Shown here: piece after piece, positions 1-64,000 of the stretch | Layout of the letters: the number at the start of each line of letters is the position of its first letter | Position numbering within the stretch: position 1 is the stretch's first letter | Assembly (NCBI RefSeq): GCF_000526495.1 | Contig: NZ_JAGE01000001.1 | Coordinates: forward strand, 62,001 to 126,000 | Length of the DNA stretch: 64,000 nt | From: Ruminiclostridium josui JCM 17888 | GTDB taxonomy: Bacteria > Bacillota > Clostridia > Acetivibrionales > DSM-1351 | Direction of reading: 5' to 3' | Notes under the pieces: generated by a model | What the model was told of the DNA's origin: nothing | What the model saw: only the letters and a program-made list of their open reading frames with translations | Database searches by the model: none | Made by a program: the position numbers and the translations under genes

Positions 1-80
1 AGTACTGTAGTAATATCGATAAAATCGATTCCTTCTTTAGGAAAATCCATAACATGTCTGAGTTTATCTTTAAAATTCAT
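1..80 (-). CDS. apt: adenine phosphoribosyltransferase, N-terminal fragment
   Basis: Only the first 26 codons are present; the gene runs off the left edge. The protein starts MNFKDKLRHVMDFPKEGIDF and continues with IDITT, which matches the conserved N-terminus of Apt (xDFPKxGIxFxDITT). The ATG at 78-80 has a GGAG ribosome site 8 bases upstream. Apt salvages adenine to AMP using PRPP in the cytosol. In many Firmicutes apt lies directly after recJ; here recJ is 22 kb away on the same strand, with accessory genes between. The identity rests on a short stretch, but the motif is distinctive. Confidence 0.8.
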   Translation of the reverse strand, partial: MNFKDKLRHVMDFPKEGIDFIDITTV

Positions 81-296
81 AGTAAACTCCTCTCATAAAT
101 AAATATTATATCACACATAAATATATTATAAATAAATAAATTCTTAGTTACAAGGATGTATAATTTAATTTGGAAAATTTTTCTAGTTATGCAATAAATA
201 TGTTACAATTAGTAAAAAAATAGTGCGGAAAGTGCATCCATTAATCTATAGTGTATACTTAAGTTCACACAAGAATACACAATCTTCTACACTTCT

Positions 297-1550
297 TTAC
301 TTCCTCAATTCTTTGAACTGTCTGCACATTTTTTGCTTAATATATATGCCACCACTCCAAACAGTAGCAATTAAAAATAGAATTAAAGCCATATAAAAGT
401 TCAAATTGTATCCGAATTGTAAAAGCAAATAATATCCAAGTAGTGGTCCTATAAAGCCTCTTATTCCTGTAAGTGTCTGGTGAAATCCCTGATAAATAAG
501 CTCGTTTTCTTTTGTAGAAAATTTTATTGTGCCTAGGTTCCATAATATACCTATCCCACTTAACCCCAATGAATAACAAGCAAGTCCCAAGTATGCATAA
601 ATTTTAGATATACTTACATCTGATAATATAAAAAACAAAGGATATAAAATTAGTATACCGAACGAGATTGCCCCAACTTTCCATATGTTTATTCTGTCAA
701 AAATTCTCCCTGCGTAAGGCATGGTCAAAATAATAAAAAGTTGTGCGTAAATGCCCTTAGCATTAGCCATTTCTACTGTAGACAGTTTTAGAACATTCAA
801 CATAAATAAGTTGACAGTAGGCATACTTATCATATATGCAAAACCATAAATCATAAATATTATCTCAAAGACAATGAAATCAGTATTTTTAAAAATTGAA
901 GTCATTGATATTTTAAAAGTTACCGGTTTAGTACCTTTCAATTCAGTGTAATCAACCTTTGATTCAATATAATAGAAAACTCCATATGTTAAAAGTGAAG
1001 CAACTGCTATTATCGATAAAATCCATTTGAACATGCTGGGGTTAAAATCTAACAATTTGCCAACAAGTAATGAGGTTATCATCATGGAGAACATAAGTAT
1101 GCTTCGTACAATACCAAAATATAATCCGCTTCTCTCTTTAAAAAAGTATGGAAAAAAGCTATTGGTTACAGGGAACTGTATTGCAAACACTGAGTGATAG
1201 AAAAAAAGAAAAACTAAATATACAGCAGAATAATTTATAACAAAACTAAATAAAAAAATAAACCTACCAATAATATACCCCCATACAAGTAGTTTTTTTT
1301 TGCTTTTACCGGAATACAATACAGTAAACAGTAGTGAAAAAATAATCGTCGCTGAAGCTATAATACTGATCACAGTTATGTCAAGGTCAGACGATTTAAG
1401 AGGGTTTTGTGCAATTTTCTCCTGTAAAAGCAAAATCCCTTGTGTTATTCCATCTGTTACTGATGAAATCATTAAAAGAATAAACATCCATTTTATTTTG
1501 TTATTATGCAAATCAGAATATTTACTACGCAAGGTACCGTACCTTTCCAT
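297..1550 (-). CDS. MFS transporter, probable exporter of the biosynthetic cluster
   Basis: A 417-residue, very hydrophobic protein with about 12 predicted membrane helices in the usual MFS 6+6 layout. Charged loops lie near residues 82-86 and in the central loop around 195-215. It is the last gene of the minus-strand biosynthetic operon, 11 bases after the GalT/HIT-like gene, so a role in exporting the cluster product is the natural inference. The substrate cannot be read from sequence. The ATG lacks a strong Shine-Dalgarno, so translational coupling to the preceding gene is possible. No convincing terminator follows before apt. Confidence 0.8.
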   Translation of the reverse strand: MERYGTLRSKYSDLHNNKIKWMFILLMISSVTDGITQGILLLQEKIAQNPLKSSDLDITVISIIASATIIFSLLFTVLYSGKSKKKLLVWGYIIGRFIFLFSFVINYSAVYLVFLFFYHSVFAIQFPVTNSFFPYFFKERSGLYFGIVRSILMFSMMITSLLVGKLLDFNPSMFKWILSIIAVASLLTYGVFYYIESKVDYTELKGTKPVTFKISMTSIFKNTDFIVFEIIFMIYGFAYMISMPTVNLFMLNVLKLSTVEMANAKGIYAQLFIILTMPYAGRIFDRINIWKVGAISFGILILYPLFFILSDVSISKIYAYLGLACYSLGLSGIGILWNLGTIKFSTKENELIYQGFHQTLTGIRGFIGPLLGYYLLLQFGYNLNFYMALILFLIATVWSGGIYIKQKMCRQFKELRK

Positions 1551-1561
1551 ATTTTTTTTAT

Positions 1562-2317
1562 TTACTTTTTAATACTATAGTATGTATTTTTAATTTCTTC
1601 AGCAATCTCATTCAACCTATTGGAAGTTTGAGGAATAGAAAAGCCAACGAATAGTGGAGAAGTTACATACCTTGGAACTATTTTACAGATAATAGATCGT
1701 TTCCATTGGTAGAAAAATAAGTTAAAGCTATTACAACGTTTAAGTAAATATTTTACGATATTTTGTATATTATCCGCCATAAAATTGTCATTGCGAGAGG
1801 TAGTAATAATATTGAATTCAGTTGAGCAAACTTTGGGTTTACTAGATATGTTTATAGAGCAACTTCCTTCTTGATAAATTTCAATTCCTTCAAAAATTTC
1901 ATCATTTAAGCCTATTTTATAATCAATATCTTTTAGTCCTACTATTTGCATATGTGAATGATTTACTGTTCCACCAGACATTGGTCCATGATTTTTATAA
2001 AAAACTACAGATTTAAAATCACCGCTTTTCTCCATTTTTAACCAATGGTTTATTCCAAATGTAATTAATTTTCTCATATGATATGTATCATACGTAGAAA
2101 TATTTTCAAAGCAATTGTTAGTTTCTATAAGTACTGTTTGAAAAGTATTAGCTAATGTTGGAAATTTGTTTTTTACCAATATTATTGAATCTTGTTCATC
2201 TATAATATCAGAAAGTGCTTCGCGATCACAAAATGGGCAGAGTGATTCTTTGCTTTGGTAAATATTCTTTTCTTTTACAACATCAGAAATAAAACAAAGA
2301 TGCTTATTAACTGTCAT
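1562..2317 (-). CDS. GalT/HIT-superfamily (DUF4931-like) nucleotidyl-transfer protein
   Basis: The 251-residue protein has a CPFC zinc-type pair (C27, C30) and a histidine triad of the form NHSHMQI (H120, H122, Q124). This resembles the HPHxQ active site of galactose-1-phosphate uridylyltransferase rather than the HxHxH of ordinary HIT hydrolases. Known GalT-fold enzymes pass a nucleotide through a covalent His-NMP intermediate. It is part of the biosynthetic operon, between the VOC gene and the MFS exporter. A role in nucleotidyl transfer to, or hydrolysis of, an intermediate (for example an acyl-adenylate or phosphorylated product) is inference. The 240-base gap upstream contains a long hairpin, so its expression may be set separately. 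Confidence 0.6.
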   Translation of the reverse strand: MTVNKHLCFISDVVKEKNIYQSKESLCPFCDREALSDIIDEQDSIILVKNKFPTLANTFQTVLIETNNCFENISTYDTYHMRKLITFGINHWLKMEKSGDFKSVVFYKNHGPMSGGTVNHSHMQIVGLKDIDYKIGLNDEIFEGIEIYQEGSCSINISSKPKVCSTEFNIITTSRNDNFMADNIQNIVKYLLKRCNSFNLFFYQWKRSIICKIVPRYVTSPLFVGFSIPQTSNRLNEIAEEIKNTYYSIKK

Positions 2318-2411
2318 GTTTACACCTACTAACTCAGAATATTTTTTAAATTAAAGTTTATATGTTAATCCGTTAATAAAATACTATTTATAGCAAAACA
2401 AACCGTATATA

Positions 2412-2479
2412 TTTAAAATTGAGCAAATCAAATACCAGTCCTTCATTGCAATGGGTATTTTTGTTTGCTCAATTTTAAA
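2412..2479. repeat. long inverted repeat (hairpin) inside the biosynthetic operon
   Basis: A perfect 16-bp arm at 2412-2427 (TTTAAAATTGAGCAAA) pairs with 2464-2479. A further inner stem pairs AAATACC (2430-2436) with GGTATTT (2454-2460). It lies between the VOC gene and the GalT-like gene. No clear U-run follows on the minus strand, so it is not a textbook terminator. It may be an mRNA processing or stability element, or a weak bidirectional terminator. Confidence 0.7.
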
Positions 2480-2557
2480 CGTAATACTATCATTTTTTAT
2501 AATAAAACTAAACTTTATACTATTTTTAAGCTATCCTTAAAAGATACTTCAAAGCGG

Positions 2558-2932
2558 TTATTTTTGCTGAAAAAACTGAACATTAAGACCATTCGGATCC
2601 TTTATAGTGAAAAATTTAGAACTAGGGGTATCAACCGGTCCACTTTGTACAGGAATGTTTTTACTTTTTACCGTATTCAGCATTGCATCAACAGAATCGA
2701 CTGCAAAACCAATAGATATAAATTCACTGAAATTAACTGCATTATTGTTACTATCCACCATAAGTTCAACTAATGTTTCATTTTCAATACCATTACCCAT
2801 AAAAGCAATTTCCATTCCAGCTCCCGCAGGAAACCTCTTTAACAGTTTAAGCCCTAATAGGTCAGAATAAAAACCAATCGATTCATCTAAACTTTTTACA
2901 TTGATTGTTGTCCACAAAAACTTCATGCTCAT
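2558..2932 (-). CDS. VOC-family (glyoxalase/bleomycin-resistance/dioxygenase fold) protein
   Basis: A 124-residue single-domain VOC protein with the typical opening (TTINVKSLDESIGFYSDLLG) and ending (FFTIKDPNGLNVQFF). These mark two paired beta-alpha-beta-beta-beta modules. VOC proteins are metalloenzymes (lyases, isomerases, dioxygenases) or drug-binding resistance proteins. It starts after an AAGGAGA ribosome site, with a second Met two codons in. It lies in the biosynthetic operon 79 bases after the PP-loop gene, so tailoring or self-resistance are both possible. The sequence alone does not choose between them. Confidence 0.75.
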   Translation of the reverse strand: MSMKFLWTTINVKSLDESIGFYSDLLGLKLLKRFPAGAGMEIAFMGNGIENETLVELMVDSNNNAVNFSEFISIGFAVDSVDAMLNTVKSKNIPVQSGPVDTPSSKFFTIKDPNGLNVQFFQQK

Positions 2933-3011
2933 TCTCCTTCATTTTAAATATTTGTAAACTTATTCCATTATATCATGGTGTACAACTACCATCAAGGCGC
3001 AAAATGCTGTT

Positions 3012-4067
3012 CTAAACCTTATTCTTTGTAAGTGGCTTGATGGAATTTAGATTAACACCTACCTCGTCAGCAAGCTTTTCCACCATGCCTTCTGGTGGAT
3101 TTAAAATTAGATCTTCTAACGCCTGTTCTCTTGTTATTTCCCCACTTCTTATGAGCTCGGCAAATTCGATATCGTAACTACAATAACCTATTTTTATTCT
3201 GTCAATATATGTATTTAGCCAATTCATTCTGCAGTTTGTAGTACGGGAAGGAAAACTATACGGTATATGTTCCCAATTAAACACTTTACGTATTTCACTT
3301 TTAAGCATCTCTTTGTCAGTCTTGTTAAATTTAAAAATGAAAAAGGGAACCACAAGAATCTTATCTAAATCTACATTTTTCTTCAAATCTTCTTTTTCAC
3401 GATAGGTTATAACTTTTGAGAGCTTTTCAAATTTTTCAACAAACTCTTCATAAAACTCCTTGTCACCGTTATTCCGTGTAATTTGGTACATTGCTTTGAG
3501 CATATTAACACCCATAACGGTATCTTTCATTACCTGGGCCTGTCCTTTTGAATACCCATTAATTACCAACTTTATCCCGTAACGCTCCGCAACTTCAACA
3601 GCACTGATAAATATAATATTGGCACACACATAACAGCTAGGAATTCCATACGCCTTGCTCTCGTGAAGATACTTCCATAACTTTTTCAAGAAAGTTGATC
3701 CCGGCTGAGTAATAACCAAGTCAACATCCAATGCTTTGCAAAGCTTCCTTGCATTATTCACTGCAGTCTCATGCTCATAGCCATTATCATTATGATAAGC
3801 CAGAGGTCTTAGGTTATACTCTTTTACCAGTTTTATCAATGTATGCGCACTATCAACGCCTCCACTGAGTGGCACTAACACATCGTATTTTTTATTAATA
3901 TTCTTATACTTCTCCAGGCAATTTTTCAATTCATTCTCAGTTTGGAAATTTACTATTGCTTCTTTTTTCTTAACCTCATCTTCCTTACAAAAATTACATA
4001 CCCCATTTTCGTCAAAACTTATTCCAGGATAGGTTTCAGGTAGTATACATTTTGTGCAAATCTTCAT
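3012..4067 (-). CDS. PP-loop ATPase, N-acetyl-sugar-amidotransferase/AANH-like
   Basis: The start is set at the ATG at 4067, which has a GGGGGAG ribosome site; an upstream in-frame ATG does not. The 351-residue protein begins with two CxxC pairs (C4/C7 and C24/C27) in the context seen in WbpG/WbuX-type N-acetyl sugar amidotransferases. It then has the PP-loop SGGVDS (68-73), which binds ATP and adenylates a carbonyl or carboxyl oxygen, and a later CYVC pair. The family amidates sugars. The wider alpha-hydrolase superfamily includes tRNA thiolases and enzymes proposed to make thioamides in closthioamide-type pathways. Placed 51 bases after a carrier-bearing A-T gene, it may amidate or thiolate a carrier-bound acyl group; that is inference. 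Confidence 0.75.
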   Translation of the reverse strand: MKICTKCILPETYPGISFDENGVCNFCKEDEVKKKEAIVNFQTENELKNCLEKYKNINKKYDVLVPLSGGVDSAHTLIKLVKEYNLRPLAYHNDNGYEHETAVNNARKLCKALDVDLVITQPGSTFLKKLWKYLHESKAYGIPSCYVCANIIFISAVEVAERYGIKLVINGYSKGQAQVMKDTVMGVNMLKAMYQITRNNGDKEFYEEFVEKFEKLSKVITYREKEDLKKNVDLDKILVVPFFIFKFNKTDKEMLKSEIRKVFNWEHIPYSFPSRTTNCRMNWLNTYIDRIKIGYCSYDIEFAELIRSGEITREQALEDLILNPPEGMVEKLADEVGVNLNSIKPLTKNKV

Positions 4068-4118
4068 TTTGCTCCCCCTTTCAATTATGCCTAAACATAG
4101 TTTCGGCATTGTCATGCA

Positions 4119-5957
4119 TTACAGTCCTTTTTCTACAATCATATGAGCCTTAGTTTCTAACTTTGTTATATCTTCGCATTGTGTCAAAAATTTCGCTAAA
4201 TTGGTTACTGATGGGTTGCTAAAGATATACGAAGCAGGAAAATCGATATCAAATAAGTCTTCGATCATGCTACAAACTAATGATACTTTAATAGAACTCG
4301 CTCCTAAGGTGAATATACTATCATTGATATCAAAATTGTTAATATCTAAAATGCTAGAGTATATGAGCGCAATGGCCTGTTCGATGATGTTGGATGAGTA
4401 AGCTCTATTTTCTTCCTTAAGCTTTTCAAGTTCACATATCAAGTTTTGGCGGTCCGTTTTTCCATTAGGAAGCTTTGGTATTTGATCTAGTTGAATAAAG
4501 CGGGCAGGGATCATGTATTCTGGAACTTTTTGCTTTAACTGTTCTCTGATAAGTGAATTTGCATCTTGCTCTTTATTATCACCTAGTACACAAAATGCAA
4601 TAAGGCTATTATCTCCTGTTTTGTCTTTTTTATAAAGAACTACCGCTTCATCTATAAAGTCTAAGTTATTTAAAATCTTTTCAATTTCAGTTAAGTTGAC
4701 TTTATGTCCATATATTTTTATCTGGTTATCTTTTCTTCCAAGATGTTCTAGAACCGATTCCTCACACCATCTCCCAAGATCTCCAGTTTTGAAAACTCTA
4801 GTCTCCAATTCATCCGGGCAATTACTTTTACTAAGTTCCTCTAATTTTCCTTGTTTCCAATACCCCTTTGCAATATATGCACTTGTTACAACTATTTCAC
4901 CAATTTCGCCGGGTTGAACCGGATTGTCCATATCATCCAACAAACTTACGTGTTTTCCAAATAACGGTGCTCCAACTGGTACTCCATCTGTGTTAATAAT
5001 AGTATTCTTGTCTATAAAATTTTGTGTAATAACACCTGCCTCGGTTATTCCATACTCTATATGTAAGCGTGCATTATCACCGAAATACTCGGTATATAGT
5101 TGTACATCTTTATTAGTAATGGCCTCACTTCCCAAGCTAACTAAGCGTAAATCCGGAAATTTGTCCCCCTCTTTCAACTCATCACATAAGTGACGAAAAA
5201 CTGTAGGTACGGAATGATACACAGAAATCGCATTATCCCTGAGATAGGAAATCAAACCTTTAATACCTTCTTTTTTTATGGAATAAGGGAATATAGTAGC
5301 TCCGCAAGCCAGAGGAGCAAATATATCTTTAATACCGGCACTAAAACTGTATGAATAAAGATATGAAAATCTATCGCAACTTTCAATTTTCAAATCTTCG
5401 CAATAAACAGTAATAACATGAAGTAAGTTTCTATGGTTATGCACCACTCCCTTAGGTTTCCCTGTAGAACCTGAAGTGTATAAAATATATGAATTATCGT
5501 CAAGTGTAACTTTTTCATTTAAATTATCTGAAGGATAATTCTCTGCGTCCCTGAGATTCAAAATTTCCATACCCATATTATTAAATTTCTTCACAAAAGG
5601 TAATTGATCATCTTCTACTAAAATTAGTTTTGCACAGGAATCTTTAACGATAGTCTCATTTGTTATATCTGGATAAGTAGGATCTAAAGGAATATAACAT
5701 AATCCACTTTTTAAAACACCTAACATAGCACTAATTTGAGATACTGGATTACTTAACAATAAAATTACACTGTTCTGATTAGCACAATTCTTTTTAATCA
5801 TATGGGCGATTTTATTGGAATACAAATCTAATTGTTTGTAAGTAACCTTATTATCCTGATAATGGATAGCACATTTATCATAATTACTTTCCACCTGACT
5901 TTGAAATAGCTTAATAAAGTTTATATTCTCGTCTCTTAATAATTTTTTTGTTAGCAT
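4119..5957 (-). CDS. stand-alone adenylation-carrier (A-T) protein, non-alpha-amino-acid type
   Basis: A 612-residue protein. The ATG at 5957 follows GAGGAGA and is preferred over a Met ten codons upstream. The A domain (about 15-510) has the P-loop YTSGSTGKPKG near residue 160, GEIGEIVV, KTGDLGRW and an A10 lysine in LPNGKTDRQ. A C-terminal carrier domain has the phosphopantetheine serine in LGASSIK (about Ser555). At core A4 the usual FDxS is FSAG, so the Asp that holds the alpha-amino group of amino acids is absent. The likely substrate is an aryl, hydroxy, keto or beta-amino acid. It could prime the C-A-T NRPS. It follows the aroQ paralogue after a gap containing a GAAA-capped hairpin. 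Confidence 0.85.
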   Translation of the reverse strand: MLTKKLLRDENINFIKLFQSQVESNYDKCAIHYQDNKVTYKQLDLYSNKIAHMIKKNCANQNSVILLLSNPVSQISAMLGVLKSGLCYIPLDPTYPDITNETIVKDSCAKLILVEDDQLPFVKKFNNMGMEILNLRDAENYPSDNLNEKVTLDDNSYILYTSGSTGKPKGVVHNHRNLLHVITVYCEDLKIESCDRFSYLYSYSFSAGIKDIFAPLACGATIFPYSIKKEGIKGLISYLRDNAISVYHSVPTVFRHLCDELKEGDKFPDLRLVSLGSEAITNKDVQLYTEYFGDNARLHIEYGITEAGVITQNFIDKNTIINTDGVPVGAPLFGKHVSLLDDMDNPVQPGEIGEIVVTSAYIAKGYWKQGKLEELSKSNCPDELETRVFKTGDLGRWCEESVLEHLGRKDNQIKIYGHKVNLTEIEKILNNLDFIDEAVVLYKKDKTGDNSLIAFCVLGDNKEQDANSLIREQLKQKVPEYMIPARFIQLDQIPKLPNGKTDRQNLICELEKLKEENRAYSSNIIEQAIALIYSSILDINNFDINDSIFTLGASSIKVSLVCSMIEDLFDIDFPASYIFSNPSVTNLAKFLTQCEDITKLETKAHMIVEKGL

Positions 5958-5991
5958 GCTAATTCTCTCCTCTTTGTTTATAAGCAAATTC

Positions 5992-6033
5992 TTACAAAGG
6001 ACAGATTGAATTTCTTCAACCTGTCCTTTGTAA
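5992..6033 (-). repeat. hairpin with GAAA tetraloop before the A-T gene
   Basis: The arms TTACAAAGGACAG (5992-6004) and CTGTCCTTTGTAA (6021-6033) pair perfectly over 13 bp. An inner 5-bp stem closes a four-base loop that reads GAAA on the minus strand. It lies in the aroQ to A-T gap and ends about 35 bases before the A-T start. No U-tract follows, so a processing or stability element is more likely than a terminator. Confidence 0.7.
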
Positions 6034-6127
6034 CCATATACATGATTTCAATTAAAACAATGGTCTCAAAACTTTAAAATCAAAATTCGCTTGACATAAA
6101 CTAATCTCACAATATTTGTTTATTCTT

Positions 6128-6556
6128 TCAAAGTTTAAGGAAATATTCTAAAGCGAGTAAGTAGCCTAACCAACCAAGACCAGTAATTACACCGACACAT
6201 GCTGGTCCAATAACATCTTGTTTACGGAAGTCGTCTCCTTTATGAACGTTACTAATGTGTACTTCTAAACAAGGTACTTGAATGCTTTCAATAGCCGACC
6301 TGAGAACATACGAATTATGAGTTAAAGCAGCCGGATTGATGATAATACCATCAAAGTTTCCCCTTGCCTTATGGAGTTCTTCGACAATTTCACCTTCATA
6401 GTTTGATTGGAAAAGTTTAACTTCCAACTCATTTTTATCTGCAAAGTCTAATATTTTTTGATTTAAATCATCTAAAGTAAAGCACCCATAAAGTGTAGGA
6501 TCTTTTTGTCCTAACAAATTCAAATTAGGCCCATTAACTACCATAATTTTTTTCAT
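6128..6556 (-). CDS. type II 3-dehydroquinate dehydratase paralogue
   Basis: At 142 residues this is a normal length for AroQ. It has GPNLNLLG, the lid tyrosine in LYG, QSNYEGE, INPAALTH and EVHISNV. The family dehydrates 3-dehydroquinate to 3-dehydroshikimate. Two family features differ: the lid arginine of the usual LGxREP is lysine here (GQKDP), and the downstream AREEFR-like segment reads KGDDFRKQ. The gene sits in the middle of the NRPS operon, 23 bases after the flavodoxin-like gene, so it is probably a pathway enzyme rather than the housekeeping copy. It may supply a shikimate-type acid to the A-T protein, or act on a related substrate. Confidence 0.8.
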   Translation of the reverse strand: MKKIMVVNGPNLNLLGQKDPTLYGCFTLDDLNQKILDFADKNELEVKLFQSNYEGEIVEELHKARGNFDGIIINPAALTHNSYVLRSAIESIQVPCLEVHISNVHKGDDFRKQDVIGPACVGVITGLGWLGYLLALEYFLKL

Positions 6557-6579
6557 AGCTTCTAGTCCTTTCTTAGATA

Positions 6580-7086
6580 TTAATTTTTGTCCCCAAATAA
6601 TTCAATCACCTTGTTGGCAATGTTTTGACCTAATTTAACACAACACTCACGATCATTGTCTATAGGTGCTTTAGTTGATATGGCCCCAAAATGTGTAAAC
6701 GGCCTTCCCAAAGACATGCCTCCGGAATAAATAAGCATTCCATGGATTAATCCTGCTGCAATGATTGACATCAATGCAAAACTTCCTCCCCCACATGGTT
6801 GGTTTTGGGAAATAAAAGCAGCACAGAGTTTTCCTGCAACATTTCCTTTCAGTTCTGTATCTAAAAAGCGTTTAATCTGCCAACAGCATGTACCATCCCA
6901 ATTTGGCGAACCAATAATTATTGCTTGGCTATCACACATAAACACCTTATCATAACTATCTAATGACATAACTCTTACTGTTATGCCCTCCATAGAACAC
7001 CCTTCAGCGATGCACTGGGCCATTTTCTCAGTATTTTTATCTTCCGAATCAGAGTGATATATTATGGATATTTTAAGTTCCTTCAT
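6580..7086 (-). CDS. flavodoxin-like / NADPH-dependent FMN reductase family protein
   Basis: A 168-residue protein of the WrbA/flavodoxin fold. It has an N-terminal phosphate-binding region (IIYHSDSEDKNTEKMAQCI), a SPNWDGT loop after the third strand, and a late QPCGGGSF segment. It would carry FMN and move electrons in the cytosol. Its ATG overlaps the last 14 bases of the NRPS gene, so translation is coupled. Several cysteines (CCW, NQPC, ECC) are unusual for a plain flavodoxin. It may reduce a carrier-bound intermediate or serve the radical-SAM-like protein of the operon; this is inferred from context only. Confidence 0.7.
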   Translation of the reverse strand: MKELKISIIYHSDSEDKNTEKMAQCIAEGCSMEGITVRVMSLDSYDKVFMCDSQAIIIGSPNWDGTCCWQIKRFLDTELKGNVAGKLCAAFISQNQPCGGGSFALMSIIAAGLIHGMLIYSGGMSLGRPFTHFGAISTKAPIDNDRECCVKLGQNIANKVIELFGDKN

Positions 7087-10000
7087 TTAGAGTCCCTTCC
7101 TTTGATACATTTTTAGATAAATATTCCGCTAGCCCTTTCAACGTTGGATATTCAAATATAGTAACTGCCGGTATCTTTTGTCCCATCAATTCACTGAGCT
7201 TGTTGGCGACGAAGACAACTACAAGAGAGTCACCACCAATATTAAAAAAGCTATCGTTTACATCTACTTCGCTTATATGTAAAAATTCTTTCCATACACT
7301 AGCAATCGCCTTTTCAACATCTGATTGAGGTTCAACATGGGTTTTGGTTTGAATAGGGAATAATGCTTCCTCAGGTAGGTTTTTTCGGTCAATTTTACCA
7401 CTAGGTGTAAGAGGCATTTTCTCGATTAGGCAGAAAGCACTTGGTATCATATAAGCAGGGAGTTTGAGGCTTAAATAATCTTTTAAATCAAATACTAAAT
7501 TCTCATTCTTAGCAGAGCGTGGAACAATATAAGCAACTAATCGGCGATCATTTGTATTATATGTTTTAGCTATTACAACCGATTGGATGACTTCTTCATG
7601 CTCATTCAAGACTGCTTCGATCTCCTCAATTTCAATCCTAAACCCTCTTATTTTCACTTGATGATCAATTCTTCCCAAGAATTCAATATTACCATCAGGT
7701 AGACGTTTTACTAAATCACCTGATTTATAAAGGGGCGCATGCGCCGACCTATTCCATGGATTATCAATGAATTTTTCTTTAGTTAACTGAGGTTTATTCA
7801 AGTAACCAGGAGATAAGCATTCTCCTCCAATTAAAAGTTCACCAGCTACACCAATTGGTACAACTTGGCAATTCTCATCTACAACGTAATATTGTGTGTT
7901 GGCGATTGGAAAACCTAGAGGGGTACAATTCAAGTCGTTATAATCGGGATTAGAGCCAACCTCATAAAACGACGAAAATACAGCTTCACTAGGTCCATAT
8001 CCATTCCAAACAGATTTAGATTTTTTTAAGAGTTCTTTTGCTAAATCAGGTGAAAGACCTTCTCCTCCTGCAAGGATTTTCAAATCTTGTTTTCCTTCCC
8101 ATCCGGACTCAACTAAAATACGATACGCTGTAGGTGTGGCACACATCATAGTTACCCCATGCTTTTCCAATGTGTTAATTAAGGCTGGCCCCAAATCTGC
8201 TTCATTGTTTCTCAAAAGAATAACCTTTGCACCGGTAATAAGCGGTAAATAAATTTCCGGTACCGACATATCAAAGGAAATGCTAGCCATGGCTAACACC
8301 ACATCATCTTTCTGTATTCCCGGTCTGCTCTTCATAGTGTATAGAAGATTACTTATCGATCTGTGTCGTATTGGAACCCCCTTGGGTTTGCCAGTAGACC
8401 CAGACGTATAGATAATATAAAACAGCTTATCTAAGTCTATACTCAAATTTAGATTACTGGTATCTTCTTTTTCAATTAACTCTCTTTGTTCATCAATCAA
8501 TATACATTGATCAATTTTAGTCAAAAATTTAGATTGATGAGTCTTTTCCGTAATAATCAAACTAATGTCTGCATCATCCAACATGTATGATATACGTTCA
8601 TCAGGATAGTTCGGATCAATCGCAATATATGGATGACCAGATTTTAATACAGCAAGTAACGCAATAATCACACTTGGGGAGCGATCAAGACAAACACCAA
8701 TTGGTATATTGGGATTAGAATTTTTTCCGCAAATAAACCTTGCTAAAGCATTAGCTCTATTGTTAAGATCTTTATAACTGATTTCTTGATCCTCAAAACA
8801 TATAGCACATCTGTCCGGTGTAAGTGCAGCCTGCTTCTCAATGAGTTCATGGATACATTCAAGCGGATATTTTTCTTCTGTATGATTCCAATTATTACAA
8901 ATGTTTTGAACTTCATCTTCTTTCATCAGTGACAACAAACCAATTTTTTGTCTCGGATTTTTGATAACATCATCAATTATATTAAAGAAACTTGATACCA
9001 TTCTCTCAATCGTAGATGAATGAAATAAACTGTCATTGTATTCAAACATACAGAATAATTCATCTGGTCTCTCGTCAAGTATAAAATTTATATCAACTTT
9101 TGACGTTCTTTGATACATTGATACCCGTTCAATTTGCATCGACTTAAAGTCAATTTGAGGTAGTCCAAAATCCCTATATACAAACTGAGTTTCATAAAAC
9201 GGATTATAGTTAGAATTTCTTTGGTTCGGCAAAACGCTCACTAATCTGTGAAATGGAAAGGAATCATGACGGTAGTCTTCTTTCAGCTTCTCCCATACAG
9301 ATTTTAGGTGTTCTTCAAATGTAGACTGACCATCAATACCGCAACGAAACACAATCATATTTACAAATATACCAAATATACCTCTGAACTCTCGTTTTGA
9401 ACGATTGAGAACAGGCACCCCCATTCCAAAGTCAGACTGCCCGCCATAACGATAAACAAGAATTTGTAAAATAGTTAAAAAAACCGCAGGCAAAGTTACC
9501 CCGTAAGATTTAGATAAATCTCTTAAGTTACTCCTTATTTCTTCTGATATGTAAAAACTATATCTTTTTCCTGAGTACGTATTTGCCTTAGGGCGTTTAT
9601 AGTCTGTAGGCAAATTACTCATAGGTAGACCTTGCAAATTCTTTTTCCAATATTCCAAATGTTGTGAATATTCTTCACTCTTTTCCCATTGTTGTAACCA
9701 ATTTACATAATCGGAATAATCAGCTTTTGCTGGCTTATTTGGAATTTCCTCATTGCATGCTAAAGCATTATAAATAGCAGATAATTCTTTAGTTAACTCA
9801 CCTAATGCGTATCCATCACAAATCATATGGTGAATTACAAATTGAAAAAGATATTCATTGTCACCTAAAATATATAATATCGCTCGACAAAGCGGGGCTT
9901 TTTCAAAATCAAAAGGAACTATAGTTTCTTGATATATCTTATTCTCAAGGAACTCATCTTTATCGGATGTAGTGATACTTCTTACATCTTCAATCCTGAG

Positions 10001-10240
10001 TTTAAAATTCTCAAGAGATTGGACTTGTTGAATTGGTATGCCGTCACGAATTATGAAACTAGATTTAAATACGCTATGCTTTTCTAAGGTTTTCATTAAA
10101 GCTTCTTCCAAAATAGAAGGATTAAGCGGACCTATGATTTTAAAAGCAAATCCTTCATTATAAAAGGATTTTGTTGGTTCTGACTGCTGAAGATTCCAAA
10201 TCATTTGTTGTGATAGTGAAAGTGGATATTCAAAACTCAT
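7073..10240 (-). CDS. nonribosomal peptide synthetase, one module (C-A-T), no thioesterase
   Basis: A 1055-residue protein that starts after a strong AAGGAGG site. Condensation domain about 1-440 with H137HMICDG143. Adenylation domain about 460-950 with YTSGSTGKPKG near 610, an intact FDMSVPE at A4, NGYGPSE at A5 and the A10 lysine in TPSGKIDRK. Carrier domain with IGGDSL (about Ser1003). Hand alignment to GrsA gives a specificity code near D-M-P-C-I-A-G-F-S plus K, which I cannot match to a known amino acid. The C domain would join an upstream acyl group, probably from the A-T protein, to this amino acid. There is no TE or reductase domain, so release must be done in trans. Confidence 0.93.
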   Translation of the reverse strand: MSFEYPLSLSQQMIWNLQQSEPTKSFYNEGFAFKIIGPLNPSILEEALMKTLEKHSVFKSSFIIRDGIPIQQVQSLENFKLRIEDVRSITTSDKDEFLENKIYQETIVPFDFEKAPLCRAILYILGDNEYLFQFVIHHMICDGYALGELTKELSAIYNALACNEEIPNKPAKADYSDYVNWLQQWEKSEEYSQHLEYWKKNLQGLPMSNLPTDYKRPKANTYSGKRYSFYISEEIRSNLRDLSKSYGVTLPAVFLTILQILVYRYGGQSDFGMGVPVLNRSKREFRGIFGIFVNMIVFRCGIDGQSTFEEHLKSVWEKLKEDYRHDSFPFHRLVSVLPNQRNSNYNPFYETQFVYRDFGLPQIDFKSMQIERVSMYQRTSKVDINFILDERPDELFCMFEYNDSLFHSSTIERMVSSFFNIIDDVIKNPRQKIGLLSLMKEDEVQNICNNWNHTEEKYPLECIHELIEKQAALTPDRCAICFEDQEISYKDLNNRANALARFICGKNSNPNIPIGVCLDRSPSVIIALLAVLKSGHPYIAIDPNYPDERISYMLDDADISLIITEKTHQSKFLTKIDQCILIDEQRELIEKEDTSNLNLSIDLDKLFYIIYTSGSTGKPKGVPIRHRSISNLLYTMKSRPGIQKDDVVLAMASISFDMSVPEIYLPLITGAKVILLRNNEADLGPALINTLEKHGVTMMCATPTAYRILVESGWEGKQDLKILAGGEGLSPDLAKELLKKSKSVWNGYGPSEAVFSSFYEVGSNPDYNDLNCTPLGFPIANTQYYVVDENCQVVPIGVAGELLIGGECLSPGYLNKPQLTKEKFIDNPWNRSAHAPLYKSGDLVKRLPDGNIEFLGRIDHQVKIRGFRIEIEEIEAVLNEHEEVIQSVVIAKTYNTNDRRLVAYIVPRSAKNENLVFDLKDYLSLKLPAYMIPSAFCLIEKMPLTPSGKIDRKNLPEEALFPIQTKTHVEPQSDVEKAIASVWKEFLHISEVDVNDSFFNIGGDSLVVVFVANKLSELMGQKIPAVTIFEYPTLKGLAEYLSKNVSKEGTLNEGT

Positions 10241-10402
10241 GGTTTACCTCCTTAAATTAATGCCTAATTCCACTTGAATTCGATAATCTATTATCTATAA
10301 CTCACTTTTATTACTTTTTACTAGTAAATTACTTGCTTTTGCTATAAAACTGCCCTCTATTCTAAGAAATGGGGCATAAATTAACATTCAAAATTCTATG
10401 CC

Positions 10403-11380
10403 TCAATCTGCACCTCTAGCCCCATGTTCTAGAATTATTTGGTGAATACTTTCACTGTTTTTATAATTTCTCTTAGATATACTTTTGATTAAAGCTAATG
10501 AATCTTTATAATAATTTTCAATTAGAATAGGAACCCACTCTTGTTCTAAATTTTTAAGACCCGAATATTTATATAGTTCTTTTTCTAATCCTTTCGGTTT
10601 TTCCAAATTTAAAAGCTGTATAAGTTCTCGAATGTTTTCTTTTACTTCGTCGTTTTTAATATCTAAGCCTTTAACATAATCTAACAAGAATTCAGTACAG
10701 GTGTTCCCACCCCCTAATCCAAATCCATTTAAAGAACCATCAACCAATTCGCATCCCGCTTTTATAGACGCTATTGTATTTGAGTGTGCCAGATCTAAAT
10801 TATCGTGAGCATGAAACCCTATCGGTTTGTTACAGTATGATTTTAAGGTTCTAATAATCTCATAAACATCATCAGGAAGTAACGCCCCCCTTGAGTCAGC
10901 TATGTAAAGTGCATCTATCAAATTAGTGCTACTGAATGAAGAAATAAAGTCGAGAAACTCATCATAATTATATTGAGTAACACTTATCAAATTTAATGAC
11001 ACCTTAATATTTGACTTTTTAACATTCTCTGCAATTACCAAAGCGTCTTGTATATTACTAAAATCGCAGGGTATTCGAACGTAACTAATATAATCTGTAA
11101 AATCAGACATTCTATTACTTACGGCTTTATTTTTAGGGGTAATCATTAGGACTAACTGTGAGTAACTAATGTTATTCTTTATTTTTTCTAAGAGCCCCAA
11201 AGCAGCTTTATAATCCATCCCCAAACAAAGCTCATTACTCAAATAACCAGTTTCAATATAGTCAACTTTGAAATCATCTAAAGAATAGCAAACTCTCTCT
11301 ATTTGATCTTTGCTAAATTGCCAATTGTTAAGGTATCCTCCATCTCTAAGACTAACATCCATAATTTTTATATTATTCAT
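10403..11380 (-). CDS. DRE-TIM metallolyase (HMGL-like aldolase, 4-hydroxy-2-oxovalerate-aldolase type)
   Basis: This 325-residue TIM-barrel protein has the N-terminal SLRDGG metal/catalytic motif, GFHAHDN (the HxH metal ligands) and the glycine loop GFGLGGGN. Family members make or break carbon-carbon bonds next to a 2-oxo acid using a divalent metal. Its ATG directly abuts the aminotransferase stop (TAGATG), so the two are translationally coupled. Together they could build and then aminate (or deaminate) an unusual building block for the NRPS. The exact reaction is not readable from sequence. Confidence 0.8.
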   Translation of the reverse strand: MNNIKIMDVSLRDGGYLNNWQFSKDQIERVCYSLDDFKVDYIETGYLSNELCLGMDYKAALGLLEKIKNNISYSQLVLMITPKNKAVSNRMSDFTDYISYVRIPCDFSNIQDALVIAENVKKSNIKVSLNLISVTQYNYDEFLDFISSFSSTNLIDALYIADSRGALLPDDVYEIIRTLKSYCNKPIGFHAHDNLDLAHSNTIASIKAGCELVDGSLNGFGLGGGNTCTEFLLDYVKGLDIKNDEVKENIRELIQLLNLEKPKGLEKELYKYSGLKNLEQEWVPILIENYYKDSLALIKSISKRNYKNSESIHQIILEHGARGAD

Positions 11381-12724
11381 CTAGCTATCCCTATTAAATT
11401 TATAAATACACCTTTTTAAACAGTTAACAATTTTCTCTATATCTTGTTTGGTAATATTTAGTGGAGGTGCAATTTTAATAACATTTTGGTTGACTCCTGA
11501 AGGATATATAAGTATGTGGTTATAAAAGGCATACTCGACAAATTCCTTTGCTAATACTCTATCCGGCTGTTTTGTAGTTTTATCAATCACATCAAAAGCA
11601 ATGGCTAAACCAATGCCACGCAAATTATCAATCCAGGATATTTCATTTAGAAAACTTAACTGGTCTAATAATAATTCTCCTAATGGCTTTACGTTTTCAA
11701 AAATACTATTTTTTTCAGCATATTCTAGCGTTCTTAAGGCTATGTATGTACCAATAGGACTATTATTAAAAGTAGCCTGAAAAGCTGTTCTTTTTGGTGA
11801 TACAGCATTAAATATCTCTTCTTTTGCTATTACTGCACTAAGTGGATAGTAACTACCTGCCAGTGACTTGGAAAGCAATGCAATGTCTGGAGTTACTCCC
11901 CAGTTATGAATGCTGTAAAGGTATCCCGCCCTTCCAACTCCAACCTGTATTTCATCATCTACCATAACTACGTCATATTTTAACGTTAATTCACGTACCG
12001 CTCGTATAAATTGATTATCAGGAATAATAAATCCATTCGCCCCTTGAACAGGTTCAATAATGAGACCTGCCGGTTTATCGGAACTTTTAAGTGCCTCCTC
12101 CAATTTATCAATACAAAAATCTGTATTAATGCCTCTGTTCATATTAGGAAAAGGAACCCGTACCACATCCTTTTTTAACGGATTATTCCCATATTGATCC
12201 GGATTAAGGAAACTATCATCAGTAACGGCTCCCGAAGCATAGTTGGAACCATGATAAGCACCATCAAAAGTCACAATTTTTTGTCTACCGGTAAACTGGC
12301 GACATAATCTGATAGCGTCACAAACTACATTGCTCCCACCAAGATTATAATATACCTTGTATATGAATTCTTCTGAAAGCTTTCGGCTCAAGTAATACGA
12401 TAGCTCTATTTGAGACTGAGTATGAAAGGAATGAATGTGGACAACAGATTCAAGTGCTTCTATTACAATTTTCTCAATTTCCGGGCATTTATGTCCAAAA
12501 TTTATTGAGCTATAGCCCATGATTAAGTCTAGGTACGGTTCGTCATCGTTCATACCCCAAACCCACATTCCCTCAGCTTTAACAGGAACCATAAAACGAT
12601 TATACATTTTTGATTCATCACAGGTACACGAATATCTGTTGTTTAATTCATAAAGACGTTGGTTATCGCTATCAGGAAAGACTGAATCTCCGTGTTCACA
12701 CGCTTGATTTTCGTTTGTTTTCAT
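11381..12724 (-). CDS. class III PLP-dependent aminotransferase
   Basis: A 447-residue aminotransferase of the acetylornithine/GABA/glutamate-1-semialdehyde fold. It has FDGAYHGS, the cofactor-binding VDDEIQVGVGRAG, and the Schiff-base lysine in LLSKSLAG. Family members act on omega-amino groups or shift amines using PLP. It starts after GGAGTTGAG and is coupled to the aldolase gene. The substrate is unknown. Given the neighbours, it probably shapes the acid or amine unit loaded by the NRPS or the A-T protein. Confidence 0.88.
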   Translation of the reverse strand: MKTNENQACEHGDSVFPDSDNQRLYELNNRYSCTCDESKMYNRFMVPVKAEGMWVWGMNDDEPYLDLIMGYSSINFGHKCPEIEKIVIEALESVVHIHSFHTQSQIELSYYLSRKLSEEFIYKVYYNLGGSNVVCDAIRLCRQFTGRQKIVTFDGAYHGSNYASGAVTDDSFLNPDQYGNNPLKKDVVRVPFPNMNRGINTDFCIDKLEEALKSSDKPAGLIIEPVQGANGFIIPDNQFIRAVRELTLKYDVVMVDDEIQVGVGRAGYLYSIHNWGVTPDIALLSKSLAGSYYPLSAVIAKEEIFNAVSPKRTAFQATFNNSPIGTYIALRTLEYAEKNSIFENVKPLGELLLDQLSFLNEISWIDNLRGIGLAIAFDVIDKTTKQPDRVLAKEFVEYAFYNHILIYPSGVNQNVIKIAPPLNITKQDIEKIVNCLKRCIYKFNRDS

Positions 12725-12748
12725 TGTCTCAACTCCATACCATCATTG

Positions 12749-12949
12749 TCATTTTGCTTTGGCATCTTTATCAGTTAATAAATCTTCACCAACTGCCCAA
12801 TAATCCCTATCTACCTCATCAAAAACAGTATATATAGTTGCTATATTCTTTCCAGCCACTCTTGCTAATGTTCCACAAAATTCTTTGGCAATTGTTTTTC
12901 TTTGTTCCCTTGTTAGCGGCCCGCCAACTTTTACATTAATATAAGGCAT
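12749..12949 (-). CDS. 4-oxalocrotonate tautomerase family protein, copy 2
   Basis: The start is the ATG at 12949 after AGGAGAG; a longer in-frame reading upstream lacks a ribosome site. The 66-residue product begins MPYINVKVGG, so removal of Met exposes the catalytic Pro1 of the tautomerase superfamily. An arginine near position 13 may match Arg11 of 4-OT, but the Arg39 equivalent is not evident (TIYTVFDEV). Its protein is identical to that of the gene just upstream. Such enzymes move a proton between keto and enol forms, or act as Pro1-dependent lyases. Confidence 0.85.
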   Translation of the reverse strand: MPYINVKVGGPLTREQRKTIAKEFCGTLARVAGKNIATIYTVFDEVDRDYWAVGEDLLTDKDAKAK

Positions 12950-12992
12950 GAATTCTCTCCTCCAGTATCCTATTTTAAAATCATTGTAATAA

Positions 12993-13193
12993 TTATTTTG
13001 CTTTCGCATCTTTATCAGTTAATAAATCTTCACCAACTGCCCAATAATCCCTATCTACCTCATCAAAAACAGTATATATAGTTGCTATATTCTTTCCAGC
13101 CACTCTTGCTAATGTTCCACAAAATTCTTTGGCAATTGTTTTTCTTTGTTCCCTTGTTAGCGGCCCGCCAACTTTCACATTAATATAAGGCAT
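12993..13193 (-). CDS. 4-oxalocrotonate tautomerase family protein, copy 1
   Basis: A 66-residue protein with N-terminal Pro1 after Met, identical in amino acids to the next gene (copy 2). It begins after an AGGAGAG site identical to that of copy 2. It follows the methyltransferase across a gap that contains a 16-bp hairpin. 4-OT family proteins assemble as hexamers from 60-70-residue subunits; two identical genes would raise dosage without making a heteromer. Confidence 0.85.
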   Translation of the reverse strand: MPYINVKVGGPLTREQRKTIAKEFCGTLARVAGKNIATIYTVFDEVDRDYWAVGEDLLTDKDAKAK

Positions 13194-13245
13194 AAATTCT
13201 CTCCTCCAAAATTCTATTTATAATCTTGATAATATAAGAGCGGCG

Positions 13246-13291
13246 TGCAATTACTATAAATTTTAGTTTAATTATATTTATAGTAATTGCA
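13246..13291. repeat. 16-bp inverted repeat upstream of the tautomerase genes
   Basis: TGCAATTACTATAAAT (13246-13261) pairs perfectly with 13276-13291 around a 14-base loop. It lies between the methyltransferase and the first tautomerase gene and has no U-tract on either side. It is the third long AT-rich hairpin within this operon. Confidence 0.7.
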
Positions 13292-13378
13292 GTATTGATT
13301 ACACATTCAAGCCTGTGCTTCGCTCTATATTTGCAAATCTGATTTTCTACTTACTGAATTTTACGTTTATTACCTAAA

Positions 13379-14344
13379 CTATTTAGTTATTGCTGATATA
13401 AAATGTGCATGTTCATATGCACAATATCTATCTGCGCGCTCCTGAAAAAATTTCTGTTGAATATCATGTGGAGCCAAATTCTCCCTAACATTCAAACCTA
13501 TTGATTCAAGTTCCTTAGTAATTTCAGATGGTTTAAATCCTGTTATCCAAGGTTCACCTTGTTGCTGACGAATCCTCAATCCGATTTGTACAACCTCAGA
13601 GGTCTTCTCAGGATTAAATATGTCTTCATGGACATAATCAAATACAATAGTACTACCTGCCGGTGCAATCTTGGCAATGCCAGACAAAGTATTATACACT
13701 GTATCACGGGGCAAGAAGTATGTCACACCCAACCAGCTAAAAAAACTTGGAGCCTGAGGGTCATATGAAGATTTAGCAAGAGCTGTATTCAGACTTTCTT
13801 TCATAAAATCAATGGGAACAAAATGTAGTTGTTCAGGTATATTCCAACCCAATTCTTCAATACGCTGGCGCTTATATTCCTGCATGTCCGGATGATCAAC
13901 CTCAAATACCTGTAAGTTTTTTAACATTGATGACCTCCGGAAAGCAAATGTATCCAATCCAGCACCTAAAATTACGTATTGACGTACACCTTGTTCCACA
14001 GCTTGCTCAAGCTTGTCTTCTGTAAACCGCGCCCGGCTTACCGGAAGGGATAAAGGCGAGTAACCCTGCATAGCCATAGCCAACGCAGATGCCTTATCGG
14101 TAATCTGTGTAGCACCCGGGAAGCCTAAATGCTCTAAAAACCAAAGAATCCGAGGATTTGTATATTGTTGCTCGTAGTATGTACATACATCTTTCCCTAT
14201 TATTTGAAAAGCCAGATTATCATCAAATATCTTTGGTGAATCACATGTAGCATGATAGCCACGCAAATAAGCCACAAATAGAGCTGTTGCCGTTGCATTC
14301 ATTTTCTTTTCTATCAAAATCACCCCGTCTACATACAAATTCAA
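13379..14344 (-). CDS. class I SAM-dependent methyltransferase, LCMT/PPM-like family
   Basis: A protein of up to 321 residues related to the leucine-carboxyl-methyltransferase-like family used in many secondary-metabolite clusters. The SAM-binding loop is VILGAGLDTFAFR, with the acidic residue in FEVDHPDMQ and a later FDYVHED. Members methylate carboxyl or hydroxyl oxygens. The start is uncertain: the upstream ATG at 14344 has no clear ribosome site, while an internal TTG or the ATG of MNATATAL follows GGGGTGA. It is the second gene of the biosynthetic operon, 28 bases after the radical-SAM-like gene. Confidence 0.8.
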   Translation of the reverse strand: MNLYVDGVILIEKKMNATATALFVAYLRGYHATCDSPKIFDDNLAFQIIGKDVCTYYEQQYTNPRILWFLEHLGFPGATQITDKASALAMAMQGYSPLSLPVSRARFTEDKLEQAVEQGVRQYVILGAGLDTFAFRRSSMLKNLQVFEVDHPDMQEYKRQRIEELGWNIPEQLHFVPIDFMKESLNTALAKSSYDPQAPSFFSWLGVTYFLPRDTVYNTLSGIAKIAPAGSTIVFDYVHEDIFNPEKTSEVVQIGLRIRQQQGEPWITGFKPSEITKELESIGLNVRENLAPHDIQQKFFQERADRYCAYEHAHFISAITK

Positions 14345-14372
14345 AATACTACTGGACTTCTATGTGCTATCC

Positions 14373-15704
14373 TCAGGGACAAACATCACAAGCTGCGTAT
14401 TTACTATTAATTTCTTTAGCTATCTCTATTGACTTCTCACTGTTCATTTGTTGTAAATAACTTTTTAGTCCGGCACCACCGCCAAGTTCAACCGCCAAGC
14501 TATAATATTCGTCGCCAATCCACTTGGATCCGGCACTTATAATAATTTTATGTTTAGCATTAACTACTAACGAAAATGTTACAAGTGTCTTAAATATAGT
14601 AAAACTATCTATTACTTTATCTCTTTTTACGCAGGGCAGTGAAAACGCATTAAACCAACCAATTGATTCATCAATAATATCCTGCAATGGAACATAAACA
14701 TTAAATGGTGATGAATTAATTTTGTAAATTTTATCAAGCTCTTTAAATGTAAGATATAATAATATTCTGTCTTCAGGGATTTCATCATCACCGTAAAAGA
14801 ACATACCGCCTGAGCAAATACCTATTTTATTTGTGAGTGCTGCGGTTAATGTCGTTAGCCTTTTTTGATATTCAGTTGCACTGTCAGTACTTATTCCTTG
14901 ACCATTATTTTCACCGCTGTTATTTGCAATACTTGATAGGTACAGGGCATTATAATAAGAAGTCTCTAAGTTATGGTTTATTCTAGTTACTCCTGCGTCT
15001 CTCGCCATAACTATTTGTTCCTCGTTCAAGCTTCCTACTGAGGCACACATCGGAAAATCTTTTATTTTTTCATCTGCTCTAGTCCTTTTTACTGCTTCCA
15101 GTATTACATCTAACACCTCATTTGTAGGCTTATGAGAGGTGGTAATTAACTTAAGATTAGTTGCGTATTCTGTAGCTAGTTTTATCTCTTTCGTATATTC
15201 GTCTGCTGTAGTTATATTTCCGAGCATTTGTTCTGCAATACTTGGCTCGTTATCCTTTCTTGATGCAAATAGACAGGATCCGTACGCTCCGTAAGCACAT
15301 GGTTCCATACAAGTTGTAAATCCATAAATAGATTTACATAGTCTCATTTTTTCTTCATCTTGCTCGTTTCGACGTTTTGCAATTATTTTTGCCAGCTGTA
15401 CTAAGCACTCTTTCGTTTCACTAGGGGCATATTCCAAAGTAACAATATCATTTATGGAAACCTCTTCTCCACTTTCCACTTTTTTTGATAAATCTTTGAA
15501 GAATACATCCCAGTCAATACTTATTGCCCTTTTCTTCAATGAACTCTTAATTTCTGTAATTTTATCTGCAGTTGTTTTTATACTAGCTTCATTTTTATCC
15601 ATATAACTTTTTTCTAAATTTTGATATTCATTAAAAAGTTCTTGTGGATATATCTCCTTTGCATGTTGTTTAATGCTATCCATCACTTTGTTAAAAATAT
15701 CCAT
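14373..15704 (-). CDS. biotin-synthase-like radical SAM homologue with displaced cysteine motif
   Basis: A 443-residue protein, first in the operon, with a strong AGGGAGG site. Similarity to BioB-type barrels is clear in INHNLETS (BioB NHNLDTS), in YQKRLTTL and in GICSGGMFF (BioB CSGG). Where BioB has CxxxCxxC, this protein has C132-MEP-C136-AYGAYGS-C144: the third cysteine is a glycine and another Cys lies five residues on, giving CX3CX7C. Extra cysteines lie at C123 and in a C-terminal CDVC. About 120 residues precede the motif. It may bind a 4Fe-4S cluster with new spacing, or have lost radical chemistry. The likely role is C-H activation or sulfur/carbon insertion in the pathway; this is inferred. 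Confidence 0.65.
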   Translation of the reverse strand: MDIFNKVMDSIKQHAKEIYPQELFNEYQNLEKSYMDKNEASIKTTADKITEIKSSLKKRAISIDWDVFFKDLSKKVESGEEVSINDIVTLEYAPSETKECLVQLAKIIAKRRNEQDEEKMRLCKSIYGFTTCMEPCAYGAYGSCLFASRKDNEPSIAEQMLGNITTADEYTKEIKLATEYATNLKLITTSHKPTNEVLDVILEAVKRTRADEKIKDFPMCASVGSLNEEQIVMARDAGVTRINHNLETSYYNALYLSSIANNSGENNGQGISTDSATEYQKRLTTLTAALTNKIGICSGGMFFYGDDEIPEDRILLYLTFKELDKIYKINSSPFNVYVPLQDIIDESIGWFNAFSLPCVKRDKVIDSFTIFKTLVTFSLVVNAKHKIIISAGSKWIGDEYYSLAVELGGGAGLKSYLQQMNSEKSIEIAKEINSKYAACDVCP

Positions 15705-15763
15705 ATTTTCCTCCCTGATAAAAAATTGATATATATTTAGTATTTTTACTAATCATTGGTACT

Positions 15764-15792
15764 ATTATATAACATTTACCATGAATAAGCAA
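15764..15792 (-). promoter_or_regulatory. sigma-A promoter of the biosynthetic operon
   Basis: Read on the minus strand: TTGCTT (15787-15792), a 17-base spacer, then TATAAT (15764-15769). Transcription would start near 15757, about 50 bases before the radical-SAM-like gene. No comparable promoter was seen before most of the later genes. Confidence 0.7.
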
Positions 15793-15978
15793 CAAAATTT
15801 TGGTTAAATTTGTGAAATTTGATATATAAAGTAAAATATAGTTATATTATGGGTATACTATGGATTTTTACAGTTTTTTCCTTACTTCCTGTAAAATTCA
15901 AATATATTACAATTTATTTCATTTAACCTTATCCTTTTTGATAAGCTTGTCATTTAATTAGTTTGAGCGTATATAAAT

Positions 15979-16014
15979 AAGCCTCTTATATTTCATTTCA
16001 AACATAAGAGGCTT
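15979..16014 (-). terminator. terminator after the acyl-CoA dehydrogenase operon
   Basis: AAGCCTCTTAT (15979-15989) pairs with 16004-16014 over 11 bp with a 14-base loop. It lies about 100 bases past the acyl-CoA dehydrogenase stop and separates that operon from the biosynthetic promoter. The U-run is weak on the minus strand (TTATTTATAT) and better on the plus strand. The rest of the 408-base gap 15705-16112 holds only the promoter at 15764-15792. Confidence 0.65.
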
Positions 16015-16112
16015 TAATTTTATAAGGCTTTCCACATCTATCGCTCTGAATTTTTGTGTATTTGTGTAAAATTGCTGATATTATATTTGCACTTAGCAGA
16101 AGTTGTAATTTC

Positions 16113-17309
16113 TTATTTTTGTTCCTCCATTTTTTGGTATGTTGCAATTATTCTATTTCGCATAAATTCATTCCCATTTTCACAAATTGTAAATGCCCTT
16201 GCGTCCCTTAAAAACTTCTCCGCAAGATACTCTCTTGAATATCCGTAGCAGCCTAAAATTTGAATTGACTCATTGGCTACCATAATAGCCGTTTCTGAAC
16301 CTTGCACTTTACTCATTTGGCAATTAATCATACTTGGTATACCGCTATCCTGATAAAAAGCAGCTTTTTGGTATAATAACCTAGATGATTCTATCATTAG
16401 TAGCATATTTGACAGTTTATGAGCAATAGCCTGAAGATTAATTATTTGTGTTCCACCTTGAACCCTTTGTTTAGAATACTTATAAGCAACATTAAAAGCC
16501 GCCTGTGCAATACCAGTACTTATAGCACCTACAGCAGGTAATCTATTCTCAACAAATGTCATGATTACCGGAAAACCCATTCCTTCCTTACCAAGCAAAT
16601 TTTCTTTTGGAACTATACAATTGTCCAAAATCAATTCTCCCTGTTGTGCTAACCTAAGTCCCATCTTATCTTCTATTTTGCCCACTTTTAACCCCTGTGT
16701 ATCTGCAGGTACTAGAAATGCACTAAGTCCTCCTTGAGGGGCACCTTTTGTTTTATCAGTTCTGGCCCAGACAATATATATACCGGCAATACCTGCATTT
16801 GTAATAAAACTTTTGGAACCATTTATTACATAATTATCACCTTTTAATTCTGCAGTCGTTAGCAACCCTGCATTGGGGTTACCTGACATATTGTCACATC
16901 CGCTTTGAGGCTCAGATATGGCTAAACCTATTAAAAATGGATCTTCTTTATCATCAGCAATCCTTCTTAGCCATTTATCCTTCTGTTCATCTGTCCCGAA
17001 CTTCTTTAATATCTTTGCACCAGTTATCATTGACAAAATTGTATATGCAACCCCTGCGTCACCGCGAGCAAGTTCTTCCATGATGGTTAATATTTCGAGA
17101 TTTGACAGTTCATTTCCGTTATACGCTTCTGGAACAGCAGCACTTCCAATTCCAAGCTTCATAGCTTCTTTTATAATCGGCAAAGGAATACAATCCTTTG
17201 GATTTTGTTTCCTATCATACTCTGCTGTAAAAGGTATCAGTTCCTTATCAACAAATTTGCTTACCATCTCTTTAAGTTGCATCTGTTCCTTCGACAAATT
17301 GAAATCCAT
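16113..17309 (-). CDS. acyl-CoA dehydrogenase, Etf-linked
   Basis: A 398-residue flavoprotein of normal family length. It has an N-terminal helical domain, the middle beta domain (ISEPQSGCDNMSGN, FITNAG) and a C-terminal helical domain. The catalytic glutamate is expected in FTICENGNE, where most relatives have YEGTxE. It would oxidise or reduce the alpha-beta bond of an acyl-CoA with FAD and exchange electrons with the EtfAB encoded just upstream. The pairing with a ferredoxin-domain EtfA recalls caffeyl-CoA reductase (CarCDE) of Acetobacterium. The acyl substrate is unknown. Confidence 0.9.
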   Translation of the reverse strand: MDFNLSKEQMQLKEMVSKFVDKELIPFTAEYDRKQNPKDCIPLPIIKEAMKLGIGSAAVPEAYNGNELSNLEILTIMEELARGDAGVAYTILSMITGAKILKKFGTDEQKDKWLRRIADDKEDPFLIGLAISEPQSGCDNMSGNPNAGLLTTAELKGDNYVINGSKSFITNAGIAGIYIVWARTDKTKGAPQGGLSAFLVPADTQGLKVGKIEDKMGLRLAQQGELILDNCIVPKENLLGKEGMGFPVIMTFVENRLPAVGAISTGIAQAAFNVAYKYSKQRVQGGTQIINLQAIAHKLSNMLLMIESSRLLYQKAAFYQDSGIPSMINCQMSKVQGSETAIMVANESIQILGCYGYSREYLAEKFLRDARAFTICENGNEFMRNRIIATYQKMEEQK

Positions 17310-17511
17310 AATTACATCCTCCTATTTATTATCTTTTTTATTAAAACAAATACTATTGTTAATCATTTAACAATGTATAGTATCCTTACAGTAAAAATTA
17401 GTACTTTCAGACCATGCACAAAATGCATGTTATATTCCTGTTTCAGGTATATTAAGAAAAGAGGGGTATTCTGTTCCCAACAGCTTTCTTTCCATTCAAT
17501 ATCTTTATGAA

Positions 17512-18705
17512 TTAGCTAATTCTTGATTTGAACTCTTTTACCAACAATGGAACTACCTCTAAAACATCTCCGACAATACCAAAGTTCGCTATCTTAAAGA
17601 TAGGAGCATCAGGATTCTTATTTACCGCTATTATTACATCAGAAGATGACATACCTGCAAGGTGTTGTATTGCGCCTGAGATGCCACATGCAAAATATAT
17701 TTTAGGACTAACCACTTTTCCAGTTTGCCCGATTTGATGATTATAGCCTATCCAGCCGCTGTCAACGATTGCCCGTGAAGCCCCAACGGCTCCGCCTAAT
17801 ACTTCAGCAAGTTCTTCAATTATTTTCATATTTTGGGGATCTTCTATTCCTCTACCTGCTGAAACAATTACATCGGCCTCCAACAAGTTAATCTTTTCAT
17901 TTATTGCCGATACCATCTTCGTAACCTTTGTCTTGACATTACTAGGTATTGTTACATCAGTTTTAATTATTTCACCGACTCTTGATGCATCAGGCTCAAG
18001 CGACTTCATAACCTTAGGCCTGACAGTTGACATCTGTGGTCTTTGGTTAGGACATACAATTGTTGCCATAATGTTTCCGCCAAACGCAGGTCTGGTTTGC
18101 AATAATAATCTCTTATCTTTATCAATCTCCAACCCTGTACAATCGGCTGTAAGCCCGGTATTTAATCTTGAAGAAATTCTTGGGGCAAGAGATCGACCGT
18201 ATGTAGTACCTCCTATTAAAATGATTTCCGGTTTGTACTTATTAATTATTTGTATAAATACATCAGTGTAGGCTTCATCATTATAGTGTTTTAATACCGG
18301 GCTATCTACCAAATATACGACATCTGCACCGTAGGTAATAAGAGTTTTTGCAGCATCTTCAACATTTTCGCCTAGCAACACTGCAGATAAAGGAACCTGT
18401 AGCTGCTCAGCAAGTTTTCTACCTTGTCCAAGTAATTCCAGAACTACACTTACAGGTATCCCGTTTTTTTGTTCTGCAAAAACCCATACTCCTTTGTATT
18501 CAGTAATATCATTATCCACTTGTAACTTTTCATTTTCAAATTGCAATGCATCAAATTTGCATGATGATGAACATGCTCCACATAATGTACAGTTGTTAAG
18601 TATCTCAGCCTTCATATTTTTGATTGTAATGGCTCCAAAAGGGCATGCGGAGATACACAACTTACACCCAGTACATTTATCAGTCTCTATTTTTATACCA
18701 GTCAT
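17512..18705 (-). CDS. etfA: electron transfer flavoprotein alpha subunit with N-terminal two-cluster ferredoxin domain
   Basis: Residues 1-60 hold two 4Fe-4S motifs: C11xxC14xxC17xxxC21 and C39xxC42xxC45xxxC49. The rest is a full EtfA ending with the FAD-binding region (AGRGIEDP, GWIGYNHQIGQTG, NPDAPIF). Plain EtfA lacks the ferredoxin part; it is present in CarE-type Etfs that work in flavin-based electron bifurcation. It is 12 bases after etfB and 202 bases before the acyl-CoA dehydrogenase. The complex would couple acyl-CoA reduction by NADH to ferredoxin reduction, or act in reverse. Confidence 0.92.
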   Translation of the reverse strand: MTGIKIETDKCTGCKLCISACPFGAITIKNMKAEILNNCTLCGACSSSCKFDALQFENEKLQVDNDITEYKGVWVFAEQKNGIPVSVVLELLGQGRKLAEQLQVPLSAVLLGENVEDAAKTLITYGADVVYLVDSPVLKHYNDEAYTDVFIQIINKYKPEIILIGGTTYGRSLAPRISSRLNTGLTADCTGLEIDKDKRLLLQTRPAFGGNIMATIVCPNQRPQMSTVRPKVMKSLEPDASRVGEIIKTDVTIPSNVKTKVTKMVSAINEKINLLEADVIVSAGRGIEDPQNMKIIEELAEVLGGAVGASRAIVDSGWIGYNHQIGQTGKVVSPKIYFACGISGAIQHLAGMSSSDVIIAVNKNPDAPIFKIANFGIVGDVLEVVPLLVKEFKSRIS

Positions 18706-18717
18706 ATTTTCCTCCGT

Positions 18718-19521
18718 CTATTTAAATACAGGAAGTTGCATAGAGAGCAACTTGTCTACCAATTTTTTAGCCTGCTGATCAGAATCTCCTTCAATCATTT
18801 CAGCTTTTATATTAAGTTCCGGAACAAAAGTGTCCACTACCTGTGTCGGTGAACCGCTAAGTCCGCATAATGACTTAGTGGCATTAATATCCTCCGCATT
18901 CCAAACACTAATTTTTGCTTTATTTGCCCTCATTATACCTTTTATAGACGAGAGTCTTGGTTCATTTATTTCCTTTACAACAGTTATCACTGCCGGCAAA
19001 GGCATCTCTATAATTTCATATCCATCCTCGTTCATACGCTGGCATCTGATATATCCTTCACGGATTTCCTCAATTTTCCTTACACATGTTGTGTGAGGTA
19101 TACCTAGTTTTTCAGCAAGACCCGGACCAACCTGTGCTGTATCCCCGTCTGTTGCCTGCTTACCGCAAATAATTAAATCAAATTTTCCGTTCTTCATAAT
19201 TCCCTTTGAAAGTGTATAGGCAGTTGCAAGCGAATCCGCACCTGCAAACGCCTTATCGCTCAACAAAACACCTTCGTCAACACCCAATGCTATTGCTTGT
19301 TTAAGCAAGTCTTCAACAGATGGTATGCCCATACTTATTGCCGTAACTTTTCCACCCAACTTTTCCCTTATCCGTATACTCTCCTCAATTGCATAAGTAT
19401 CAAACGGGTTAATTATGGATTTCTGGCCTTCTCTGATGATTGTATTCGTTTCTTTGTTCATTCTTACTTCGGTTGTATCTGGAACTTGCTTAATACATAC
19501 TACGATGTTCAACTCATTCAC
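18718..19521 (-). CDS. etfB: electron transfer flavoprotein beta subunit
   Basis: A 267-residue EtfB, first gene of the etfB-etfA-acyl-CoA dehydrogenase operon, with a GAGGAG ribosome site. It shows the usual opening (VVCIKQVPDTTEV), the nucleotide-binding KQATDGDTAQVGP and the conserved LPAVITVVKEINEPR. It would dimerise with the ferredoxin-type EtfA. In bifurcating Etfs the beta-subunit flavin takes electrons from NADH. Confidence 0.93.
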   Translation of the reverse strand: MNELNIVVCIKQVPDTTEVRMNKETNTIIREGQKSIINPFDTYAIEESIRIREKLGGKVTAISMGIPSVEDLLKQAIALGVDEGVLLSDKAFAGADSLATAYTLSKGIMKNGKFDLIICGKQATDGDTAQVGPGLAEKLGIPHTTCVRKIEEIREGYIRCQRMNEDGYEIIEMPLPAVITVVKEINEPRLSSIKGIMRANKAKISVWNAEDINATKSLCGLSGSPTQVVDTFVPELNIKAEMIEGDSDQQAKKLVDKLLSMQLPVFK

Positions 19522-19621
19522 TCCTCAATATATTAAGGTTTCTAATAGGTCAATTGCAAAATACTGCATTCACTTGTTGTACTAAATTCTTACTATTTGA
19601 GGTACTATATTCCTCTCCAAA

Positions 19622-19630
19622 ATTATAGCA
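19622..19630 (-). promoter_or_regulatory. extended -10 promoter candidate for etfB
   Basis: The minus strand reads TGCTATAAT, an extended -10, about 100 bases before etfB. No good -35 is seen 16-18 bases upstream. The rest of 19522-19876 holds nothing else I can support. Confidence 0.4.
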
Positions 19631-19876
19631 TGTTAGTATAAAATTCCCATAGATAATTCATATCTAACCACAGGATATTGATAAGTTATTTAACATAAGG
19701 GTCATCCTGGTAAATGGATTTATTAAGTAACATCCTTTAATAGTTACGGTTTATAAAAGTAAGTAACTTGTACAACTTAAATAACATGTTAATTTTAACA
19801 TAATATTGAAGTTATTACAATAAATATAATGGCTTAAGTTTATTAAAGTAAAATGAAAAAGTAAATTCACGAACCA

Positions 19877-19919
19877 TAAAAACTTCCGAGATTTTACTTC
19901 TAACATCAATCTCGGAAGT
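19877..19919 (-). terminator. terminator of the dockerin GH43 gene
   Basis: An 11-bp perfect stem (ACTTCCGAGAT at 19882-19892 with 19909-19919) is followed on the minus strand by TTTTTA. It lies 87 bases past the GH43 stop. Confidence 0.8.
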
Positions 19920-20005
19920 CTATATTAAAGAAAATTATGATTTTTGTTTATGGTTTGGTTGTCCATTACTTATCTTTATCCATTAGCTCCAACATCTGTA
20001 ACCCA

Positions 20006-21616
20006 CTACTTAATTTCAACGGGAAACTGCGTTCTTTTTCCAAGAAGGTACTCTTTTAAAAGTACATAGTCAAGTGCATCTATTGCACCGTTACCATCCA
20101 AGTCTGCAGCAGCAAGTCCATCTGCAGAAGGGAATTTTGTTATTGTTCCAAGAATGTACTGCTTCATAAGTGAAAAGTCAATTGCATTTATGTCTCCGCT
20201 TCCGTCCAAATCTCCATATACAACTTTATTTGCTTGAGCATTAAACTTCCATGTATTTACATTAAACAAATATCCGCTTCCACCTGTGAATTTCAGATAG
20301 AGATCATGTACTCCTGTTGCACCGCTGACTGCACATGATTTTGTTGTGTAAGTCTGCCAACCGCCGGTTCCTGGAACACTACAAGTACCAACAAGTTTTC
20401 CATCAACACTGTCAAGACGGATTTCTATATTACCTCCATTGGTTGCTGATGCAACTCTTGCCTCAAATGAGGCAGCACCCGTAGAACCAAAATCAACACC
20501 GCTTACTTTTACCCAGTCTCCATTTTCGATATTGCATACATTACGGCCACCTTCGCCGCACGCCTCAGTATTTATACCCATTTCCTGTGCCATTGTTTCA
20601 GCTTCATTAACAACGTAAGGATTTACATACTTTAATTGTGTAAGTCCATCTTTTGTAATATTGACCTTCTGCATTGTTCCGTCTGCGTTATATGTTATTT
20701 TATCTATACACACACTTCTCTGGTATGTTCTTGCATCACCGCTTGGAGCACCGTTAGCTATTGCAAGAGCTCTGTTATGATAAGCTATGTACCAGTTGTT
20801 TTTAAATGAGAATATGGAATGATGGTTGTTATTGCCTTCATTGGATGGAGGATTTGCCAATACTGTTCCTTTATATTGGAATCCAGTAATTGGGTTGTCG
20901 CTCATCATATAATCAATAGTAGCAGCTCCCTTAGAAAAATCAGTAGAATATGAGAAGTAATACTTTCCGTTATACTTGTGAAGTAATGAAGCTTCAAAGA
21001 AAATTGGAGCCACAATCTTTGATGCAGAACCGTTAACACTAATCATATCATTGTTAAGCTTAATTACTCTTGTATTTCCCTCACCGTTTCCGCCAAAATA
21101 TAAATAAGCCTGTCCGTCATCATCTATAAAAGCGGCCGGATCAAAGCACCAGAATCCGTTAGGAGGATTTACACCGGGAGTACTTCCGGTTACAAGAGCT
21201 TTTCCAAGTGCATCCTTAAAAGGTCCAGCAGGACTGTCGCTCACTGCAACACCTATACTTCCGCCGCCATTAGCGAAATACATATAGTATTTATTGTTCC
21301 TTGCTACAACTGAAGGAGCCCATGACAATGAAGCCCAGCCGGATGCTTTGAAAACCTCTCCGTGGTCCGTCCAGTTCTTCAAATCATCTGTTGATATACA
21401 AGTTATATCATTCATGATATAACCCGGGTTATTCGGATTGTATACATCGTGGGAGCAATAAAGATACAGTCTGCCGTTGGCTTCAATTCCGGTAGGATCA
21501 GCTGTATAGCGCTGGTAAAAAATCGGATAATCCGCAAATACAGTATTAATGCCTGACATTGATACCAGTATACAAACAACTAGTAGAACTGACAATTTCT
21601 TAACTTTTTTAAGCAT
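20006..21616 (-). CDS. cellulosomal GH43 - CBM6 - dockerin I enzyme
   Basis: A secreted 536-residue enzyme. Signal peptide about 1-28 ending in VFA. The GH43 five-bladed propeller (about 30-330) has the base Asp in TADPTG, the middle Asp in WCFDPAAF and the acid Glu in FFEASLL. A CBM6-like domain (about 335-460) follows, ending in KFTGGSGY and NVNTWKF. A type I dockerin (about 467-530) has two calcium repeats, GDLDGSGDINAID and ADLDGNGAIDALD, each followed by a K-x-Y-[IL]-L-G helix. The recognition pairs are Ala-Ile and Ala-Leu. It probably removes arabinose or xylose side chains from xylan while bound to a cellulosomal scaffoldin. It has its own ribosome site (AAAGGAGG) and terminator. Confidence 0.93.
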   Translation of the reverse strand: MLKKVKKLSVLLVVCILVSMSGINTVFADYPIFYQRYTADPTGIEANGRLYLYCSHDVYNPNNPGYIMNDITCISTDDLKNWTDHGEVFKASGWASLSWAPSVVARNNKYYMYFANGGGSIGVAVSDSPAGPFKDALGKALVTGSTPGVNPPNGFWCFDPAAFIDDDGQAYLYFGGNGEGNTRVIKLNNDMISVNGSASKIVAPIFFEASLLHKYNGKYYFSYSTDFSKGAATIDYMMSDNPITGFQYKGTVLANPPSNEGNNNHHSIFSFKNNWYIAYHNRALAIANGAPSGDARTYQRSVCIDKITYNADGTMQKVNITKDGLTQLKYVNPYVVNEAETMAQEMGINTEACGEGGRNVCNIENGDWVKVSGVDFGSTGAASFEARVASATNGGNIEIRLDSVDGKLVGTCSVPGTGGWQTYTTKSCAVSGATGVHDLYLKFTGGSGYLFNVNTWKFNAQANKVVYGDLDGSGDINAIDFSLMKQYILGTITKFPSADGLAAADLDGNGAIDALDYVLLKEYLLGKRTQFPVEIK

Positions 21617-22142
21617 AAAATAAGCCTCCTTTAAAATTATTAATGTGATTAAAAAAGTGAAGCACTAAAAATATACTCCTATATCCATTTTTGAATAAAG
21701 ATAAGTTATTAATTACTTTATTAGCACAAATTAGCGTGAATTTAAAGAAGTTTATAAGTGATTCGATTTCTGATTTTTAACCTCCCTTCTTACTTTATAA
21801 ATTAACTTTTCGAATCAACAAGGCACCTTTCCTTAATACATCTAATACCACGATCCGAACAAGGAAATTTTTTTCAAATAGGCAGGTATAAAGAATAGGA
21901 GCAAAATGAAAAGATCCTATTAGTAAATCTCATTCTAATTCATTATAAAATGTAAGCCCTTTACATCTCAATATAAATTCTTTTGACTTTTGTATGATAA
22001 TTTTGTAACTATTTGGGGTTGTTGGAAAAAAGAAATACTTTTGTTGTATAAAATTATATCAATGATTGCTTTTTTGATTACTTCTAAGCTTTCATTGATA
22101 TAATTTATACTCTAAGTATATTTATTTACTTTTATAAAAATA
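21617..22142. other. 526-base intergenic region with a long inverted repeat
   Basis: Near the recJ end, AAATTATATCAATGA (22051-22065) pairs perfectly with 22092-22106 around a 26-base loop. This may terminate recJ transcription, although no U-run is visible. The rest, upstream of the dockerin GH43 gene, is AT-rich and shows no ORF, no clear sigma-A promoter and no obvious catabolite (cre) box. Confidence 0.55.
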
Positions 22143-23873
22143 TTATCTGTAATGTTGTAAAACAACTTGTACATTTCTATAGCCATTATACTCATTGATA
22201 TCAATGTTAAAAATCATATCCAGCTTTATTTTATTGTCCCGTCCTGCATACATGTTTTGCAACTCCGTATTTCCATACCTTTGAGCAACGTATGAATCGA
22301 ACTCATCAATATTTCCAAAGTAAACGCAGTCAACAAAACTGTTTCCGCTTTTCAATCTCAGCTTTAGTACTTTTCTTTCGTTTCCGAATACTGCGGCTCG
22401 CTTTACTGATATATTTTTTTCTGCAAACAAAGGTTTTGTGTTTCCCTTTCCATATGGCTCTAAATAATTTAATTCTTCAGCCGTTCTTAAATTTATTGCA
22501 GATAATGGTATATGTGCGTCAATATATATTTTAGGGATAAGGTCATCATCCGTAAGTGTAGTAATACTGTTTATCCTTTCTCTTAAAACATCAACTTTGT
22601 CAGCATCCAGACTAAATCCTGCTGCCATTGGATGTCCCCCGAATTTCGTAAATAGTTCTCGACATTTTGATAGCTCTTCGAACATATTATATTCCTCTAT
22701 AGAGCGACCTGAGCCTTTTACACAATTCTCACCCTTTGTAAGTATAAATGTTGGAACATTATATTTTTCTCTTATCTTACCCGCAATGATACCTGCAATA
22801 CTTTCATGAATTTCCGGCTTATATACAACCAAAACCTTGTCGTCTTTTAAATCGCTGTTTTCTATGGTTTCAATGGTCTCCTCCACACCTTTTACAGTCA
22901 TGGATTTTCGTTCATTATTCAGGTCATGTAATTCAGCTGCCAAAACTTCTGCTTCCTGTGGATCGTCAGTAAGTAGTAATTTCAGCCCCTTCATTGCCCA
23001 GTCCAACCTACCTGATGCATTAATACACGGACCTATTATAAAGCCGAGATGATATACACCGATATTTTTTCCCCATATTCCGGTCTTTTTTAGAAGTGCA
23101 TTAAGTCCTATATTTTTTGTATCTGCTATTGCATTAAGGCCCTGTCTTACAAGAATCCTGTTTTCTTCTGTCAAATCAACTACATCACAAACAGTTGCAA
23201 TTGCTACAAACTCATAAAATTCCGCTTCCGCCTCCCTGGGAATACACATTTGCTCATATAGTACTTGTGCAAATTTAAACGCTACTCCTGCCCCGCAAAG
23301 CAGTTTAAAGGGATACTGACAATCTGCCTGCTTCATATCTATAATGGCATCAGCTTCAGGAATAATCTCAGGTACATCATGGTGGTCTGTAACTATTACT
23401 GTCAAGCCGGATTCTTTAGCAAATTGTATCTGTTCTTTTGCTGCAATACCGTTATCACAGGTAATAATTGTATCAATTCCGTCATTTAAAGCATTTTCAA
23501 CCAAGCTGTTACTTATACCGTATCCGTCCAGTATCCTGTGAGGAATGGCATAGTCAACGGTTGCCCCACACCTAGTCAAGGCCTTATATAATATATAAGT
23601 ACTTACAACACCGTCAACATCGTAGTCGCCAATTATTCGTATTTTTTTATTGAGCTTAATTTTTTCTTTAACAATGGAAACACCTTTCATCATATCTTTC
23701 ATTAGTTTAGGATCGTTTAACCCTTGCAAATCAGCCTTTATGTATTTTCTGGCATTATCTATATCCTTTATGCCTCTGTTTACAATAATTCTACAAAGAA
23801 GTTCGCTAATTCCCAATTCCTTTGACATTTTCTTGAAATCAAACTTAGGATTCCTTAATATCCACTTTTGCAA
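22143..23873 (-). CDS. recJ: single-stranded-DNA-specific exonuclease RecJ
   Basis: A 576-residue DHH-family nuclease. Motif I is IIGDYDVDGVVST, the DHH is in IVTDHHDVP, and the DHHA1 part includes GSGRSIEEYNMFEEL and KFGGHPMAAGFSL. It degrades single-stranded DNA 5' to 3' in recombination and repair. The start is a TTG about nine bases after GGGGGT. It is shorter than some Firmicutes RecJ proteins because a long C-terminal extension is absent. It is 25 bases after holA. Its usual downstream neighbour apt is displaced to the left edge of the window. Confidence 0.95.
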   Translation of the reverse strand: MQKWILRNPKFDFKKMSKELGISELLCRIIVNRGIKDIDNARKYIKADLQGLNDPKLMKDMMKGVSIVKEKIKLNKKIRIIGDYDVDGVVSTYILYKALTRCGATVDYAIPHRILDGYGISNSLVENALNDGIDTIITCDNGIAAKEQIQFAKESGLTVIVTDHHDVPEIIPEADAIIDMKQADCQYPFKLLCGAGVAFKFAQVLYEQMCIPREAEAEFYEFVAIATVCDVVDLTEENRILVRQGLNAIADTKNIGLNALLKKTGIWGKNIGVYHLGFIIGPCINASGRLDWAMKGLKLLLTDDPQEAEVLAAELHDLNNERKSMTVKGVEETIETIENSDLKDDKVLVVYKPEIHESIAGIIAGKIREKYNVPTFILTKGENCVKGSGRSIEEYNMFEELSKCRELFTKFGGHPMAAGFSLDADKVDVLRERINSITTLTDDDLIPKIYIDAHIPLSAINLRTAEELNYLEPYGKGNTKPLFAEKNISVKRAAVFGNERKVLKLRLKSGNSFVDCVYFGNIDEFDSYVAQRYGNTELQNMYAGRDNKIKLDMIFNIDINEYNGYRNVQVVLQHYR

Positions 23874-23898
23874 CTCTACCTGACCCCCGTATATAGTA

Positions 23899-24915
23899 TT
23901 ACTTCATTGAGGCTATGAGAAGTTCAATCGCCGTTCTATCAGCCATTTTCCCCGTTTTTATAGACTCATCCAATTCAAGGCTGTAATACATGGCCTTTTC
24001 CAAAATACCTATTTCCATATTCCTGCTTAATCCTAGGACTTTTGAGGCAACAAAAGGTGTTAATCCCATTTGCTTTGCTGCTGCATCCTCTCTCATCCCC
24101 TGTTGCTTAAGTAATTTCATTCTGTAAACCATTCTTATTTGTCTTACAATCATGTACATTACTTTTTGCATTGGCTCCTTCAAAGCAGCCATATCATTTA
24201 ACAGTTTTAGTGCTTTTGAAATGTTTCCTTCTGCTACTGCATCTGTAAGGTCAAAAATCCTGCTTTTTATAGTTTTCGTACATATTGACTGAACATCCTC
24301 TAGAGATATCTCCTGTTTATCTCCAATAAAATTCACTATTTTGTCAATTTCGTTCAGCAGTTCTGTCATGGAATATTCGCTGTTCTCAACTATATAAGAT
24401 GCTGCAATAGAATCTATTGTTTTTTTATGGCTTTTAAAGACCTTTGCAACCCATTTTACAAGGTCAGCAGGTTTTTGATAAGCAAACTCTACAACAAGTC
24501 CTTTTTTCTTAACAGCATTTACCAGCTTTATCCTCTTGTCTACTTCTTGTTCCACAAATATGAGGCATGTATAAGGAGGCATATTTTCAATATAGTCTGC
24601 AAGTTTATTATTTTCTGATTTCTTGTCAGAACTATCGCCTCCGCCTTTTTTGGACTTGAAAAAGCCGGAATTTCTTGAAATAACAATCTTTTTATCACTG
24701 AAAACAGGCATTGTTTCACAGTTTTCAATAAGAGTTTCCGTATCTTTTTTTCCTTCAAGATATATATAATTTAATTCCTTGGTTTCTTCATTAACAATCA
24801 GGTCAGCTATAGTATTCATATAATATTTTATAAGATAATCTTCCTGACCATAAAAGAGGTATACATTTCGCAGTTTATTATCCTTTAATTCTTTTTTTAA
24901 AATATCAAAACTCAT
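23899..24915 (-). CDS. holA: DNA polymerase III subunit delta
   Basis: A 338-residue HolA with the typical N-terminal pattern (VYLFYGQEDYLIKYY), a lid region (MTELLNEIDKIVNF) and the C-terminal collar helices (RQIRMVYRMKLLKQQG). Delta opens the beta clamp within the clamp-loader complex. It follows comEC by 23 bases, an order that is common in Firmicutes. The ATG is preceded by GAGGGAAA. Confidence 0.93.
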   Translation of the reverse strand: MSFDILKKELKDNKLRNVYLFYGQEDYLIKYYMNTIADLIVNEETKELNYIYLEGKKDTETLIENCETMPVFSDKKIVISRNSGFFKSKKGGGDSSDKKSENNKLADYIENMPPYTCLIFVEQEVDKRIKLVNAVKKKGLVVEFAYQKPADLVKWVAKVFKSHKKTIDSIAASYIVENSEYSMTELLNEIDKIVNFIGDKQEISLEDVQSICTKTIKSRIFDLTDAVAEGNISKALKLLNDMAALKEPMQKVMYMIVRQIRMVYRMKLLKQQGMREDAAAKQMGLTPFVASKVLGLSRNMEIGILEKAMYYSLELDESIKTGKMADRTAIELLIASMK

Positions 24916-24938
24916 ATTTTCCCTCTTTTTAATATATT

Positions 24939-27311
24939 TTATGGCATCATTAAGCTAATGTTAAACCCGTTCCCATAGCTAGTTGCGATAACTGCTCCGT
25001 TTTCGTCTGTCCTAAAAAGTTTTGCTCCATTTTTTTCAAGTATATCAATAACAAATTGGCTTGGATGTCCAAAATTATTTCTTCCTACTGAAACAACTCC
25101 ATATTTTGGTTTGACCGCCATTATGTAATCATTACTAGAAGAACCTGGAGAACCATGATGTCCTACTTTTATTATGTCCGCTTTTAAATCCAGACCTTGT
25201 TTTAACATTCTTTCCTCTGAAGGAATTCCACTGTCACCTGTAAGCAAAACTTTTACATTCTTATAAACTAATTTTAGCACTAATGAGCTTTCATTCAAAT
25301 CCTCTTGGGCAAGAGTGTCTAATTTATAAGGCAGCGGGTTTAATACTTCAAATACCGTTTCCTTATCAAGATTAATTATATCTCCTTGCTTACACTTAAG
25401 TACTGGAATATTTTTTTCTTTACATATTTTTTTTATCTTCTCAAATCCCCGTCCATCAGTTTCAGGTACTATAACTGTCCCCACAGACAGCTCCCTAAGC
25501 ACTGCCTCAAGCCCCTCGGTATGGTCAGAGTGTCCGTGGGAAGCAATGACAATATCAACCCTTTTCGTCCCTCTGTCAAGAATATATGGTACCATAACTG
25601 ACTCACCTATATCAAACTTAGATTTCGAGTTTGCTTCACGCCCTCCTCCATCAATTAATATTTTTTTACCATGAGCTGTTCTTATATATGTGCTGTCACC
25701 TTGACCAACATCTAAAAATGTTATTTCAAGGGGTTTAGGTAATAATGCTCTACCTCCGAATAAAATAATTATCAGCATAATTATTGCTATTTTAAGGTGT
25801 TTTGTGTATTTTTTGGCTTTAAAATAATTCCTGGCTTTAAATATGTAAATTATAAGCAAATAGTAAAATAGAACCATTCCCAGTGATGGTGTAGGCAATT
25901 TTAACAACGCAAATGGTATTTTAGAAGTAACTTCAGTGACAAATAATATGAAGGATAGAAATGTGTTGTTAATATATCCGATAATAACCGCAAGATATAT
26001 ATTAAGTAAACCTGCGAAAACCATAATAAAGCCTATTATTGTTACAAATTCAACCAAGGGCACAACTAGAATGTTAGAAATAATAGAAAATGTTGAAAAG
26101 TTGTTAAAATAATATAATGTAATTGGTATAACTCCTAACTGGGCTGCAATTGTTGCTGCAAGAGTATCTGAAATTATATTTGGAATGTATTTACACTCTG
26201 TAAAGGATTTAATCTGGGGATAGAACATAACAAGTGATAGTGTTGCACCAAATGAAAGCTGAAATCCTATATCAAATAGTGTATATGGATTAATTATCAG
26301 TAAAATAAGTGCCGAGGCTGAAATACTTGTATATATTTCCGGTTCCCGCATTATAATTCTGCCTGCCAATATAATTATTCCCATAATAACCGCCCTGACT
26401 ACCGAAGCTGAAAAACCCGTCACAAATACAAATAATACAAGTACAAAAATAGTAATTATGTTTGCTTTAAAACTGCTTAATCTCAGCTTTTTAAAAATAA
26501 AAGTAAATGGAAGAATTATAAATGCTACATTCATTCCTGACGCTACCATGATGTGAGTAAGTCCGGCTTTACTGAATGCTGTAAAGGCATTTTCATCCAA
26601 GCCGTCCTTATACCCGATGAGCATACCCTCCAACAGTCCTGCTTGGTTTTTATCCAGAGAATAACTGATTATGTCTAGAACTTTATTTTTTATTGCATAT
26701 CCTATTCTATGTAAGTAGCCTCCGCCCTTTTGACCAGTAACCTGAATATCTGATGTACCCTGTAAATATATTCGTCCTGAAATTCCTATAGATGCCAGAT
26801 ACCTTCTATAGTCAAAACCTCCAGGATTGGTTGCAGGCTTTGGTTTTTCAACAACTCCCGTAAAGCCAATTTTCGTTCTGTATCCAATTTTTATATTAAA
26901 ATTGTTTACATAAACCATTATCTTATTTTTTACCTTGAATGTCTTATTTTTATAAATTACGGATTCCGTTTGCAAAATAAAATTTGACTTTCCATCTTCC
27001 GAATTCTGTACTTCGCTATCAATAAAACCTCTTACTTCTATGGGATTATCATAATATGAATTAAAGCTTCCGGTATATCGATATTCTGCATTATAGAAAA
27101 GCATTCCACCCATAATAAAAAAAGAAAGGGAGATAAAAATTACGTTTTTTAAATTGCCAAGTTTTTTAAAAAAACAGATTATAGATAACAGCATGATTGA
27201 AGAAATTAAAAGAAATGGGTTCAATCCGATACTGCTAACGAGAAGTATCCCCAAAGTAAAGGACACAGTAAATAGACAGAGCGGTCTTTTGATATTCAAT
27301 ACAACCTCCAT
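24939..27311 (-). CDS. comEC: DNA internalization competence protein ComEC/Rec2
   Basis: A protein of up to 790 residues with N-terminal membrane helices, a DUF4131-like outer domain, a central multi-helix competence channel (about 220-500), and a C-terminal metallo-beta-lactamase domain with SHGHSDHTEG near residue 585. It is the membrane channel for DNA uptake. The listed ATG lies inside a GGAGG sequence, so the TTG four codons later (27299), five bases from that GGAGG, may be the real start. No other competence genes are in the window. Confidence 0.93.
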   Translation of the reverse strand: MEVVLNIKRPLCLFTVSFTLGILLVSSIGLNPFLLISSIMLLSIICFFKKLGNLKNVIFISLSFFIMGGMLFYNAEYRYTGSFNSYYDNPIEVRGFIDSEVQNSEDGKSNFILQTESVIYKNKTFKVKNKIMVYVNNFNIKIGYRTKIGFTGVVEKPKPATNPGGFDYRRYLASIGISGRIYLQGTSDIQVTGQKGGGYLHRIGYAIKNKVLDIISYSLDKNQAGLLEGMLIGYKDGLDENAFTAFSKAGLTHIMVASGMNVAFIILPFTFIFKKLRLSSFKANIITIFVLVLFVFVTGFSASVVRAVIMGIIILAGRIIMREPEIYTSISASALILLIINPYTLFDIGFQLSFGATLSLVMFYPQIKSFTECKYIPNIISDTLAATIAAQLGVIPITLYYFNNFSTFSIISNILVVPLVEFVTIIGFIMVFAGLLNIYLAVIIGYINNTFLSFILFVTEVTSKIPFALLKLPTPSLGMVLFYYLLIIYIFKARNYFKAKKYTKHLKIAIIMLIIILFGGRALLPKPLEITFLDVGQGDSTYIRTAHGKKILIDGGGREANSKSKFDIGESVMVPYILDRGTKRVDIVIASHGHSDHTEGLEAVLRELSVGTVIVPETDGRGFEKIKKICKEKNIPVLKCKQGDIINLDKETVFEVLNPLPYKLDTLAQEDLNESSLVLKLVYKNVKVLLTGDSGIPSEERMLKQGLDLKADIIKVGHHGSPGSSSNDYIMAVKPKYGVVSVGRNNFGHPSQFVIDILEKNGAKLFRTDENGAVIATSYGNGFNISLMMP

Positions 27312-27382
27312 ATTAAATTATATAGAATTAGTAATTAGAAATTTTTAAAAATAAAAAGAAACGTTAAGAATTAAAAGTTGAT

Positions 27383-27426
27383 ATAGACCACAAAAACGTC
27401 TTATAAAAGACGTTTTTGTGGTCTAT
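27383..27426 (-). terminator. terminator of the NlpC/P60 gene
   Basis: A 20-bp perfect stem (ATAGACCACAAAAACGTCTT at 27383-27402 with 27407-27426) around a four-base loop, starting nine bases past the NlpC/P60 stop. A T-rich stretch follows. Confidence 0.85.
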
Positions 27427-27434
27427 GATAAGAT

Positions 27435-28325
27435 TTAAATCACTCTTTTTGCACCAATAAAAGTTCCCCGATATTCAGATAAACTCTGAATAAGCACTTT
27501 TCCATTGGAAGTTGATGCATGAATAAATTGGTTATTACCTAAGTAAATACCTACATGGTCTATATCGCCAGTCGATTTTCTGGAAGAAGCATCAAAGAAC
27601 AATAAATCACCAGCTCTTAAAGCTGTCTTAGAAACTTTTGTACCATTTGAGTACATACTTGATGCTGAACTGTTAAGGCTAATACCAAAATTCTTGTATA
27701 CGTAGCCAACATAGCCAGAGCAATCAAAGCCGCTTGGGCTCTTCCCACCATAAACATACTTTACACCAATAAACTTTTTTGCATATGCAATTATCCTGCC
27801 AACTAGAGAATCATCCTCATCGCTGACAATAGTTGCAGCTTCCGTAGAACGGGAAGTTTTTGTTGAATTCGCTGCTGAAGAAACAAATTCTTTTGAAACG
27901 TATCCAACCTTTGAACCTACTTTAACCTTGTGCCATCCAGTAAGTGTATCCAGTATTTGTACTTCTGTTCCTTTTTTTAGAGAACTAATTACTTTACTAC
28001 TTGTACTGGCACTTTCTCTGAAATTGACACCATTAGCATTAATACTTCCTTTTGTGGTTACAACTTTTATGTAGTCATCAATTACCCAACCAGTCTTTCC
28101 ATCAAAAGAAATCTTGTACCAACCGCTAGACTTATCAAGCACTGAAACTCTCTTATTAGAAAGTTTAGTGATGATACTTGCAGAAGTATTGGGCTCTTTT
28201 CTTACATTGACGTTAGTACCGCTAATCTGGGCTGACTGCGAAGCAGCCATAGCAGCAGAACATACCAACACAAGCGAAAAGGCAAAAATACAACCGACAA
28301 GTACCTTGGTAATCTTACCTGTCAT
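27435..28325 (-). CDS. secreted SH3b-SH3b-NlpC/P60 peptidoglycan endopeptidase
   Basis: A 296-residue exported protein. Signal peptide about 1-27 ending in AMA. Two bacterial SH3 domains (about 33-90 and 95-150) each have an NVR/NFR strand and end in GWV/GYV. After a serine-rich linker comes an NlpC/P60 domain (about 178-296) with the catalytic Cys in GFDCSGYV and His in DIDHVGIYLG. It would cut the stem peptide of peptidoglycan. It is controlled by a c-di-AMP riboswitch, the classic target of the ydaO class, which ties wall cleavage to c-di-AMP and osmotic state. Confidence 0.94.
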   Translation of the reverse strand: MTGKITKVLVGCIFAFSLVLVCSAAMAASQSAQISGTNVNVRKEPNTSASIITKLSNKRVSVLDKSSGWYKISFDGKTGWVIDDYIKVVTTKGSINANGVNFRESASTSSKVISSLKKGTEVQILDTLTGWHKVKVGSKVGYVSKEFVSSAANSTKTSRSTEAATIVSDEDDSLVGRIIAYAKKFIGVKYVYGGKSPSGFDCSGYVGYVYKNFGISLNSSASSMYSNGTKVSKTALRAGDLLFFDASSRKSTGDIDHVGIYLGNNQFIHASTSNGKVLIQSLSEYRGTFIGAKRVI

Positions 28326-28342
28326 TGGCCCCTCCTATAGTA

Positions 28343-28460
28343 GCGCTTCCGAAGTTAGCTGACGGGCTCGGGCAATAGGACCTCCCTACCATTCAATAAA
28401 ATAAAGAATGGATTAACCCCAAATCTTGGTTCCTCCGTACCTCTTTCGAGGATTCAGCTT
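28343..28460 (-). promoter_or_regulatory. c-di-AMP riboswitch (ydaO/yuaA class)
   Basis: The minus strand carries the class signature: ACGGAGGAACCAAGATTTGG, then GGTTAATCC, GGTAGGGAGGTCC, and AGCCCGTCAGCTAACTTCGG followed by AAGCG. The class turns expression off when c-di-AMP is bound. The AGGAGGGG ribosome site (28329-28336) begins only about six bases past the aptamer's 3' edge, and no terminator fits between. Control is therefore probably at translation initiation. Confidence 0.92.
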
Positions 28461-28475
28461 GTTAATTTCGTTATT

Positions 28476-28504
28476 ATTATATTTAATTTATTACAGTTTG
28501 TCAA
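28476..28504 (-). promoter_or_regulatory. consensus sigma-A promoter of the riboswitch-NlpC/P60 unit
   Basis: The minus strand has perfect TTGACA (28499-28504) and TATAAT (28476-28481) with a 17-base spacer. The start site near 28469 lies just upstream of the aptamer. Confidence 0.88.
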
Positions 28505-28561
28505 ACTTTCAGTAATATTACAGCAATTTTTTGGTAATATTTTTGTAATATTAATGATTTT

Positions 28562-29095
28562 TTACACTTTCTTCCACATGATCAGGGCATGATCAGTTAT
28601 TTTGTGTAAATCATAAGTTGAGTCAAATTCATATTCGGAATAACCACATTTCTCCCAAAATTTTACACCAGACATATTATTTTTGCTTACCGAAAGGCAA
28701 ATAGTATTTACATTGTATGAATTCTTAAAATAATTCTCCAGAGTACTAACAACTTTTTTACCATAACCTTTAGATTGGTAGGGCAAATCAATAGCTATTG
28801 AATTTATCCAAAGTATATTTTCCTCTACATTTAAAGCACCTTTAACCAGACCTATAGATTTGCTGCTACATAAAGAATCCTTCTTTTCAAGGAAAATATC
28901 TAAAAAGAACACATTATTTTGAGATATAAACTTAAAAAGCTGACTGGAAAATACATCAAAGCTTATAAAATTATTAACTCCCGTTGCATATTTGAAACTA
29001 TCTGTATTTTTGTATATTGAATATATATTTTCAATACTTTCATATTTAATATTTTTTATACGCAAATCATCACACAATATATCTATCTTTAGCAT
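28562..29095 (-). CDS. GNAT-family N-acetyltransferase
   Basis: A 177-residue protein with the acetyl-CoA loop QSKGYGKK near residues 107-114 in LPYQSKGYGKKVV. It also has a late NNMSGVKFWEKCGY segment, typical of GNAT motif B. It would acetylate a small molecule or protein amine. It is a single gene between divergent units, with a weak ribosome site. The substrate is unknown. Confidence 0.85.
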   Translation of the reverse strand: MLKIDILCDDLRIKNIKYESIENIYSIYKNTDSFKYATGVNNFISFDVFSSQLFKFISQNNVFFLDIFLEKKDSLCSSKSIGLVKGALNVEENILWINSIAIDLPYQSKGYGKKVVSTLENYFKNSYNVNTICLSVSKNNMSGVKFWEKCGYSEYEFDSTYDLHKITDHALIMWKKV

Positions 29096-29183
29096 ATTAC
29101 CATATCCTTACTAAGCAAAAGGTACTGTATATTGAATTATACCAAACAATTCAGCATAAAGACCAATTTAAAATAGGAAATAT

Positions 29184-29212
29184 TTGACATCTGTTACAAA
29201 TAACTATATTTT
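29184..29212 (+). promoter_or_regulatory. sigma-A promoter for the 74-residue gene
   Basis: TTGACA (29184-29189), a 17-base spacer and TATTTT (29207-29212), about 50 bases before the start at 29262. Confidence 0.65.
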
Positions 29213-29261
29213 AATTATATAAGCACATAAACATTTTACAAAAGACAGAGAGGATTAAAAA

Positions 29262-29486
29262 ATGAGTAAGACATTTAACCCGCAACTATTTGAATGTTCA
29301 TTCATAACTCTTAAATTGTTATTGGAAGTGTTTAAAAAAAATTTGATAGATATAACTGATTTCAAGAGCAATTCTGAGCTTAAAATCAGTTATATCCAAA
29401 GTAACCTTAAGCATATACAATCTGAAAGAAGATCATCAATTGAGTGTGTAATTCATGAATGTATGGAAATTAATCGTAGTTACTAA
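29262..29486 (+). CDS. small protein of unknown function
   Basis: A 74-residue protein I do not recognise. It is supported by a consensus promoter and a GAGAGGA ribosome site, and it is mostly helical with a hydrophobic N-terminal half and a charged middle. No membrane helix or motif is evident. Its stop overlaps the stop of the convergent Spo0E-like gene by four bases. Confidence 0.6.
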   Translation: MSKTFNPQLFECSFITLKLLLEVFKKNLIDITDFKSNSELKISYIQSNLKHIQSERRSSIECVIHECMEINRSY

Positions 29487-29638
29487 TTTAAACTGTAAAA
29501 TTGCAAAATTAAGTCATCTAATCTTTCACTAATCCTAAGAATGTCGTGTTCTGCCCATGGTTCGTTGTCCAACAAATCATAGAGCTGCTGCTTAAGACAC
29601 TCGACTTCTTTGTTAAGTGTATAAATGTTTGTTTGCAT
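29483..29638 (-). CDS. Spo0E-like sporulation regulatory phosphatase
   Basis: The start is taken at the inner ATG (29638) after GTGGGG, giving 51 residues, the normal Spo0E-family size. The protein is two helices with the family signature SERLDDLI (SxxLD). Spo0E-type proteins remove phosphate from Spo0A~P and so delay sporulation. It has its own promoter at 29679-29707. Confidence 0.82.
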   Translation of the reverse strand: MQTNIYTLNKEVECLKQQLYDLLDNEPWAEHDILRISERLDDLILQFYSLN

Positions 29639-29678
29639 TATGTAACCCCACTTCTTTTCTTTGGTAAAATACATAATT

Positions 29679-29707
29679 ATTTTACCATTATTTTGTATTC
29701 TAGTAAA
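29679..29707 (-). promoter_or_regulatory. promoter of the Spo0E-like gene
   Basis: Minus strand: TTTACT (29702-29707), 17-base spacer, TAAAAT (29679-29684). Confidence 0.55.
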
Positions 29708-29761
29708 TACATATCCTAAAATTTGTAAGTTCACATTCGTTGATTTTTTTGCAAAAAACAG

Positions 29762-29815
29762 TTTACTTTTTAAACTTTCAGTAGTATATTAAAATAAAAT
29801 AGTTTGAAATTCAAA
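29762..29815 (+). promoter_or_regulatory. marR promoter with palindromic operator
   Basis: TTTACT (29762-29767), a 17-base spacer and TATATT (29785-29790). The expected start site is immediately followed by the palindrome TTTGAAATTCAAA (29803-29815). The same palindrome recurs before yhgE (30324-30336), which suggests that the MarR protein represses both genes. Confidence 0.65.
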
Positions 29816-29835
29816 TTAAGTGAGGAATGTGAATC

Positions 29836-30306
29836 ATGAACCCAGAAACAGAAAATAGTTTACTTATTGTGGATGAACTATTTAGGAAACTTTTTGATAA
29901 GTACAATAAACTTGAAAGTAAGAAATTTTTTAGCAAAACACTTGATGATCTTACTGTTATTGAAATCAATACAATAGTTGTTATAGGCCACGGTGAAGAA
30001 GATAAGAAAATGTCCGAGATTGCCAATACTCTAGGGGTAACCTTTGGAACTCCAACTGTAACTGTTGACAGACTTATAAAAAAAGGTTATGTCATAAGAA
30101 GGCGTGATAATGAAGACAGAAGACGAGTTTTTATTTCTCTTTCTGAAACCGGGAAGGATGTTTTTAAATCAATCACTACAATTAGGAATATACTTGCTGA
30201 AAAAATATACGGTATCCTTAGTGAAGACGACAGAAAAGCACTGATTAATATACTTTCATCACTTAATTCACACTTTGATGATATTTTTTCTTTTAAAAGT
30301 AAGTAG
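29836..30306 (+). CDS. MarR-family transcriptional regulator
   Basis: A 156-residue winged-helix protein. It has dimerisation helices at both ends, the helix-turn-helix in MSEIANTLGVTFGTPTVTVD, and the wing RRRDNEDRRRVFISLSETG. MarR proteins usually repress their own gene and a neighbouring transporter until a ligand binds. It is followed by a YhgE/Pip membrane protein, and identical palindromes precede both genes. Confidence 0.92.
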   Translation: MNPETENSLLIVDELFRKLFDKYNKLESKKFFSKTLDDLTVIEINTIVVIGHGEEDKKMSEIANTLGVTFGTPTVTVDRLIKKGYVIRRRDNEDRRRVFISLSETGKDVFKSITTIRNILAEKIYGILSEDDRKALINILSSLNSHFDDIFSFKSK

Positions 30307-30310
30307 TTTT

Positions 30311-30336
30311 TTTGTCGAAATGCTTTGAATTTCAAA
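30311..30336 (+). promoter_or_regulatory. second MarR palindrome, with an adjacent Spo0A-box match
   Basis: TTTGAATTTCAAA (30324-30336) is the reverse complement of the marR operator, and so the same palindrome. TTTGTCGAA at 30311-30319 matches the Spo0A box consensus (TTTGTCRAA). The pair lies 78 bases before yhgE. Confidence 0.55.
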
Positions 30337-30413
30337 TTATTTAAAATTACAACATTCGAGGTGGTGAAGTAAAAATAAAACAAACATCTATCCAGAGAAA
30401 CAAGGAGGTAAAA

Positions 30414-32630
30414 ATGATGCAAACATTAAAAAAGTACAAGAAATTTGCCGTGATCATCGCAGTTATACTAATTCCATTGGTCTACAGTTTCTTCTATCTT
30501 GATGCTTTTTGGGATCCATACAGCAAACTTGACAAACTTCCTGTAGCCGTGGTAAATCAGGATAACGGAGCAACTATCGGCGGTGAAAACAGAAATCTGG
30601 GAAAAGAAATTACTGACAAACTAAAAACCGATAAAAATCTTAATTGGGTTATAACGTCGGAATCCGATGCAAAAGACGGTATAGAGAGCAAAAAGTATTA
30701 CGCAATGATTACTATACCTGGTGATTTCTCCAATAATATTTCTTCAGTAGCAGACAGTGAGAAGACTCAAGGTAATCTGATATATACTGTGAATGAAAAG
30801 GGAAATTATTTGGCAAGTCAGGTACTGAGTAGGGTCACATTAGAATTTAAGGACAGCATCTCCAAATCTGTTTCAGAAGAAATTGTAGGAACCCTTTTAG
30901 ATCAAATAAAGGACCTTCCTAATAGCCTTAAAGAACTTGATGATGGCTTAAAGGAAATAAAAAGCGGTGCTGAATTACTCTATGACAGCAATGGTAAAAT
31001 TGCAGACGGTCAAAAGAAATTTAACGATGGTGTCAATAAGCTGAACAACGGACTTGCAGATGCCAATACCGGTTCAAATACTCTGGCACAAGGTTCAAAA
31101 CAGCTTAGCGACGGTGCTGAACTGTTCTACAAGAGTTTATCCGGCGGTTCCGATAAAATAACTAGTTTGGTTAACGGTTCAAATACTTTTATGTCAGGCC
31201 TGTCAAATCTGAACTCAGGTTTAAATCAGTTGAATTCAGGCATTACTAGTGCTGCTCCAGAGATACTTCAACTGACTAAAGGAAGCTCTGATTTGAACAC
31301 CGGAGTACAGTCCTATACATCAGGTGTTGATAAGTATATTGAATCAGTAAATAAGGTTTCTCAGGCTCAATCTTCTTTGGCAGACTCTATACAAAAGTAT
31401 GTAGCGAGTCATCCTGAAGCTATGACAGACCCAAATTTCAAAGCTGTAATCGCTACTCTGGAAGCCTCAAAGTCTGTTCCCGAACAATTAAAAGCTGCCG
31501 GAGAACAATTATCTTCTTCCGGGAAACAGCTTGCTGAAGGTTCTGGAAAAGTTGCAGGTGGAGTTTCCCAATTAGCTGCACAATTAGGCTCTGTAACAGA
31601 AGGTATTAATAAACTTGCTGCAGGATCAAATGAATTAAATAAATCATATCCTATGATTAACAAAGGTATCATTGATACTGCTTCCAGCATTAAAACTGCC
31701 TCCGATAAATCCAAAGAACTTGCTTTAGGTGCTTCATCGGTTAATGATGGAGTTGCAAAACTTTCAAATGGTATTTCAACCCTGGCAGCCGGCAGCAAAG
31801 AATTATCTAAGAATTCTGGGGCGTTACTTGACGGTGAAACAAAGATTCAGGACGGTTTAGGCAAACTTAAGGATGGAATAACTGAAGCTAGTACTGGTGT
31901 GTCCTCTTCCCTTCTAAAAGCTGACGATAAATTAAACGGTACAGAAGGGCTGAAGGAATATGCGGCAGAACCTGTTAAAATAACAGAAAAGAAGGTTTAC
32001 AGTGTTCCTGATTATGGTACTGCCTTTACACCTTATTTTGTATCACTTTCTCTTTGGGTTGGTGCATTGCTGATGTTCTTTGGAATTTATCTGGATGAGG
32101 AAGTAAGATTCCGCAAGTCCTGTTCCGAGTCTAAAGGCATCATGAGATTTTTGGCATATACTTTCATAGGCATTGCTCAAGCACTTGTATTAGACTTTGT
32201 AATAGTAAAAGGTTTACACTTGGAAGTTGCCAATATGGGGCTTTTTGTACTGACTAGTGTAATAATATCATTGTCATTTACGTCGATTATGAGATTTTTA
32301 CTGGTACAGTTAAGAGATGTAGGCAAGTTCCTTGCAATTCTTCTTTTAATATTACAGCTTACTTCCTGCGGAGGAACCTTCCCTATGGAACTTGTTCCAA
32401 AATTCTTCAATGTGCTTAATCCGTTTATGCCAATGACATATTCAGTTGATGCATTAAGAGAAGTAATTTCAGGTATCAATAATGGATTCCTGGCACAAAA
32501 CCTAATTGTTTTAGTTGCCATAATGACAGGTTTCCTTATATTGAACCTTGTAGTATCTAAGCTAAGATTTGGAAGCATTTCTTCCGATTCTGACGATTTC
32601 GTTAAAATATCAGAAGGAGCTTCTGCATAA
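30414..32630 (+). CDS. YhgE/Pip-family membrane protein (ABC-2-like)
   Basis: A 738-residue protein with one N-terminal membrane helix (about 10-30), a long extracellular region and about five C-terminal helices (about 545-720). The extracellular part is rich in repeated L-x-x-G-[SA] units (for example KLNNGLADANTGSNTLAQG), typical of the YhgE/Pip and phage-receptor-like family. Such proteins are known as phage infection or efflux-related proteins; the C-terminal part resembles ABC-2 permeases. It has a strong AAGGAGGT site and its own terminator. Control by the upstream MarR protein is likely. The substrate is unknown. Confidence 0.88.
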   Translation: MMQTLKKYKKFAVIIAVILIPLVYSFFYLDAFWDPYSKLDKLPVAVVNQDNGATIGGENRNLGKEITDKLKTDKNLNWVITSESDAKDGIESKKYYAMITIPGDFSNNISSVADSEKTQGNLIYTVNEKGNYLASQVLSRVTLEFKDSISKSVSEEIVGTLLDQIKDLPNSLKELDDGLKEIKSGAELLYDSNGKIADGQKKFNDGVNKLNNGLADANTGSNTLAQGSKQLSDGAELFYKSLSGGSDKITSLVNGSNTFMSGLSNLNSGLNQLNSGITSAAPEILQLTKGSSDLNTGVQSYTSGVDKYIESVNKVSQAQSSLADSIQKYVASHPEAMTDPNFKAVIATLEASKSVPEQLKAAGEQLSSSGKQLAEGSGKVAGGVSQLAAQLGSVTEGINKLAAGSNELNKSYPMINKGIIDTASSIKTASDKSKELALGASSVNDGVAKLSNGISTLAAGSKELSKNSGALLDGETKIQDGLGKLKDGITEASTGVSSSLLKADDKLNGTEGLKEYAAEPVKITEKKVYSVPDYGTAFTPYFVSLSLWVGALLMFFGIYLDEEVRFRKSCSESKGIMRFLAYTFIGIAQALVLDFVIVKGLHLEVANMGLFVLTSVIISLSFTSIMRFLLVQLRDVGKFLAILLLILQLTSCGGTFPMELVPKFFNVLNPFMPMTYSVDALREVISGINNGFLAQNLIVLVAIMTGFLILNLVVSKLRFGSISSDSDDFVKISEGASA

Positions 32631-32656
32631 TCAAAATTAATTTCCAACATTTCGCA

Positions 32657-32690
32657 AACTGGCATAGTATTAAGCTGTGCCAGTTTTTTA
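32657..32690 (+). terminator. terminator of the marR-yhgE unit
   Basis: AACTGGCA (32657-32664) pairs with TGCCAGTT (32678-32685) and is followed by a run of T. Confidence 0.85.
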
Positions 32691-32785
32691 TTGGAAGCAT
32701 ATATTTACTGTTTTTCTAGCAAAATATCTTTAAAGGTATTTCACATTATAGCACAGTCATAATCTGGCAGACGGAGGTATAAAAA

Positions 32786-32935
32786 ATGAGAAACAGAAGA
32801 ATAGACGATGATTCTCTTTTAACCGTTTTTGAACGAATAATAAATAGTTTTCCAATAAGATTTCAAAGTAAAACAAGGGAGAATTCTTATGATGACAGTG
32901 AATTGTCTGAGGAAGATATCGAAAAATTTAGATAA
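32786..32935 (+). CDS. 49-residue charged small protein
   Basis: It starts after an ACGGAGGT ribosome site. The product begins MRNRRIDDDSLLTVFERIIN and ends SEEDIEKFR: basic at the front, acidic at the end, soluble and helical in part. I do not recognise it. The start site and the intact frame make a real gene plausible. It lies after the yhgE terminator, so it needs its own promoter, which I could not define. Confidence 0.55.
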   Translation: MRNRRIDDDSLLTVFERIINSFPIRFQSKTRENSYDDSELSEEDIEKFR

Positions 32936-33013
32936 TTTTTATCTTTACTAGCCTGTAAATGAGCATAAATTGTATCAAAGGCAGCTTGGTTGAAGCTATT
33001 TGCAGATGAACAT

Positions 33014-33099
33014 GGATATTTTACCGCCCTCCTGTACCATGTAGGGATTAGCAAAACACAGAATCATGGACGATGAATGTGAGCGACGGTAAAATATCC
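33014..33099 (+). ncRNA. candidate structured RNA element
   Basis: GGATATTTTACCG (33014-33026) and CGGTAAAATATCC (33087-33099) form a perfect 13-bp outer stem enclosing 60 bases. Inside, CCATG (33037-33041) can pair with CATGG (33065-33069), and CCCT (33027-33030) with AGGG further in. It lies upstream of the metY promoter, so it is not the metY leader. It fits no riboswitch class I know. It could be a small RNA, a leader remnant or a repeat. Confidence 0.35.
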
Positions 33100-33155
33100 T
33101 ACTATTTTTAAACAGCCCCTTTCCCTCATTTAATTAAATTATATTCTCACCTGAC

Positions 33156-33183
33156 TTGACAAATATGTATTCTATTTTATATT
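33156..33183 (+). promoter_or_regulatory. metY promoter
   Basis: Perfect TTGACA (33156-33161), a 16-base spacer and TATATT (33178-33183), about 60 bases before metY. No S-box or T-box leader is visible between the promoter and the gene. Confidence 0.7.
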
Positions 33184-33249
33184 CTTTTCTTATGTGAAAA
33201 TAATATTCGTTTTAGTGATAAATCGTTTAATTTTATTTGAGGTGATTAT

Positions 33250-34518
33250 ATGTCATGGAAAATTGAAACCAAATGTCTTCAGGAAGGGTACAAACCTGAA
33301 AACGGTCAACCACGTGTGCTTCCTATCTACCAAAGTACCACCTACAAATATGACTCAACCGAACATGTTGCAAAGCTTTTTGACTTATCTGTTCCGGGTC
33401 ATATGTATTCTAGGATTAGCAATCCTACAGTGGAATGTGTTGAAAACAAGATTGCTGCTTTAGAGGGCGGTATTGGTGCTCTATGTACTTCTTCCGGACA
33501 AGCGGCCTCATTAGTATCCATTCTCAATATATGTGAAGCAGGAGATCATTTTGTATGCTCCAGCACTATTTACGGAGGAACAATTAATCTTTTCGGTGCC
33601 AGCTTGAAAAAACATGGTATAAGTGTAACTTTTGTTGATCAAGACAGCTCTGAAGAAGAGATTCAAAAGGCTTTTCAGCCTAATACCAAAGCTCTGTTTG
33701 GTGAATCAATTGCTAACCCTAAAATAAGTGTACTTGATATAGAAAAGTTTGCAAGAATAGCTCATAAAAACAACGTTCCTCTTATAGTTGACAATACCTT
33801 TGCAACACCTATTTTATTGAGACCTATAGAATATGGTGCCGATATTGTAGTGCATTCCACCAGTAAATACATGGATGGACATGCTGTATGCATTGGCGGA
33901 GTCATCGTTGATTCGGGTAACTTTAACTGGGATAATGGTAAGTTCCCGGGTTTAACAGAACCTGATGCTACTTATCATGGTATGGTTTATACAAGAGACT
34001 GCGGTAAAGCTGCATATATAACCAAAGCAAGAGTACAGCTTATCAGAGATTATGGCTGTTACATGTCTGCAAATAATGCGTTTTTACTGAATCTTGGACT
34101 TGAAACCCTTCACTTGAGAATTGAACGTCACTGTCAGAACGCTGAAAAAGTTGCAGAATATCTTTCTACCAGTGATAAGGTGTTATCTGTAAGCTATCCT
34201 GCTCTTGAAAACGATGCATATCACTCACTTGCAAAAAAATATCTTCCAAAGGGCTGCAGCGGAGTTGTGTCCTTCAGAATTAAGGGTGGCAGAGAAGGTG
34301 CAGTTAAGTTTATGGATAAGTTAAAGCTTGCAACCATAGTAGTTCACGTGGCTGATTGCAGAACAGCTGTACTGCACCCTGCCAGTTCTACACACAGACA
34401 GTTGAGTGATGAGCAACTTGTACAGGCTGGAATTGACCCTGGACTTATTCGTTTTTCCGTAGGTATCGAAAATGTGGATGATATAATAGCGGACATAAAA
34501 CAAGCTTTAGAAGATTAA
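33250..34518 (+). CDS. metY: O-acetylhomoserine sulfhydrylase
   Basis: A 422-residue PLP enzyme of the Cys/Met metabolism family. It has the YSRISNPT segment, the Schiff-base lysine in HSTSKYMDGHAV, and the MetY-type C-terminus with VVHVADCRTAVLHPASSTHR. Its length suits MetY better than the 380-400 residues of cystathionine lyases. It would make homocysteine from O-acetylhomoserine and sulfide. An Lrp-type regulator follows 60 bases on and may control it. Confidence 0.93.
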   Translation: MSWKIETKCLQEGYKPENGQPRVLPIYQSTTYKYDSTEHVAKLFDLSVPGHMYSRISNPTVECVENKIAALEGGIGALCTSSGQAASLVSILNICEAGDHFVCSSTIYGGTINLFGASLKKHGISVTFVDQDSSEEEIQKAFQPNTKALFGESIANPKISVLDIEKFARIAHKNNVPLIVDNTFATPILLRPIEYGADIVVHSTSKYMDGHAVCIGGVIVDSGNFNWDNGKFPGLTEPDATYHGMVYTRDCGKAAYITKARVQLIRDYGCYMSANNAFLLNLGLETLHLRIERHCQNAEKVAEYLSTSDKVLSVSYPALENDAYHSLAKKYLPKGCSGVVSFRIKGGREGAVKFMDKLKLATIVVHVADCRTAVLHPASSTHRQLSDEQLVQAGIDPGLIRFSVGIENVDDIIADIKQALED

Positions 34519-34578
34519 TACTTTTATGGAATTATATAGACATAAAATGCCAGCCAATATTTTAATGAGGTGGTTATT

Positions 34579-35067
34579 GTGCACTTTACATTTGATGAAT
34601 TAGATAAGCAAATCCTTGAAATAATACAGGCAGACCCCGTAATTTCAAACAAAGACCTTGCAGAAAAGGTTGGACTCTCTCCTTCTGCATGTCTTAGCCG
34701 AACAAAAAGATTAAAGGAAATAGGTGTTATAAAAAAGTTTGCAGCAATTATGGATGAAAAAAAGCTTGGATATGAAGTAATAGCGTTTACTTTTGTTAAC
34801 CTTTCACCCCATAACAGGGATATAACAAATGCCTTCATATCAAAAATTAATGAAACACCTCAGATACTTGAATGCTATAACATTTCAGGGAGCTGGGATT
34901 ACCTTATTAAGATTGCTGCCCACAATCTAGCTGATTGCCGTGACTTTCTTATTGATACTCTCCTTTCATTTCCGGGGGTAAATAAAATTGAAACCAGCAT
35001 GGTTCTAAGTACTGACAAACAGAGTTTCTGCCTGCCGGTAGATTCAATGGACCAAAAACAGAGCTAG
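34579..35067 (+). CDS. Lrp/AsnC-family transcriptional regulator
   Basis: A 162-residue regulator. The GTG at 34579, five bases after GAGGTGG, is preferred to an earlier in-frame GTG that lies inside that ribosome site. It has an N-terminal helix-turn-helix (SNKDLAEKVGLSPSACLSR) and a C-terminal RAM ligand domain with the SGSWDYLIKI core. Lrp proteins sense amino acids. It probably regulates the adjacent metY or the sulfur amino acid supply. Confidence 0.9.
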   Translation: MHFTFDELDKQILEIIQADPVISNKDLAEKVGLSPSACLSRTKRLKEIGVIKKFAAIMDEKKLGYEVIAFTFVNLSPHNRDITNAFISKINETPQILECYNISGSWDYLIKIAAHNLADCRDFLIDTLLSFPGVNKIETSMVLSTDKQSFCLPVDSMDQKQS

Positions 35068-35185
35068 TTTGTCAGCCTGTAAAATGGTATACTAAAATAT
35101 GATTTTAAAAATAAGTTGCAAGCATTGCAGCTTTATTTTTTACAGATTGCGTTTGATTAAAATATGCATGTCAGGAGCTTTAAAA

Positions 35186-36964
35186 ATGCCATTTGATGGA
35201 ATAGTAACAAAATGTATAGTCAGTGAACTAAATGATTTACTTTCAGGAGGCAGAATTGATAAAGTATTTCAGCCTGAGAACGATGAGATAGTTTTGTTGA
35301 TACGTTCAAAAGGTCAGAATTACAGACTTGTTGCAAGTGCAAATGCAAGTAATCCAAGACTTCATTTGACTACCTTACAAAAGGAAAATCCTTCTACTCC
35401 CCCTGTTTTTTGTATGCTTATGAGGAAACATGTTGCAGGCGGAAGGCTTTTGGATATAAGCTTCCATGATTATGAGCGTGTTATTACATTAAATATAGAG
35501 TCAGTTAATGAGCTTGGAGACCTTACAGTAAAAAAGCTTGTTGTAGAAATCATGGGTAAGCACAGTAATATAATCCTACTTAATAGCGAAAATAAAATAA
35601 TTGATTCTGTTAAGCATGTTGACAGTGATATAAGCAGTTTTAGAGAAGTCATGCCTGCCAGAATTTACATTCTACCACCTGCACAAAACAAGGAGCTTCC
35701 TGAGAATATAGAAGTTGATAATATTTTTTTCGAAGAGAATATGGAAAGGGCAAAGCATCCGGAAGGTTTACTCTTAAATACTATTAAGGGATTTAGTCCT
35801 TATACCTGCCGAGACATATGTGCTGCTGCAGGGGTTCAACCAAAAACTCCTTTAAATGAGCTGAATGACTCTGATAAAGAAAAAATTAAGGCTGCCCTTG
35901 TAAATTATATTGACAAAATAAAAAGCAGCAATTTCTCACCCTGTATTATTTATGAAGATAAAAGTTTGTTAAAACCAATTGACTTTTATTGTTTTAAGCC
36001 TTCAAAGGAGGTTTTCTACAAAAGCTATGACCTTTTGTCCACAGCCCTAGATGAATACTACATGCTGCGAGACACCAATGAGCGTCTTGGACAGAAAATG
36101 GGTGATGTTTTAAAGGTTGTTAAAAACGGTATTGAACGATGCCAGAAAAAGGCCTCAATGTTTGATGAAAAACTCAAGGAAGTATCAGACAGAGATAAAC
36201 TTCAGCTATATGGAGAGCTGATTACTGCAAATATTTACTGCATCCCTGAAGGTGCAAAATCAGTGAAAGTACTGAATTATTACAGTGATAATGAAGAATA
36301 TATTGATATTCCACTTAACGAGCATAAATCTGCTCAGGATAACGCTCAAAAATATTTCAAGCAATATTCAAAGGCAAAAAGTACTCATTTAAATGTGACC
36401 AAACAACTTGAGGAAACCTTGTCAGAGCTTGAATACCTTCAAAGTGTTCTGGCAATGCTTGAAAATTGCAGTTCAAGACAGGAAATCGATGAAATAAGGC
36501 AAGAGTTAATTGACCAAGGTTACATTAGAAAGTCATTGAAAAATGCCAGAAAAAAGCAAGATAAGCCGTCTTCCCCTCTGGAATTTGTATCAAGTGACGG
36601 ATTTCAGATTTTAGTGGGTAAAAACAATAAGCAAAACGACTTGCTTACGCTAAAGACAGCAGCTTCCAATGATTTATGGCTTCATACAAAAAACATACCT
36701 GGTTCACACGTTATTATCAGAACTGAGCGCAGAAATGTTCCGGATTCAACATTGTTGGAAGCAGCAACTCTTGCAGCATATCACAGCAGTGCGAAAATGT
36801 CTTACAATGTTCCTGTAGATTATACCACTGTCAAAAATGTAAAAAAACCATCCGGTGCTAAACCGGGAATGGTTATATATGAGAATTTTAAAACTATTAA
36901 TGTTACACCTGAAGAAGAAATAATAACAAAAATAATTAATAATAAAAATAATTTGGCTAAGTAG
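35186..36964 (+). CDS. rqcH: ribosome quality control protein RqcH (NFACT/FbpA family)
   Basis: The start is the ATG at 35186 after CAGGAGC, giving 592 residues; a longer upstream reading has no ribosome site and an atypical N-terminus. NFACT-N begins MPFDGIVTKCIVSELNDLL. A coiled-coil middle (about 280-430) contains LEYLQSVLAMLEN, and the C-terminal NFACT-R domain has the conserved NDLWLHTKNIPGSHVII. RqcH binds obstructed 50S subunits and adds alanine tails to stalled chains using tRNA-Ala. Older annotations call it a fibronectin-binding protein. Confidence 0.93.
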   Translation: MPFDGIVTKCIVSELNDLLSGGRIDKVFQPENDEIVLLIRSKGQNYRLVASANASNPRLHLTTLQKENPSTPPVFCMLMRKHVAGGRLLDISFHDYERVITLNIESVNELGDLTVKKLVVEIMGKHSNIILLNSENKIIDSVKHVDSDISSFREVMPARIYILPPAQNKELPENIEVDNIFFEENMERAKHPEGLLLNTIKGFSPYTCRDICAAAGVQPKTPLNELNDSDKEKIKAALVNYIDKIKSSNFSPCIIYEDKSLLKPIDFYCFKPSKEVFYKSYDLLSTALDEYYMLRDTNERLGQKMGDVLKVVKNGIERCQKKASMFDEKLKEVSDRDKLQLYGELITANIYCIPEGAKSVKVLNYYSDNEEYIDIPLNEHKSAQDNAQKYFKQYSKAKSTHLNVTKQLEETLSELEYLQSVLAMLENCSSRQEIDEIRQELIDQGYIRKSLKNARKKQDKPSSPLEFVSSDGFQILVGKNNKQNDLLTLKTAASNDLWLHTKNIPGSHVIIRTERRNVPDSTLLEAATLAAYHSSAKMSYNVPVDYTTVKNVKKPSGAKPGMVIYENFKTINVTPEEEIITKIINNKNNLAK

Positions 36965-36984
36965 GATTGGAGGGCTCATTTAAA

Positions 36985-38163
36985 ATGATATCAAAAAAGA
37001 TAAGCAATAATCTGGCTAATTCATCAATGATACGAGCAATGTTTGAGGAAGGTGAAAAATTAAGAAAAATTTATGGTGCGGACAAAGTTTATGACTTTTC
37101 CTTAGGTAATCCTGATCCGGAGCCTCCTGCTGAGGTTAAATCTGCTCTCAGGGAACTTGCAGGCTCCCACGAGCTAAAAATGCATGCCTACATGAACAAT
37201 GCAGGATATCCTGAGGTAAGGGAAACTATTGCTCAGAAAATAAACAGCGAAACAGGTCTAAATCTAAGTTTTAACAATATTGTTATGACTGTTGGTGCAG
37301 GTGGTGCTTTAAATGTCGTTCTTAAAACACTTCTTAACCCAGGTGAAGAAGTAATTGTATTTGCACCTTTTTTCGTAGAGTATACTTCATATATTGATAA
37401 TCATGGAGGAAAAACAGTAATAATTAATACTGATTTCAAAACCTTCCTTCCTGACCCGGAGGTTTTAAAGTCAAAAATAACTCCTAATACTAAGGCAATT
37501 ATTATAAATACCCCTAACAATCCTACAGGTGTTGTTTACGGAAGAGACACTTTAAACAGTATTGCTAAAGTTTTAGAGGATAAGAGCAAGGAGTACGGAA
37601 ATACTATTTATCTTATATCTGACGAACCCTACAGGAAACTTGCTTATGATGTGGAAGTTCCTAATATTTTAACCATTTATAAAAATGCCATAATGATTGA
37701 CTGTTTTAGTAAATCATTATCACTTCCCGGCGAACGTATGGGATATATCGCTACAAATCCTGAAGCCGACGACATAGATACCATTATGAATGGCCTTATT
37801 TACTGCAACAGAGTACTAGGTTTTGTTAACGCCCCTGCTCTGTTCCAGAAAGTTATTGCAAAATCTATTAATTCATCAGTTGACATAAACATCTATAAAG
37901 AAAGAAGAGATTTATTGTACAACAGTCTTACAGAATTCGGTTATGAATGTGTTAAGCCTGATGGAGCTTTTTATCTGTTTCCGAAAGCATTAATTCCTGA
38001 CGATGTTGAATTTAAAAATCGAGCTGTAAAATATAATCTGCTTATTGTACCTGGTTCAGGGTTTGGCGCTCCGGGCTATTTCAGACTTGCATACTGCGTA
38101 AGTCTTGAAACAATTAAAAATTCTCTGCCTGCTTTTGAAGCTCTTGCAAAAGTGTTTAGATAA
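36985..38163 (+). CDS. class I/II pyridoxal-phosphate aminotransferase
   Basis: A 392-residue enzyme. The ATG at 36985 follows GGAGGG by ten bases; a TTG six codons earlier is possible. It has FSLGNPDPEPP, the substrate-binding NTPNNPTG, the cofactor Asp in LISDEPYRKL, the lysine in FSKSLSLPGERMGY, and the final Arg in GYFRLAYC. It is an AspC-like aspartate or aromatic aminotransferase of unknown substrate. It follows rqcH by 20 bases. Confidence 0.9.
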   Translation: MISKKISNNLANSSMIRAMFEEGEKLRKIYGADKVYDFSLGNPDPEPPAEVKSALRELAGSHELKMHAYMNNAGYPEVRETIAQKINSETGLNLSFNNIVMTVGAGGALNVVLKTLLNPGEEVIVFAPFFVEYTSYIDNHGGKTVIINTDFKTFLPDPEVLKSKITPNTKAIIINTPNNPTGVVYGRDTLNSIAKVLEDKSKEYGNTIYLISDEPYRKLAYDVEVPNILTIYKNAIMIDCFSKSLSLPGERMGYIATNPEADDIDTIMNGLIYCNRVLGFVNAPALFQKVIAKSINSSVDINIYKERRDLLYNSLTEFGYECVKPDGAFYLFPKALIPDDVEFKNRAVKYNLLIVPGSGFGAPGYFRLAYCVSLETIKNSLPAFEALAKVFR

Positions 38164-38185
38164 TTTTTTTAACTGGTCTTGTAAA

Positions 38186-38224
38186 AAACCCGAAAAATTT
38201 GCTTTTACGCAGATTTTCGGGTTT
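38186..38224. terminator. bidirectional terminator
   Basis: AAACCCGAAAAAT pairs with ATTTTCGGGTTT across a 14-base loop. It lies between the convergent aminotransferase and PhnB-like genes, with T/A runs on both sides. Confidence 0.85.
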
Positions 38225-38240
38225 CTATATTTTCTAAATT

Positions 38241-38642
38241 TTAGTTATTTTCATTATAATCCAATCCCCATGTTATTCCATACTTATCCCTTACTACAGC
38301 GTGATACGCTCCCCAAAAGGTTTTCTGAAGTTCATATTCTATCTTTCCTTCCTTAATAAGTTCTGCATATACCTTCTCTATTTCCTCTTTCGAATCCATT
38401 CCAAGTATCATTTGAATATTGGAGCCTTGTTGTGACTTGGCACCAAAAATATCTGTAAAATACATAACACAATTTTCACCCATATAAATTTCTGAATGCA
38501 TTACCTTGCCTTCATGTCCTTTGAACAATTCTTGTTTATCTGCAATCTTAACATTTTTAAGTTCTCCGCCAAAAACATTTTTATAGAATTCCATAGCTTC
38601 ATGACAATTATCTACTGATATATTTGGTATTATACTTTTCAT
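38241..38642 (-). CDS. PhnB-like VOC-family protein
   Basis: A 133-residue VOC protein of the PhnB-like group. It has an N-terminal NCHEAMEFYKNVFGGEL, SEIYMGENCVMYFTD in the middle, and YGITWGLDY at the end. These proteins are common, mostly uncharacterised and probably metal-binding. It has a GGAGG site and lies 21 bases after the DUF362 gene. Confidence 0.82.
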   Translation of the reverse strand: MKSIIPNISVDNCHEAMEFYKNVFGGELKNVKIADKQELFKGHEGKVMHSEIYMGENCVMYFTDIFGAKSQQGSNIQMILGMDSKEEIEKVYAELIKEGKIEYELQKTFWGAYHAVVRDKYGITWGLDYNENN

Positions 38643-38663
38643 ACATTACCTCCTTTTAGTATC

Positions 38664-39569
38664 CTATGCTTTGTCCACCGAAAATCCATCTCCATATGCT
38701 GCCTGACTGAATATATTCTCTGCCTCTATCAGTGGTATTCCCTCAATAGTAATATTTTCAATATCACTTTCTCCAATTTTTTTATTACTACATTCAAATA
38801 GGTATCGTATTGCCTGAGGCCTAAAACCCATAAGCCGCGCTGCCACAGTATCTGTTGCTACCGGATCACACCCTGCAACAACCAGTCCTGTATGTCTGGC
38901 AATACCCTTTGTAGGACCTGTTCCTATCATTGCCGGACTTGCACTTACTATTGACAAATCAATAGGTATTTGCTCAGCCATTGCTGATATGAAGCCATGA
39001 AGCTCTTTATGGATTCCGGTGTTTTTCTTTGGATGACCATGCTCGTCTGCCGGAGGCCAACCCAATGCTATGTTTTTAATTGCAGCCGATATTGTTGCCT
39101 CTTCATGTTGTTTTAGCTGCGTAAAAGAGATGAGTACTGTAACCTCTTCCAAAAGCTTGTTTATATTAGTGGAAGGTACTACTGAATGGTTAAGATTTAT
39201 ACGTATAAATGGTCCATGGTTAAGGTCAATAAATTCTACCCCTTCATTTCTTATTACTTCTCCAAACCCGACATTGTTCATTACATCAGCTGTCTCTCCA
39301 TCTGCCGTACCTGTTGCAACTACAATTCTTTTGGGTTCTCTTTGCTTTATTAAGGATATAATTCGTCTTAAACTGTCCTGTCCTACAACTACTCCTGAAT
39401 CAGGACTTTTTTTATTATTTACCCAGTTAGGAGTAATAACAACAACATCCTCTTTACCAATTGCAGGCAAAACCTGAAGGAGTTCAATAGCTTCTTTTAT
39501 AGCAATAGCCTCATTAGTATTCCTTGTAATAGCTACTGTTGAGTTTTTCCATCGTCTGTCTTTTCTCAT
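38664..39569 (-). CDS. DUF362-domain protein
   Basis: A 301-residue DUF362 protein with VVITPNWVNNKK, PKRIVVATGTADGET and GCDPVATDTVAARLMGF, the last a family hallmark. No 4Fe-4S ferredoxin motif is fused, unlike in some relatives. The function is not established. It starts after GGAGGCAAT and follows the ger operon, 27 bases past the 55-residue membrane protein gene, so it may be co-transcribed. Confidence 0.82.
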   Translation of the reverse strand: MRKDRRWKNSTVAITRNTNEAIAIKEAIELLQVLPAIGKEDVVVITPNWVNNKKSPDSGVVVGQDSLRRIISLIKQREPKRIVVATGTADGETADVMNNVGFGEVIRNEGVEFIDLNHGPFIRINLNHSVVPSTNINKLLEEVTVLISFTQLKQHEEATISAAIKNIALGWPPADEHGHPKKNTGIHKELHGFISAMAEQIPIDLSIVSASPAMIGTGPTKGIARHTGLVVAGCDPVATDTVAARLMGFRPQAIRYLFECSNKKIGESDIENITIEGIPLIEAENIFSQAAYGDGFSVDKA

Positions 39570-39596
39570 ATTGCCTCCATACTACAGCGGTTTATC

Positions 39597-39764
39597 CTAT
39601 TTATTCTTTATATACAAAATGACCATTGGGATTATTGTACCAAATACGGCAACTACGATTGTACTAAAGCCTCCAAGTCTGTTTTTCCGTTTTATCTGGC
39701 TAATTCCAAAAGTAAATGTATAATATCCGCTTAAAAGCATTAAAAACATTAATATATATATCAT
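39597..39764 (-). CDS. small two-helix membrane protein in the ger operon
   Basis: A 55-residue protein starting MIYILMFLMLLSGYYTFTFG. It has two membrane helices (about 1-20 and 34-52) around a basic loop (IKRKNRL). The ATG follows GGAGTTAAAG, and the gene starts 11 bases after gerC, so it belongs to the operon. Some germinant receptors carry a small two-helix fourth (D) subunit; this protein has that size and layout. The link is inference because I see no sequence signature. Confidence 0.68.
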   Translation of the reverse strand: MIYILMFLMLLSGYYTFTFGISQIKRKNRLGGFSTIVVAVFGTIIPMVILYIKNK

Positions 39765-39775
39765 ATCTTTAACTC

Positions 39776-41086
39776 CTATTTTGCTGTTTTATCACGATAT
39801 TTTACTGGCATACTTTCAGCCATAAGCCCGGTTCTTCTTATATTGGTATACACACTTAAATTTATCTTTGCATCTGTAAAATGTGATAACCAGTTATATT
39901 TTTCAAAATCCTTTATTGTTAGGAATTTGCTTGCTGCATAATAACCAAAACCAAAAATATCAGTTCCCATTTTCTTTTGAACTTTTTCTATGGTTTTTTT
40001 TGCTCCCTCTTCTATACAGCCTTTTAGTAATCCGTTTAATTCCTTTATCCTATCCAGGCTTTCATAGTGCATACCACTTTGTATACCAACTATATCCGCT
40101 TCAATATTAAGCTTTACATCAATTATCGGTGTGCTTTTGTCAAATCTCACCTTTATATGGGGTTTTCTTCCAGGACGTAAATCAAAGGGTATAGCCATTC
40201 CGGGATTTTTTTTGTCCTCAACTGTCAAAATTCCATGTTTAAAATCATTTATTATCATCATAAAATAGCGAGTTTCATCGGCATTCAAGGTACCAATTAG
40301 CTTGTCACCGTTAAAAACGGCTGTTCCAATCATCTCTTGTTGTAAATTTCCTTTTTTAGGGACATCACCAGGATAATATTCCTCTTCGGTTTTAAGTGAA
40401 GAATCCTGACCTTTATCCTCTTTTTCTAAGTTCTTAAAGTTGTTTATACCCATATATAGTGAATACGCCTGAGAATACGGCGATATAGTATTCTTGTAGA
40501 AATTTGTAAACACCGTCATAGGGAACAACCCTGCATTTCTTGACTGTGAAAATGATAGTTCTATTGATTTAGAAATATTCTCACCTATCAGGGTTTTATT
40601 CTTCATAATATACTCTTCCGCGGTTCCTCTGCAAACACCTATCATTCCAATACGTCTGGTTTCTCTGAATCTTGCAAAATCAGACAAATATAAGTTTATT
40701 CCATCATGTGCTATTTTCTCTGAAAAAATAATGGCTTTGCAATGGACGAGGGATATATGCCTAGATGTTGAAGTACTAAGTAAATTTATCCCTTCCAGTA
40801 CAGTTGAGCATTCTACTGTTGTAACGATTGTACCGTCAACCTTACCTGATTCTTTTTCTTCACTTTTTTCTCCCCCGCCGCCTCCAGAACCTGAAGAACC
40901 GCCGCTTCCCCCTCCTTTATATGTGGGAAACTGAAGGGTAAGCCTTATTTTATTATTTGCTCCCCTGTCAATACCAACCATTATTGCATATACCTGCTCA
41001 TCAATATTTTTACTGTCTGTAGTACAACCTGATAAAATGCATACAGATATAAGTATTAAAGCAATTACTTTACTGACTTTAAGCAT
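39776..41086 (-). CDS. gerC: Ger(x)C-family germination lipoprotein
   Basis: A 436-residue lipoprotein. The signal peptide ends in the lipobox LSGC (Cys21). The GerC N-terminal domain starts with the usual AIMVGIDRG pattern, and the C-terminal spore GerAC domain covers about 240-430. A glycine/serine stretch followed by Glu/Lys (about 57-83) is inserted in the first domain. It is the outer-facing C subunit of a spore inner-membrane germinant receptor. The gene overlaps gerB by 22 bases. Confidence 0.92.
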   Translation of the reverse strand: MLKVSKVIALILISVCILSGCTTDSKNIDEQVYAIMVGIDRGANNKIRLTLQFPTYKGGGSGGSSGSGGGGGEKSEEKESGKVDGTIVTTVECSTVLEGINLLSTSTSRHISLVHCKAIIFSEKIAHDGINLYLSDFARFRETRRIGMIGVCRGTAEEYIMKNKTLIGENISKSIELSFSQSRNAGLFPMTVFTNFYKNTISPYSQAYSLYMGINNFKNLEKEDKGQDSSLKTEEEYYPGDVPKKGNLQQEMIGTAVFNGDKLIGTLNADETRYFMMIINDFKHGILTVEDKKNPGMAIPFDLRPGRKPHIKVRFDKSTPIIDVKLNIEADIVGIQSGMHYESLDRIKELNGLLKGCIEEGAKKTIEKVQKKMGTDIFGFGYYAASKFLTIKDFEKYNWLSHFTDAKINLSVYTNIRRTGLMAESMPVKYRDKTAK

Positions 41087-42195
41087 TGTCTATCCCCCTT
41101 TTTACCAAAGATTACGGAGATAAATAAAACCAGTATTGGTATTCCATAAATTAATATCATGCTATATTCACGCATAACCACAATATTTTTTTTAGCAAGC
41201 TCTATAAGTCCTTCTGGTAAAAGGGACACCATATATGTTAAAAATGCAAATTGCAATATCAAAGGTCTGTGATTGCTAATCTTAAATGCTTTGCAAAAAA
41301 TGCTAATAGAAACATAGAATGCCAGTCCAACAGCTATCAGGGATGCAATAATCCATATAAAAAGAAATATTGATTCAATTCGTTGGAAAAATCTACTAAA
41401 ATATATAATCCTGGCTAACTGAAAAAGATCTGATACATTTTCGCTTGCCATTGTATAGTCAAAAGCCATAATAACACATAAACATGTAAATATTAAAGCA
41501 ACGCCGGAGATAACAATGCTATAAACTCCGACTTTCTTAAATGTCTTTACACCATTAATTGAATTTATTATAAATGCTAAAATGATTACTTCATCATATG
41601 CTGAGCTTCTGAAAAAACCTGATTTTAATGTTTCTGTAATGCCATATCCACCAATTGGAAATATAGCTCTTACATTATAGTAAGGAAATGCAAGAAAGAG
41701 GATTATAGCTAATCCTATAAATATTGGATAGAAACTAACTGTTGCCATTCTGGCTATACCTTCCAGACCTATATATGCCAAAATTACAACAACAGTCATG
41801 AAAGCAAAAATTATTAAGCTTGGGGGGGTATATGGAAGATTATATGCTTTTATCATTTCAAGGAACTCCCTTAAGCTTGAGCCTGCATAGTATACATAGT
41901 ACGCCGAAAACATAAGCGCCAATATCTTTCCGAAAAATCTGCCTGTAACAATTTCGAATATTTCAACCAAATTTTTGCCTGGAAATCTTTTCATAACCAA
42001 TGATATCAGAAGAAAAAATATTATACTTACTAGACATGACATAAGAGTCATATACCATGCAGCTGTTCCTGTTTTTTTAATCATAACACGTATACTTGTA
42101 TAAAAGGTTTTTGATGCTATTGCAAGAGTAATCAGGTAAACTGCTTCTGCTGTTCCGAATTTTCCTTCTTTAATCATCTTCTTCATCCCTTTCAT
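41065..42195 (-). CDS. gerB: GerB-family germinant receptor permease subunit
   Basis: A 376-residue membrane protein with about 10 helices in the APC-like spore permease fold (GTAEAVYLITLAIASKTFY at the start, YAGSSLREFLEMIKAYNLP in the middle). The B subunit carries much of the germinant recognition. It overlaps gerA by 26 bases and gerC by 22, so the three subunits are translationally coupled. Three possible Met starts lie within seven codons. Confidence 0.93.
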   Translation of the reverse strand: MKGMKKMIKEGKFGTAEAVYLITLAIASKTFYTSIRVMIKKTGTAAWYMTLMSCLVSIIFFLLISLVMKRFPGKNLVEIFEIVTGRFFGKILALMFSAYYVYYAGSSLREFLEMIKAYNLPYTPPSLIIFAFMTVVVILAYIGLEGIARMATVSFYPIFIGLAIILFLAFPYYNVRAIFPIGGYGITETLKSGFFRSSAYDEVIILAFIINSINGVKTFKKVGVYSIVISGVALIFTCLCVIMAFDYTMASENVSDLFQLARIIYFSRFFQRIESIFLFIWIIASLIAVGLAFYVSISIFCKAFKISNHRPLILQFAFLTYMVSLLPEGLIELAKKNIVVMREYSMILIYGIPILVLFISVIFGKKGDRQCLKSVK

Positions 42196-43951
42196 AGCTG
42201 TATTTTGGCTCTTCCTCCGTCCACTGTCTGGATATCTTAGCCTGCCTTTTCTGTTTTAAGGTATTTAAATAATCCGGTCTGTAAATTTGCTGCCATGCAG
42301 GTTTTTTAAAGAATAAGTCACTGCTTTCTTTTGTTTTCGGAGCAATAGGAGCAAAAAACGGCACTCCAAATGATTTAATATTGGTAACCAGTATAGCAAA
42401 CAGAGCAATTCCAATACTTATTCCATAAAACCCAAGTAAAGTACCTAAAAGAATAAAACAGAAACGAGATACTCTCGCTGCTAGCGCCAGACTGTAATTG
42501 GGTAATGCAAAGTTGCCAAGTCCTGTTACAGAAACAATAATGATTAAAACAGGACTAACAATATTGGCCTGAACAGCTGCCTGTCCCAGAATCAAAGCAC
42601 CAATAATACCCAATGTGTTACCGATTATACCCGGAATTCTTATTCCTGCTTCCCTTATAAGTTCGAAGGATAATTCCATTAGGATTACTTCAACGATTGT
42701 TGGAAACGGCACATTCTCTTTGGCTTTTGCTATGGCAATAAGAAGCTCTGTAGGTATCATTTCCTGATGGAAACTAGTAATTGCAACATAAATTCCCGGT
42801 AATAATGTTGCAATAAAGGCTGCGGCAAATCTAATCAGCCTTATTAAGGTACCATATGGCCATCTCATATACGAATCCTCAGGACTATGGATTAGAGATG
42901 GCAGAGTAACAGGTACAATCTTTGCAAAGGGTGCTCCTTCAACAAGTATTGCAACCTTTCCTTCCAGTATATGTGATGCAGCTCTGTCAGGTCTTTCGGT
43001 ACTTAATACAGTTGGGACTATTGAATATGGATTATCCTCAATAAACTGTTCTAAAAGTCCGTCTCCAAGCACCATATCACTTTTAATACCTTTTATTCTT
43101 CTCTTAACCTCTTCTACTATTGCAGGATTAGTTATCCCATTTATTGACATAACAGCACATAACTGTTTGTTTACATTTCCAACTTTAATAAATTCGGTAG
43201 TAAGATTGTTATTCTTTATCAATTTTCTGATAAGAGTTACATTTGTTCTCAGGTTTTCATTGAATGCTTCCTGTGAGCCAAGAACTACTCCTTCAATAAG
43301 AGGTTTATCTACTCCTCTTTTATCAAAGCCCTTTGTTTCATTGCTAATATAAAAGTCACAACCATCAACATAAAGCAGTGTGTTTCCTGAGAGAATTTCG
43401 TACATAAATTCATCGGGATTATCTACCTTTTTTGCCTGATTGGTCTGCAGTATATTGGACAATATAAAATCCAGCTTGCATTTATCATTGGATTCTTCAT
43501 CGAATTTCTCATCATTTACCATTAGCGCCCTTAAAATAAAGTTGTTAATGGTTATTCTATCAACCATCCCGTCCATATATGCAATAAATGCTTTGTACTT
43601 TTTTGCGACTGTTAATTCCCTTATAACAATATCTTTATTAATTGGGAAATTAAATTTGTCTTCGATATACTTTATGTTTTCTTCTATATTAGTAGATATC
43701 TTCTCATCATCAGCCTTTTTATATTCCGGCTTATTTTCTTTGTTTGATTCTGAAACCGGCACGGGCCTTTTAATTCTTCTGTTTTTTAAACTGCCACGTT
43801 TCATGATTCTTGTATCTTTATCTTGTCCATTGTTATCCTCAGTGGCATCTTCATTATCTATTTCAGGTATATAAAACTTCTTTTTATGCTTTTTCTCTTT
43901 ATAAGTTATACAAGAAAAAAAAGACTTTAATAGACCTTTCTTTTTACTCAT
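42170..43951 (-). CDS. gerA: GerA-family germinant receptor subunit
   Basis: A 593-residue protein. A long, hydrophilic, Lys-rich N-terminal tail (about 1-75) precedes the GerA N-terminal domain, followed by about five membrane helices from residue 370 on. It has the family stretch IPTELLIAIAKAKENVPFP and an IRIPGIIGNTLG segment. GerA-type subunits assemble into ligand-gated channels in the spore inner membrane. It is first in the gerA-gerB-gerC-small protein operon; a forespore (sigma-G) promoter is expected but I could not place one. Confidence 0.94.
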   Translation of the reverse strand: MSKKKGLLKSFFSCITYKEKKHKKKFYIPEIDNEDATEDNNGQDKDTRIMKRGSLKNRRIKRPVPVSESNKENKPEYKKADDEKISTNIEENIKYIEDKFNFPINKDIVIRELTVAKKYKAFIAYMDGMVDRITINNFILRALMVNDEKFDEESNDKCKLDFILSNILQTNQAKKVDNPDEFMYEILSGNTLLYVDGCDFYISNETKGFDKRGVDKPLIEGVVLGSQEAFNENLRTNVTLIRKLIKNNNLTTEFIKVGNVNKQLCAVMSINGITNPAIVEEVKRRIKGIKSDMVLGDGLLEQFIEDNPYSIVPTVLSTERPDRAASHILEGKVAILVEGAPFAKIVPVTLPSLIHSPEDSYMRWPYGTLIRLIRFAAAFIATLLPGIYVAITSFHQEMIPTELLIAIAKAKENVPFPTIVEVILMELSFELIREAGIRIPGIIGNTLGIIGALILGQAAVQANIVSPVLIIIVSVTGLGNFALPNYSLALAARVSRFCFILLGTLLGFYGISIGIALFAILVTNIKSFGVPFFAPIAPKTKESSDLFFKKPAWQQIYRPDYLNTLKQKRQAKISRQWTEEEPKYSYERDEEDD

Positions 43952-44110
43952 ATTTTTTCACCTTTATCTATTTTTAGTTGTAATTAGTATAAGAATATTT
44001 AAAAAAGGTATCCGAAGTAATTTTTTCAAATATACTCAAAATATGAGAAAGTTTTTATATAATATAGAATAATATTTATTAGCTAAAATAAATTGCAAAG
44101 GACTGTTTGT

Positions 44111-44452
44111 ATGATTAGTTTTTCAAAAAACGAAAAGATTTTCTATATAGATATAAAAGAAGGGCTTATCTGTGAAGGGAAATTTATAGAAAGTAACGGC
44201 AACGGAATCTGGATTAGGCTAAAGGGAGATTCCCTTAACACCTTTGTCTATTCTGACTTAGTGGAAGAAAGGGTCTTTAAAGAATACGGCTCTGCTGTGG
44301 AAGGACTGGAAGCCATTAAAAATAAGATAAAAGCAAGACTTTCTAAAGATGATACCTTTATAAAAGACTTGCTTACAAAGCTGAGGAAAAGCGAGGGTAA
44401 CCTGTATGCCACCATTATTTGCGATATATTGAATGAAAAAATAAATAACTAG
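44111..44452 (+). CDS. hypothetical protein
   Basis: A 113-residue protein I do not recognise. The ATG at 44111 (MISFSKNEKIFYIDIKEG) is preferred to an upstream TTG. The N-terminal half is a beta-rich, small-barrel-like pattern (FIESNGNGIWIRLKGDSL), and the C-terminal half is helical and charged. It is soluble. An IS256 element has inserted 15 bases after its stop, between the gene and its terminator at 46032. Confidence 0.6.
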   Translation: MISFSKNEKIFYIDIKEGLICEGKFIESNGNGIWIRLKGDSLNTFVYSDLVEERVFKEYGSAVEGLEAIKNKIKARLSKDDTFIKDLLTKLRKSEGNLYATIICDILNEKINN

Positions 44453-44466
44453 CTAAACTAAAAGAA

Positions 44467-46029
44467 GGGACTGTAAATAATTTTGTGTATGAAGCCTTTC
44501 AAACTCAATGATGGCTAAGTATTTCCAAAGTATTAACTCTCAAAAATTTAATACTATATTTCAAATTATTGCCAGATTATTCTATTTTTATGCATTATTT
44601 AGATTAAATCTGGCAATAATTATTTAAAAATGGTATTTCTATGCTTATACCTGTATTTTGAAGGTCTAGCCCGTCCGGCAATGAGGACGAGCCCTTCAGG
44701 GCGGTGGGGGCTTTGCTCTATGTTTTAAATATAGTTATCCAGTCTCCCATCGTACATAATCATTAATTGACTCATGACCTGATCCCAATTCCGGTATCGT
44801 TGAGTCCATTTTTTTATTACATTCATTGATGCCAAATAAAGCATCTTTTCAAGAGAAGTATCAGAAGGAAAAACGGATTTTGTCTTAGTAACTTTTCTGA
44901 ACTGCCGATGCAATCCTTCAATTATATTGGTTGTATATATTATTTTTCTTATCTGCTCCGGGAACTTGTAATATGGTGATAAAACTTCCCAATTGTTTTC
45001 CCAACTTTTAAATGCATATGGATAATCCTTGCCCCATTTGTTTTTCAGGTCTTCAAACCGGTTTAATGCTATTTCTTCACTGGGGCTTGTGTAGACAGTT
45101 TTAAAATCCTTTGAAAAAGCCTTCAAATCCTTATATGAAACATATTTAAATGAGTTTCTTAGTTGATGAATTATACACCTTTGAATTTCTGACTTTGGAA
45201 AAGCAGCTGCAATAGCTTCTTTGAGCCCTGTAAGTCCGTCCACACAGAATATGAGTACATCTTCTATACCTCTGTTTTTAAGGTCATTTAACACACCTAA
45301 CCAGAACTTGGAGGATTCGTTCTCTCCAATCCATATTCCAAGGATATCTTTCTTACCTGAAATATCTACACCCATAACAACATAAGCAGCTCTATTTACT
45401 ATTTGTCCATCAGTTCTTACCTTGTAATGGATAGCATCCATAAATACAAAAGGATAGATATCCTCAAGGGGCCTACCTTGCCATTCTTTTATTTCAGGAA
45501 GGATTCTTTCAGTTATTTTACTAACCATTTCAGCAGAAATATCTATTCCATAAAGCTCTTTAACCTGATCGTGAATATCTCTGGTAGACATGCCTCGGGC
45601 ATAAAGAGAAATCACCTTATCCTCAATTCCTGATACATCCCTTTTGTACTTGGGAACTATTTTAGGCTCAAATTCACCTTTTCTGTCCCTTGGAATATCA
45701 ATCTGTACAGGACCGAATTCACTCTTTAGTTTTTTTGTTGAGTAACCGTTTCTACTGTTGTCGGTAATTTTATGTCTTGACTCATCTCGGGAATACCCAA
45801 GAGAAACATCCATTTCGACTTCAAGCATTTCCTGAAGAACATCTTTAAATGCCTCCTTTAAAAAGGAGATTATTTCTCCGGGATTTTTAAAATCATTCTC
45901 CGCAATTATTTCCTGTACTAACTCTTTTGATAATACGCTCATAAAAAATACTCCTTTCTGGTTAATACTTAAATTCTTAACCAGAAAAGAGTATTTCCTA
46001 TGTTTCATACACAAAATTATTTACAGCGT
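44467..46029 (-). mobile_element. IS256-family insertion sequence, apparently complete
   Basis: Perfect 23-bp inverted ends: CTGTAAATAATTTTGTGTAT plus GAA at 44471-44493 matches the complement of 46004-46026. The element is flanked by a 9-bp direct repeat CTAAAAGAA (44458-44466 and 46030-46038), a target-site duplication of the size expected for IS256 elements. It carries one full transposase gene. The sharp duplication and identical ends point to a recent insertion. The non-coding left part 44467-44724 holds no gene. Confidence 0.93.
44725..45942 (-). CDS. IS256-family transposase
   Basis: The ATG at 45942 after AAGGAG gives a 405-residue Mutator/IS256-type DDE transposase. The acidic residues are in FVFMDAIHYK, FCVDGLTGL and TTNIIEGLHRQFRK, with the IHQLRNS segment between. 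The length is normal and no stop or frameshift is seen, so the element is probably still active. An earlier in-frame Met lies in the terminal region and has no ribosome site. Confidence 0.95.
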   Translation of the reverse strand: MSVLSKELVQEIIAENDFKNPGEIISFLKEAFKDVLQEMLEVEMDVSLGYSRDESRHKITDNSRNGYSTKKLKSEFGPVQIDIPRDRKGEFEPKIVPKYKRDVSGIEDKVISLYARGMSTRDIHDQVKELYGIDISAEMVSKITERILPEIKEWQGRPLEDIYPFVFMDAIHYKVRTDGQIVNRAAYVVMGVDISGKKDILGIWIGENESSKFWLGVLNDLKNRGIEDVLIFCVDGLTGLKEAIAAAFPKSEIQRCIIHQLRNSFKYVSYKDLKAFSKDFKTVYTSPSEEIALNRFEDLKNKWGKDYPYAFKSWENNWEVLSPYYKFPEQIRKIIYTTNIIEGLHRQFRKVTKTKSVFPSDTSLEKMLYLASMNVIKKWTQRYRNWDQVMSQLMIMYDGRLDNYI

Positions 46030-46031
46030 CT

Positions 46032-46080
46032 AAAAGAACTGACTGTTGCACTTTTAATAGTACAACAACCAGTTCTTTTT
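46032..46080. terminator. terminator between the IS insertion and the GH43_24-like gene
   Basis: AAAAGAACTG (46032-46041) pairs with CAGTTCTTTT (46070-46079), with an inner GTTG/CAAC stem. T-runs lie on both strands. It lies 9 bases past the GH43 stop and can end transcription from either side. The IS landed at its left edge. Confidence 0.8.
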
Positions 46081-46088
46081 AAGTCATT

Positions 46089-47594
46089 CTATTTAATGAT
46101 TATATCGTCATATACTGCAGTATTTGTAAAACTGTTTCCAGTATCCAGTGCAATTCTGTCAAACTGAGTAACATAACCAGTAAATGGGCAACCTGATTTA
46201 ACAAGTACATCATTAATATATGCATCAAATTTCTGAGTAGAAGTGTCAGCAACAATTTTTAAATTATACCACGTGTTTGCAGAAATCCTTTGTATTACAT
46301 TTCTTGTAGAAGTTCCGGTAAGCCAACCAAGCCCTTCTTCAAAATTTATAATGTCTATTCCTATGTTTGTTCCATTGTAAAATCTGATTCTATCCCATCT
46401 TCCGGTATTGGCATATTTATAACTCACATTAAATGTAACTATACCATTTTTCGCTGGAAAATCCTTGTAAGCATAACAATAATTAGATGTAGTGCTATCT
46501 GACATTTGAAGAGCCTTATCTCCGTCTACTGAAAGTACTTGTATATCAGTTGATGCAGGTTGACTTATACCCCATTGATATGGGTCAGCATTTGTCAGTA
46601 CTCCTTCGAAAGTAAACTTACGATAATCATTAGCAATGGCACCAAATTCTGCTGCAACCATTACCGTATCTGCAAAATTCAGAGACATTGAAGTACCATT
46701 AAAAATTAAAGGCAGCATCAGGTATGATGAATCATTGACTTTTCCCCCCCAGGCACCGGCCCATCTATCAGCAAGGAAAGCAAAATTTTGTCCTACCTGG
46801 AAAACACATGCCCCTTGAGAATCATAACAGGTTGAATTTCCTATATCTATTAAATTTGACCATCCCGATGAAATAGATGTGGATGTAGCATATTTCTGTT
46901 GGTTTGGACTCCATCCCGTACATCCGGATGTTATCAGATAATATGTATTGTCACGTTTAAACATACATGGAGCTTCTCTTTTTTGTCCCGGCCAAAGAGT
47001 TACCACTTGTGACGCTATTGACTTATAATCAGAAGTCAGTCTGTATATAATTAAATCAGCATTTTCATTTGCAGCAGAAATAAAATAGCCAGTTCCATCA
47101 GTATCTACAAAGGTAGTACAATCCCTTGACATATTATTATTGGGTCTAAAGCTTCCCAGATAAATAAAAGGCCCTGTGGGACTTGTACTGTATGCCACAG
47201 CTGCCCTTGCTAATGAATAGTCCCTGCCGTTTTCGTAATGCATCCACATTACATATTGCTTTGTTGAGGCATTGTACATAACCTTAGGTCGCTCAATATT
47301 GCAGTAGTTAAGCTCTGCAGCTGATGATTTTGATAGGGCATCACCCCTGTCTGTCCAATTTACAAGATCGGTTGATGAGTAAACTTTTACTGATACAAAC
47401 AGGTTATTTGTATCACGATTTTCTCCATACCAATAATATGTATCGCCAACTTTGATAATACTTCCACCGTGTGCCTGTACTCCTCCGAATTTCGTACCGT
47501 TATTAATTATACCGATTTCGGCAAAGGCCACAGTAGTACCTAATATTAATGTAGTTAGCATAACCATAATTAAAACTGTTATTTTCTTAATCAT
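46089..47594 (-). CDS. secreted GH43 subfamily-24-like enzyme (exo-beta-1,3-galactanase type) with a C-terminal jelly-roll domain
   Basis: A 501-residue protein. Signal peptide about 1-25 (ending AFA). A GH43-like propeller (about 28-330) opens with GGVQAHGGSIIKVGDTYYWY and has KREAPCMFKRDNTYYLITSG, which carries the likely acid Glu. Where ordinary GH43 enzymes have the base Asp on the first blade, this group has VQAHGG. Subfamily 24 exo-galactanases are known to lack that Asp. A LamG/DUF1080-like beta-sandwich (about 350-501) follows. There is no dockerin, so the enzyme is free, unlike the other GH43 in the window. It has a GGAGGGGG site. Confidence 0.8.
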   Translation of the reverse strand: MIKKITVLIMVMLTTLILGTTVAFAEIGIINNGTKFGGVQAHGGSIIKVGDTYYWYGENRDTNNLFVSVKVYSSTDLVNWTDRGDALSKSSAAELNYCNIERPKVMYNASTKQYVMWMHYENGRDYSLARAAVAYSTSPTGPFIYLGSFRPNNNMSRDCTTFVDTDGTGYFISAANENADLIIYRLTSDYKSIASQVVTLWPGQKREAPCMFKRDNTYYLITSGCTGWSPNQQKYATSTSISSGWSNLIDIGNSTCYDSQGACVFQVGQNFAFLADRWAGAWGGKVNDSSYLMLPLIFNGTSMSLNFADTVMVAAEFGAIANDYRKFTFEGVLTNADPYQWGISQPASTDIQVLSVDGDKALQMSDSTTSNYCYAYKDFPAKNGIVTFNVSYKYANTGRWDRIRFYNGTNIGIDIINFEEGLGWLTGTSTRNVIQRISANTWYNLKIVADTSTQKFDAYINDVLVKSGCPFTGYVTQFDRIALDTGNSFTNTAVYDDIIIK

Positions 47595-47709
47595 TTTCCC
47601 CCTCCTAAAAAACTATATATACTATAAATATACATATGTTTACTATTATTGTAAATAATTTGAACTAGGTTTTAAGAGGAAGTACTTATCAGATAAAAAG
47701 TATTAGCAT

Positions 47710-47880
47710 CTAGACATCTGTATTTCCGTCATTATTGAAGTACCCATATGCTAATGTATGACTGCCTTCTGTCCATTGGTGAAGAGCAAATACGGAAAAT
47801 ATATCAAATGGGTCTGTCATCCATATGTCGGACTGCCAAGACCCCTTCTGGCCGTACTTTAACTTTATTAGCTGCTCATT
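47710..47880 (-). pseudogene. coding remnant, reading frame without a start
   Basis: An open frame of 56 codons reads protein-like: LKYGQKGSWQSDIWMTDPFD, then IFSVFALHQWTEGSHTLAYG and YFNNDGNTDV before a TAG. The tryptophan and aspartate content is unlike chance sequence. No start or ribosome site fits, and an in-frame stop lies just upstream. It looks like the 3' end of a lost gene, next to the zinc-ribbon gene whose last 13 bases it overlaps. I cannot name the parent family. Confidence 0.4.
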
Positions 47881-48074
47881 TTACCCAATAAGCCATTCAA
47901 CTTGTTTTCCAACTCGGTAATCCTGTTATCAAAATTATTACTATCTGTCACACCAACAACAGCACCACATACCAAGCACTGAACAAATGAAAAATTGAGG
48001 CTGCTTCCTACCAAAGATTTTTCAACAACCTCAAAATTATGATTATTACATTTAGGACATGTACTCCAAGCCAT
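47868..48074 (-). CDS. small zinc-ribbon protein
   Basis: The ATG at 48074 after CAGGAGGGGG gives 68 residues. It has a zinc ribbon with CPKC near the start and CLVC about 30 residues later, then a C-terminal helix that could form a coiled coil (ITELENKLNGLLGKM). It probably binds zinc and a partner protein or nucleic acid; the function is unknown. Confidence 0.72.
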   Translation of the reverse strand: MAWSTCPKCNNHNFEVVEKSLVGSSLNFSFVQCLVCGAVVGVTDSNNFDNRITELENKLNGLLGKMSS

Positions 48075-48224
48075 ACTGCAGCCCCCTCCTGTTGTTTTCT
48101 GAATTAATAGCAATTTAGCTTCGATATGCACAAAGTCGTTAAAAGGATGTACCCTATGGATAAGGTTTGTATTTATTTTACATCTATCGTATTAATTTAG
48201 TATTTTGAAACAGTTAATTTATTG

Positions 48225-48374
48225 TTAATTTGATTCTACTTTTCGAGATGATATAAATACTTGATTAGACATTCCTCCCATCTCAATGGCAAGATTATAA
48301 AATACGAATAAGTGAACTGTAATTACACCGATTATAAATGCAAATACTACTCTTTGAAACTTTGTTGTTGGCAT
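48225..48374 (-). CDS. short DUF2798-like membrane protein
   Basis: A 49-residue protein beginning MPTTKFQRVVFAFIIGVITV, then HLFVFYNLAIEMGGMSN. This matches the start of DUF2798 proteins (KFQxxVFxxxM...YNxAxxMGGM). It has one membrane helix. Most relatives have two or more such repeats, so this copy is probably truncated after the first. A plausible AAGGTAG site precedes it. Confidence 0.5.
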   Translation of the reverse strand: MPTTKFQRVVFAFIIGVITVHLFVFYNLAIEMGGMSNQVFISSRKVESN

Positions 48375-48413
48375 TAAAACTACCTTACTGATTATTAAAT
48401 TTTTGACAATGAA

Positions 48414-48480
48414 AAAGACACATTATAACACTTTGTACCGTAATCAGATTTACGTGCAAAGCACCACATATGTGTCATTT
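48414..48480 (-). terminator. terminator after the YesL-like gene
   Basis: A long imperfect hairpin: GACACAT (48418-48424) with ATGTGTC (48469-48475), inner CTTTG/CAAAG and CGTAA/TTACG pairs. On the minus strand it ends in GTGTCTTTTTC. It lies about 75 bases past the stop of the YesL-like gene and before the DUF2798-like gene. Confidence 0.65.
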
Positions 48481-48553
48481 AATTATACGGAAGTACTAGT
48501 ATTAAAACAGTGAGTATTTCTGTTTTGCAACAGCACCTTCTTTTTCAATTATT

Positions 48554-49444
48554 TTATTCTTTATCTTCAGGTAACTCTTTTTTGTAGAAACCTTCATCGC
48601 TGTCATCATCTGAATCTTCTTCTTCGTCTTCATCATCTTCTACTGTAGGCTGCATAGGTTCTACAACATATTTCTTTATAGTAGGATTAACAAAGAAATT
48701 ATTCATAAGTCCAATGAAGCTAGGAATAATAAATAAATATAAAACCATTCCAATAATTGGATTATAGAAGGTTGCATATGCTATTAAAATGTTTAAAACT
48801 AGAAACAGTATATTTGGCAATAGCCTTATAATAGAAAATATAAATGCATTTTTATATAGATTTTTTATACTTAATTTTACTGTTACCAACATTGGATATA
48901 AATACAAATGCATAATACAATATATAATTATAGATAGAAATACAACAGCTGATGCTACTGTTGAAAGTATTCCTGGGGTGCTGAGATAGAAATTCAATGC
49001 TATACCCAAAATATACATAACAACAAAATCAATTACTGTAATTATCATACCTTGCTTAAAGTTCTTAATAAAATTATCTTTAAAATCCCACCATATAAAT
49101 GCATGTTCTTCTCTAGAATAATTTCTCATAATATAGGTAAAACCTGCTTGTACGGGTCCAATTGTTACTACTGATAAAAAAATCATAATGATTGCAAGAA
49201 AAAACCTGATATATAAATCACTTGCTACATTATCTATACTGATTTTCTGCAGATAAACAGAAGAAACAACAAATGCCAGCAGCAAAGCGGGTATATTGCA
49301 AAGTACATACAGCAAATTAACTTTTATAAGATGCCAAAATTTCCTTTTTAATACCTCAAAAAATATAAAAAATCGCGGTTTTGGAGGTGCATCTTTATCA
49401 ACCCCTGGCCCCGGCTTATTGTAATTTCCACTAAATAAACCCAC
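48554..49444 (-). CDS. YesL/DUF624-like membrane protein with acidic tail
   Basis: A 296-residue protein with a GTG start after AAGGAGAG. A short polar N-terminus leads into FFEVLKRKFWHLIKVNLLYV, the DUF624-type opening. It has about six membrane helices (about 40-245) and a C-terminal tail (about 268-296) that is almost all Asp/Glu. YesL-type proteins occur near YesM/YesN sensors and sugar transport genes; their function is unclear. Confidence 0.78.
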   Translation of the reverse strand: MGLFSGNYNKPGPGVDKDAPPKPRFFIFFEVLKRKFWHLIKVNLLYVLCNIPALLLAFVVSSVYLQKISIDNVASDLYIRFFLAIIMIFLSVVTIGPVQAGFTYIMRNYSREEHAFIWWDFKDNFIKNFKQGMIITVIDFVVMYILGIALNFYLSTPGILSTVASAVVFLSIIIYCIMHLYLYPMLVTVKLSIKNLYKNAFIFSIIRLLPNILFLVLNILIAYATFYNPIIGMVLYLFIIPSFIGLMNNFFVNPTIKKYVVEPMQPTVEDDEDEEEDSDDDSDEGFYKKELPEDKE

Positions 49445-49668
49445 GTATAACTCTCCTTTTTGTTTGTGTCATTAAATAGTATTTTACCAGTCGTTGCATT
49501 TCACTTCAACACATTTTAAATAAAATAAATAATTAATTTACATTATCTTATGGTAATATAATTTAATAAATTTTTTTGAAATATTGTATTGACAACCTGA
49601 ATAGTAGCTAGTATAATCATACTTGCTGATGCGGAATGCGACAGCGAAAACATAGAAATTTTATAGAT

Positions 49669-49751
49669 GCGGTCGTGGCGGAACTGGCAGACGCGTACGT
49701 TTGAGGGGCGTATGGGAGACCGTGTGGGTTCAAGTCCCACCGTCCGCACCA
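49669..49751 (+). tRNA. tRNA-Leu (anticodon GAG)
   Basis: An 83-base gene with acceptor GCGGTCG/CGTCCGC (one G-U), the D-arm GCGGAACTGGCAGACGC, and the anticodon stem TACGT/GCGTA around TTGAGGG (GAG at positions 34-36). The variable arm is about 11 bases, and the T-arm is GTGGGTTCAAGTCCCAC. CCA is encoded. It reads CUC/CUU leucine codons. Confidence 0.96.
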
Positions 49752-49761
49752 AAATTTGTTC

Positions 49762-49790
49762 AAAAACTCGCTGTTTTAGCGAGTTTTTTG
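49762..49790 (+). terminator. terminator of tRNA-Leu
   Basis: AAAAACTCGCT (49762-49772) pairs with AGCGAGTTTTT (49778-49788), followed by T. Confidence 0.9.
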
Positions 49791-49959
49791 GCGTTCTTAG
49801 GCTATTGTAACATTTAATTGATTGAACGAATTGAATGGTTTCCTTCATAGTTCTCTAGTGAGATTTGTGAGTTTGAGAAATCTTCAGCTTGCACGTTCAC
49901 CAATGCTTCCTTCAAAGCTTGAATATAACCGTAATTCTGCTTTATGGGATTATGGAGTT

Positions 49960-51309
49960 TTAATAAAACTCACAGACAGGATTACATACGTTCTGGCACT
50001 CAAAATACTTTACCACATCCATGTAAGATTTGGCATTGACCTTATCAAAATCTTTGGGGTCTGGTGTGAAGCTAAAAAGTTTGAGTGGACTTGCGTCTAG
50101 CTGAATACAGTTATCATAAAAAGACTGTGTTCCTGACATATGCGCCTCTCCGGTACCTCCAAGAAGGCTCATATATTGTTTTATAAAATCTAAAATGTTT
50201 AATATCGGTGTTTTCTCATCTGTATTGAGCCTGAGGCCAAAAGTATTTGGCCTGGAAGAGCTGTTTGAAAACTCTTTGAAAGCATTTATGGGAATATTGT
50301 TAGTAAGACCTCCGTCTACCCATATTCCTTCTAATACTCTGTATTTTTTCCAGTCTGAACTTTTAAAGATGTATTGCAGGTCTTCGGGTTCAATTATTAT
50401 AGGTTTATATGCAAATGGAATACTCATTGAAATACGGACAATATCTGCGGCGGATATTTTATTTGTCATATCATCAAAGCTGGAAAAGGTATAACTTTTC
50501 ATATCCAACATATTAGTACCTGTAAATGCAAGCTTTATTTTAGTCAACTCACCCAAATCACCGATAGAAGTGTTCATATATTGTCTGTTAAATTCAATAG
50601 ATGACTTACTTTTATCGTAAATACGAGATAAATCGGATATACTGGCATTTCTAAACATATCGGGGTTTTCGATTCTCACCCTCGCCATAGTAATCCATTT
50701 ATCAAAAAAGTTTCTGATTTCATTTCCTGTAAATACTCCAAAGTCGGCATAAAGACAGCAAATTAAATCCCTTTTCCTTTTCTTAATTCTAAGGAGTACT
50801 TCAGCGGGCAGATTGTTTTTGCCGAAATATATAATCAAATTGTCTATAATTGAGTTTAAAAAACTCCATATTCCCTGAAAATCTCCGAGTTCCATGGGTC
50901 TTATTTCACTAAATACATCTATTCCAAGCCCACTTAATATCAGCTTGTGTATGTTACCCAGCCCCGTTAAACGTTGTTTTTGTCTATCACGGAACCTTTT
51001 GTCAATCATTTTATTATTGTTTATTAAAAAGGGCTGTCTATTTAAATCCGGTCCATCAAAGAATTTATTAAAGTTCTCCAACTTTAAAATGTCCGTTATC
51101 TCTCTGGAATTATATCCACATGCCAGAAAGAGCGATGTTATAGAGCCGGCAGAAGCACCGGCTACTCCTTTTATATTTTTTAGGCGGAAGTTCTCATGCT
51201 GAATTACTTTCATGTCCTCGAGAGCCTTGATTGCTCCAATAAAAGCATTGCCTCGGCCGCCTCCGCCTTCTAAAGCCAGATACTCTATCTCTTCCTTTTC
51301 AATTTTCAA
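49960..51309 (-). CDS. patatin-like phospholipase
   Basis: A 449-residue patatin with TTG as the likely start after GGGGG. The oxyanion loop is LEGGGGRGNAF, the nucleophile Ser is in GASAGS, and the catalytic Asp is in WVDGGLTNN. About 150 residues between the nucleophile and the Asp are unusually long and include GVFTGNEIRNFFDKW. No signal peptide or membrane helix is seen, so it should act in the cytosol on lipid acyl esters. It lies 64 bases after the 781-residue gene in the same direction, and the two probably form one unit. Confidence 0.9.
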   Translation of the reverse strand: MKIEKEEIEYLALEGGGGRGNAFIGAIKALEDMKVIQHENFRLKNIKGVAGASAGSITSLFLACGYNSREITDILKLENFNKFFDGPDLNRQPFLINNNKMIDKRFRDRQKQRLTGLGNIHKLILSGLGIDVFSEIRPMELGDFQGIWSFLNSIIDNLIIYFGKNNLPAEVLLRIKKRKRDLICCLYADFGVFTGNEIRNFFDKWITMARVRIENPDMFRNASISDLSRIYDKSKSSIEFNRQYMNTSIGDLGELTKIKLAFTGTNMLDMKSYTFSSFDDMTNKISAADIVRISMSIPFAYKPIIIEPEDLQYIFKSSDWKKYRVLEGIWVDGGLTNNIPINAFKEFSNSSSRPNTFGLRLNTDEKTPILNILDFIKQYMSLLGGTGEAHMSGTQSFYDNCIQLDASPLKLFSFTPDPKDFDKVNAKSYMDVVKYFECQNVCNPVCEFY

Positions 51310-51373
51310 CTTAAGTAACCCCCTAAGACTGTTCTAAACAAATAAGTAACTGGTATTATCAAATTCACTGTCC

Positions 51374-53719
51374 CTAAGCTTCCAGTTCATCACTTTTCTG
51401 AAGAATAACTAATGAAGTTGGGATTGTAACTTCCCACTGTTCACCTGTAAATTCGCCTTCCGCCGTATCATTCGTTTGTGATTTTATTTCATCAATAATT
51501 GATACATAAAGATCATCATCAATAAGAGGTACAGTTCCTCCATTCCAAAGCTTTCCGGTGCTTGTATAGAAGGCCAGTGCTTCTTCATAACTGGGGCGTA
51601 CAGGGACAACTACCTTTGCTGCACCGGCATGAAGGAACTTAGTGAATTGTGGATCGGAGCCTTCAACGTCTTTAATTGCATCATCCCAACCTTCATTTCT
51701 TCCCCAAAAATAGGGATAGAAAACATATGACATTTGCTCCCATTCGAATGCCTGCTCAAAGAATTGCACATTTTCACTAATTTTCTCAATAGTGTTTAGT
51801 TTTATTTCAACCTCGGTACTTGTTTCTTTGAATGCGTTAAAATTAAATTCCTCTCCCCTTAGTAAGTGAATACACCACTTTTTTAGTTCTTTCTTTTCAA
51901 TTTCTCTATTTGTTACCGAATTGCTATAAACAGGTTGGGTATATTCCAATTCAGAAATCTGTTTATGATATTCTGCCATCTGAGCTTCGTAAGCCTCCAT
52001 TATGGCTGTATAAGTTTTTATCTGCCAGCTTTCATATAGTTCTGGAGTTCTTTCACACTCAACTACAACATTTATTGCAACTCCGCTATAATTTTTCATC
52101 ATTATGGCTACAGGTATTTCACCTATGTAACCGTCAAGGTTTATTATTTCAAAAAGCTGGGGTTTACCCCTCCATTCTTTTCCTATCACTACCTGAAAAT
52201 CAGTGTTATTACCATTTCCGCCGCCTCCGGCATATGCTCGCACAGCTTTGTAACCTTCCGGCACTTTAAGTTTTTTGGTTACATTAGTTACTATAGAAGG
52301 AGGATTTGAAGGTATGTCATAGGATTCTCCAATTGTTACAAGCTTAACAGGTGGCGGTGTAACTCCTTTTACATTATATTGATGTATAAAGTTCATAAAA
52401 TTGCTCTCATTTATATCTTTATGTGTTATATTCAGTGCATTGGGCATTTTTACGCCGTTTTTCATTTCAGTCTTTAATTTCTTATTTACAAAGTTATAAA
52501 AGGCGGCCGGCTCAGGTATGATAAATTCATAAAGCATTCTCTTGCCATAGTTGAAAATTTTTGCTTCGTAAACCTTATCAACCCATCTGTATATGCCAAC
52601 AATATTATCATCACCTGTTTTGTTGTCAAAAGAATGGTTGTTTTTTTCTTCTATCTCGCTTATTGATATACTTTTACGGGACTCTTTAACTCTTTCCGTT
52701 ATTTTTGAGACTGCCCGTGACACTATTTCTCTGGAGTAGTCTGAAGCTATTCTGTTTGTTTCTGATTGTGAGCCGGAGTGTGATATATTTGTGTTTGCAG
52801 TAAGTTTGACAAATTGTCCATAAGAAGCAGATACACTTAAGCCTGCACTAAAATCGGTATTAGAAGAAATTATATTTTGGGATTCTCTTTGAAGACTGAA
52901 TCTTTCATCGTTTTGTAGATCCTTTTCGTCCTCTTTTGTTGTTTCTGTTTCTAGAAATGCGGTATCCTCTGTCCTGTCAAGGCGCCGGTGGATCCTCTCT
53001 TTAAATTCTCCCTTCAGCACATTTTCAATATAAGCTATATCGCCCATTTTAGCCCCTTTATATGTCTGCTTGACAACTTTAAGGTCGCCTACGCCCAGCA
53101 CTTTGAAATATTTATTCTGGGATGAACTTGAGGAGGTTTTATTATCGAAGAAATCCTTTGGAATAACAACTGATGCATTTAAAATAGTATGTATATCTTG
53201 AATATTCTTTGTTTTGATTTCATTGCTGGTTAGATACTCTATAAGGTTAATTACTCTCAAGGAAGTAATTACATTTTCGTGAGCCTGAGAATCGTCATAT
53301 GTCCAATAGGCAAACAAAAACAGCTGTTGCCAAAGTATATTGTAAATACTTTCATTTTTTTCATTAGCTTCCTTCTTAATCAATTTATAAAGCTCCAATG
53401 TACTTTTTGCATACCCTTTCTCCATCAGAATAGCATCTATGTCATGTGTGAGTTTTTCAATATGCTCATTTTTTTGAATATTAGACGCCAGACTATATAT
53501 GCAATGCATAACATCATAAAAAGAAGGTGGGATTTTAGCGGTGTAAGAGCGGATATTCTTTGCTACGGTATATCTGTTTCTATTACTTGCTATAGAATGT
53601 GTCTTGTTAACATCAATGTCTTGCGTATAATTCAGGTGTTTCAAACCGTCCTTATAATTTATTGCTTTTTGTGCAGGCCTGATACCTACAAATCGAAAAA
53701 TTTCACTTTCCAAATACAT
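51374..53719 (-). CDS. large protein of unknown function paired with the patatin
   Basis: I do not recognise this 781-residue protein. It starts after a strong AAAGGAGGCG site. Residues about 1-190 are helical. About 255-290 is strongly charged. A Ser/Thr-rich beta segment (about 295-325, GLSVSASYGQFVKLTANTNI) is followed by a basic helix and IIPEPAAFY near 400. A beta domain follows with KVPEGYKAVRAYAGGGGN (about 495). The C-terminal part has FEQAFEWEQMSYVFYPYFWG and VVPVRPSYEEAL. The last segments recall a widespread uncharacterised bacterial family. No signal peptide or membrane helix is seen. Pairing with a patatin suggests an effector-type module; that is inference. Confidence 0.75.
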   Translation of the reverse strand: MYLESEIFRFVGIRPAQKAINYKDGLKHLNYTQDIDVNKTHSIASNRNRYTVAKNIRSYTAKIPPSFYDVMHCIYSLASNIQKNEHIEKLTHDIDAILMEKGYAKSTLELYKLIKKEANEKNESIYNILWQQLFLFAYWTYDDSQAHENVITSLRVINLIEYLTSNEIKTKNIQDIHTILNASVVIPKDFFDNKTSSSSSQNKYFKVLGVGDLKVVKQTYKGAKMGDIAYIENVLKGEFKERIHRRLDRTEDTAFLETETTKEDEKDLQNDERFSLQRESQNIISSNTDFSAGLSVSASYGQFVKLTANTNISHSGSQSETNRIASDYSREIVSRAVSKITERVKESRKSISISEIEEKNNHSFDNKTGDDNIVGIYRWVDKVYEAKIFNYGKRMLYEFIIPEPAAFYNFVNKKLKTEMKNGVKMPNALNITHKDINESNFMNFIHQYNVKGVTPPPVKLVTIGESYDIPSNPPSIVTNVTKKLKVPEGYKAVRAYAGGGGNGNNTDFQVVIGKEWRGKPQLFEIINLDGYIGEIPVAIMMKNYSGVAINVVVECERTPELYESWQIKTYTAIMEAYEAQMAEYHKQISELEYTQPVYSNSVTNREIEKKELKKWCIHLLRGEEFNFNAFKETSTEVEIKLNTIEKISENVQFFEQAFEWEQMSYVFYPYFWGRNEGWDDAIKDVEGSDPQFTKFLHAGAAKVVVPVRPSYEEALAFYTSTGKLWNGGTVPLIDDDLYVSIIDEIKSQTNDTAEGEFTGEQWEVTIPTSLVILQKSDELEA

Positions 53720-53910
53720 CGCCTCCTTTTTTTAAAAAAACAAAAATAGAGTCCAATTGACATAATTATACAATTAGCAATTTATAACGTCAATGGGTTT
53801 TATGAATTTTTTGGAATATTTTTTATTTTTTTGAATTAATTTGTATATAATGTAACTCATTACTGTAATTGTAGGATTTTTTGATATAAATGATAATTAT
53901 ATTAGCGTAA

Positions 53911-53949
53911 AATAGGTTCAACTCCAAAATAATTAGAGTTGAACCTATT
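53911..53949 (-). terminator. ligA terminator
   Basis: A 14-bp perfect stem (AATAGGTTCAACTC at 53911-53924 with 53936-53949), followed on the minus strand by TTTTACG. It lies about 60 bases past the ligA stop. Confidence 0.82.
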
Positions 53950-54007
53950 CTCTTTACTCCTTTTGGCTAAACCGATTAACTTTTTGCAAATGTATTTTTA
54001 CTGTCTA

Positions 54008-55978
54008 CTAAGGCTTTACTCCGTTATTTAGCCAATCGATGAACTGGGCTTCTGTTATAATACTTATGTTTAGTTCTTTTGCTTTTTTGTTCTTTGATGA
54101 ATTAGACAAATTATCATTATTTATTAGGTAATTGGTTTTTGAAGTAACCGAACCGGTAACCTTCCCCCCTTTTTCTTCAATAACATTCTTTAATTCATCC
54201 CTGTTTTTAAATTGCTCCACCGAACCTGTAATAACGAAGTTCATATTTTCAAAAATCTGTTCTGATTGAGATACCTGAATCTCTTCAAGTTCAAGTTCTT
54301 TTAAAACGTCATGAACAATAACCTTCTTTTTTTCATCAGCGAAAAATTTAATAAATGATTCCGCCATAATGTCACCAATTCCGCCTATCTGAATCAATTC
54401 GGTAAAGTTAGCATTCTCAATTTTATTCCAATCGTATTTAAAAAATTTGCATATAAGCTTGGCATTTGACAGACCTACATTAGGAATTCCAAGACTGTAC
54501 AGAAGCCTTACGGCAGTAGTTTTTCTAGCCTTATTTATGGATGCCACTAGTTTACTAAAGGATTTTTCACCCAGGCCTTCCATCTCAATTATTTCATTTT
54601 TGTATTTTTCAATATGAAATAAGTCCGCTAACTCCTTAATTAAGCCTTTCGCAATTAATTTCTCCAAAGTGGCTTCGGATAAACCTTCTATATTCATAGC
54701 ATCCCTGCTGACGAAATGGGTAAATGACTTTATCTGCTTTGCTAGACACTCATTATTAACACAGTATAATGTTTTTACCCCGTTCTCCTGCTTAATCTCG
54801 GTTTTACTCTTACAAACAGGACACTCATCAGGTATAGGAGCCATACCGCTTCTGGTGAGGTTCTCAGAAATCTGTGGTATTATCATATTTGCCTTGTAAA
54901 CACATATTGTATCACCAATCCCAAGTTCCAGTCCTTCCATAATGCTTAGATTATGAATACTGGCCCTGCTTACAGTTGTTCCTTCCAACTCAACAGGCTC
55001 AAATATAGCAATAGGATTTATCAGTCCTGTTCTGGAGGCACTCCATTCAATACTAAGAAGAGTGGTTTCCTTAATTTCGTCCCTCCATTTGAAAGCAATG
55101 GAATCTCTAGGAAATTTTGCTGTAGAGCCCAATGACTCTCCGTAGTCTATGTCATCAAATGTAAGCACCAGTCCGTCTGACGGCAAGTCGTTTGACTCAA
55201 TACTTTGTGAAAACCATTGAACTGTTTCTTCTATATTAGTTTTTGTTACCTCTTTAAATTCAACTATATCAAACCCCTGACTCTTCAGCCAATTCATTTG
55301 AGAAGCTCTGGAGTTTTCAAGCTCAACATTTTCGGCTTTTACCAATGAAAAAGCAAAGAAATATACATTTCTTTCCGCCGTAACCTTGTTGTTCAGCTGT
55401 CTTACAGACCCACTGCACAGGTTTCTGGGATTCTTATATTTTGCATCAACATCTTCGATTTCATTATTCATTTTAATGAAATCAGAATAGCGGATAATTG
55501 CTTCTCCACGCAAAATCAACGTATCCTTGTGTGCTATGGTAACCGGCAGGTTCTTGAACACCTTTGCATTATTTGTGATAACCTCTCCCACTTCACCATT
55601 TCCTCTTGTAACAGCCTTTACCAAATGTCCGTCCTGATAGGTTAACACAATAGTAAGGCCGTCAAGTTTCCATGAAAGAATCCCTTTTTGACTGCCTAAC
55701 CATTCCTTTAATGCACCAACATCCTTAGTTTTATCCAATGACAGCATAGGTTTTTCGTGACGCTCTTTAGGCAGATTGCTCAGTAATTCATATCCTATGC
55801 GAATAGACGGACTGTTTGATAATACAACACCTGTTTCTTTTTCAAGTTCCAATAATTCGTCGTAAAGCTTGTCGTATTCTATATTGGGCATAATCTCAAT
55901 GTTATCATTATGATATGCTTTATCTGCTTTGTTAAGTATCTCAATCTTATCTTTCATTAATTGAATTTTATCTGCCAT
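54008..55978 (-). CDS. ligA: NAD-dependent DNA ligase (divergent LigA)
   Basis: A 656-residue ligase. It has the Ia domain (NIEYDKLYDELLELE), the AMP-binding lysine in SWKLDGLT, TRGNGEVGE, the RASIHN strand of the OB domain, a four-Cys zinc finger (CPVC...CVNNEC), helix-hairpin-helix repeats and a C-terminal BRCT domain (about 575-650). It seals nicks using NAD. Several motifs differ from the commonest form (WKLDG for xKIDG, SPSIRIG for SPTxRVG), which suggests a second, divergent ligA lineage. It is a single gene with its own terminator. Confidence 0.93.
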   Translation of the reverse strand: MADKIQLMKDKIEILNKADKAYHNDNIEIMPNIEYDKLYDELLELEKETGVVLSNSPSIRIGYELLSNLPKERHEKPMLSLDKTKDVGALKEWLGSQKGILSWKLDGLTIVLTYQDGHLVKAVTRGNGEVGEVITNNAKVFKNLPVTIAHKDTLILRGEAIIRYSDFIKMNNEIEDVDAKYKNPRNLCSGSVRQLNNKVTAERNVYFFAFSLVKAENVELENSRASQMNWLKSQGFDIVEFKEVTKTNIEETVQWFSQSIESNDLPSDGLVLTFDDIDYGESLGSTAKFPRDSIAFKWRDEIKETTLLSIEWSASRTGLINPIAIFEPVELEGTTVSRASIHNLSIMEGLELGIGDTICVYKANMIIPQISENLTRSGMAPIPDECPVCKSKTEIKQENGVKTLYCVNNECLAKQIKSFTHFVSRDAMNIEGLSEATLEKLIAKGLIKELADLFHIEKYKNEIIEMEGLGEKSFSKLVASINKARKTTAVRLLYSLGIPNVGLSNAKLICKFFKYDWNKIENANFTELIQIGGIGDIMAESFIKFFADEKKKVIVHDVLKELELEEIQVSQSEQIFENMNFVITGSVEQFKNRDELKNVIEEKGGKVTGSVTSKTNYLINNDNLSNSSKNKKAKELNISIITEAQFIDWLNNGVKP

Positions 55979-56041
55979 GTTTACCTCCGATTAGTTAAGT
56001 GAAAAATATTTATGTTAACATTTAAAATTACCCTATTGAAA

Positions 56042-56746
56042 TTAGTATCTTTTACGTAAAGGTTTACTTTTGCTCTTTAGAAAAACAGAATAAACTGCAA
56101 AAATAGATATACCTACCCAAATCAGCCCCCAAACTATAGCCGAGATATGAGTAAGTCTGGATAAAGAAACAGCATCAGTCACCGGCATACTGCCCACTCT
56201 GAACAAATCAAACTGATAATTCAACTGCATTATAACGGTATCCACCAGTGTATCATATATTGCATATGTAACACTTCCAATACCAATTATTTCAATTACC
56301 CATTGGTTAAGGCTGTCATTCTGAACCATATAAAGTATAAGTGCAAAAACAGCAAATATTACCGAGTAAAGCATTGTAAATGACATAATACCGGAATATC
56401 TGAATGTAAATCCAAGAAATATAATGGCTATAACTCCTATTATGTATTTTCTGAAACGAGTATTTTTAAGAACCAGTATCAGAATAGCAAAAAGGACACT
56501 CCCCAAATAACCCCCATTGGCAATAAGAAAGGCTGACCACCAGCTTTTGGGAAGTGACATCACATGTCCGCTTTCATTAAAATATATTTTAAGCTCTGTT
56601 ATTCCGCTGCCGGTGGTAATAGCCATAAATGCATGTCCCAACTCATGAAGAAAAACAGTAAACAATTTTATGGGTTTAATCAAAAATGTATTCCATAATA
56701 TCATAAGTGAGCCGAATATTATCAAAAATCTTCCTGTCTGCTTCAA
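56042..56746 (-). CDS. M50-type membrane metalloprotease-like protein
   Basis: A 234-residue protein with about six to seven membrane helices and the zinc motif HELGH near residue 35 in FTVFLHELGHAF. It has the M50B-like layout. The distal Asp motif of classic site-2 proteases is not obvious. The start is a TTG after GGAGG. Its substrate is unknown. It lies 88 bases downstream of gpr, so a spore-related role is possible but unproven. Confidence 0.78.
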   Translation of the reverse strand: MKQTGRFLIIFGSLMILWNTFLIKPIKLFTVFLHELGHAFMAITTGSGITELKIYFNESGHVMSLPKSWWSAFLIANGGYLGSVLFAILILVLKNTRFRKYIIGVIAIIFLGFTFRYSGIMSFTMLYSVIFAVFALILYMVQNDSLNQWVIEIIGIGSVTYAIYDTLVDTVIMQLNYQFDLFRVGSMPVTDAVSLSRLTHISAIVWGLIWVGISIFAVYSVFLKSKSKPLRKRY

Positions 56747-56834
56747 AATTGCCTCCTAAAGGGAAATGTCATTGTTAAACGTCCAAATAAAATTATAACC
56801 TGTGAAGCAGCAAAAGGGAAGATAATCATATATA

Positions 56835-57842
56835 TCAGTTAATATATCTGCCTACATCATCAAGTGTAATTCCCTGATGTAGAGCCATATTAAGTCCGTT
56901 TGCCACTACCTTTGAAACACGACTAATGATATCATCTATTTCCTTAGGAGTAACAATAAGGTGCCCTACAAAGGGATTTAAAGCCTCCTTAATAAGTTCA
57001 TACTTCTGGTCACGGTCAATATCCTTCAACGTATTATAAAACGCTGAATCCTTTGGTGATTCATTTATGAGGCTGTCAATCACAAGATCCATTGCATCAT
57101 TTGTCAAAGTAGCCGCATCAACAACAGTTGGCACACCAATAGCAATCACAGGCATCCCCAATGTCTGCTCGCTTAACTCCATTCTCTTGTTTCCTACTCC
57201 ACCTCCGGGTGCAATACCCGTATCAGCAATCTGAATAGTAGTACTAACCCTTTCCATACTTCTTGCAGCAAGAGCATCTATTGCAATCAAAGCATCAGGT
57301 TTAAGCCTGTCAACAACTCCTCTTACAATTTCTCCTGTTTCAATGCCAGTTATCCCCAGTACTCCCGGAGAAATTGCGCAAACAGGGCTAACTCCTTCGT
57401 CAACATGTTCAGGTACATATTGAAGAAGATGTCTTGTTACCATCAGATTTGAAACAACCTTAGGCCCCAGTGCATCAGGGGTAACATTCCAGTTTCCCAA
57501 TCCAATAACAAGGGTAGTAGAGCCTTCTTTCAGCTTCAGCATATCCTTTAATTCTTTTGCCATAGCATCAATAGTCTTCTTATTTACATCCTCGTTATTG
57601 TCCTTTAATTCAGGAACCTCAAGAGTTATATAGTTTCCCATCGGTTTTCCTATAGATGCTTCTCCTGTACGTGAGGTAATACGCACCCTGGTAATCTTTA
57701 CATCCTCATCTCCAGCATTTTCGATAACCACACCAGGAGGTGTTTTTCCTTCCTGAGCTTGCTGCTTTGCTTCACTGCTGTTCATAAATATTTCATGTGC
57801 CTCAATGGCAAGGTCTGTATATCTGTTGGACAAATTAATCAT
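56835..57842 (-). CDS. gpr: germination protease (GPR endopeptidase)
   Basis: A 335-residue protein of the A25 peptidase family, with RYTDLAIEAHEIF at the start, TLVIGLGNWNVTPDALGP, ALIAIDALAARS, and DTGIAPGGGVGNKRMELSE. GPR is made as a zymogen in the forespore and degrades small acid-soluble spore proteins during germination. It is divergent from rpsT, a neighbourhood often seen in clostridia. Confidence 0.95.
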   Translation of the reverse strand: MINLSNRYTDLAIEAHEIFMNSSEAKQQAQEGKTPPGVVIENAGDEDVKITRVRITSRTGEASIGKPMGNYITLEVPELKDNNEDVNKKTIDAMAKELKDMLKLKEGSTTLVIGLGNWNVTPDALGPKVVSNLMVTRHLLQYVPEHVDEGVSPVCAISPGVLGITGIETGEIVRGVVDRLKPDALIAIDALAARSMERVSTTIQIADTGIAPGGGVGNKRMELSEQTLGMPVIAIGVPTVVDAATLTNDAMDLVIDSLINESPKDSAFYNTLKDIDRDQKYELIKEALNPFVGHLIVTPKEIDDIISRVSKVVANGLNMALHQGITLDDVGRYIN

Positions 57843-58099
57843 AAATAATTTTCCTTTCGCTATAAATCTATTTAAAATTTATTAATATTATTTCAAAATC
57901 TCATGTTTTTAGTATTAAAATTTCAAATAAAAATATGGTGCATAATCAAATTTATCCAGTTTGTACTTGCAATTTAAAACCTTTCATGGTAAAATATCAT
58001 CTGTTATGGGCAAGAAGCGGTTTCTAAAACCGATTAACATATTTTTTTGTAATTTTTGCTCACTTATTATGCTAAACCGGCTCGCAGGAGGTGAATACT

Positions 58100-58357
58100 G
58101 TGCCAAACATTAAATCTGCTATAAAGAGAGTTAAAGTAATTGAGACTAAGACTTTGAAGAACACTATCAGAAAGTCAGCACTCAAGACTACTATTAAAAA
58201 ATGCAAGGAAGCTATCGCTACTGGTGAAAATACAACTGACGCTTATAAAGCAGCAACAAAGGCTTTAGATAAAGCCGCAGCAAAGAACTTAATGCATAAA
58301 AACACCGCTGCGAGAAAGAAATCCAGATTAGCAAAAGCTATGAATGCAGCAAAATAA
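58100..58357 (+). CDS. rpsT: 30S ribosomal protein S20
   Basis: The GTG at 58100, seven bases after AGGAGGT, gives 85 residues starting MPNIKSAIKRVK. The protein is very Lys/Ala rich and helical, with the S20 ending KNTAARKKSRLAKAMN. It binds 16S rRNA early in 30S assembly. An earlier in-frame GTG lies inside the ribosome site. Upstream, 57843-58099 holds only AT-rich promoter DNA and a short CGGTTT/AAACCG repeat (58018-58034). Confidence 0.96.
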   Translation: MPNIKSAIKRVKVIETKTLKNTIRKSALKTTIKKCKEAIATGENTTDAYKAATKALDKAAAKNLMHKNTAARKKSRLAKAMNAAK

Positions 58358-58366
58358 TTTAAAAAC

Positions 58367-58397
58367 AAAAACTCAGGTTTAACCCTGAGTTTTTATT
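58367..58397. terminator. bidirectional terminator between rpsT and hemW
   Basis: AAAAACTCAGG (58367-58377) pairs with CCTGAGTTTTT (58384-58394), with T-runs on both strands. Confidence 0.9.
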
Positions 58398-58405
58398 TTT
58401 TCATT

Positions 58406-59557
58406 TTATATAAATTCTACAAACACCTGATTAGCCAAATCAAAACCAAGTCTTGTTAATTTAACACAATCACCTGCTATTTCTATAAGTCCTTTATTTT
58501 CAAGTTTTTTTAAAGAATCATTATACTTTACAAATAGGTCCTGATTAAAGCGCTGGAAGAATTCTTTTCCTGTTACCCCTTTTGTTAACCGTAATCCTAA
58601 AAACATATACTCTGACATTTTATCTGCTAATTCAAGTGAAAATTTCTCACAAACTGGTTTTTCTCCACCCTTCAGATAATCTATATATCCCTCAATGGAT
58701 ACTTCGTTTGAAAATCTTATGTCCTTTAAACAGGAATGTGCCCCTGCCCCTAATCCAAGGTAATCAACACACTTCCAATATGTGAGATTATGCTTACATT
58801 CATATCCTTCTTTTGCAAAATTGGATATTTCGTACTGCTTTAATCCATTTTTACTTAAGTAATCAACCGCAAAATGATACATTTCCCTGTCAAGCTCGTC
58901 TTCCACCGGAACAAGAGCCCCTTCTTCCTGCATTACTCCAAATTTGGTATCCTCTTCAATTTTAAGACTGTAAGCTGAAATATGGTTGATACCCAAAGAA
59001 ATCAAATACTCAAGAGTTTCTTTCCAGTCATCAAGAGTCTGTCCGGGAATTCCAAAAATAACATCCCCATTAATATTTTCAAAACCAGCATCTCTTGCAT
59101 TCTTTACACTTTCAGAAAAATCCTTGTGGCTATGGCATCTTCCAAGAAATTTAAGAAGCTTGTCCTGCTGTGCCTGTAATCCCATACTTATTCTATTTAT
59201 ACCTGCATTTTTATATACCTTTAGTTTTTCGGTGCTTAATGTACCGGGGTTACTTTCTATACTTATTTCACAGTTGTCAGATATACTAAACTCAGTTCTA
59301 CATTTTTCCAAAATTCTAGAAATATACCTAACATCTACTACCGAAGGTGTTCCTCCCCCTATAAATATCGTATGAATTATATAATCTTTCATGTTTTCTT
59401 TATATAGCTCAATTTCTTTTATCATTGCTTTAAAGTAATCCTCAGCAAGATTAATCTTTCCTGCATAGGAGTTAAAATCACAGTAATTACATTTTGAACT
59501 GCAAAAGGGCACATGGATATACAAACCAGCATTATCTCTATAAAGCAAAGCCTTCAT
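58406..59557 (-). CDS. hemW: radical SAM heme chaperone HemW
   Basis: A 383-residue radical SAM protein with CSSKCNYCDF (CX3CX2C), the following aromatic residue, and the glycine motif IFIGGGTPS. The family segment GLGAGAHS and a C-terminal HemN-like domain are also present. HemW handles heme for insertion and is often misnamed a coproporphyrinogen oxidase. It ends at the shared terminator with rpsT. Confidence 0.93.
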   Translation of the reverse strand: MKALLYRDNAGLYIHVPFCSSKCNYCDFNSYAGKINLAEDYFKAMIKEIELYKENMKDYIIHTIFIGGGTPSVVDVRYISRILEKCRTEFSISDNCEISIESNPGTLSTEKLKVYKNAGINRISMGLQAQQDKLLKFLGRCHSHKDFSESVKNARDAGFENINGDVIFGIPGQTLDDWKETLEYLISLGINHISAYSLKIEEDTKFGVMQEEGALVPVEDELDREMYHFAVDYLSKNGLKQYEISNFAKEGYECKHNLTYWKCVDYLGLGAGAHSCLKDIRFSNEVSIEGYIDYLKGGEKPVCEKFSLELADKMSEYMFLGLRLTKGVTGKEFFQRFNQDLFVKYNDSLKKLENKGLIEIAGDCVKLTRLGFDLANQVFVEFI

Positions 59558-59652
59558 CTCCCAAAAGTAAGGTTTTATTAACTTTACTTATGGTATCACA
59601 TTATGATATTGTATACTAGTTACAAAATGATTCAAAAAACGGAGTATTCAAT

Positions 59653-61017
59653 ATGGAAAACAACATTATCATCAAGGACACTAAATCCTTCTACAAAATG
59701 GCTTTCGCTCTGGTTCTTCCAATGGCTGTTCAAAACCTAATAAATGTAGGAATAACATCAATAGATGTTCTTATGCTTGGAAAAGTAAGTGAAACTGTAC
59801 TTTCTGCTGCCTCTCTAGCAGGTCAGGTTCAGTTCATAATGACCCTTATATTTTTTGGACTGACATCAGGTGCGGCAGTACTTACATCCCAATACTGGGG
59901 CAAAGGTGACACCAAAAGCATTGAAAAAATCATGGGAATCTGTATGAGATTTTCTCTTTTGGTAGCACTGTTTTTTACTACAATTGTATTGTTATTCCCT
60001 ACACAGGTAATGACTATTTTTACAAATGAAGCACCAGTTATTGCGGAAGGCGCTAAATACCTTAAAATAATAGCATTATCATACATTTTCATGGCAATCA
60101 CCATGATTTACTTAAATATTATGAGAAGCGTAGAACGCGTAATTATTTCAACAGTTGTATACCTCGCTTCCCTTATTGTAAACTTAATAATTGCATCGTC
60201 ATTAATTTTCGGTCTTTTTGGTTTACCTAAAATGGGTATAGTTGGTGCAGCAATTGCAACTTTGGCTGCACGCGGAGTTGAATTGTCAATTGTTATTATA
60301 TATCACTTGAAGGTTAACAAATTAATTAAATTCAAGCCATCCGATTTATTTGTTCGGGATAAATTATTATTTAGGGATTTCTTAACTTATTCAATCCCCG
60401 TAACATTAAATGAGCTCATGTGGGGTGCAGGTGTGGCTACCAATGCAATTGTAATAGGACATCTGGGGAGTTCGGTAGTCTCAGCAAATTCCGTAGCTCA
60501 GATTACCAGACAGCTTGCTACAGTCATAGCATTTGGTCTTGCAAATGCAACAGCCATAATTGTCGGTAAGGCAATCGGAGAAAACAACTATGAAGGTGCC
60601 AAAACTTATGCAAACCGTTTTATAAAGCTAAGTATACTTGCAGGTATAGCAGGAGGAGTTCTTATACTTATTGTAAGACCTTTTCTCATGTCAATGCTCA
60701 ACCTAACGCCTATAACAAGAGGCCATTTATCTGTTATGATGTTCGTCATGTCCTATTTCGTGGTGGCACAAGCTTACAATACTACCCTTGTAGTTGGTGT
60801 TTTCCGTGGCGGAGGGGATACGAAGTTTGGCCTATTCCTTGACGTATCCACTATGTGGGCTGGTTCAATCCTATTTGGCGCATTGGCTGCTTTCATTTTC
60901 AAATGGAGTGTACCTGTTGTATACTTAATTCTCATGAGTGATGAAATTATTAAAGTTCCTCTGGTTTTATGGAGATATAGAAGCCTTAAATGGCTTAGAA
61001 ATGTGACAAGGGATTAG
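59653..61017 (+). CDS. MATE-family efflux transporter
   Basis: A 454-residue protein with 12 predicted helices in two halves. It has the MATE-type start (MALVLPMAVQNLINVGITSI-like, with SIDVLMLGK following) and GAAVLTSQYWGKGD in helix 2-3. It exports cationic drugs or metabolites using Na+ or H+. It has a CGGAGT ribosome site and shares a terminator with the convergent yesN-like gene. Confidence 0.93.
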   Translation: MENNIIIKDTKSFYKMAFALVLPMAVQNLINVGITSIDVLMLGKVSETVLSAASLAGQVQFIMTLIFFGLTSGAAVLTSQYWGKGDTKSIEKIMGICMRFSLLVALFFTTIVLLFPTQVMTIFTNEAPVIAEGAKYLKIIALSYIFMAITMIYLNIMRSVERVIISTVVYLASLIVNLIIASSLIFGLFGLPKMGIVGAAIATLAARGVELSIVIIYHLKVNKLIKFKPSDLFVRDKLLFRDFLTYSIPVTLNELMWGAGVATNAIVIGHLGSSVVSANSVAQITRQLATVIAFGLANATAIIVGKAIGENNYEGAKTYANRFIKLSILAGIAGGVLILIVRPFLMSMLNLTPITRGHLSVMMFVMSYFVVAQAYNTTLVVGVFRGGGDTKFGLFLDVSTMWAGSILFGALAAFIFKWSVPVVYLILMSDEIIKVPLVLWRYRSLKWLRNVTRD

Positions 61018-61063
61018 CATTTGAAATTTATCTGTTAGGTATAAAACTATATCGATGATTGAT

Positions 61064-61108
61064 TTCAAGATATTTGCAAGAATTTATAACATCTGCAAAT
61101 ATCTTGAA
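61064..61108. terminator. bidirectional terminator
   Basis: A 15-bp perfect stem (TTCAAGATATTTGCA at 61064-61078 with 61094-61108) between the convergent MATE and response-regulator genes. Confidence 0.75.
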
Positions 61109-61144
61109 CCAAGCTTTCATTTATGCAATTTATACTTTCGTAAA

Positions 61145-62779
61145 TTAAAGCATGCTCAGCTTTTCTCTATAATCGGTAGGATTTATACCAACAATTTTTT
61201 TAAATGCCGTACTAAAATAATATGCATCACGGTAACCAACCCTGTCTGCAATTTCATAAATTTTGAGGTCTGTACTTTTAAGCAGATTTTTAGCACTTTG
61301 AATTCTTAGATTTGTAAGATAATCTATAAAATTCTGTCCTATATGGTCATTGAAAAGTACACTAAGGTAACCGGAACTAATCCCAAAATCCTTTGAAATA
61401 CTTGTGAGAGTTATGTTTTCACTATAATTTCTATCCACATAATCCTTTACTTTGGAAAGGAGCTTTTCATTTCTGTTGCTTCTTTTTTGGTTAATGTATT
61501 CATTAATTTTATAAAAAAAGCTGAGTAACCATTCTTCAAGCTGTACCAGATTATTTATTTCCTTTACATCAAAATGAAGATTAAAATCTTCGCCCATTAT
61601 TTCAAAAACATCATAGCCCAACTCATTTATGGTTTTACAGGATAAAAGTACTATATTATAAATAATTGTATTTATTGCATCCAACTCAAGTTTGGAACTC
61701 TTAATCTGTGTTATAATTTCAACAATATCCTTTTTAATTTCAGGAAATGCACCTATTTTAAGGTCGTCATACAGTTTTGTATCTACAAGAATATGAAGTT
61801 GTTTACTGTAAACCTTATTACCAAAGTTAAGGTCGTTAAAAATATAAATAATATCTCTTCCGTAAACACGATCAAGTAAAGCTGCTGAACAAGCTTCCCT
61901 ATAAGAAATGTGCATATCTGTAAGGTTTTTGTATTTATTCCCTATACCAATAGTTATGGAAAACCCCAGTTCCAGTCTTCCGGACTTAATTAAGTCTTCG
62001 AATGCAGGAATAAATTTATCAATATCTTCATGAGCGACAATTACAAGCTGATCTATTTTATAATTTATAACAGAATAAACAAGCTTATCTTCATTAGTTT
62101 CGGATGAGTCTCTTTCAAAAGATGAAAGAAACTTGGTTACAAGGTTATAAAAAGACAGATTTACTATATATTTCTGCTCCTCATCCTCTTCTCTTATAAG
62201 CTCCATAAAATTATTAATATTTATTACTGCAATAAAATAATCCCTATCCTTTAATTCTGAAAGTTCAAGATAGTTTAAATCGCTCTCTATATCACCTATA
62301 TAGCTGTTGCTTAATAAATCATTGAAAAGTTTTTCCCGTAAGGCTTTCTTGTTTTCTCTTAACTGCCTTCTAAGGTTTTCAACTTCTACTCTCTCATTCC
62401 TCTCCCTTATAATTTCCTCCAAGAGTTTTTTTACAATGTCTAAAAGATCCTTGGATTTAAAAGGTTTAAGGATGTAATCATTAACATGGAGTCTAACGGA
62501 CTCCTTTGCATACTCAAACTCTGCATATGCAGTAATAATTATACACTTGATACCTCGATTTAGGCCCTTTATCTCTCTGATAAGCTCAATGCCATTCATT
62601 TCAGGCATTTGTATGTCGGTAATTACTATGTCAATGTTATTTTTTCTTACAATGTCAAGGGCCTCCTTGCCGTTACTTGCCTGGAAAACTTCAACAAATC
62701 CGTGTTCTTTCCAATTTGTATTGTATATTATTTTATTCCTTATCATTTCTTCATCTTCAACAACTAAAAGCCTAAACAT
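61145..62779 (-). CDS. YesN-type response regulator (REC-AraC)
   Basis: The ATG at 62779 after GGTGGGTGAG gives 544 residues. The N-terminal receiver has the acidic pair VVEDEE, the phosphorylation Asp in IVITDIQMPEMNG and the Lys in YILKPFKS. A long middle region (about 150-430) follows, with a coiled coil at 130-155. Two AraC helix-turn-helix motifs are at the end (LTSISKDFGISSGYLSVLF and RVGYRDAYYFSTAFKKIVG). It is the partner of the adjacent sensor kinase and would control sugar uptake or hydrolase genes. Its start lies four bases past the kinase stop. Confidence 0.93.
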   Translation of the reverse strand: MFRLLVVEDEEMIRNKIIYNTNWKEHGFVEVFQASNGKEALDIVRKNNIDIVITDIQMPEMNGIELIREIKGLNRGIKCIIITAYAEFEYAKESVRLHVNDYILKPFKSKDLLDIVKKLLEEIIRERNERVEVENLRRQLRENKKALREKLFNDLLSNSYIGDIESDLNYLELSELKDRDYFIAVININNFMELIREEDEEQKYIVNLSFYNLVTKFLSSFERDSSETNEDKLVYSVINYKIDQLVIVAHEDIDKFIPAFEDLIKSGRLELGFSITIGIGNKYKNLTDMHISYREACSAALLDRVYGRDIIYIFNDLNFGNKVYSKQLHILVDTKLYDDLKIGAFPEIKKDIVEIITQIKSSKLELDAINTIIYNIVLLSCKTINELGYDVFEIMGEDFNLHFDVKEINNLVQLEEWLLSFFYKINEYINQKRSNRNEKLLSKVKDYVDRNYSENITLTSISKDFGISSGYLSVLFNDHIGQNFIDYLTNLRIQSAKNLLKSTDLKIYEIADRVGYRDAYYFSTAFKKIVGINPTDYREKLSML

Positions 62780-62783
62780 ACTC

Positions 62784-64000
62784 TCACCCACCTATCTGAG
62801 GAATATTTACTACTACTTTTGTACCTACAGATACCTTGCTTTGGTATTTTAAGCCGTACTCGCTTCCAAAATTTAATTTTATACGCTCATTTACATTTCT
62901 AATACCAAAATACATGTTCTGATCCTCAACCTCTTCCTCCCCTGCCATTATTCTGTTAAGCTGCTCCATTTTTTCTTGGTATATCCCTTCACCGTTATCT
63001 GAAATTTCAAAGATAACCTAGTCATCCTTTAGATAACCGTTTATAACTATAAGGCCTTTTTTATCCAAATTTCTTATACCATGATAGATAGAATTCTCAA
63101 CAAGGGGTTGTAATATTAACTTAACCGTTTTAAAATTGTAAATCCCATCATCTATTTCAAACAAATAGTCAAATTTATAAGAAAATCTAAATTGCTGTAT
63201 CATCAAATAGCTTCTGATGTGGTCAATTTCTTCCCTTATAAAAACAACTTCTCTTCCGTGACTCAGACTTGTTCTAAAGAACTTGCCAAGTGAATCAACA
63301 ATATCTATAGCATCCTCATTCCTATTCTGTTCAAGAAGTCCAATAATAGAATCAAGAGTATTGTAAACAAAATGGGGTTTAATAAGCTCCTGCATTGCCT
63401 TCATTTCCATAACTCTTATTTTCTGTTGATCGTCTTTAACTTTATCCATAAGTTCTCTTATTTGATTCATCATTTTGTTAAAACTGCTTGCCAGCTGCCC
63501 TATTTCGTCCCTGGTTCTTATATCCGCATAAATAGATAAATCATTTTCAGAAGCTTGTTTCATAATGCTCCTCAGCTTCCTCATTGGATTTGTCAGAACA
63601 GAAGTAAGATATATAGTAAGCAGTAGAATTATAATGATTATTAAGGTTATAATCCAGAAAAACACTTCTCTTAGCGTACTAACTTCTCTGGTCATCTCTG
63701 CTTCAGGAGTAACTCCTATTATTTTCCACCTGGTGATATCAGATGTCTTATAAGTAATAATATAATTTGTATTGTTTATGCTTTCTATAAGGTTTCCATT
63801 TTTGCTATTTATAAGCTTAGTATTTTGAGTAATAATATTTGAAAGTCCCGGCTTGTCCGAACTCTCAGGAGTAAATACCACTTTACCATCCTTTTCAAAG
63901 AAAACAAAACCTGTATCACCAAGCTTAATATCACTACAGATTTTTTTCAGGAAATTAACATCTATATCAATAGCCATAATTCCCATATCTCCTTTTGCAG
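62784..64000 (-). pseudogene. YesM-type sensor histidine kinase, interrupted by an in-frame TAG, 5' end beyond the window
   Basis: One continuous frame apart from a TAG at 63018-63020. From the right edge it encodes the end of a Cache-like sensor domain, a membrane helix (IITLIIIIILLLTIYLT), HAMP, the His_kinase helix with His in LIKPHFVYNTLDSI, and the N box (QPLVENSIYHGI). The stop then falls within the ATPase domain (GYLKDD-stop-VIFEISDNGEGIYQE). The G boxes and the normal C-terminus (GTKVVVNIP) follow in the same frame. The frame is open to the right edge, so the gene is also truncated by the window. It is a recent nonsense mutation, a sequencing error or a recoded codon. Confidence 0.85.

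Follow-up and report, generated by a model that had tools for sequence, protein, structure and literature searches.

An inserted gene block of Ruminiclostridium josui combining nonribosomal peptide synthetase genes with relatives of the thioamide synthetase CtaC and of biotin synthase

Introduction

According to PMC6772006, closthioamide stood in 2019 as the sole thioamide-containing nonribosomal peptide known from bacteria, and its cta pathway, which makes a symmetric polythioamide, is presented there as independent of nonribosomal peptide synthetases (NRPS). In the same paper, residues D77, S78, C154, C157 and C284 of the closthioamide thioamide synthetase CtaC were tested by mutation, and many of the CtaC homologues in a survey set of 100 lie beside NRPS genes (PMC6772006).

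In this work, we analysed a window of 64,000 nucleotides of the Ruminiclostridium josui genome and found in this cellulose-degrader-type clostridium a 19.8-kb gene block that is missing from the equivalent site in all four close relatives compared. The compact block of 17 genes is a candidate for the production of another thioamide-containing nonribosomal peptide. Furthermore, two questions can be addressed directly with its BioB-like protein: whether secondary metabolism has recruited the sulfur insertion of biotin synthase, and whether a CX3CX7C motif can hold a radical SAM cluster.

Results

Extent and gene content of the inserted block

Comparison by blastn of positions 1-22500 of the window with the apt loci of the four relatives placed the insertion at about 181..20000 (unstranded), between apt and a GH43 gene. 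On the left, matches end at 163-181; on the right they restart at 19993-20017 in three of the relatives, the exception being G002, where they restart only at 22142, in recJ. The insertion holds a run of 14 genes and, upstream, an etfB-etfA-acyl-CoA dehydrogenase trio. As in the preliminary description, the 14 genes lie on one strand, with all reading frames intact on the minus strand between 297 and 15704, and the gene families listed there were recovered by Pfam and NCBIfam. The trio, also on the minus strand, comprises an EtfB-like electron-transfer flavoprotein (18718..19521; PF01012; NF040731 at 293.8 bits, cut-off 445), an EtfA-like protein with an N-terminal ferredoxin domain (17512..18705; ETF, ETF_alpha and Fer4) and an acyl-CoA dehydrogenase-like protein (acd, 16113..17309; Pfam) with a 69% identical relative in G002. 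Because these three genes share the insertion with the 14-gene run, the functional block probably starts further upstream than had been noted, at etfB (19521). The three additional genes were absent from the earlier account, as were the CtaC relative, the altered SAM-cluster motif of the BioB-like protein and the unproven status of a single operon. Integration at a tRNA gene was considered and rejected, the sole tRNA of the window lying at 49669, and no Rfam match was obtained at gathering scores within positions 1-22000.

Transcriptional organization

The proposal that the run follows one good promoter was not borne out, nor was a single transcript confirmed. A scan of positions 1-19999 returned 100 promoter-like sites against 91.8 expected (sd 9.0), that is, matches at chance level, together with 16 terminator-like sites against 9.0 expected (sd 3.2). 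A perfect 19-bp hairpin (5992..6033, minus strand; z -7.1) separates aroQ from the A-T gene, and a terminator-like 15-bp hairpin (15979..16014, minus strand; z -6.3) lies between acd and the BioB-like gene; these hairpins argue against one transcript. The run is further broken by gaps of 185, 162, 140, 79 and 240 bases, while several other junctions overlap or are spaced by 0-28 bases.

NRPS proteins

The predicted count of one condensation and two adenylation domains was confirmed by a Pfam scan, which also assigned two carrier domains across the two NRPS proteins, both with their carrier serine. The C-A-T protein (7073..10240, minus strand) displays the HHxxxDG catalytic motif in its condensation domain (HHMICDG), keeps Asp235 in its adenylation domain (ISFDMSVPE) and carries the motif GGDS. 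The A-T protein (4119..5987, minus strand; ATG perhaps at 5957) has Ser at this position (YSFSAGIKD), in place of the alpha-amine aspartate of amino-acid adenylation domains. Only the Asp235 position is claimed; the remaining pocket residues, read by eye in GrsA numbering, gave no confident substrate. The Pfam scan detected no thioesterase or reductase in either protein, as previously stated; a terminal release domain is not universal among NRPSs. The C-A-T protein had no close relative in the genome contig collection, where five loci from unrelated taxa matched at 23-30% identity.

The PP-loop enzyme

The AANH/PP-loop enzyme (3012..4115, minus strand; NCBIfam) is encoded in a carrier-protein setting, with the A-T gene directly upstream and the C-A-T gene in the same run. 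Its ATP motif SGGVDS (SGGxDS) aligns with CtaC D77/S78, and its Fe-S triad of C161 and C164 (CYVC) and C295 aligns with CtaC C154, C157 and C284. Its identity with CtaC is just 24%, and the tree separates the two: the window protein groups with G002_2836k and G040, CtaC groups with G003 and G035_C4, and the two do not form one clade. The nearest relatives found (42-52% identity) lie in NRPS/PKS loci of G002 and of G040, the latter an NRPS fusion, and in a ketosynthase locus on the second contig of the strain itself; judged by sequence, the enzyme is a member of a separate NRPS/PKS-linked branch. The tree and triad set left out 4 of 26 loci lacking an SGGxD[S/A] frame and did not include matches L129 and L130; the G000_C2 row is in a wrong frame, and its triad was taken from a separate alignment.

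The closest curated family was TIGR03573 (WbuX, N-acetyl sugar amidotransferase), matched at 171.9-172.2 bits, below the cut-off of 203.2. Of 28 matches to this model, 14 had NRPS/PKS sequence within 1.5 kb when probed with reference proteins taken from L031, L032, L034 and the window; the window's own locus is one of the 14, necessarily so, since it supplied some of the references. None of the six matches above the cut-off had such a neighbour; below it, 8 of 22 also lacked one, among them CtaC's own locus. The Fe-S triad is missing from five of the six proteins above the cut-off; a bona fide WbuX-type protein of G026, with HisH/HisF-like neighbours (by eye), also bears it, and the cysteine triad is thus not diagnostic. 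HisH/HisF constitute the ammonia-supplying partner of WbuX, and neither these nor another glutaminase was found by Pfam scan among the 17 genes. With the own genome counted, searches for the PP-loop enzyme returned 3 of 58 genomes of the order (E<=1e-40) and 2 of 341 of the class (E<=1e-60), and a four-row alignment (A1) returned 1 of 398 of the phylum (E<=1e-50); plasmids gave no match at E<=1e-20.

The BioB-like protein

The BioB-like protein (443 residues; 14373..15704, minus strand) has no Pfam match and reaches 74.3 bits with the biotin synthase model TIGR00433, against a cut-off of 225, yet it groups with BioB in the tree with a support of 0.98. Its SAM-cluster motif is CX3CX7C (C132, C136, C144) versus the CX3CX2C of biotin synthase. 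The BioB model has 41 matches in the genus, spread over 11 genomes; 14 of the 40 other than the window protein were aligned, and each of these has CX3CX2C. A 9-base near-repeat lies in the DNA encoding the CX3CX7C motif. Two sulfur-donor cysteines are kept, C220 and C297 corresponding to E. coli BioB C128 and C188, and the equivalent of C97 of type I BioB is absent, with no Cys between C144 and C220. The protein departs from the CX3CX2C rule, has no C97 equivalent and could be inactive. A structure predicted for the protein alone had a mean pLDDT of 36 and was unusable.

When the BioB-like protein was compared with the loci of 40 of the 41 model matches, omitting the own-genome match at C1:1445936, only three true BioBs were recovered at E<=1e-6 besides itself. 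At E<=1e-12, the own genome was the single match among 398 of the phylum, and the 397 others yielded no ortholog. The 71 plasmid records were weak and none covered 80% of the query; among the 15 listed, 12 were annotated as bioB, 1 as bioA and 2 had no feature. We also considered that this protein might be the strain's missing biotin synthase. No protein of the genome scores above the TIGR00433 cut-off, but this reading was rejected as unsupported because the window protein is itself far under that cut-off.

AroQ paralogue, tautomerases and remaining genes

The AroQ paralogue (6128..6556; DHquinase_II) scores 187.2 bits with TIGR01088, above the cut-off of 169.85, and keeps most active-site residues; two family Arg are replaced by K and G. 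The flexible-loop catalytic Arg, R19 in M. tuberculosis numbering, is Lys here and Arg in the 14 others aligned. A second, more typical AroQ is encoded elsewhere in the genome. Two 4-oxalocrotonate tautomerase-like genes (copy 1, 12993..13193, PF01361, Pro after Met; copy 2, 12749..12949, true start at 12949) are identical at 198 of 201 bases, and GGAGGAGAGAATT precedes the ATG of both, a similarity which identifies them as a recent tandem duplication.

The class III aminotransferase-fold protein (11381..12724; PF00202, Aminotran_3, 254.6 bits) has an amino-acid racemase as its best solved relative, and it may be a transaminase or an amino-acid racemase. The DRE-TIM aldolase-like (HMGL-like) protein (10403..11380; Pfam) has the putative aldolase 3dxi as nearest solved relative; it had matches in 31 of 148 genomes at E<=1e-15 (own counted), of 24-31% identity apart from the window, and in 42 plasmid records (23-33% identity among the 15 listed), with none in viral contigs. 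A nikkomycin-type aldolase is a precedent for 4-hydroxy-2-oxo acid formation; a literature search on this precedent found no paper. The other genes encode an LCM-family SAM methyltransferase (13379..14344; PF04072; TIGR00027 at 180.7 bits, above the cut-off; ATG perhaps at 14302), a flavodoxin/WrbA-like protein and possible electron donor (6580..7086; Pfam/NCBIfam), a VOC (glyoxalase-like) protein (2558..2932; Pfam), a DUF4931 (GalT/HIT-like) protein (1562..2317; Pfam) and an MFS transporter, a probable exporter (297..1550; Pfam). All genes of this section lie on the minus strand.

Discussion

Proposed pathway and alternative explanations

The reading we favour, which we regard as evenly poised, is that the block is a recently gained NRPS cluster for an acyl-amino-acid-sized, sulfur-containing product, probably a thioamide. 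The reactions and their order, which we infer, would be as follows. The A-T protein would load an acid without a free alpha-amine, and the C-A-T protein would load an amino acid and couple both, leaving an acyl-aminoacyl thioester bound to its own carrier domain. One building block would probably come from the DRE-TIM aldolase, the tautomerases and the class III PLP enzyme, through a 2-oxo-4-hydroxy acid converted to an amino acid; the AroQ-like protein, the acyl-CoA dehydrogenase/Etf proteins and the methyltransferase may modify it. In the manner of CtaC in closthioamide formation, the PP-loop enzyme would then use ATP and an Fe-S cluster to exchange a carbonyl oxygen for sulfur on a carrier-bound substrate. 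A second step, of radical type and possibly inserting sulfur, may fall to the BioB-like enzyme, with the flavodoxin as its reductant. Release would proceed without a thioesterase, and the MFS protein would export the product. The preliminary view of an NRPS-type cluster for a very small product, with its novelty mostly in tailoring, fits what was tested. A more speculative reading, in our judgement improbable, makes the BioB-like protein a radical SAM enzyme of the biotin-synthase type, with a CX3CX7C cluster motif, working beside a CtaC-type thioamide synthetase. It would insert sulfur at an unactivated carbon of some small metabolite, perhaps one bound to a carrier, and the product would bear two enzymatically installed sulfurs. 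To our knowledge, it would be the first such enzyme in an NRPS pathway, and its cluster motif would be new.

The same NRPS cluster might instead use its PP-loop enzyme in the manner of WbuX, joining nitrogen to an ATP-activated carbonyl to form an amide or amidine, with no sulfur required from this step. We consider this possible, if rather unlikely: TIGR03573 is the closest curated family (172 bits), and the PP-loop relative on the second contig has as its neighbour a gene resembling asparagine synthase (by eye), a potential source of ammonia, but the window protein falls under the WbuX cut-off of 203.2, the 17 genes include no HisH/HisF or other glutaminase, and the Fe-S triad is present here and absent from five of six above-cut-off proteins. 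It is less likely again that degeneration has affected the BioB-like protein and the AroQ paralogue, with the tailoring set in part a relic and the product an acyl amino acid of ordinary type; the altered SAM-cluster spacing, the near-repeat in its DNA and the loss of two conserved Arg in AroQ would agree with such decay, whereas all frames are intact, and two BioB sulfur-donor cysteines and most AroQ active-site residues are retained. The least probable of these explanations, and very unlikely in our view, is that the strand carries, by chance, a series of short transcripts that are unrelated and differ in origin. The two strong hairpins (5992-6033 and 15979-16014), gaps of up to 408 bases and chance-level promoter matches point that way, but all genes lie within one insertion, several junctions overlap or are 0-28 bases apart, and NRPS and modifying-enzyme genes alternate in order.

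Comparison with known systems

The statement that this combination matches no known pathway agreed with the searches made: the genomes covered yielded neither an ortholog of the BioB-like protein nor a close C-A-T relative nor an orthologous cluster, and no such cluster was named in the literature covered (titles and abstract openings). The acd locus of G002 (L080), which looks like another biosynthetic locus, resembles the block in that genes for a DRE-TIM synthase, an acyl-CoA synthetase and a carrier protein (families assigned by eye) lie close to its acyl-CoA dehydrogenase, but no condensation domain or BioB-like gene was seen there (by eye). The BioB-like protein resembles BioB in tree position, in the C128/C188 equivalents and in an extra Cys preceding the motif, a feature found in two of the three BioBs of the genus, and differs in its CX3CX7C motif, its greater length with an N-terminal extension and its score (74 versus 225 bits). 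Similarly, the PP-loop enzyme shares with WbuX/TIGR03573 the overall family and the N-terminal CxxC pairs, and differs in its score below the cut-off, its NRPS setting and the lack of HisH/HisF.

The cta cluster, whose host R. cellulolyticum apparently belongs to the same genus as the present strain, is similar in combining an AANH enzyme bearing the same ATP and Fe-S residues with an aminotransferase gene and carrier-protein logic; however, the two AANH enzymes are distant in sequence, and no BioB-like, DRE-TIM, AroQ or tautomerase genes were noticed among the cta ORFs (by eye). With its AANH gene beside NRPS genes in an anaerobe, the window resembles the NRPS-associated CtaC homologues described in PMC6772006.

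The gene run and its insertion site

The preliminary description had proposed a same-strand NRPS-type run of fourteen genes, and all of these are present, intact and located on one strand (297-15704, minus strand), with profile matches agreeing with the gene families named there. The source genome (4.47 Mb, two contigs) is NRPS-rich, with 33 Pfam condensation-domain matches above cut-off (34 matches in all, both contigs); many of them fall at 2.78-2.87 Mb, where a paralogue of the DRE-TIM protein of the run (27% identical) is also found, at 2825612-2826430.

Blastn matches between window positions 1-22500 and four of six apt loci of genus relatives end at 163-181. For G005, G007 and G009 they restart at 19993-20017, and for G002 at 22142; thus, the window genome carries an insertion of approximately 19.8 kb, which contains the 14 genes plus etfB, etfA and an acyl-CoA dehydrogenase gene (acd). 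At the corresponding sites, apt is followed by a GH43-like gene within ~250 bases in G007 and G009, one extra secreted-protein gene separates the two in G005, and apt adjoins recJ in G002 and, by eye, in G004 and G001. The listed ORFs showed no noticeable integrase or transposase gene, no tRNA lies near the block, and the GC content of the block equals that of its surroundings (0.342 and 0.346); therefore, acquisition is argued from the empty sites and not from composition. The cluster was probably acquired horizontally.

Junctions between the block genes are mostly tight, except for intergenic gaps of 202, 408, 185, 162, 140, 79 and 240 bases. Strong hairpins were found at 15979-16014, between acd and the BioB-like gene (z -6.3), and at 5992-6033, before the A-T gene (19 bp, z -7.1). 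The scan gave 100 promoter matches against 91.8 expected, and 16 terminator-like sites against 9.0. One transcript for the whole run is a possibility.

Assembly line and AroQ paralogues

The C-A-T protein displays an intact HHMICDG motif, ISFDMSVPE with Asp at the alpha-amine position, and GGDS, while the carrier motif of the A-T protein (GASS) retains the carrier serine, and its YSFSAGIKD has Ser at the position where both LgrA domains carry Asp in a phmmer alignment. From this Ser/Asp difference, the substrate of the A-T protein is probably an acid that lacks a free alpha-amine, and that of the C-A-T protein probably an amino acid. The lack of a thioesterase or reductase noted previously agrees with our domain scan, which reported no release domain.

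The AroQ paralogue of the block has its loop Arg changed to Lys and a second conserved Arg changed to Gly; the same genome encodes a second AroQ, closer than the window copy to the AroQs of other genus members. G009, G007 and G005 each have a second AroQ too (loci L058, L059 and L060, respectively). By eye, carrier-protein genes lie nearby in all three, joined by NRPS/PKS-like genes in the G007 and G005 loci; oxidoreductase and HAD-like genes adjoin the paralogue in the three loci, also by eye. The active-site changes of these relatives differ from those of the window copy, namely Lys for the catalytic His at what we take to be residue 81 (His81), and 'WH' for 'FR'. Thus, PKS/NRPS or carrier-protein loci of this genus appear to have taken up AroQ copies on more than one occasion.

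Tailoring enzymes

The BioB-like protein matched no Pfam domain and scored 74 bits with the BioB model TIGR00433; since scores as high as 90 bits also occur among genus radical SAM proteins that are not BioB, this score alone fails to single it out. In a tree with three BioBs and 11 other genus radical SAM proteins (14 of the 40 other model matches), the 11 being presumably HydE-like and HydG-like by motif, it occupies a long branch that joins BioB with support 0.98, and a direct search covering 40 of the 41 loci matched in the genus (E<=1e-6) returned only itself and the three true BioBs (23-28% identity). Its SAM-cluster motif, CMEPC-AYGAYGS-C, reads CX3CX7C, compared with CX3CX2C in 14/14 compared proteins, and a 9-base near-repeat occurs in the DNA at this motif; as a single sequence (n=1), it may represent either a new working motif or decay. 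The counterparts of C128 and C188 of E. coli BioB are C220 and C297 (with an inferred chain offset of 23). According to PMC11099021, the E. coli pair, C97 and R260 coordinate the cluster that donates sulfur, and BioBs of the anaerobe type use a different one. The C97 equivalent is not kept, there being no Cys in the C144-C220 interval, and C123 aligns with a cysteine in 2/3 BioBs. The flavodoxin-like gene product would be a fitting electron donor for this protein.

Transamination by the class III PLP enzyme is uncertain, as its closest solved structure is an amino-acid racemase, and the DRE-TIM protein displays likeness to 3dxi and to 4-hydroxy-2-oxovalerate aldolases. The tautomerase gene is tandemly duplicated together with its ribosome-binding site (12749-13193), very recently given that 198/201 bases are identical. 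Among profiles, the acyl-CoA dehydrogenase scores highest against acryloyl-CoA reductase (294.6 bits for a cut-off of 640); a further match is the prolyl-carrier-protein dehydrogenase RedW (210.3 bits, cut-off 650). Among 11 genus genomes, own included, the only other match at E<=1e-60 is in G002 (69% identity), at a different genomic place (L080:2779-14156). By eye, this locus holds chorismate-mutase-like, LeuC/LeuD-like, DRE-TIM synthase, acyl-CoA synthetase and carrier protein genes, as well as a ketosynthase-III-like gene and another PP-loop-like gene, a set resembling a pathway for an aromatic or branched starter unit.

The PP-loop enzyme and comparison with known systems

A search with the N-acetyl sugar amidotransferase model WbuX (TIGR03573) gave 28 matches in 16/148 genomes, own included. 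NRPS/PKS sequence lies within 1.5 kb of 0/6 matches above cut-off and of 14/22 below it, these 14 including the window's own locus, which matches by construction; the other eight include the own locus of CtaC, the closthioamide thioamide synthetase, and one on the second contig of the window genome. The CtaC-type cysteine triad occurs in 1/6 matches above cut-off and in 15/16 aligned rows below (22 of the 28 matches aligned); the sixteenth row is a wrongly picked frame, and that protein has the triad in a separate alignment with CtaC. From this neighbourhood and triad distribution around the cut-off, the window PP-loop protein is a thiotemplate-associated AANH enzyme.

Its near relatives (42-52%) belong to an NRPS/PKS locus of G002, an NRPS fusion of G040, and a ketosynthase locus on the own contig 2. 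The latter (L034:7851-19548; contig 2, 469850-481547) holds the second CtaC-like PP-loop gene of the genome (44% identical), having as neighbours by eye an asparagine-synthase-like gene, a HemN-like radical SAM gene and three ketosynthase-like genes, with two FMN-reductase-like genes just beside it (4995-7792). The third AANH gene of the genome (L043:6711-12305; contig 1, 1072710-1078304) adjoins ThiF-like, carrier-protein and ketosynthase genes, by eye. In G040 (L033:7020-12140), the PP-loop enzyme is a C-terminal fusion on an NRPS protein, a natural link of a carrier domain to an AANH enzyme.

As described in PMC6772006, CtaC thioamidates a carrier-bound substrate, its activity drops when its ATP or Fe-S residues are changed, and many of its homologues, in anaerobes, have NRPS genes nearby. 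In the alignment with CtaC, the window enzyme matches the two ATP residues and the three Fe-S cysteines that were tested there. A protein of G002, a genus member of 4,068,724 bases, has D77, S78, C154, C157 and C284, exactly the residues named for CtaC in PMC6772006, from which we infer that G002 is Ruminiclostridium cellulolyticum. Thioamidation is the best precedent for the PP-loop reaction of the window enzyme, short of proof; this enzyme is only 24% identical to CtaC and lies on a different branch. A small, probably sulfur-containing product is a reasoned guess. The block is a real, intact biosynthetic cluster whose general kind, an NRPS with a CtaC-type AANH enzyme, is known, and no other genome among those searched showed the same gene combination.
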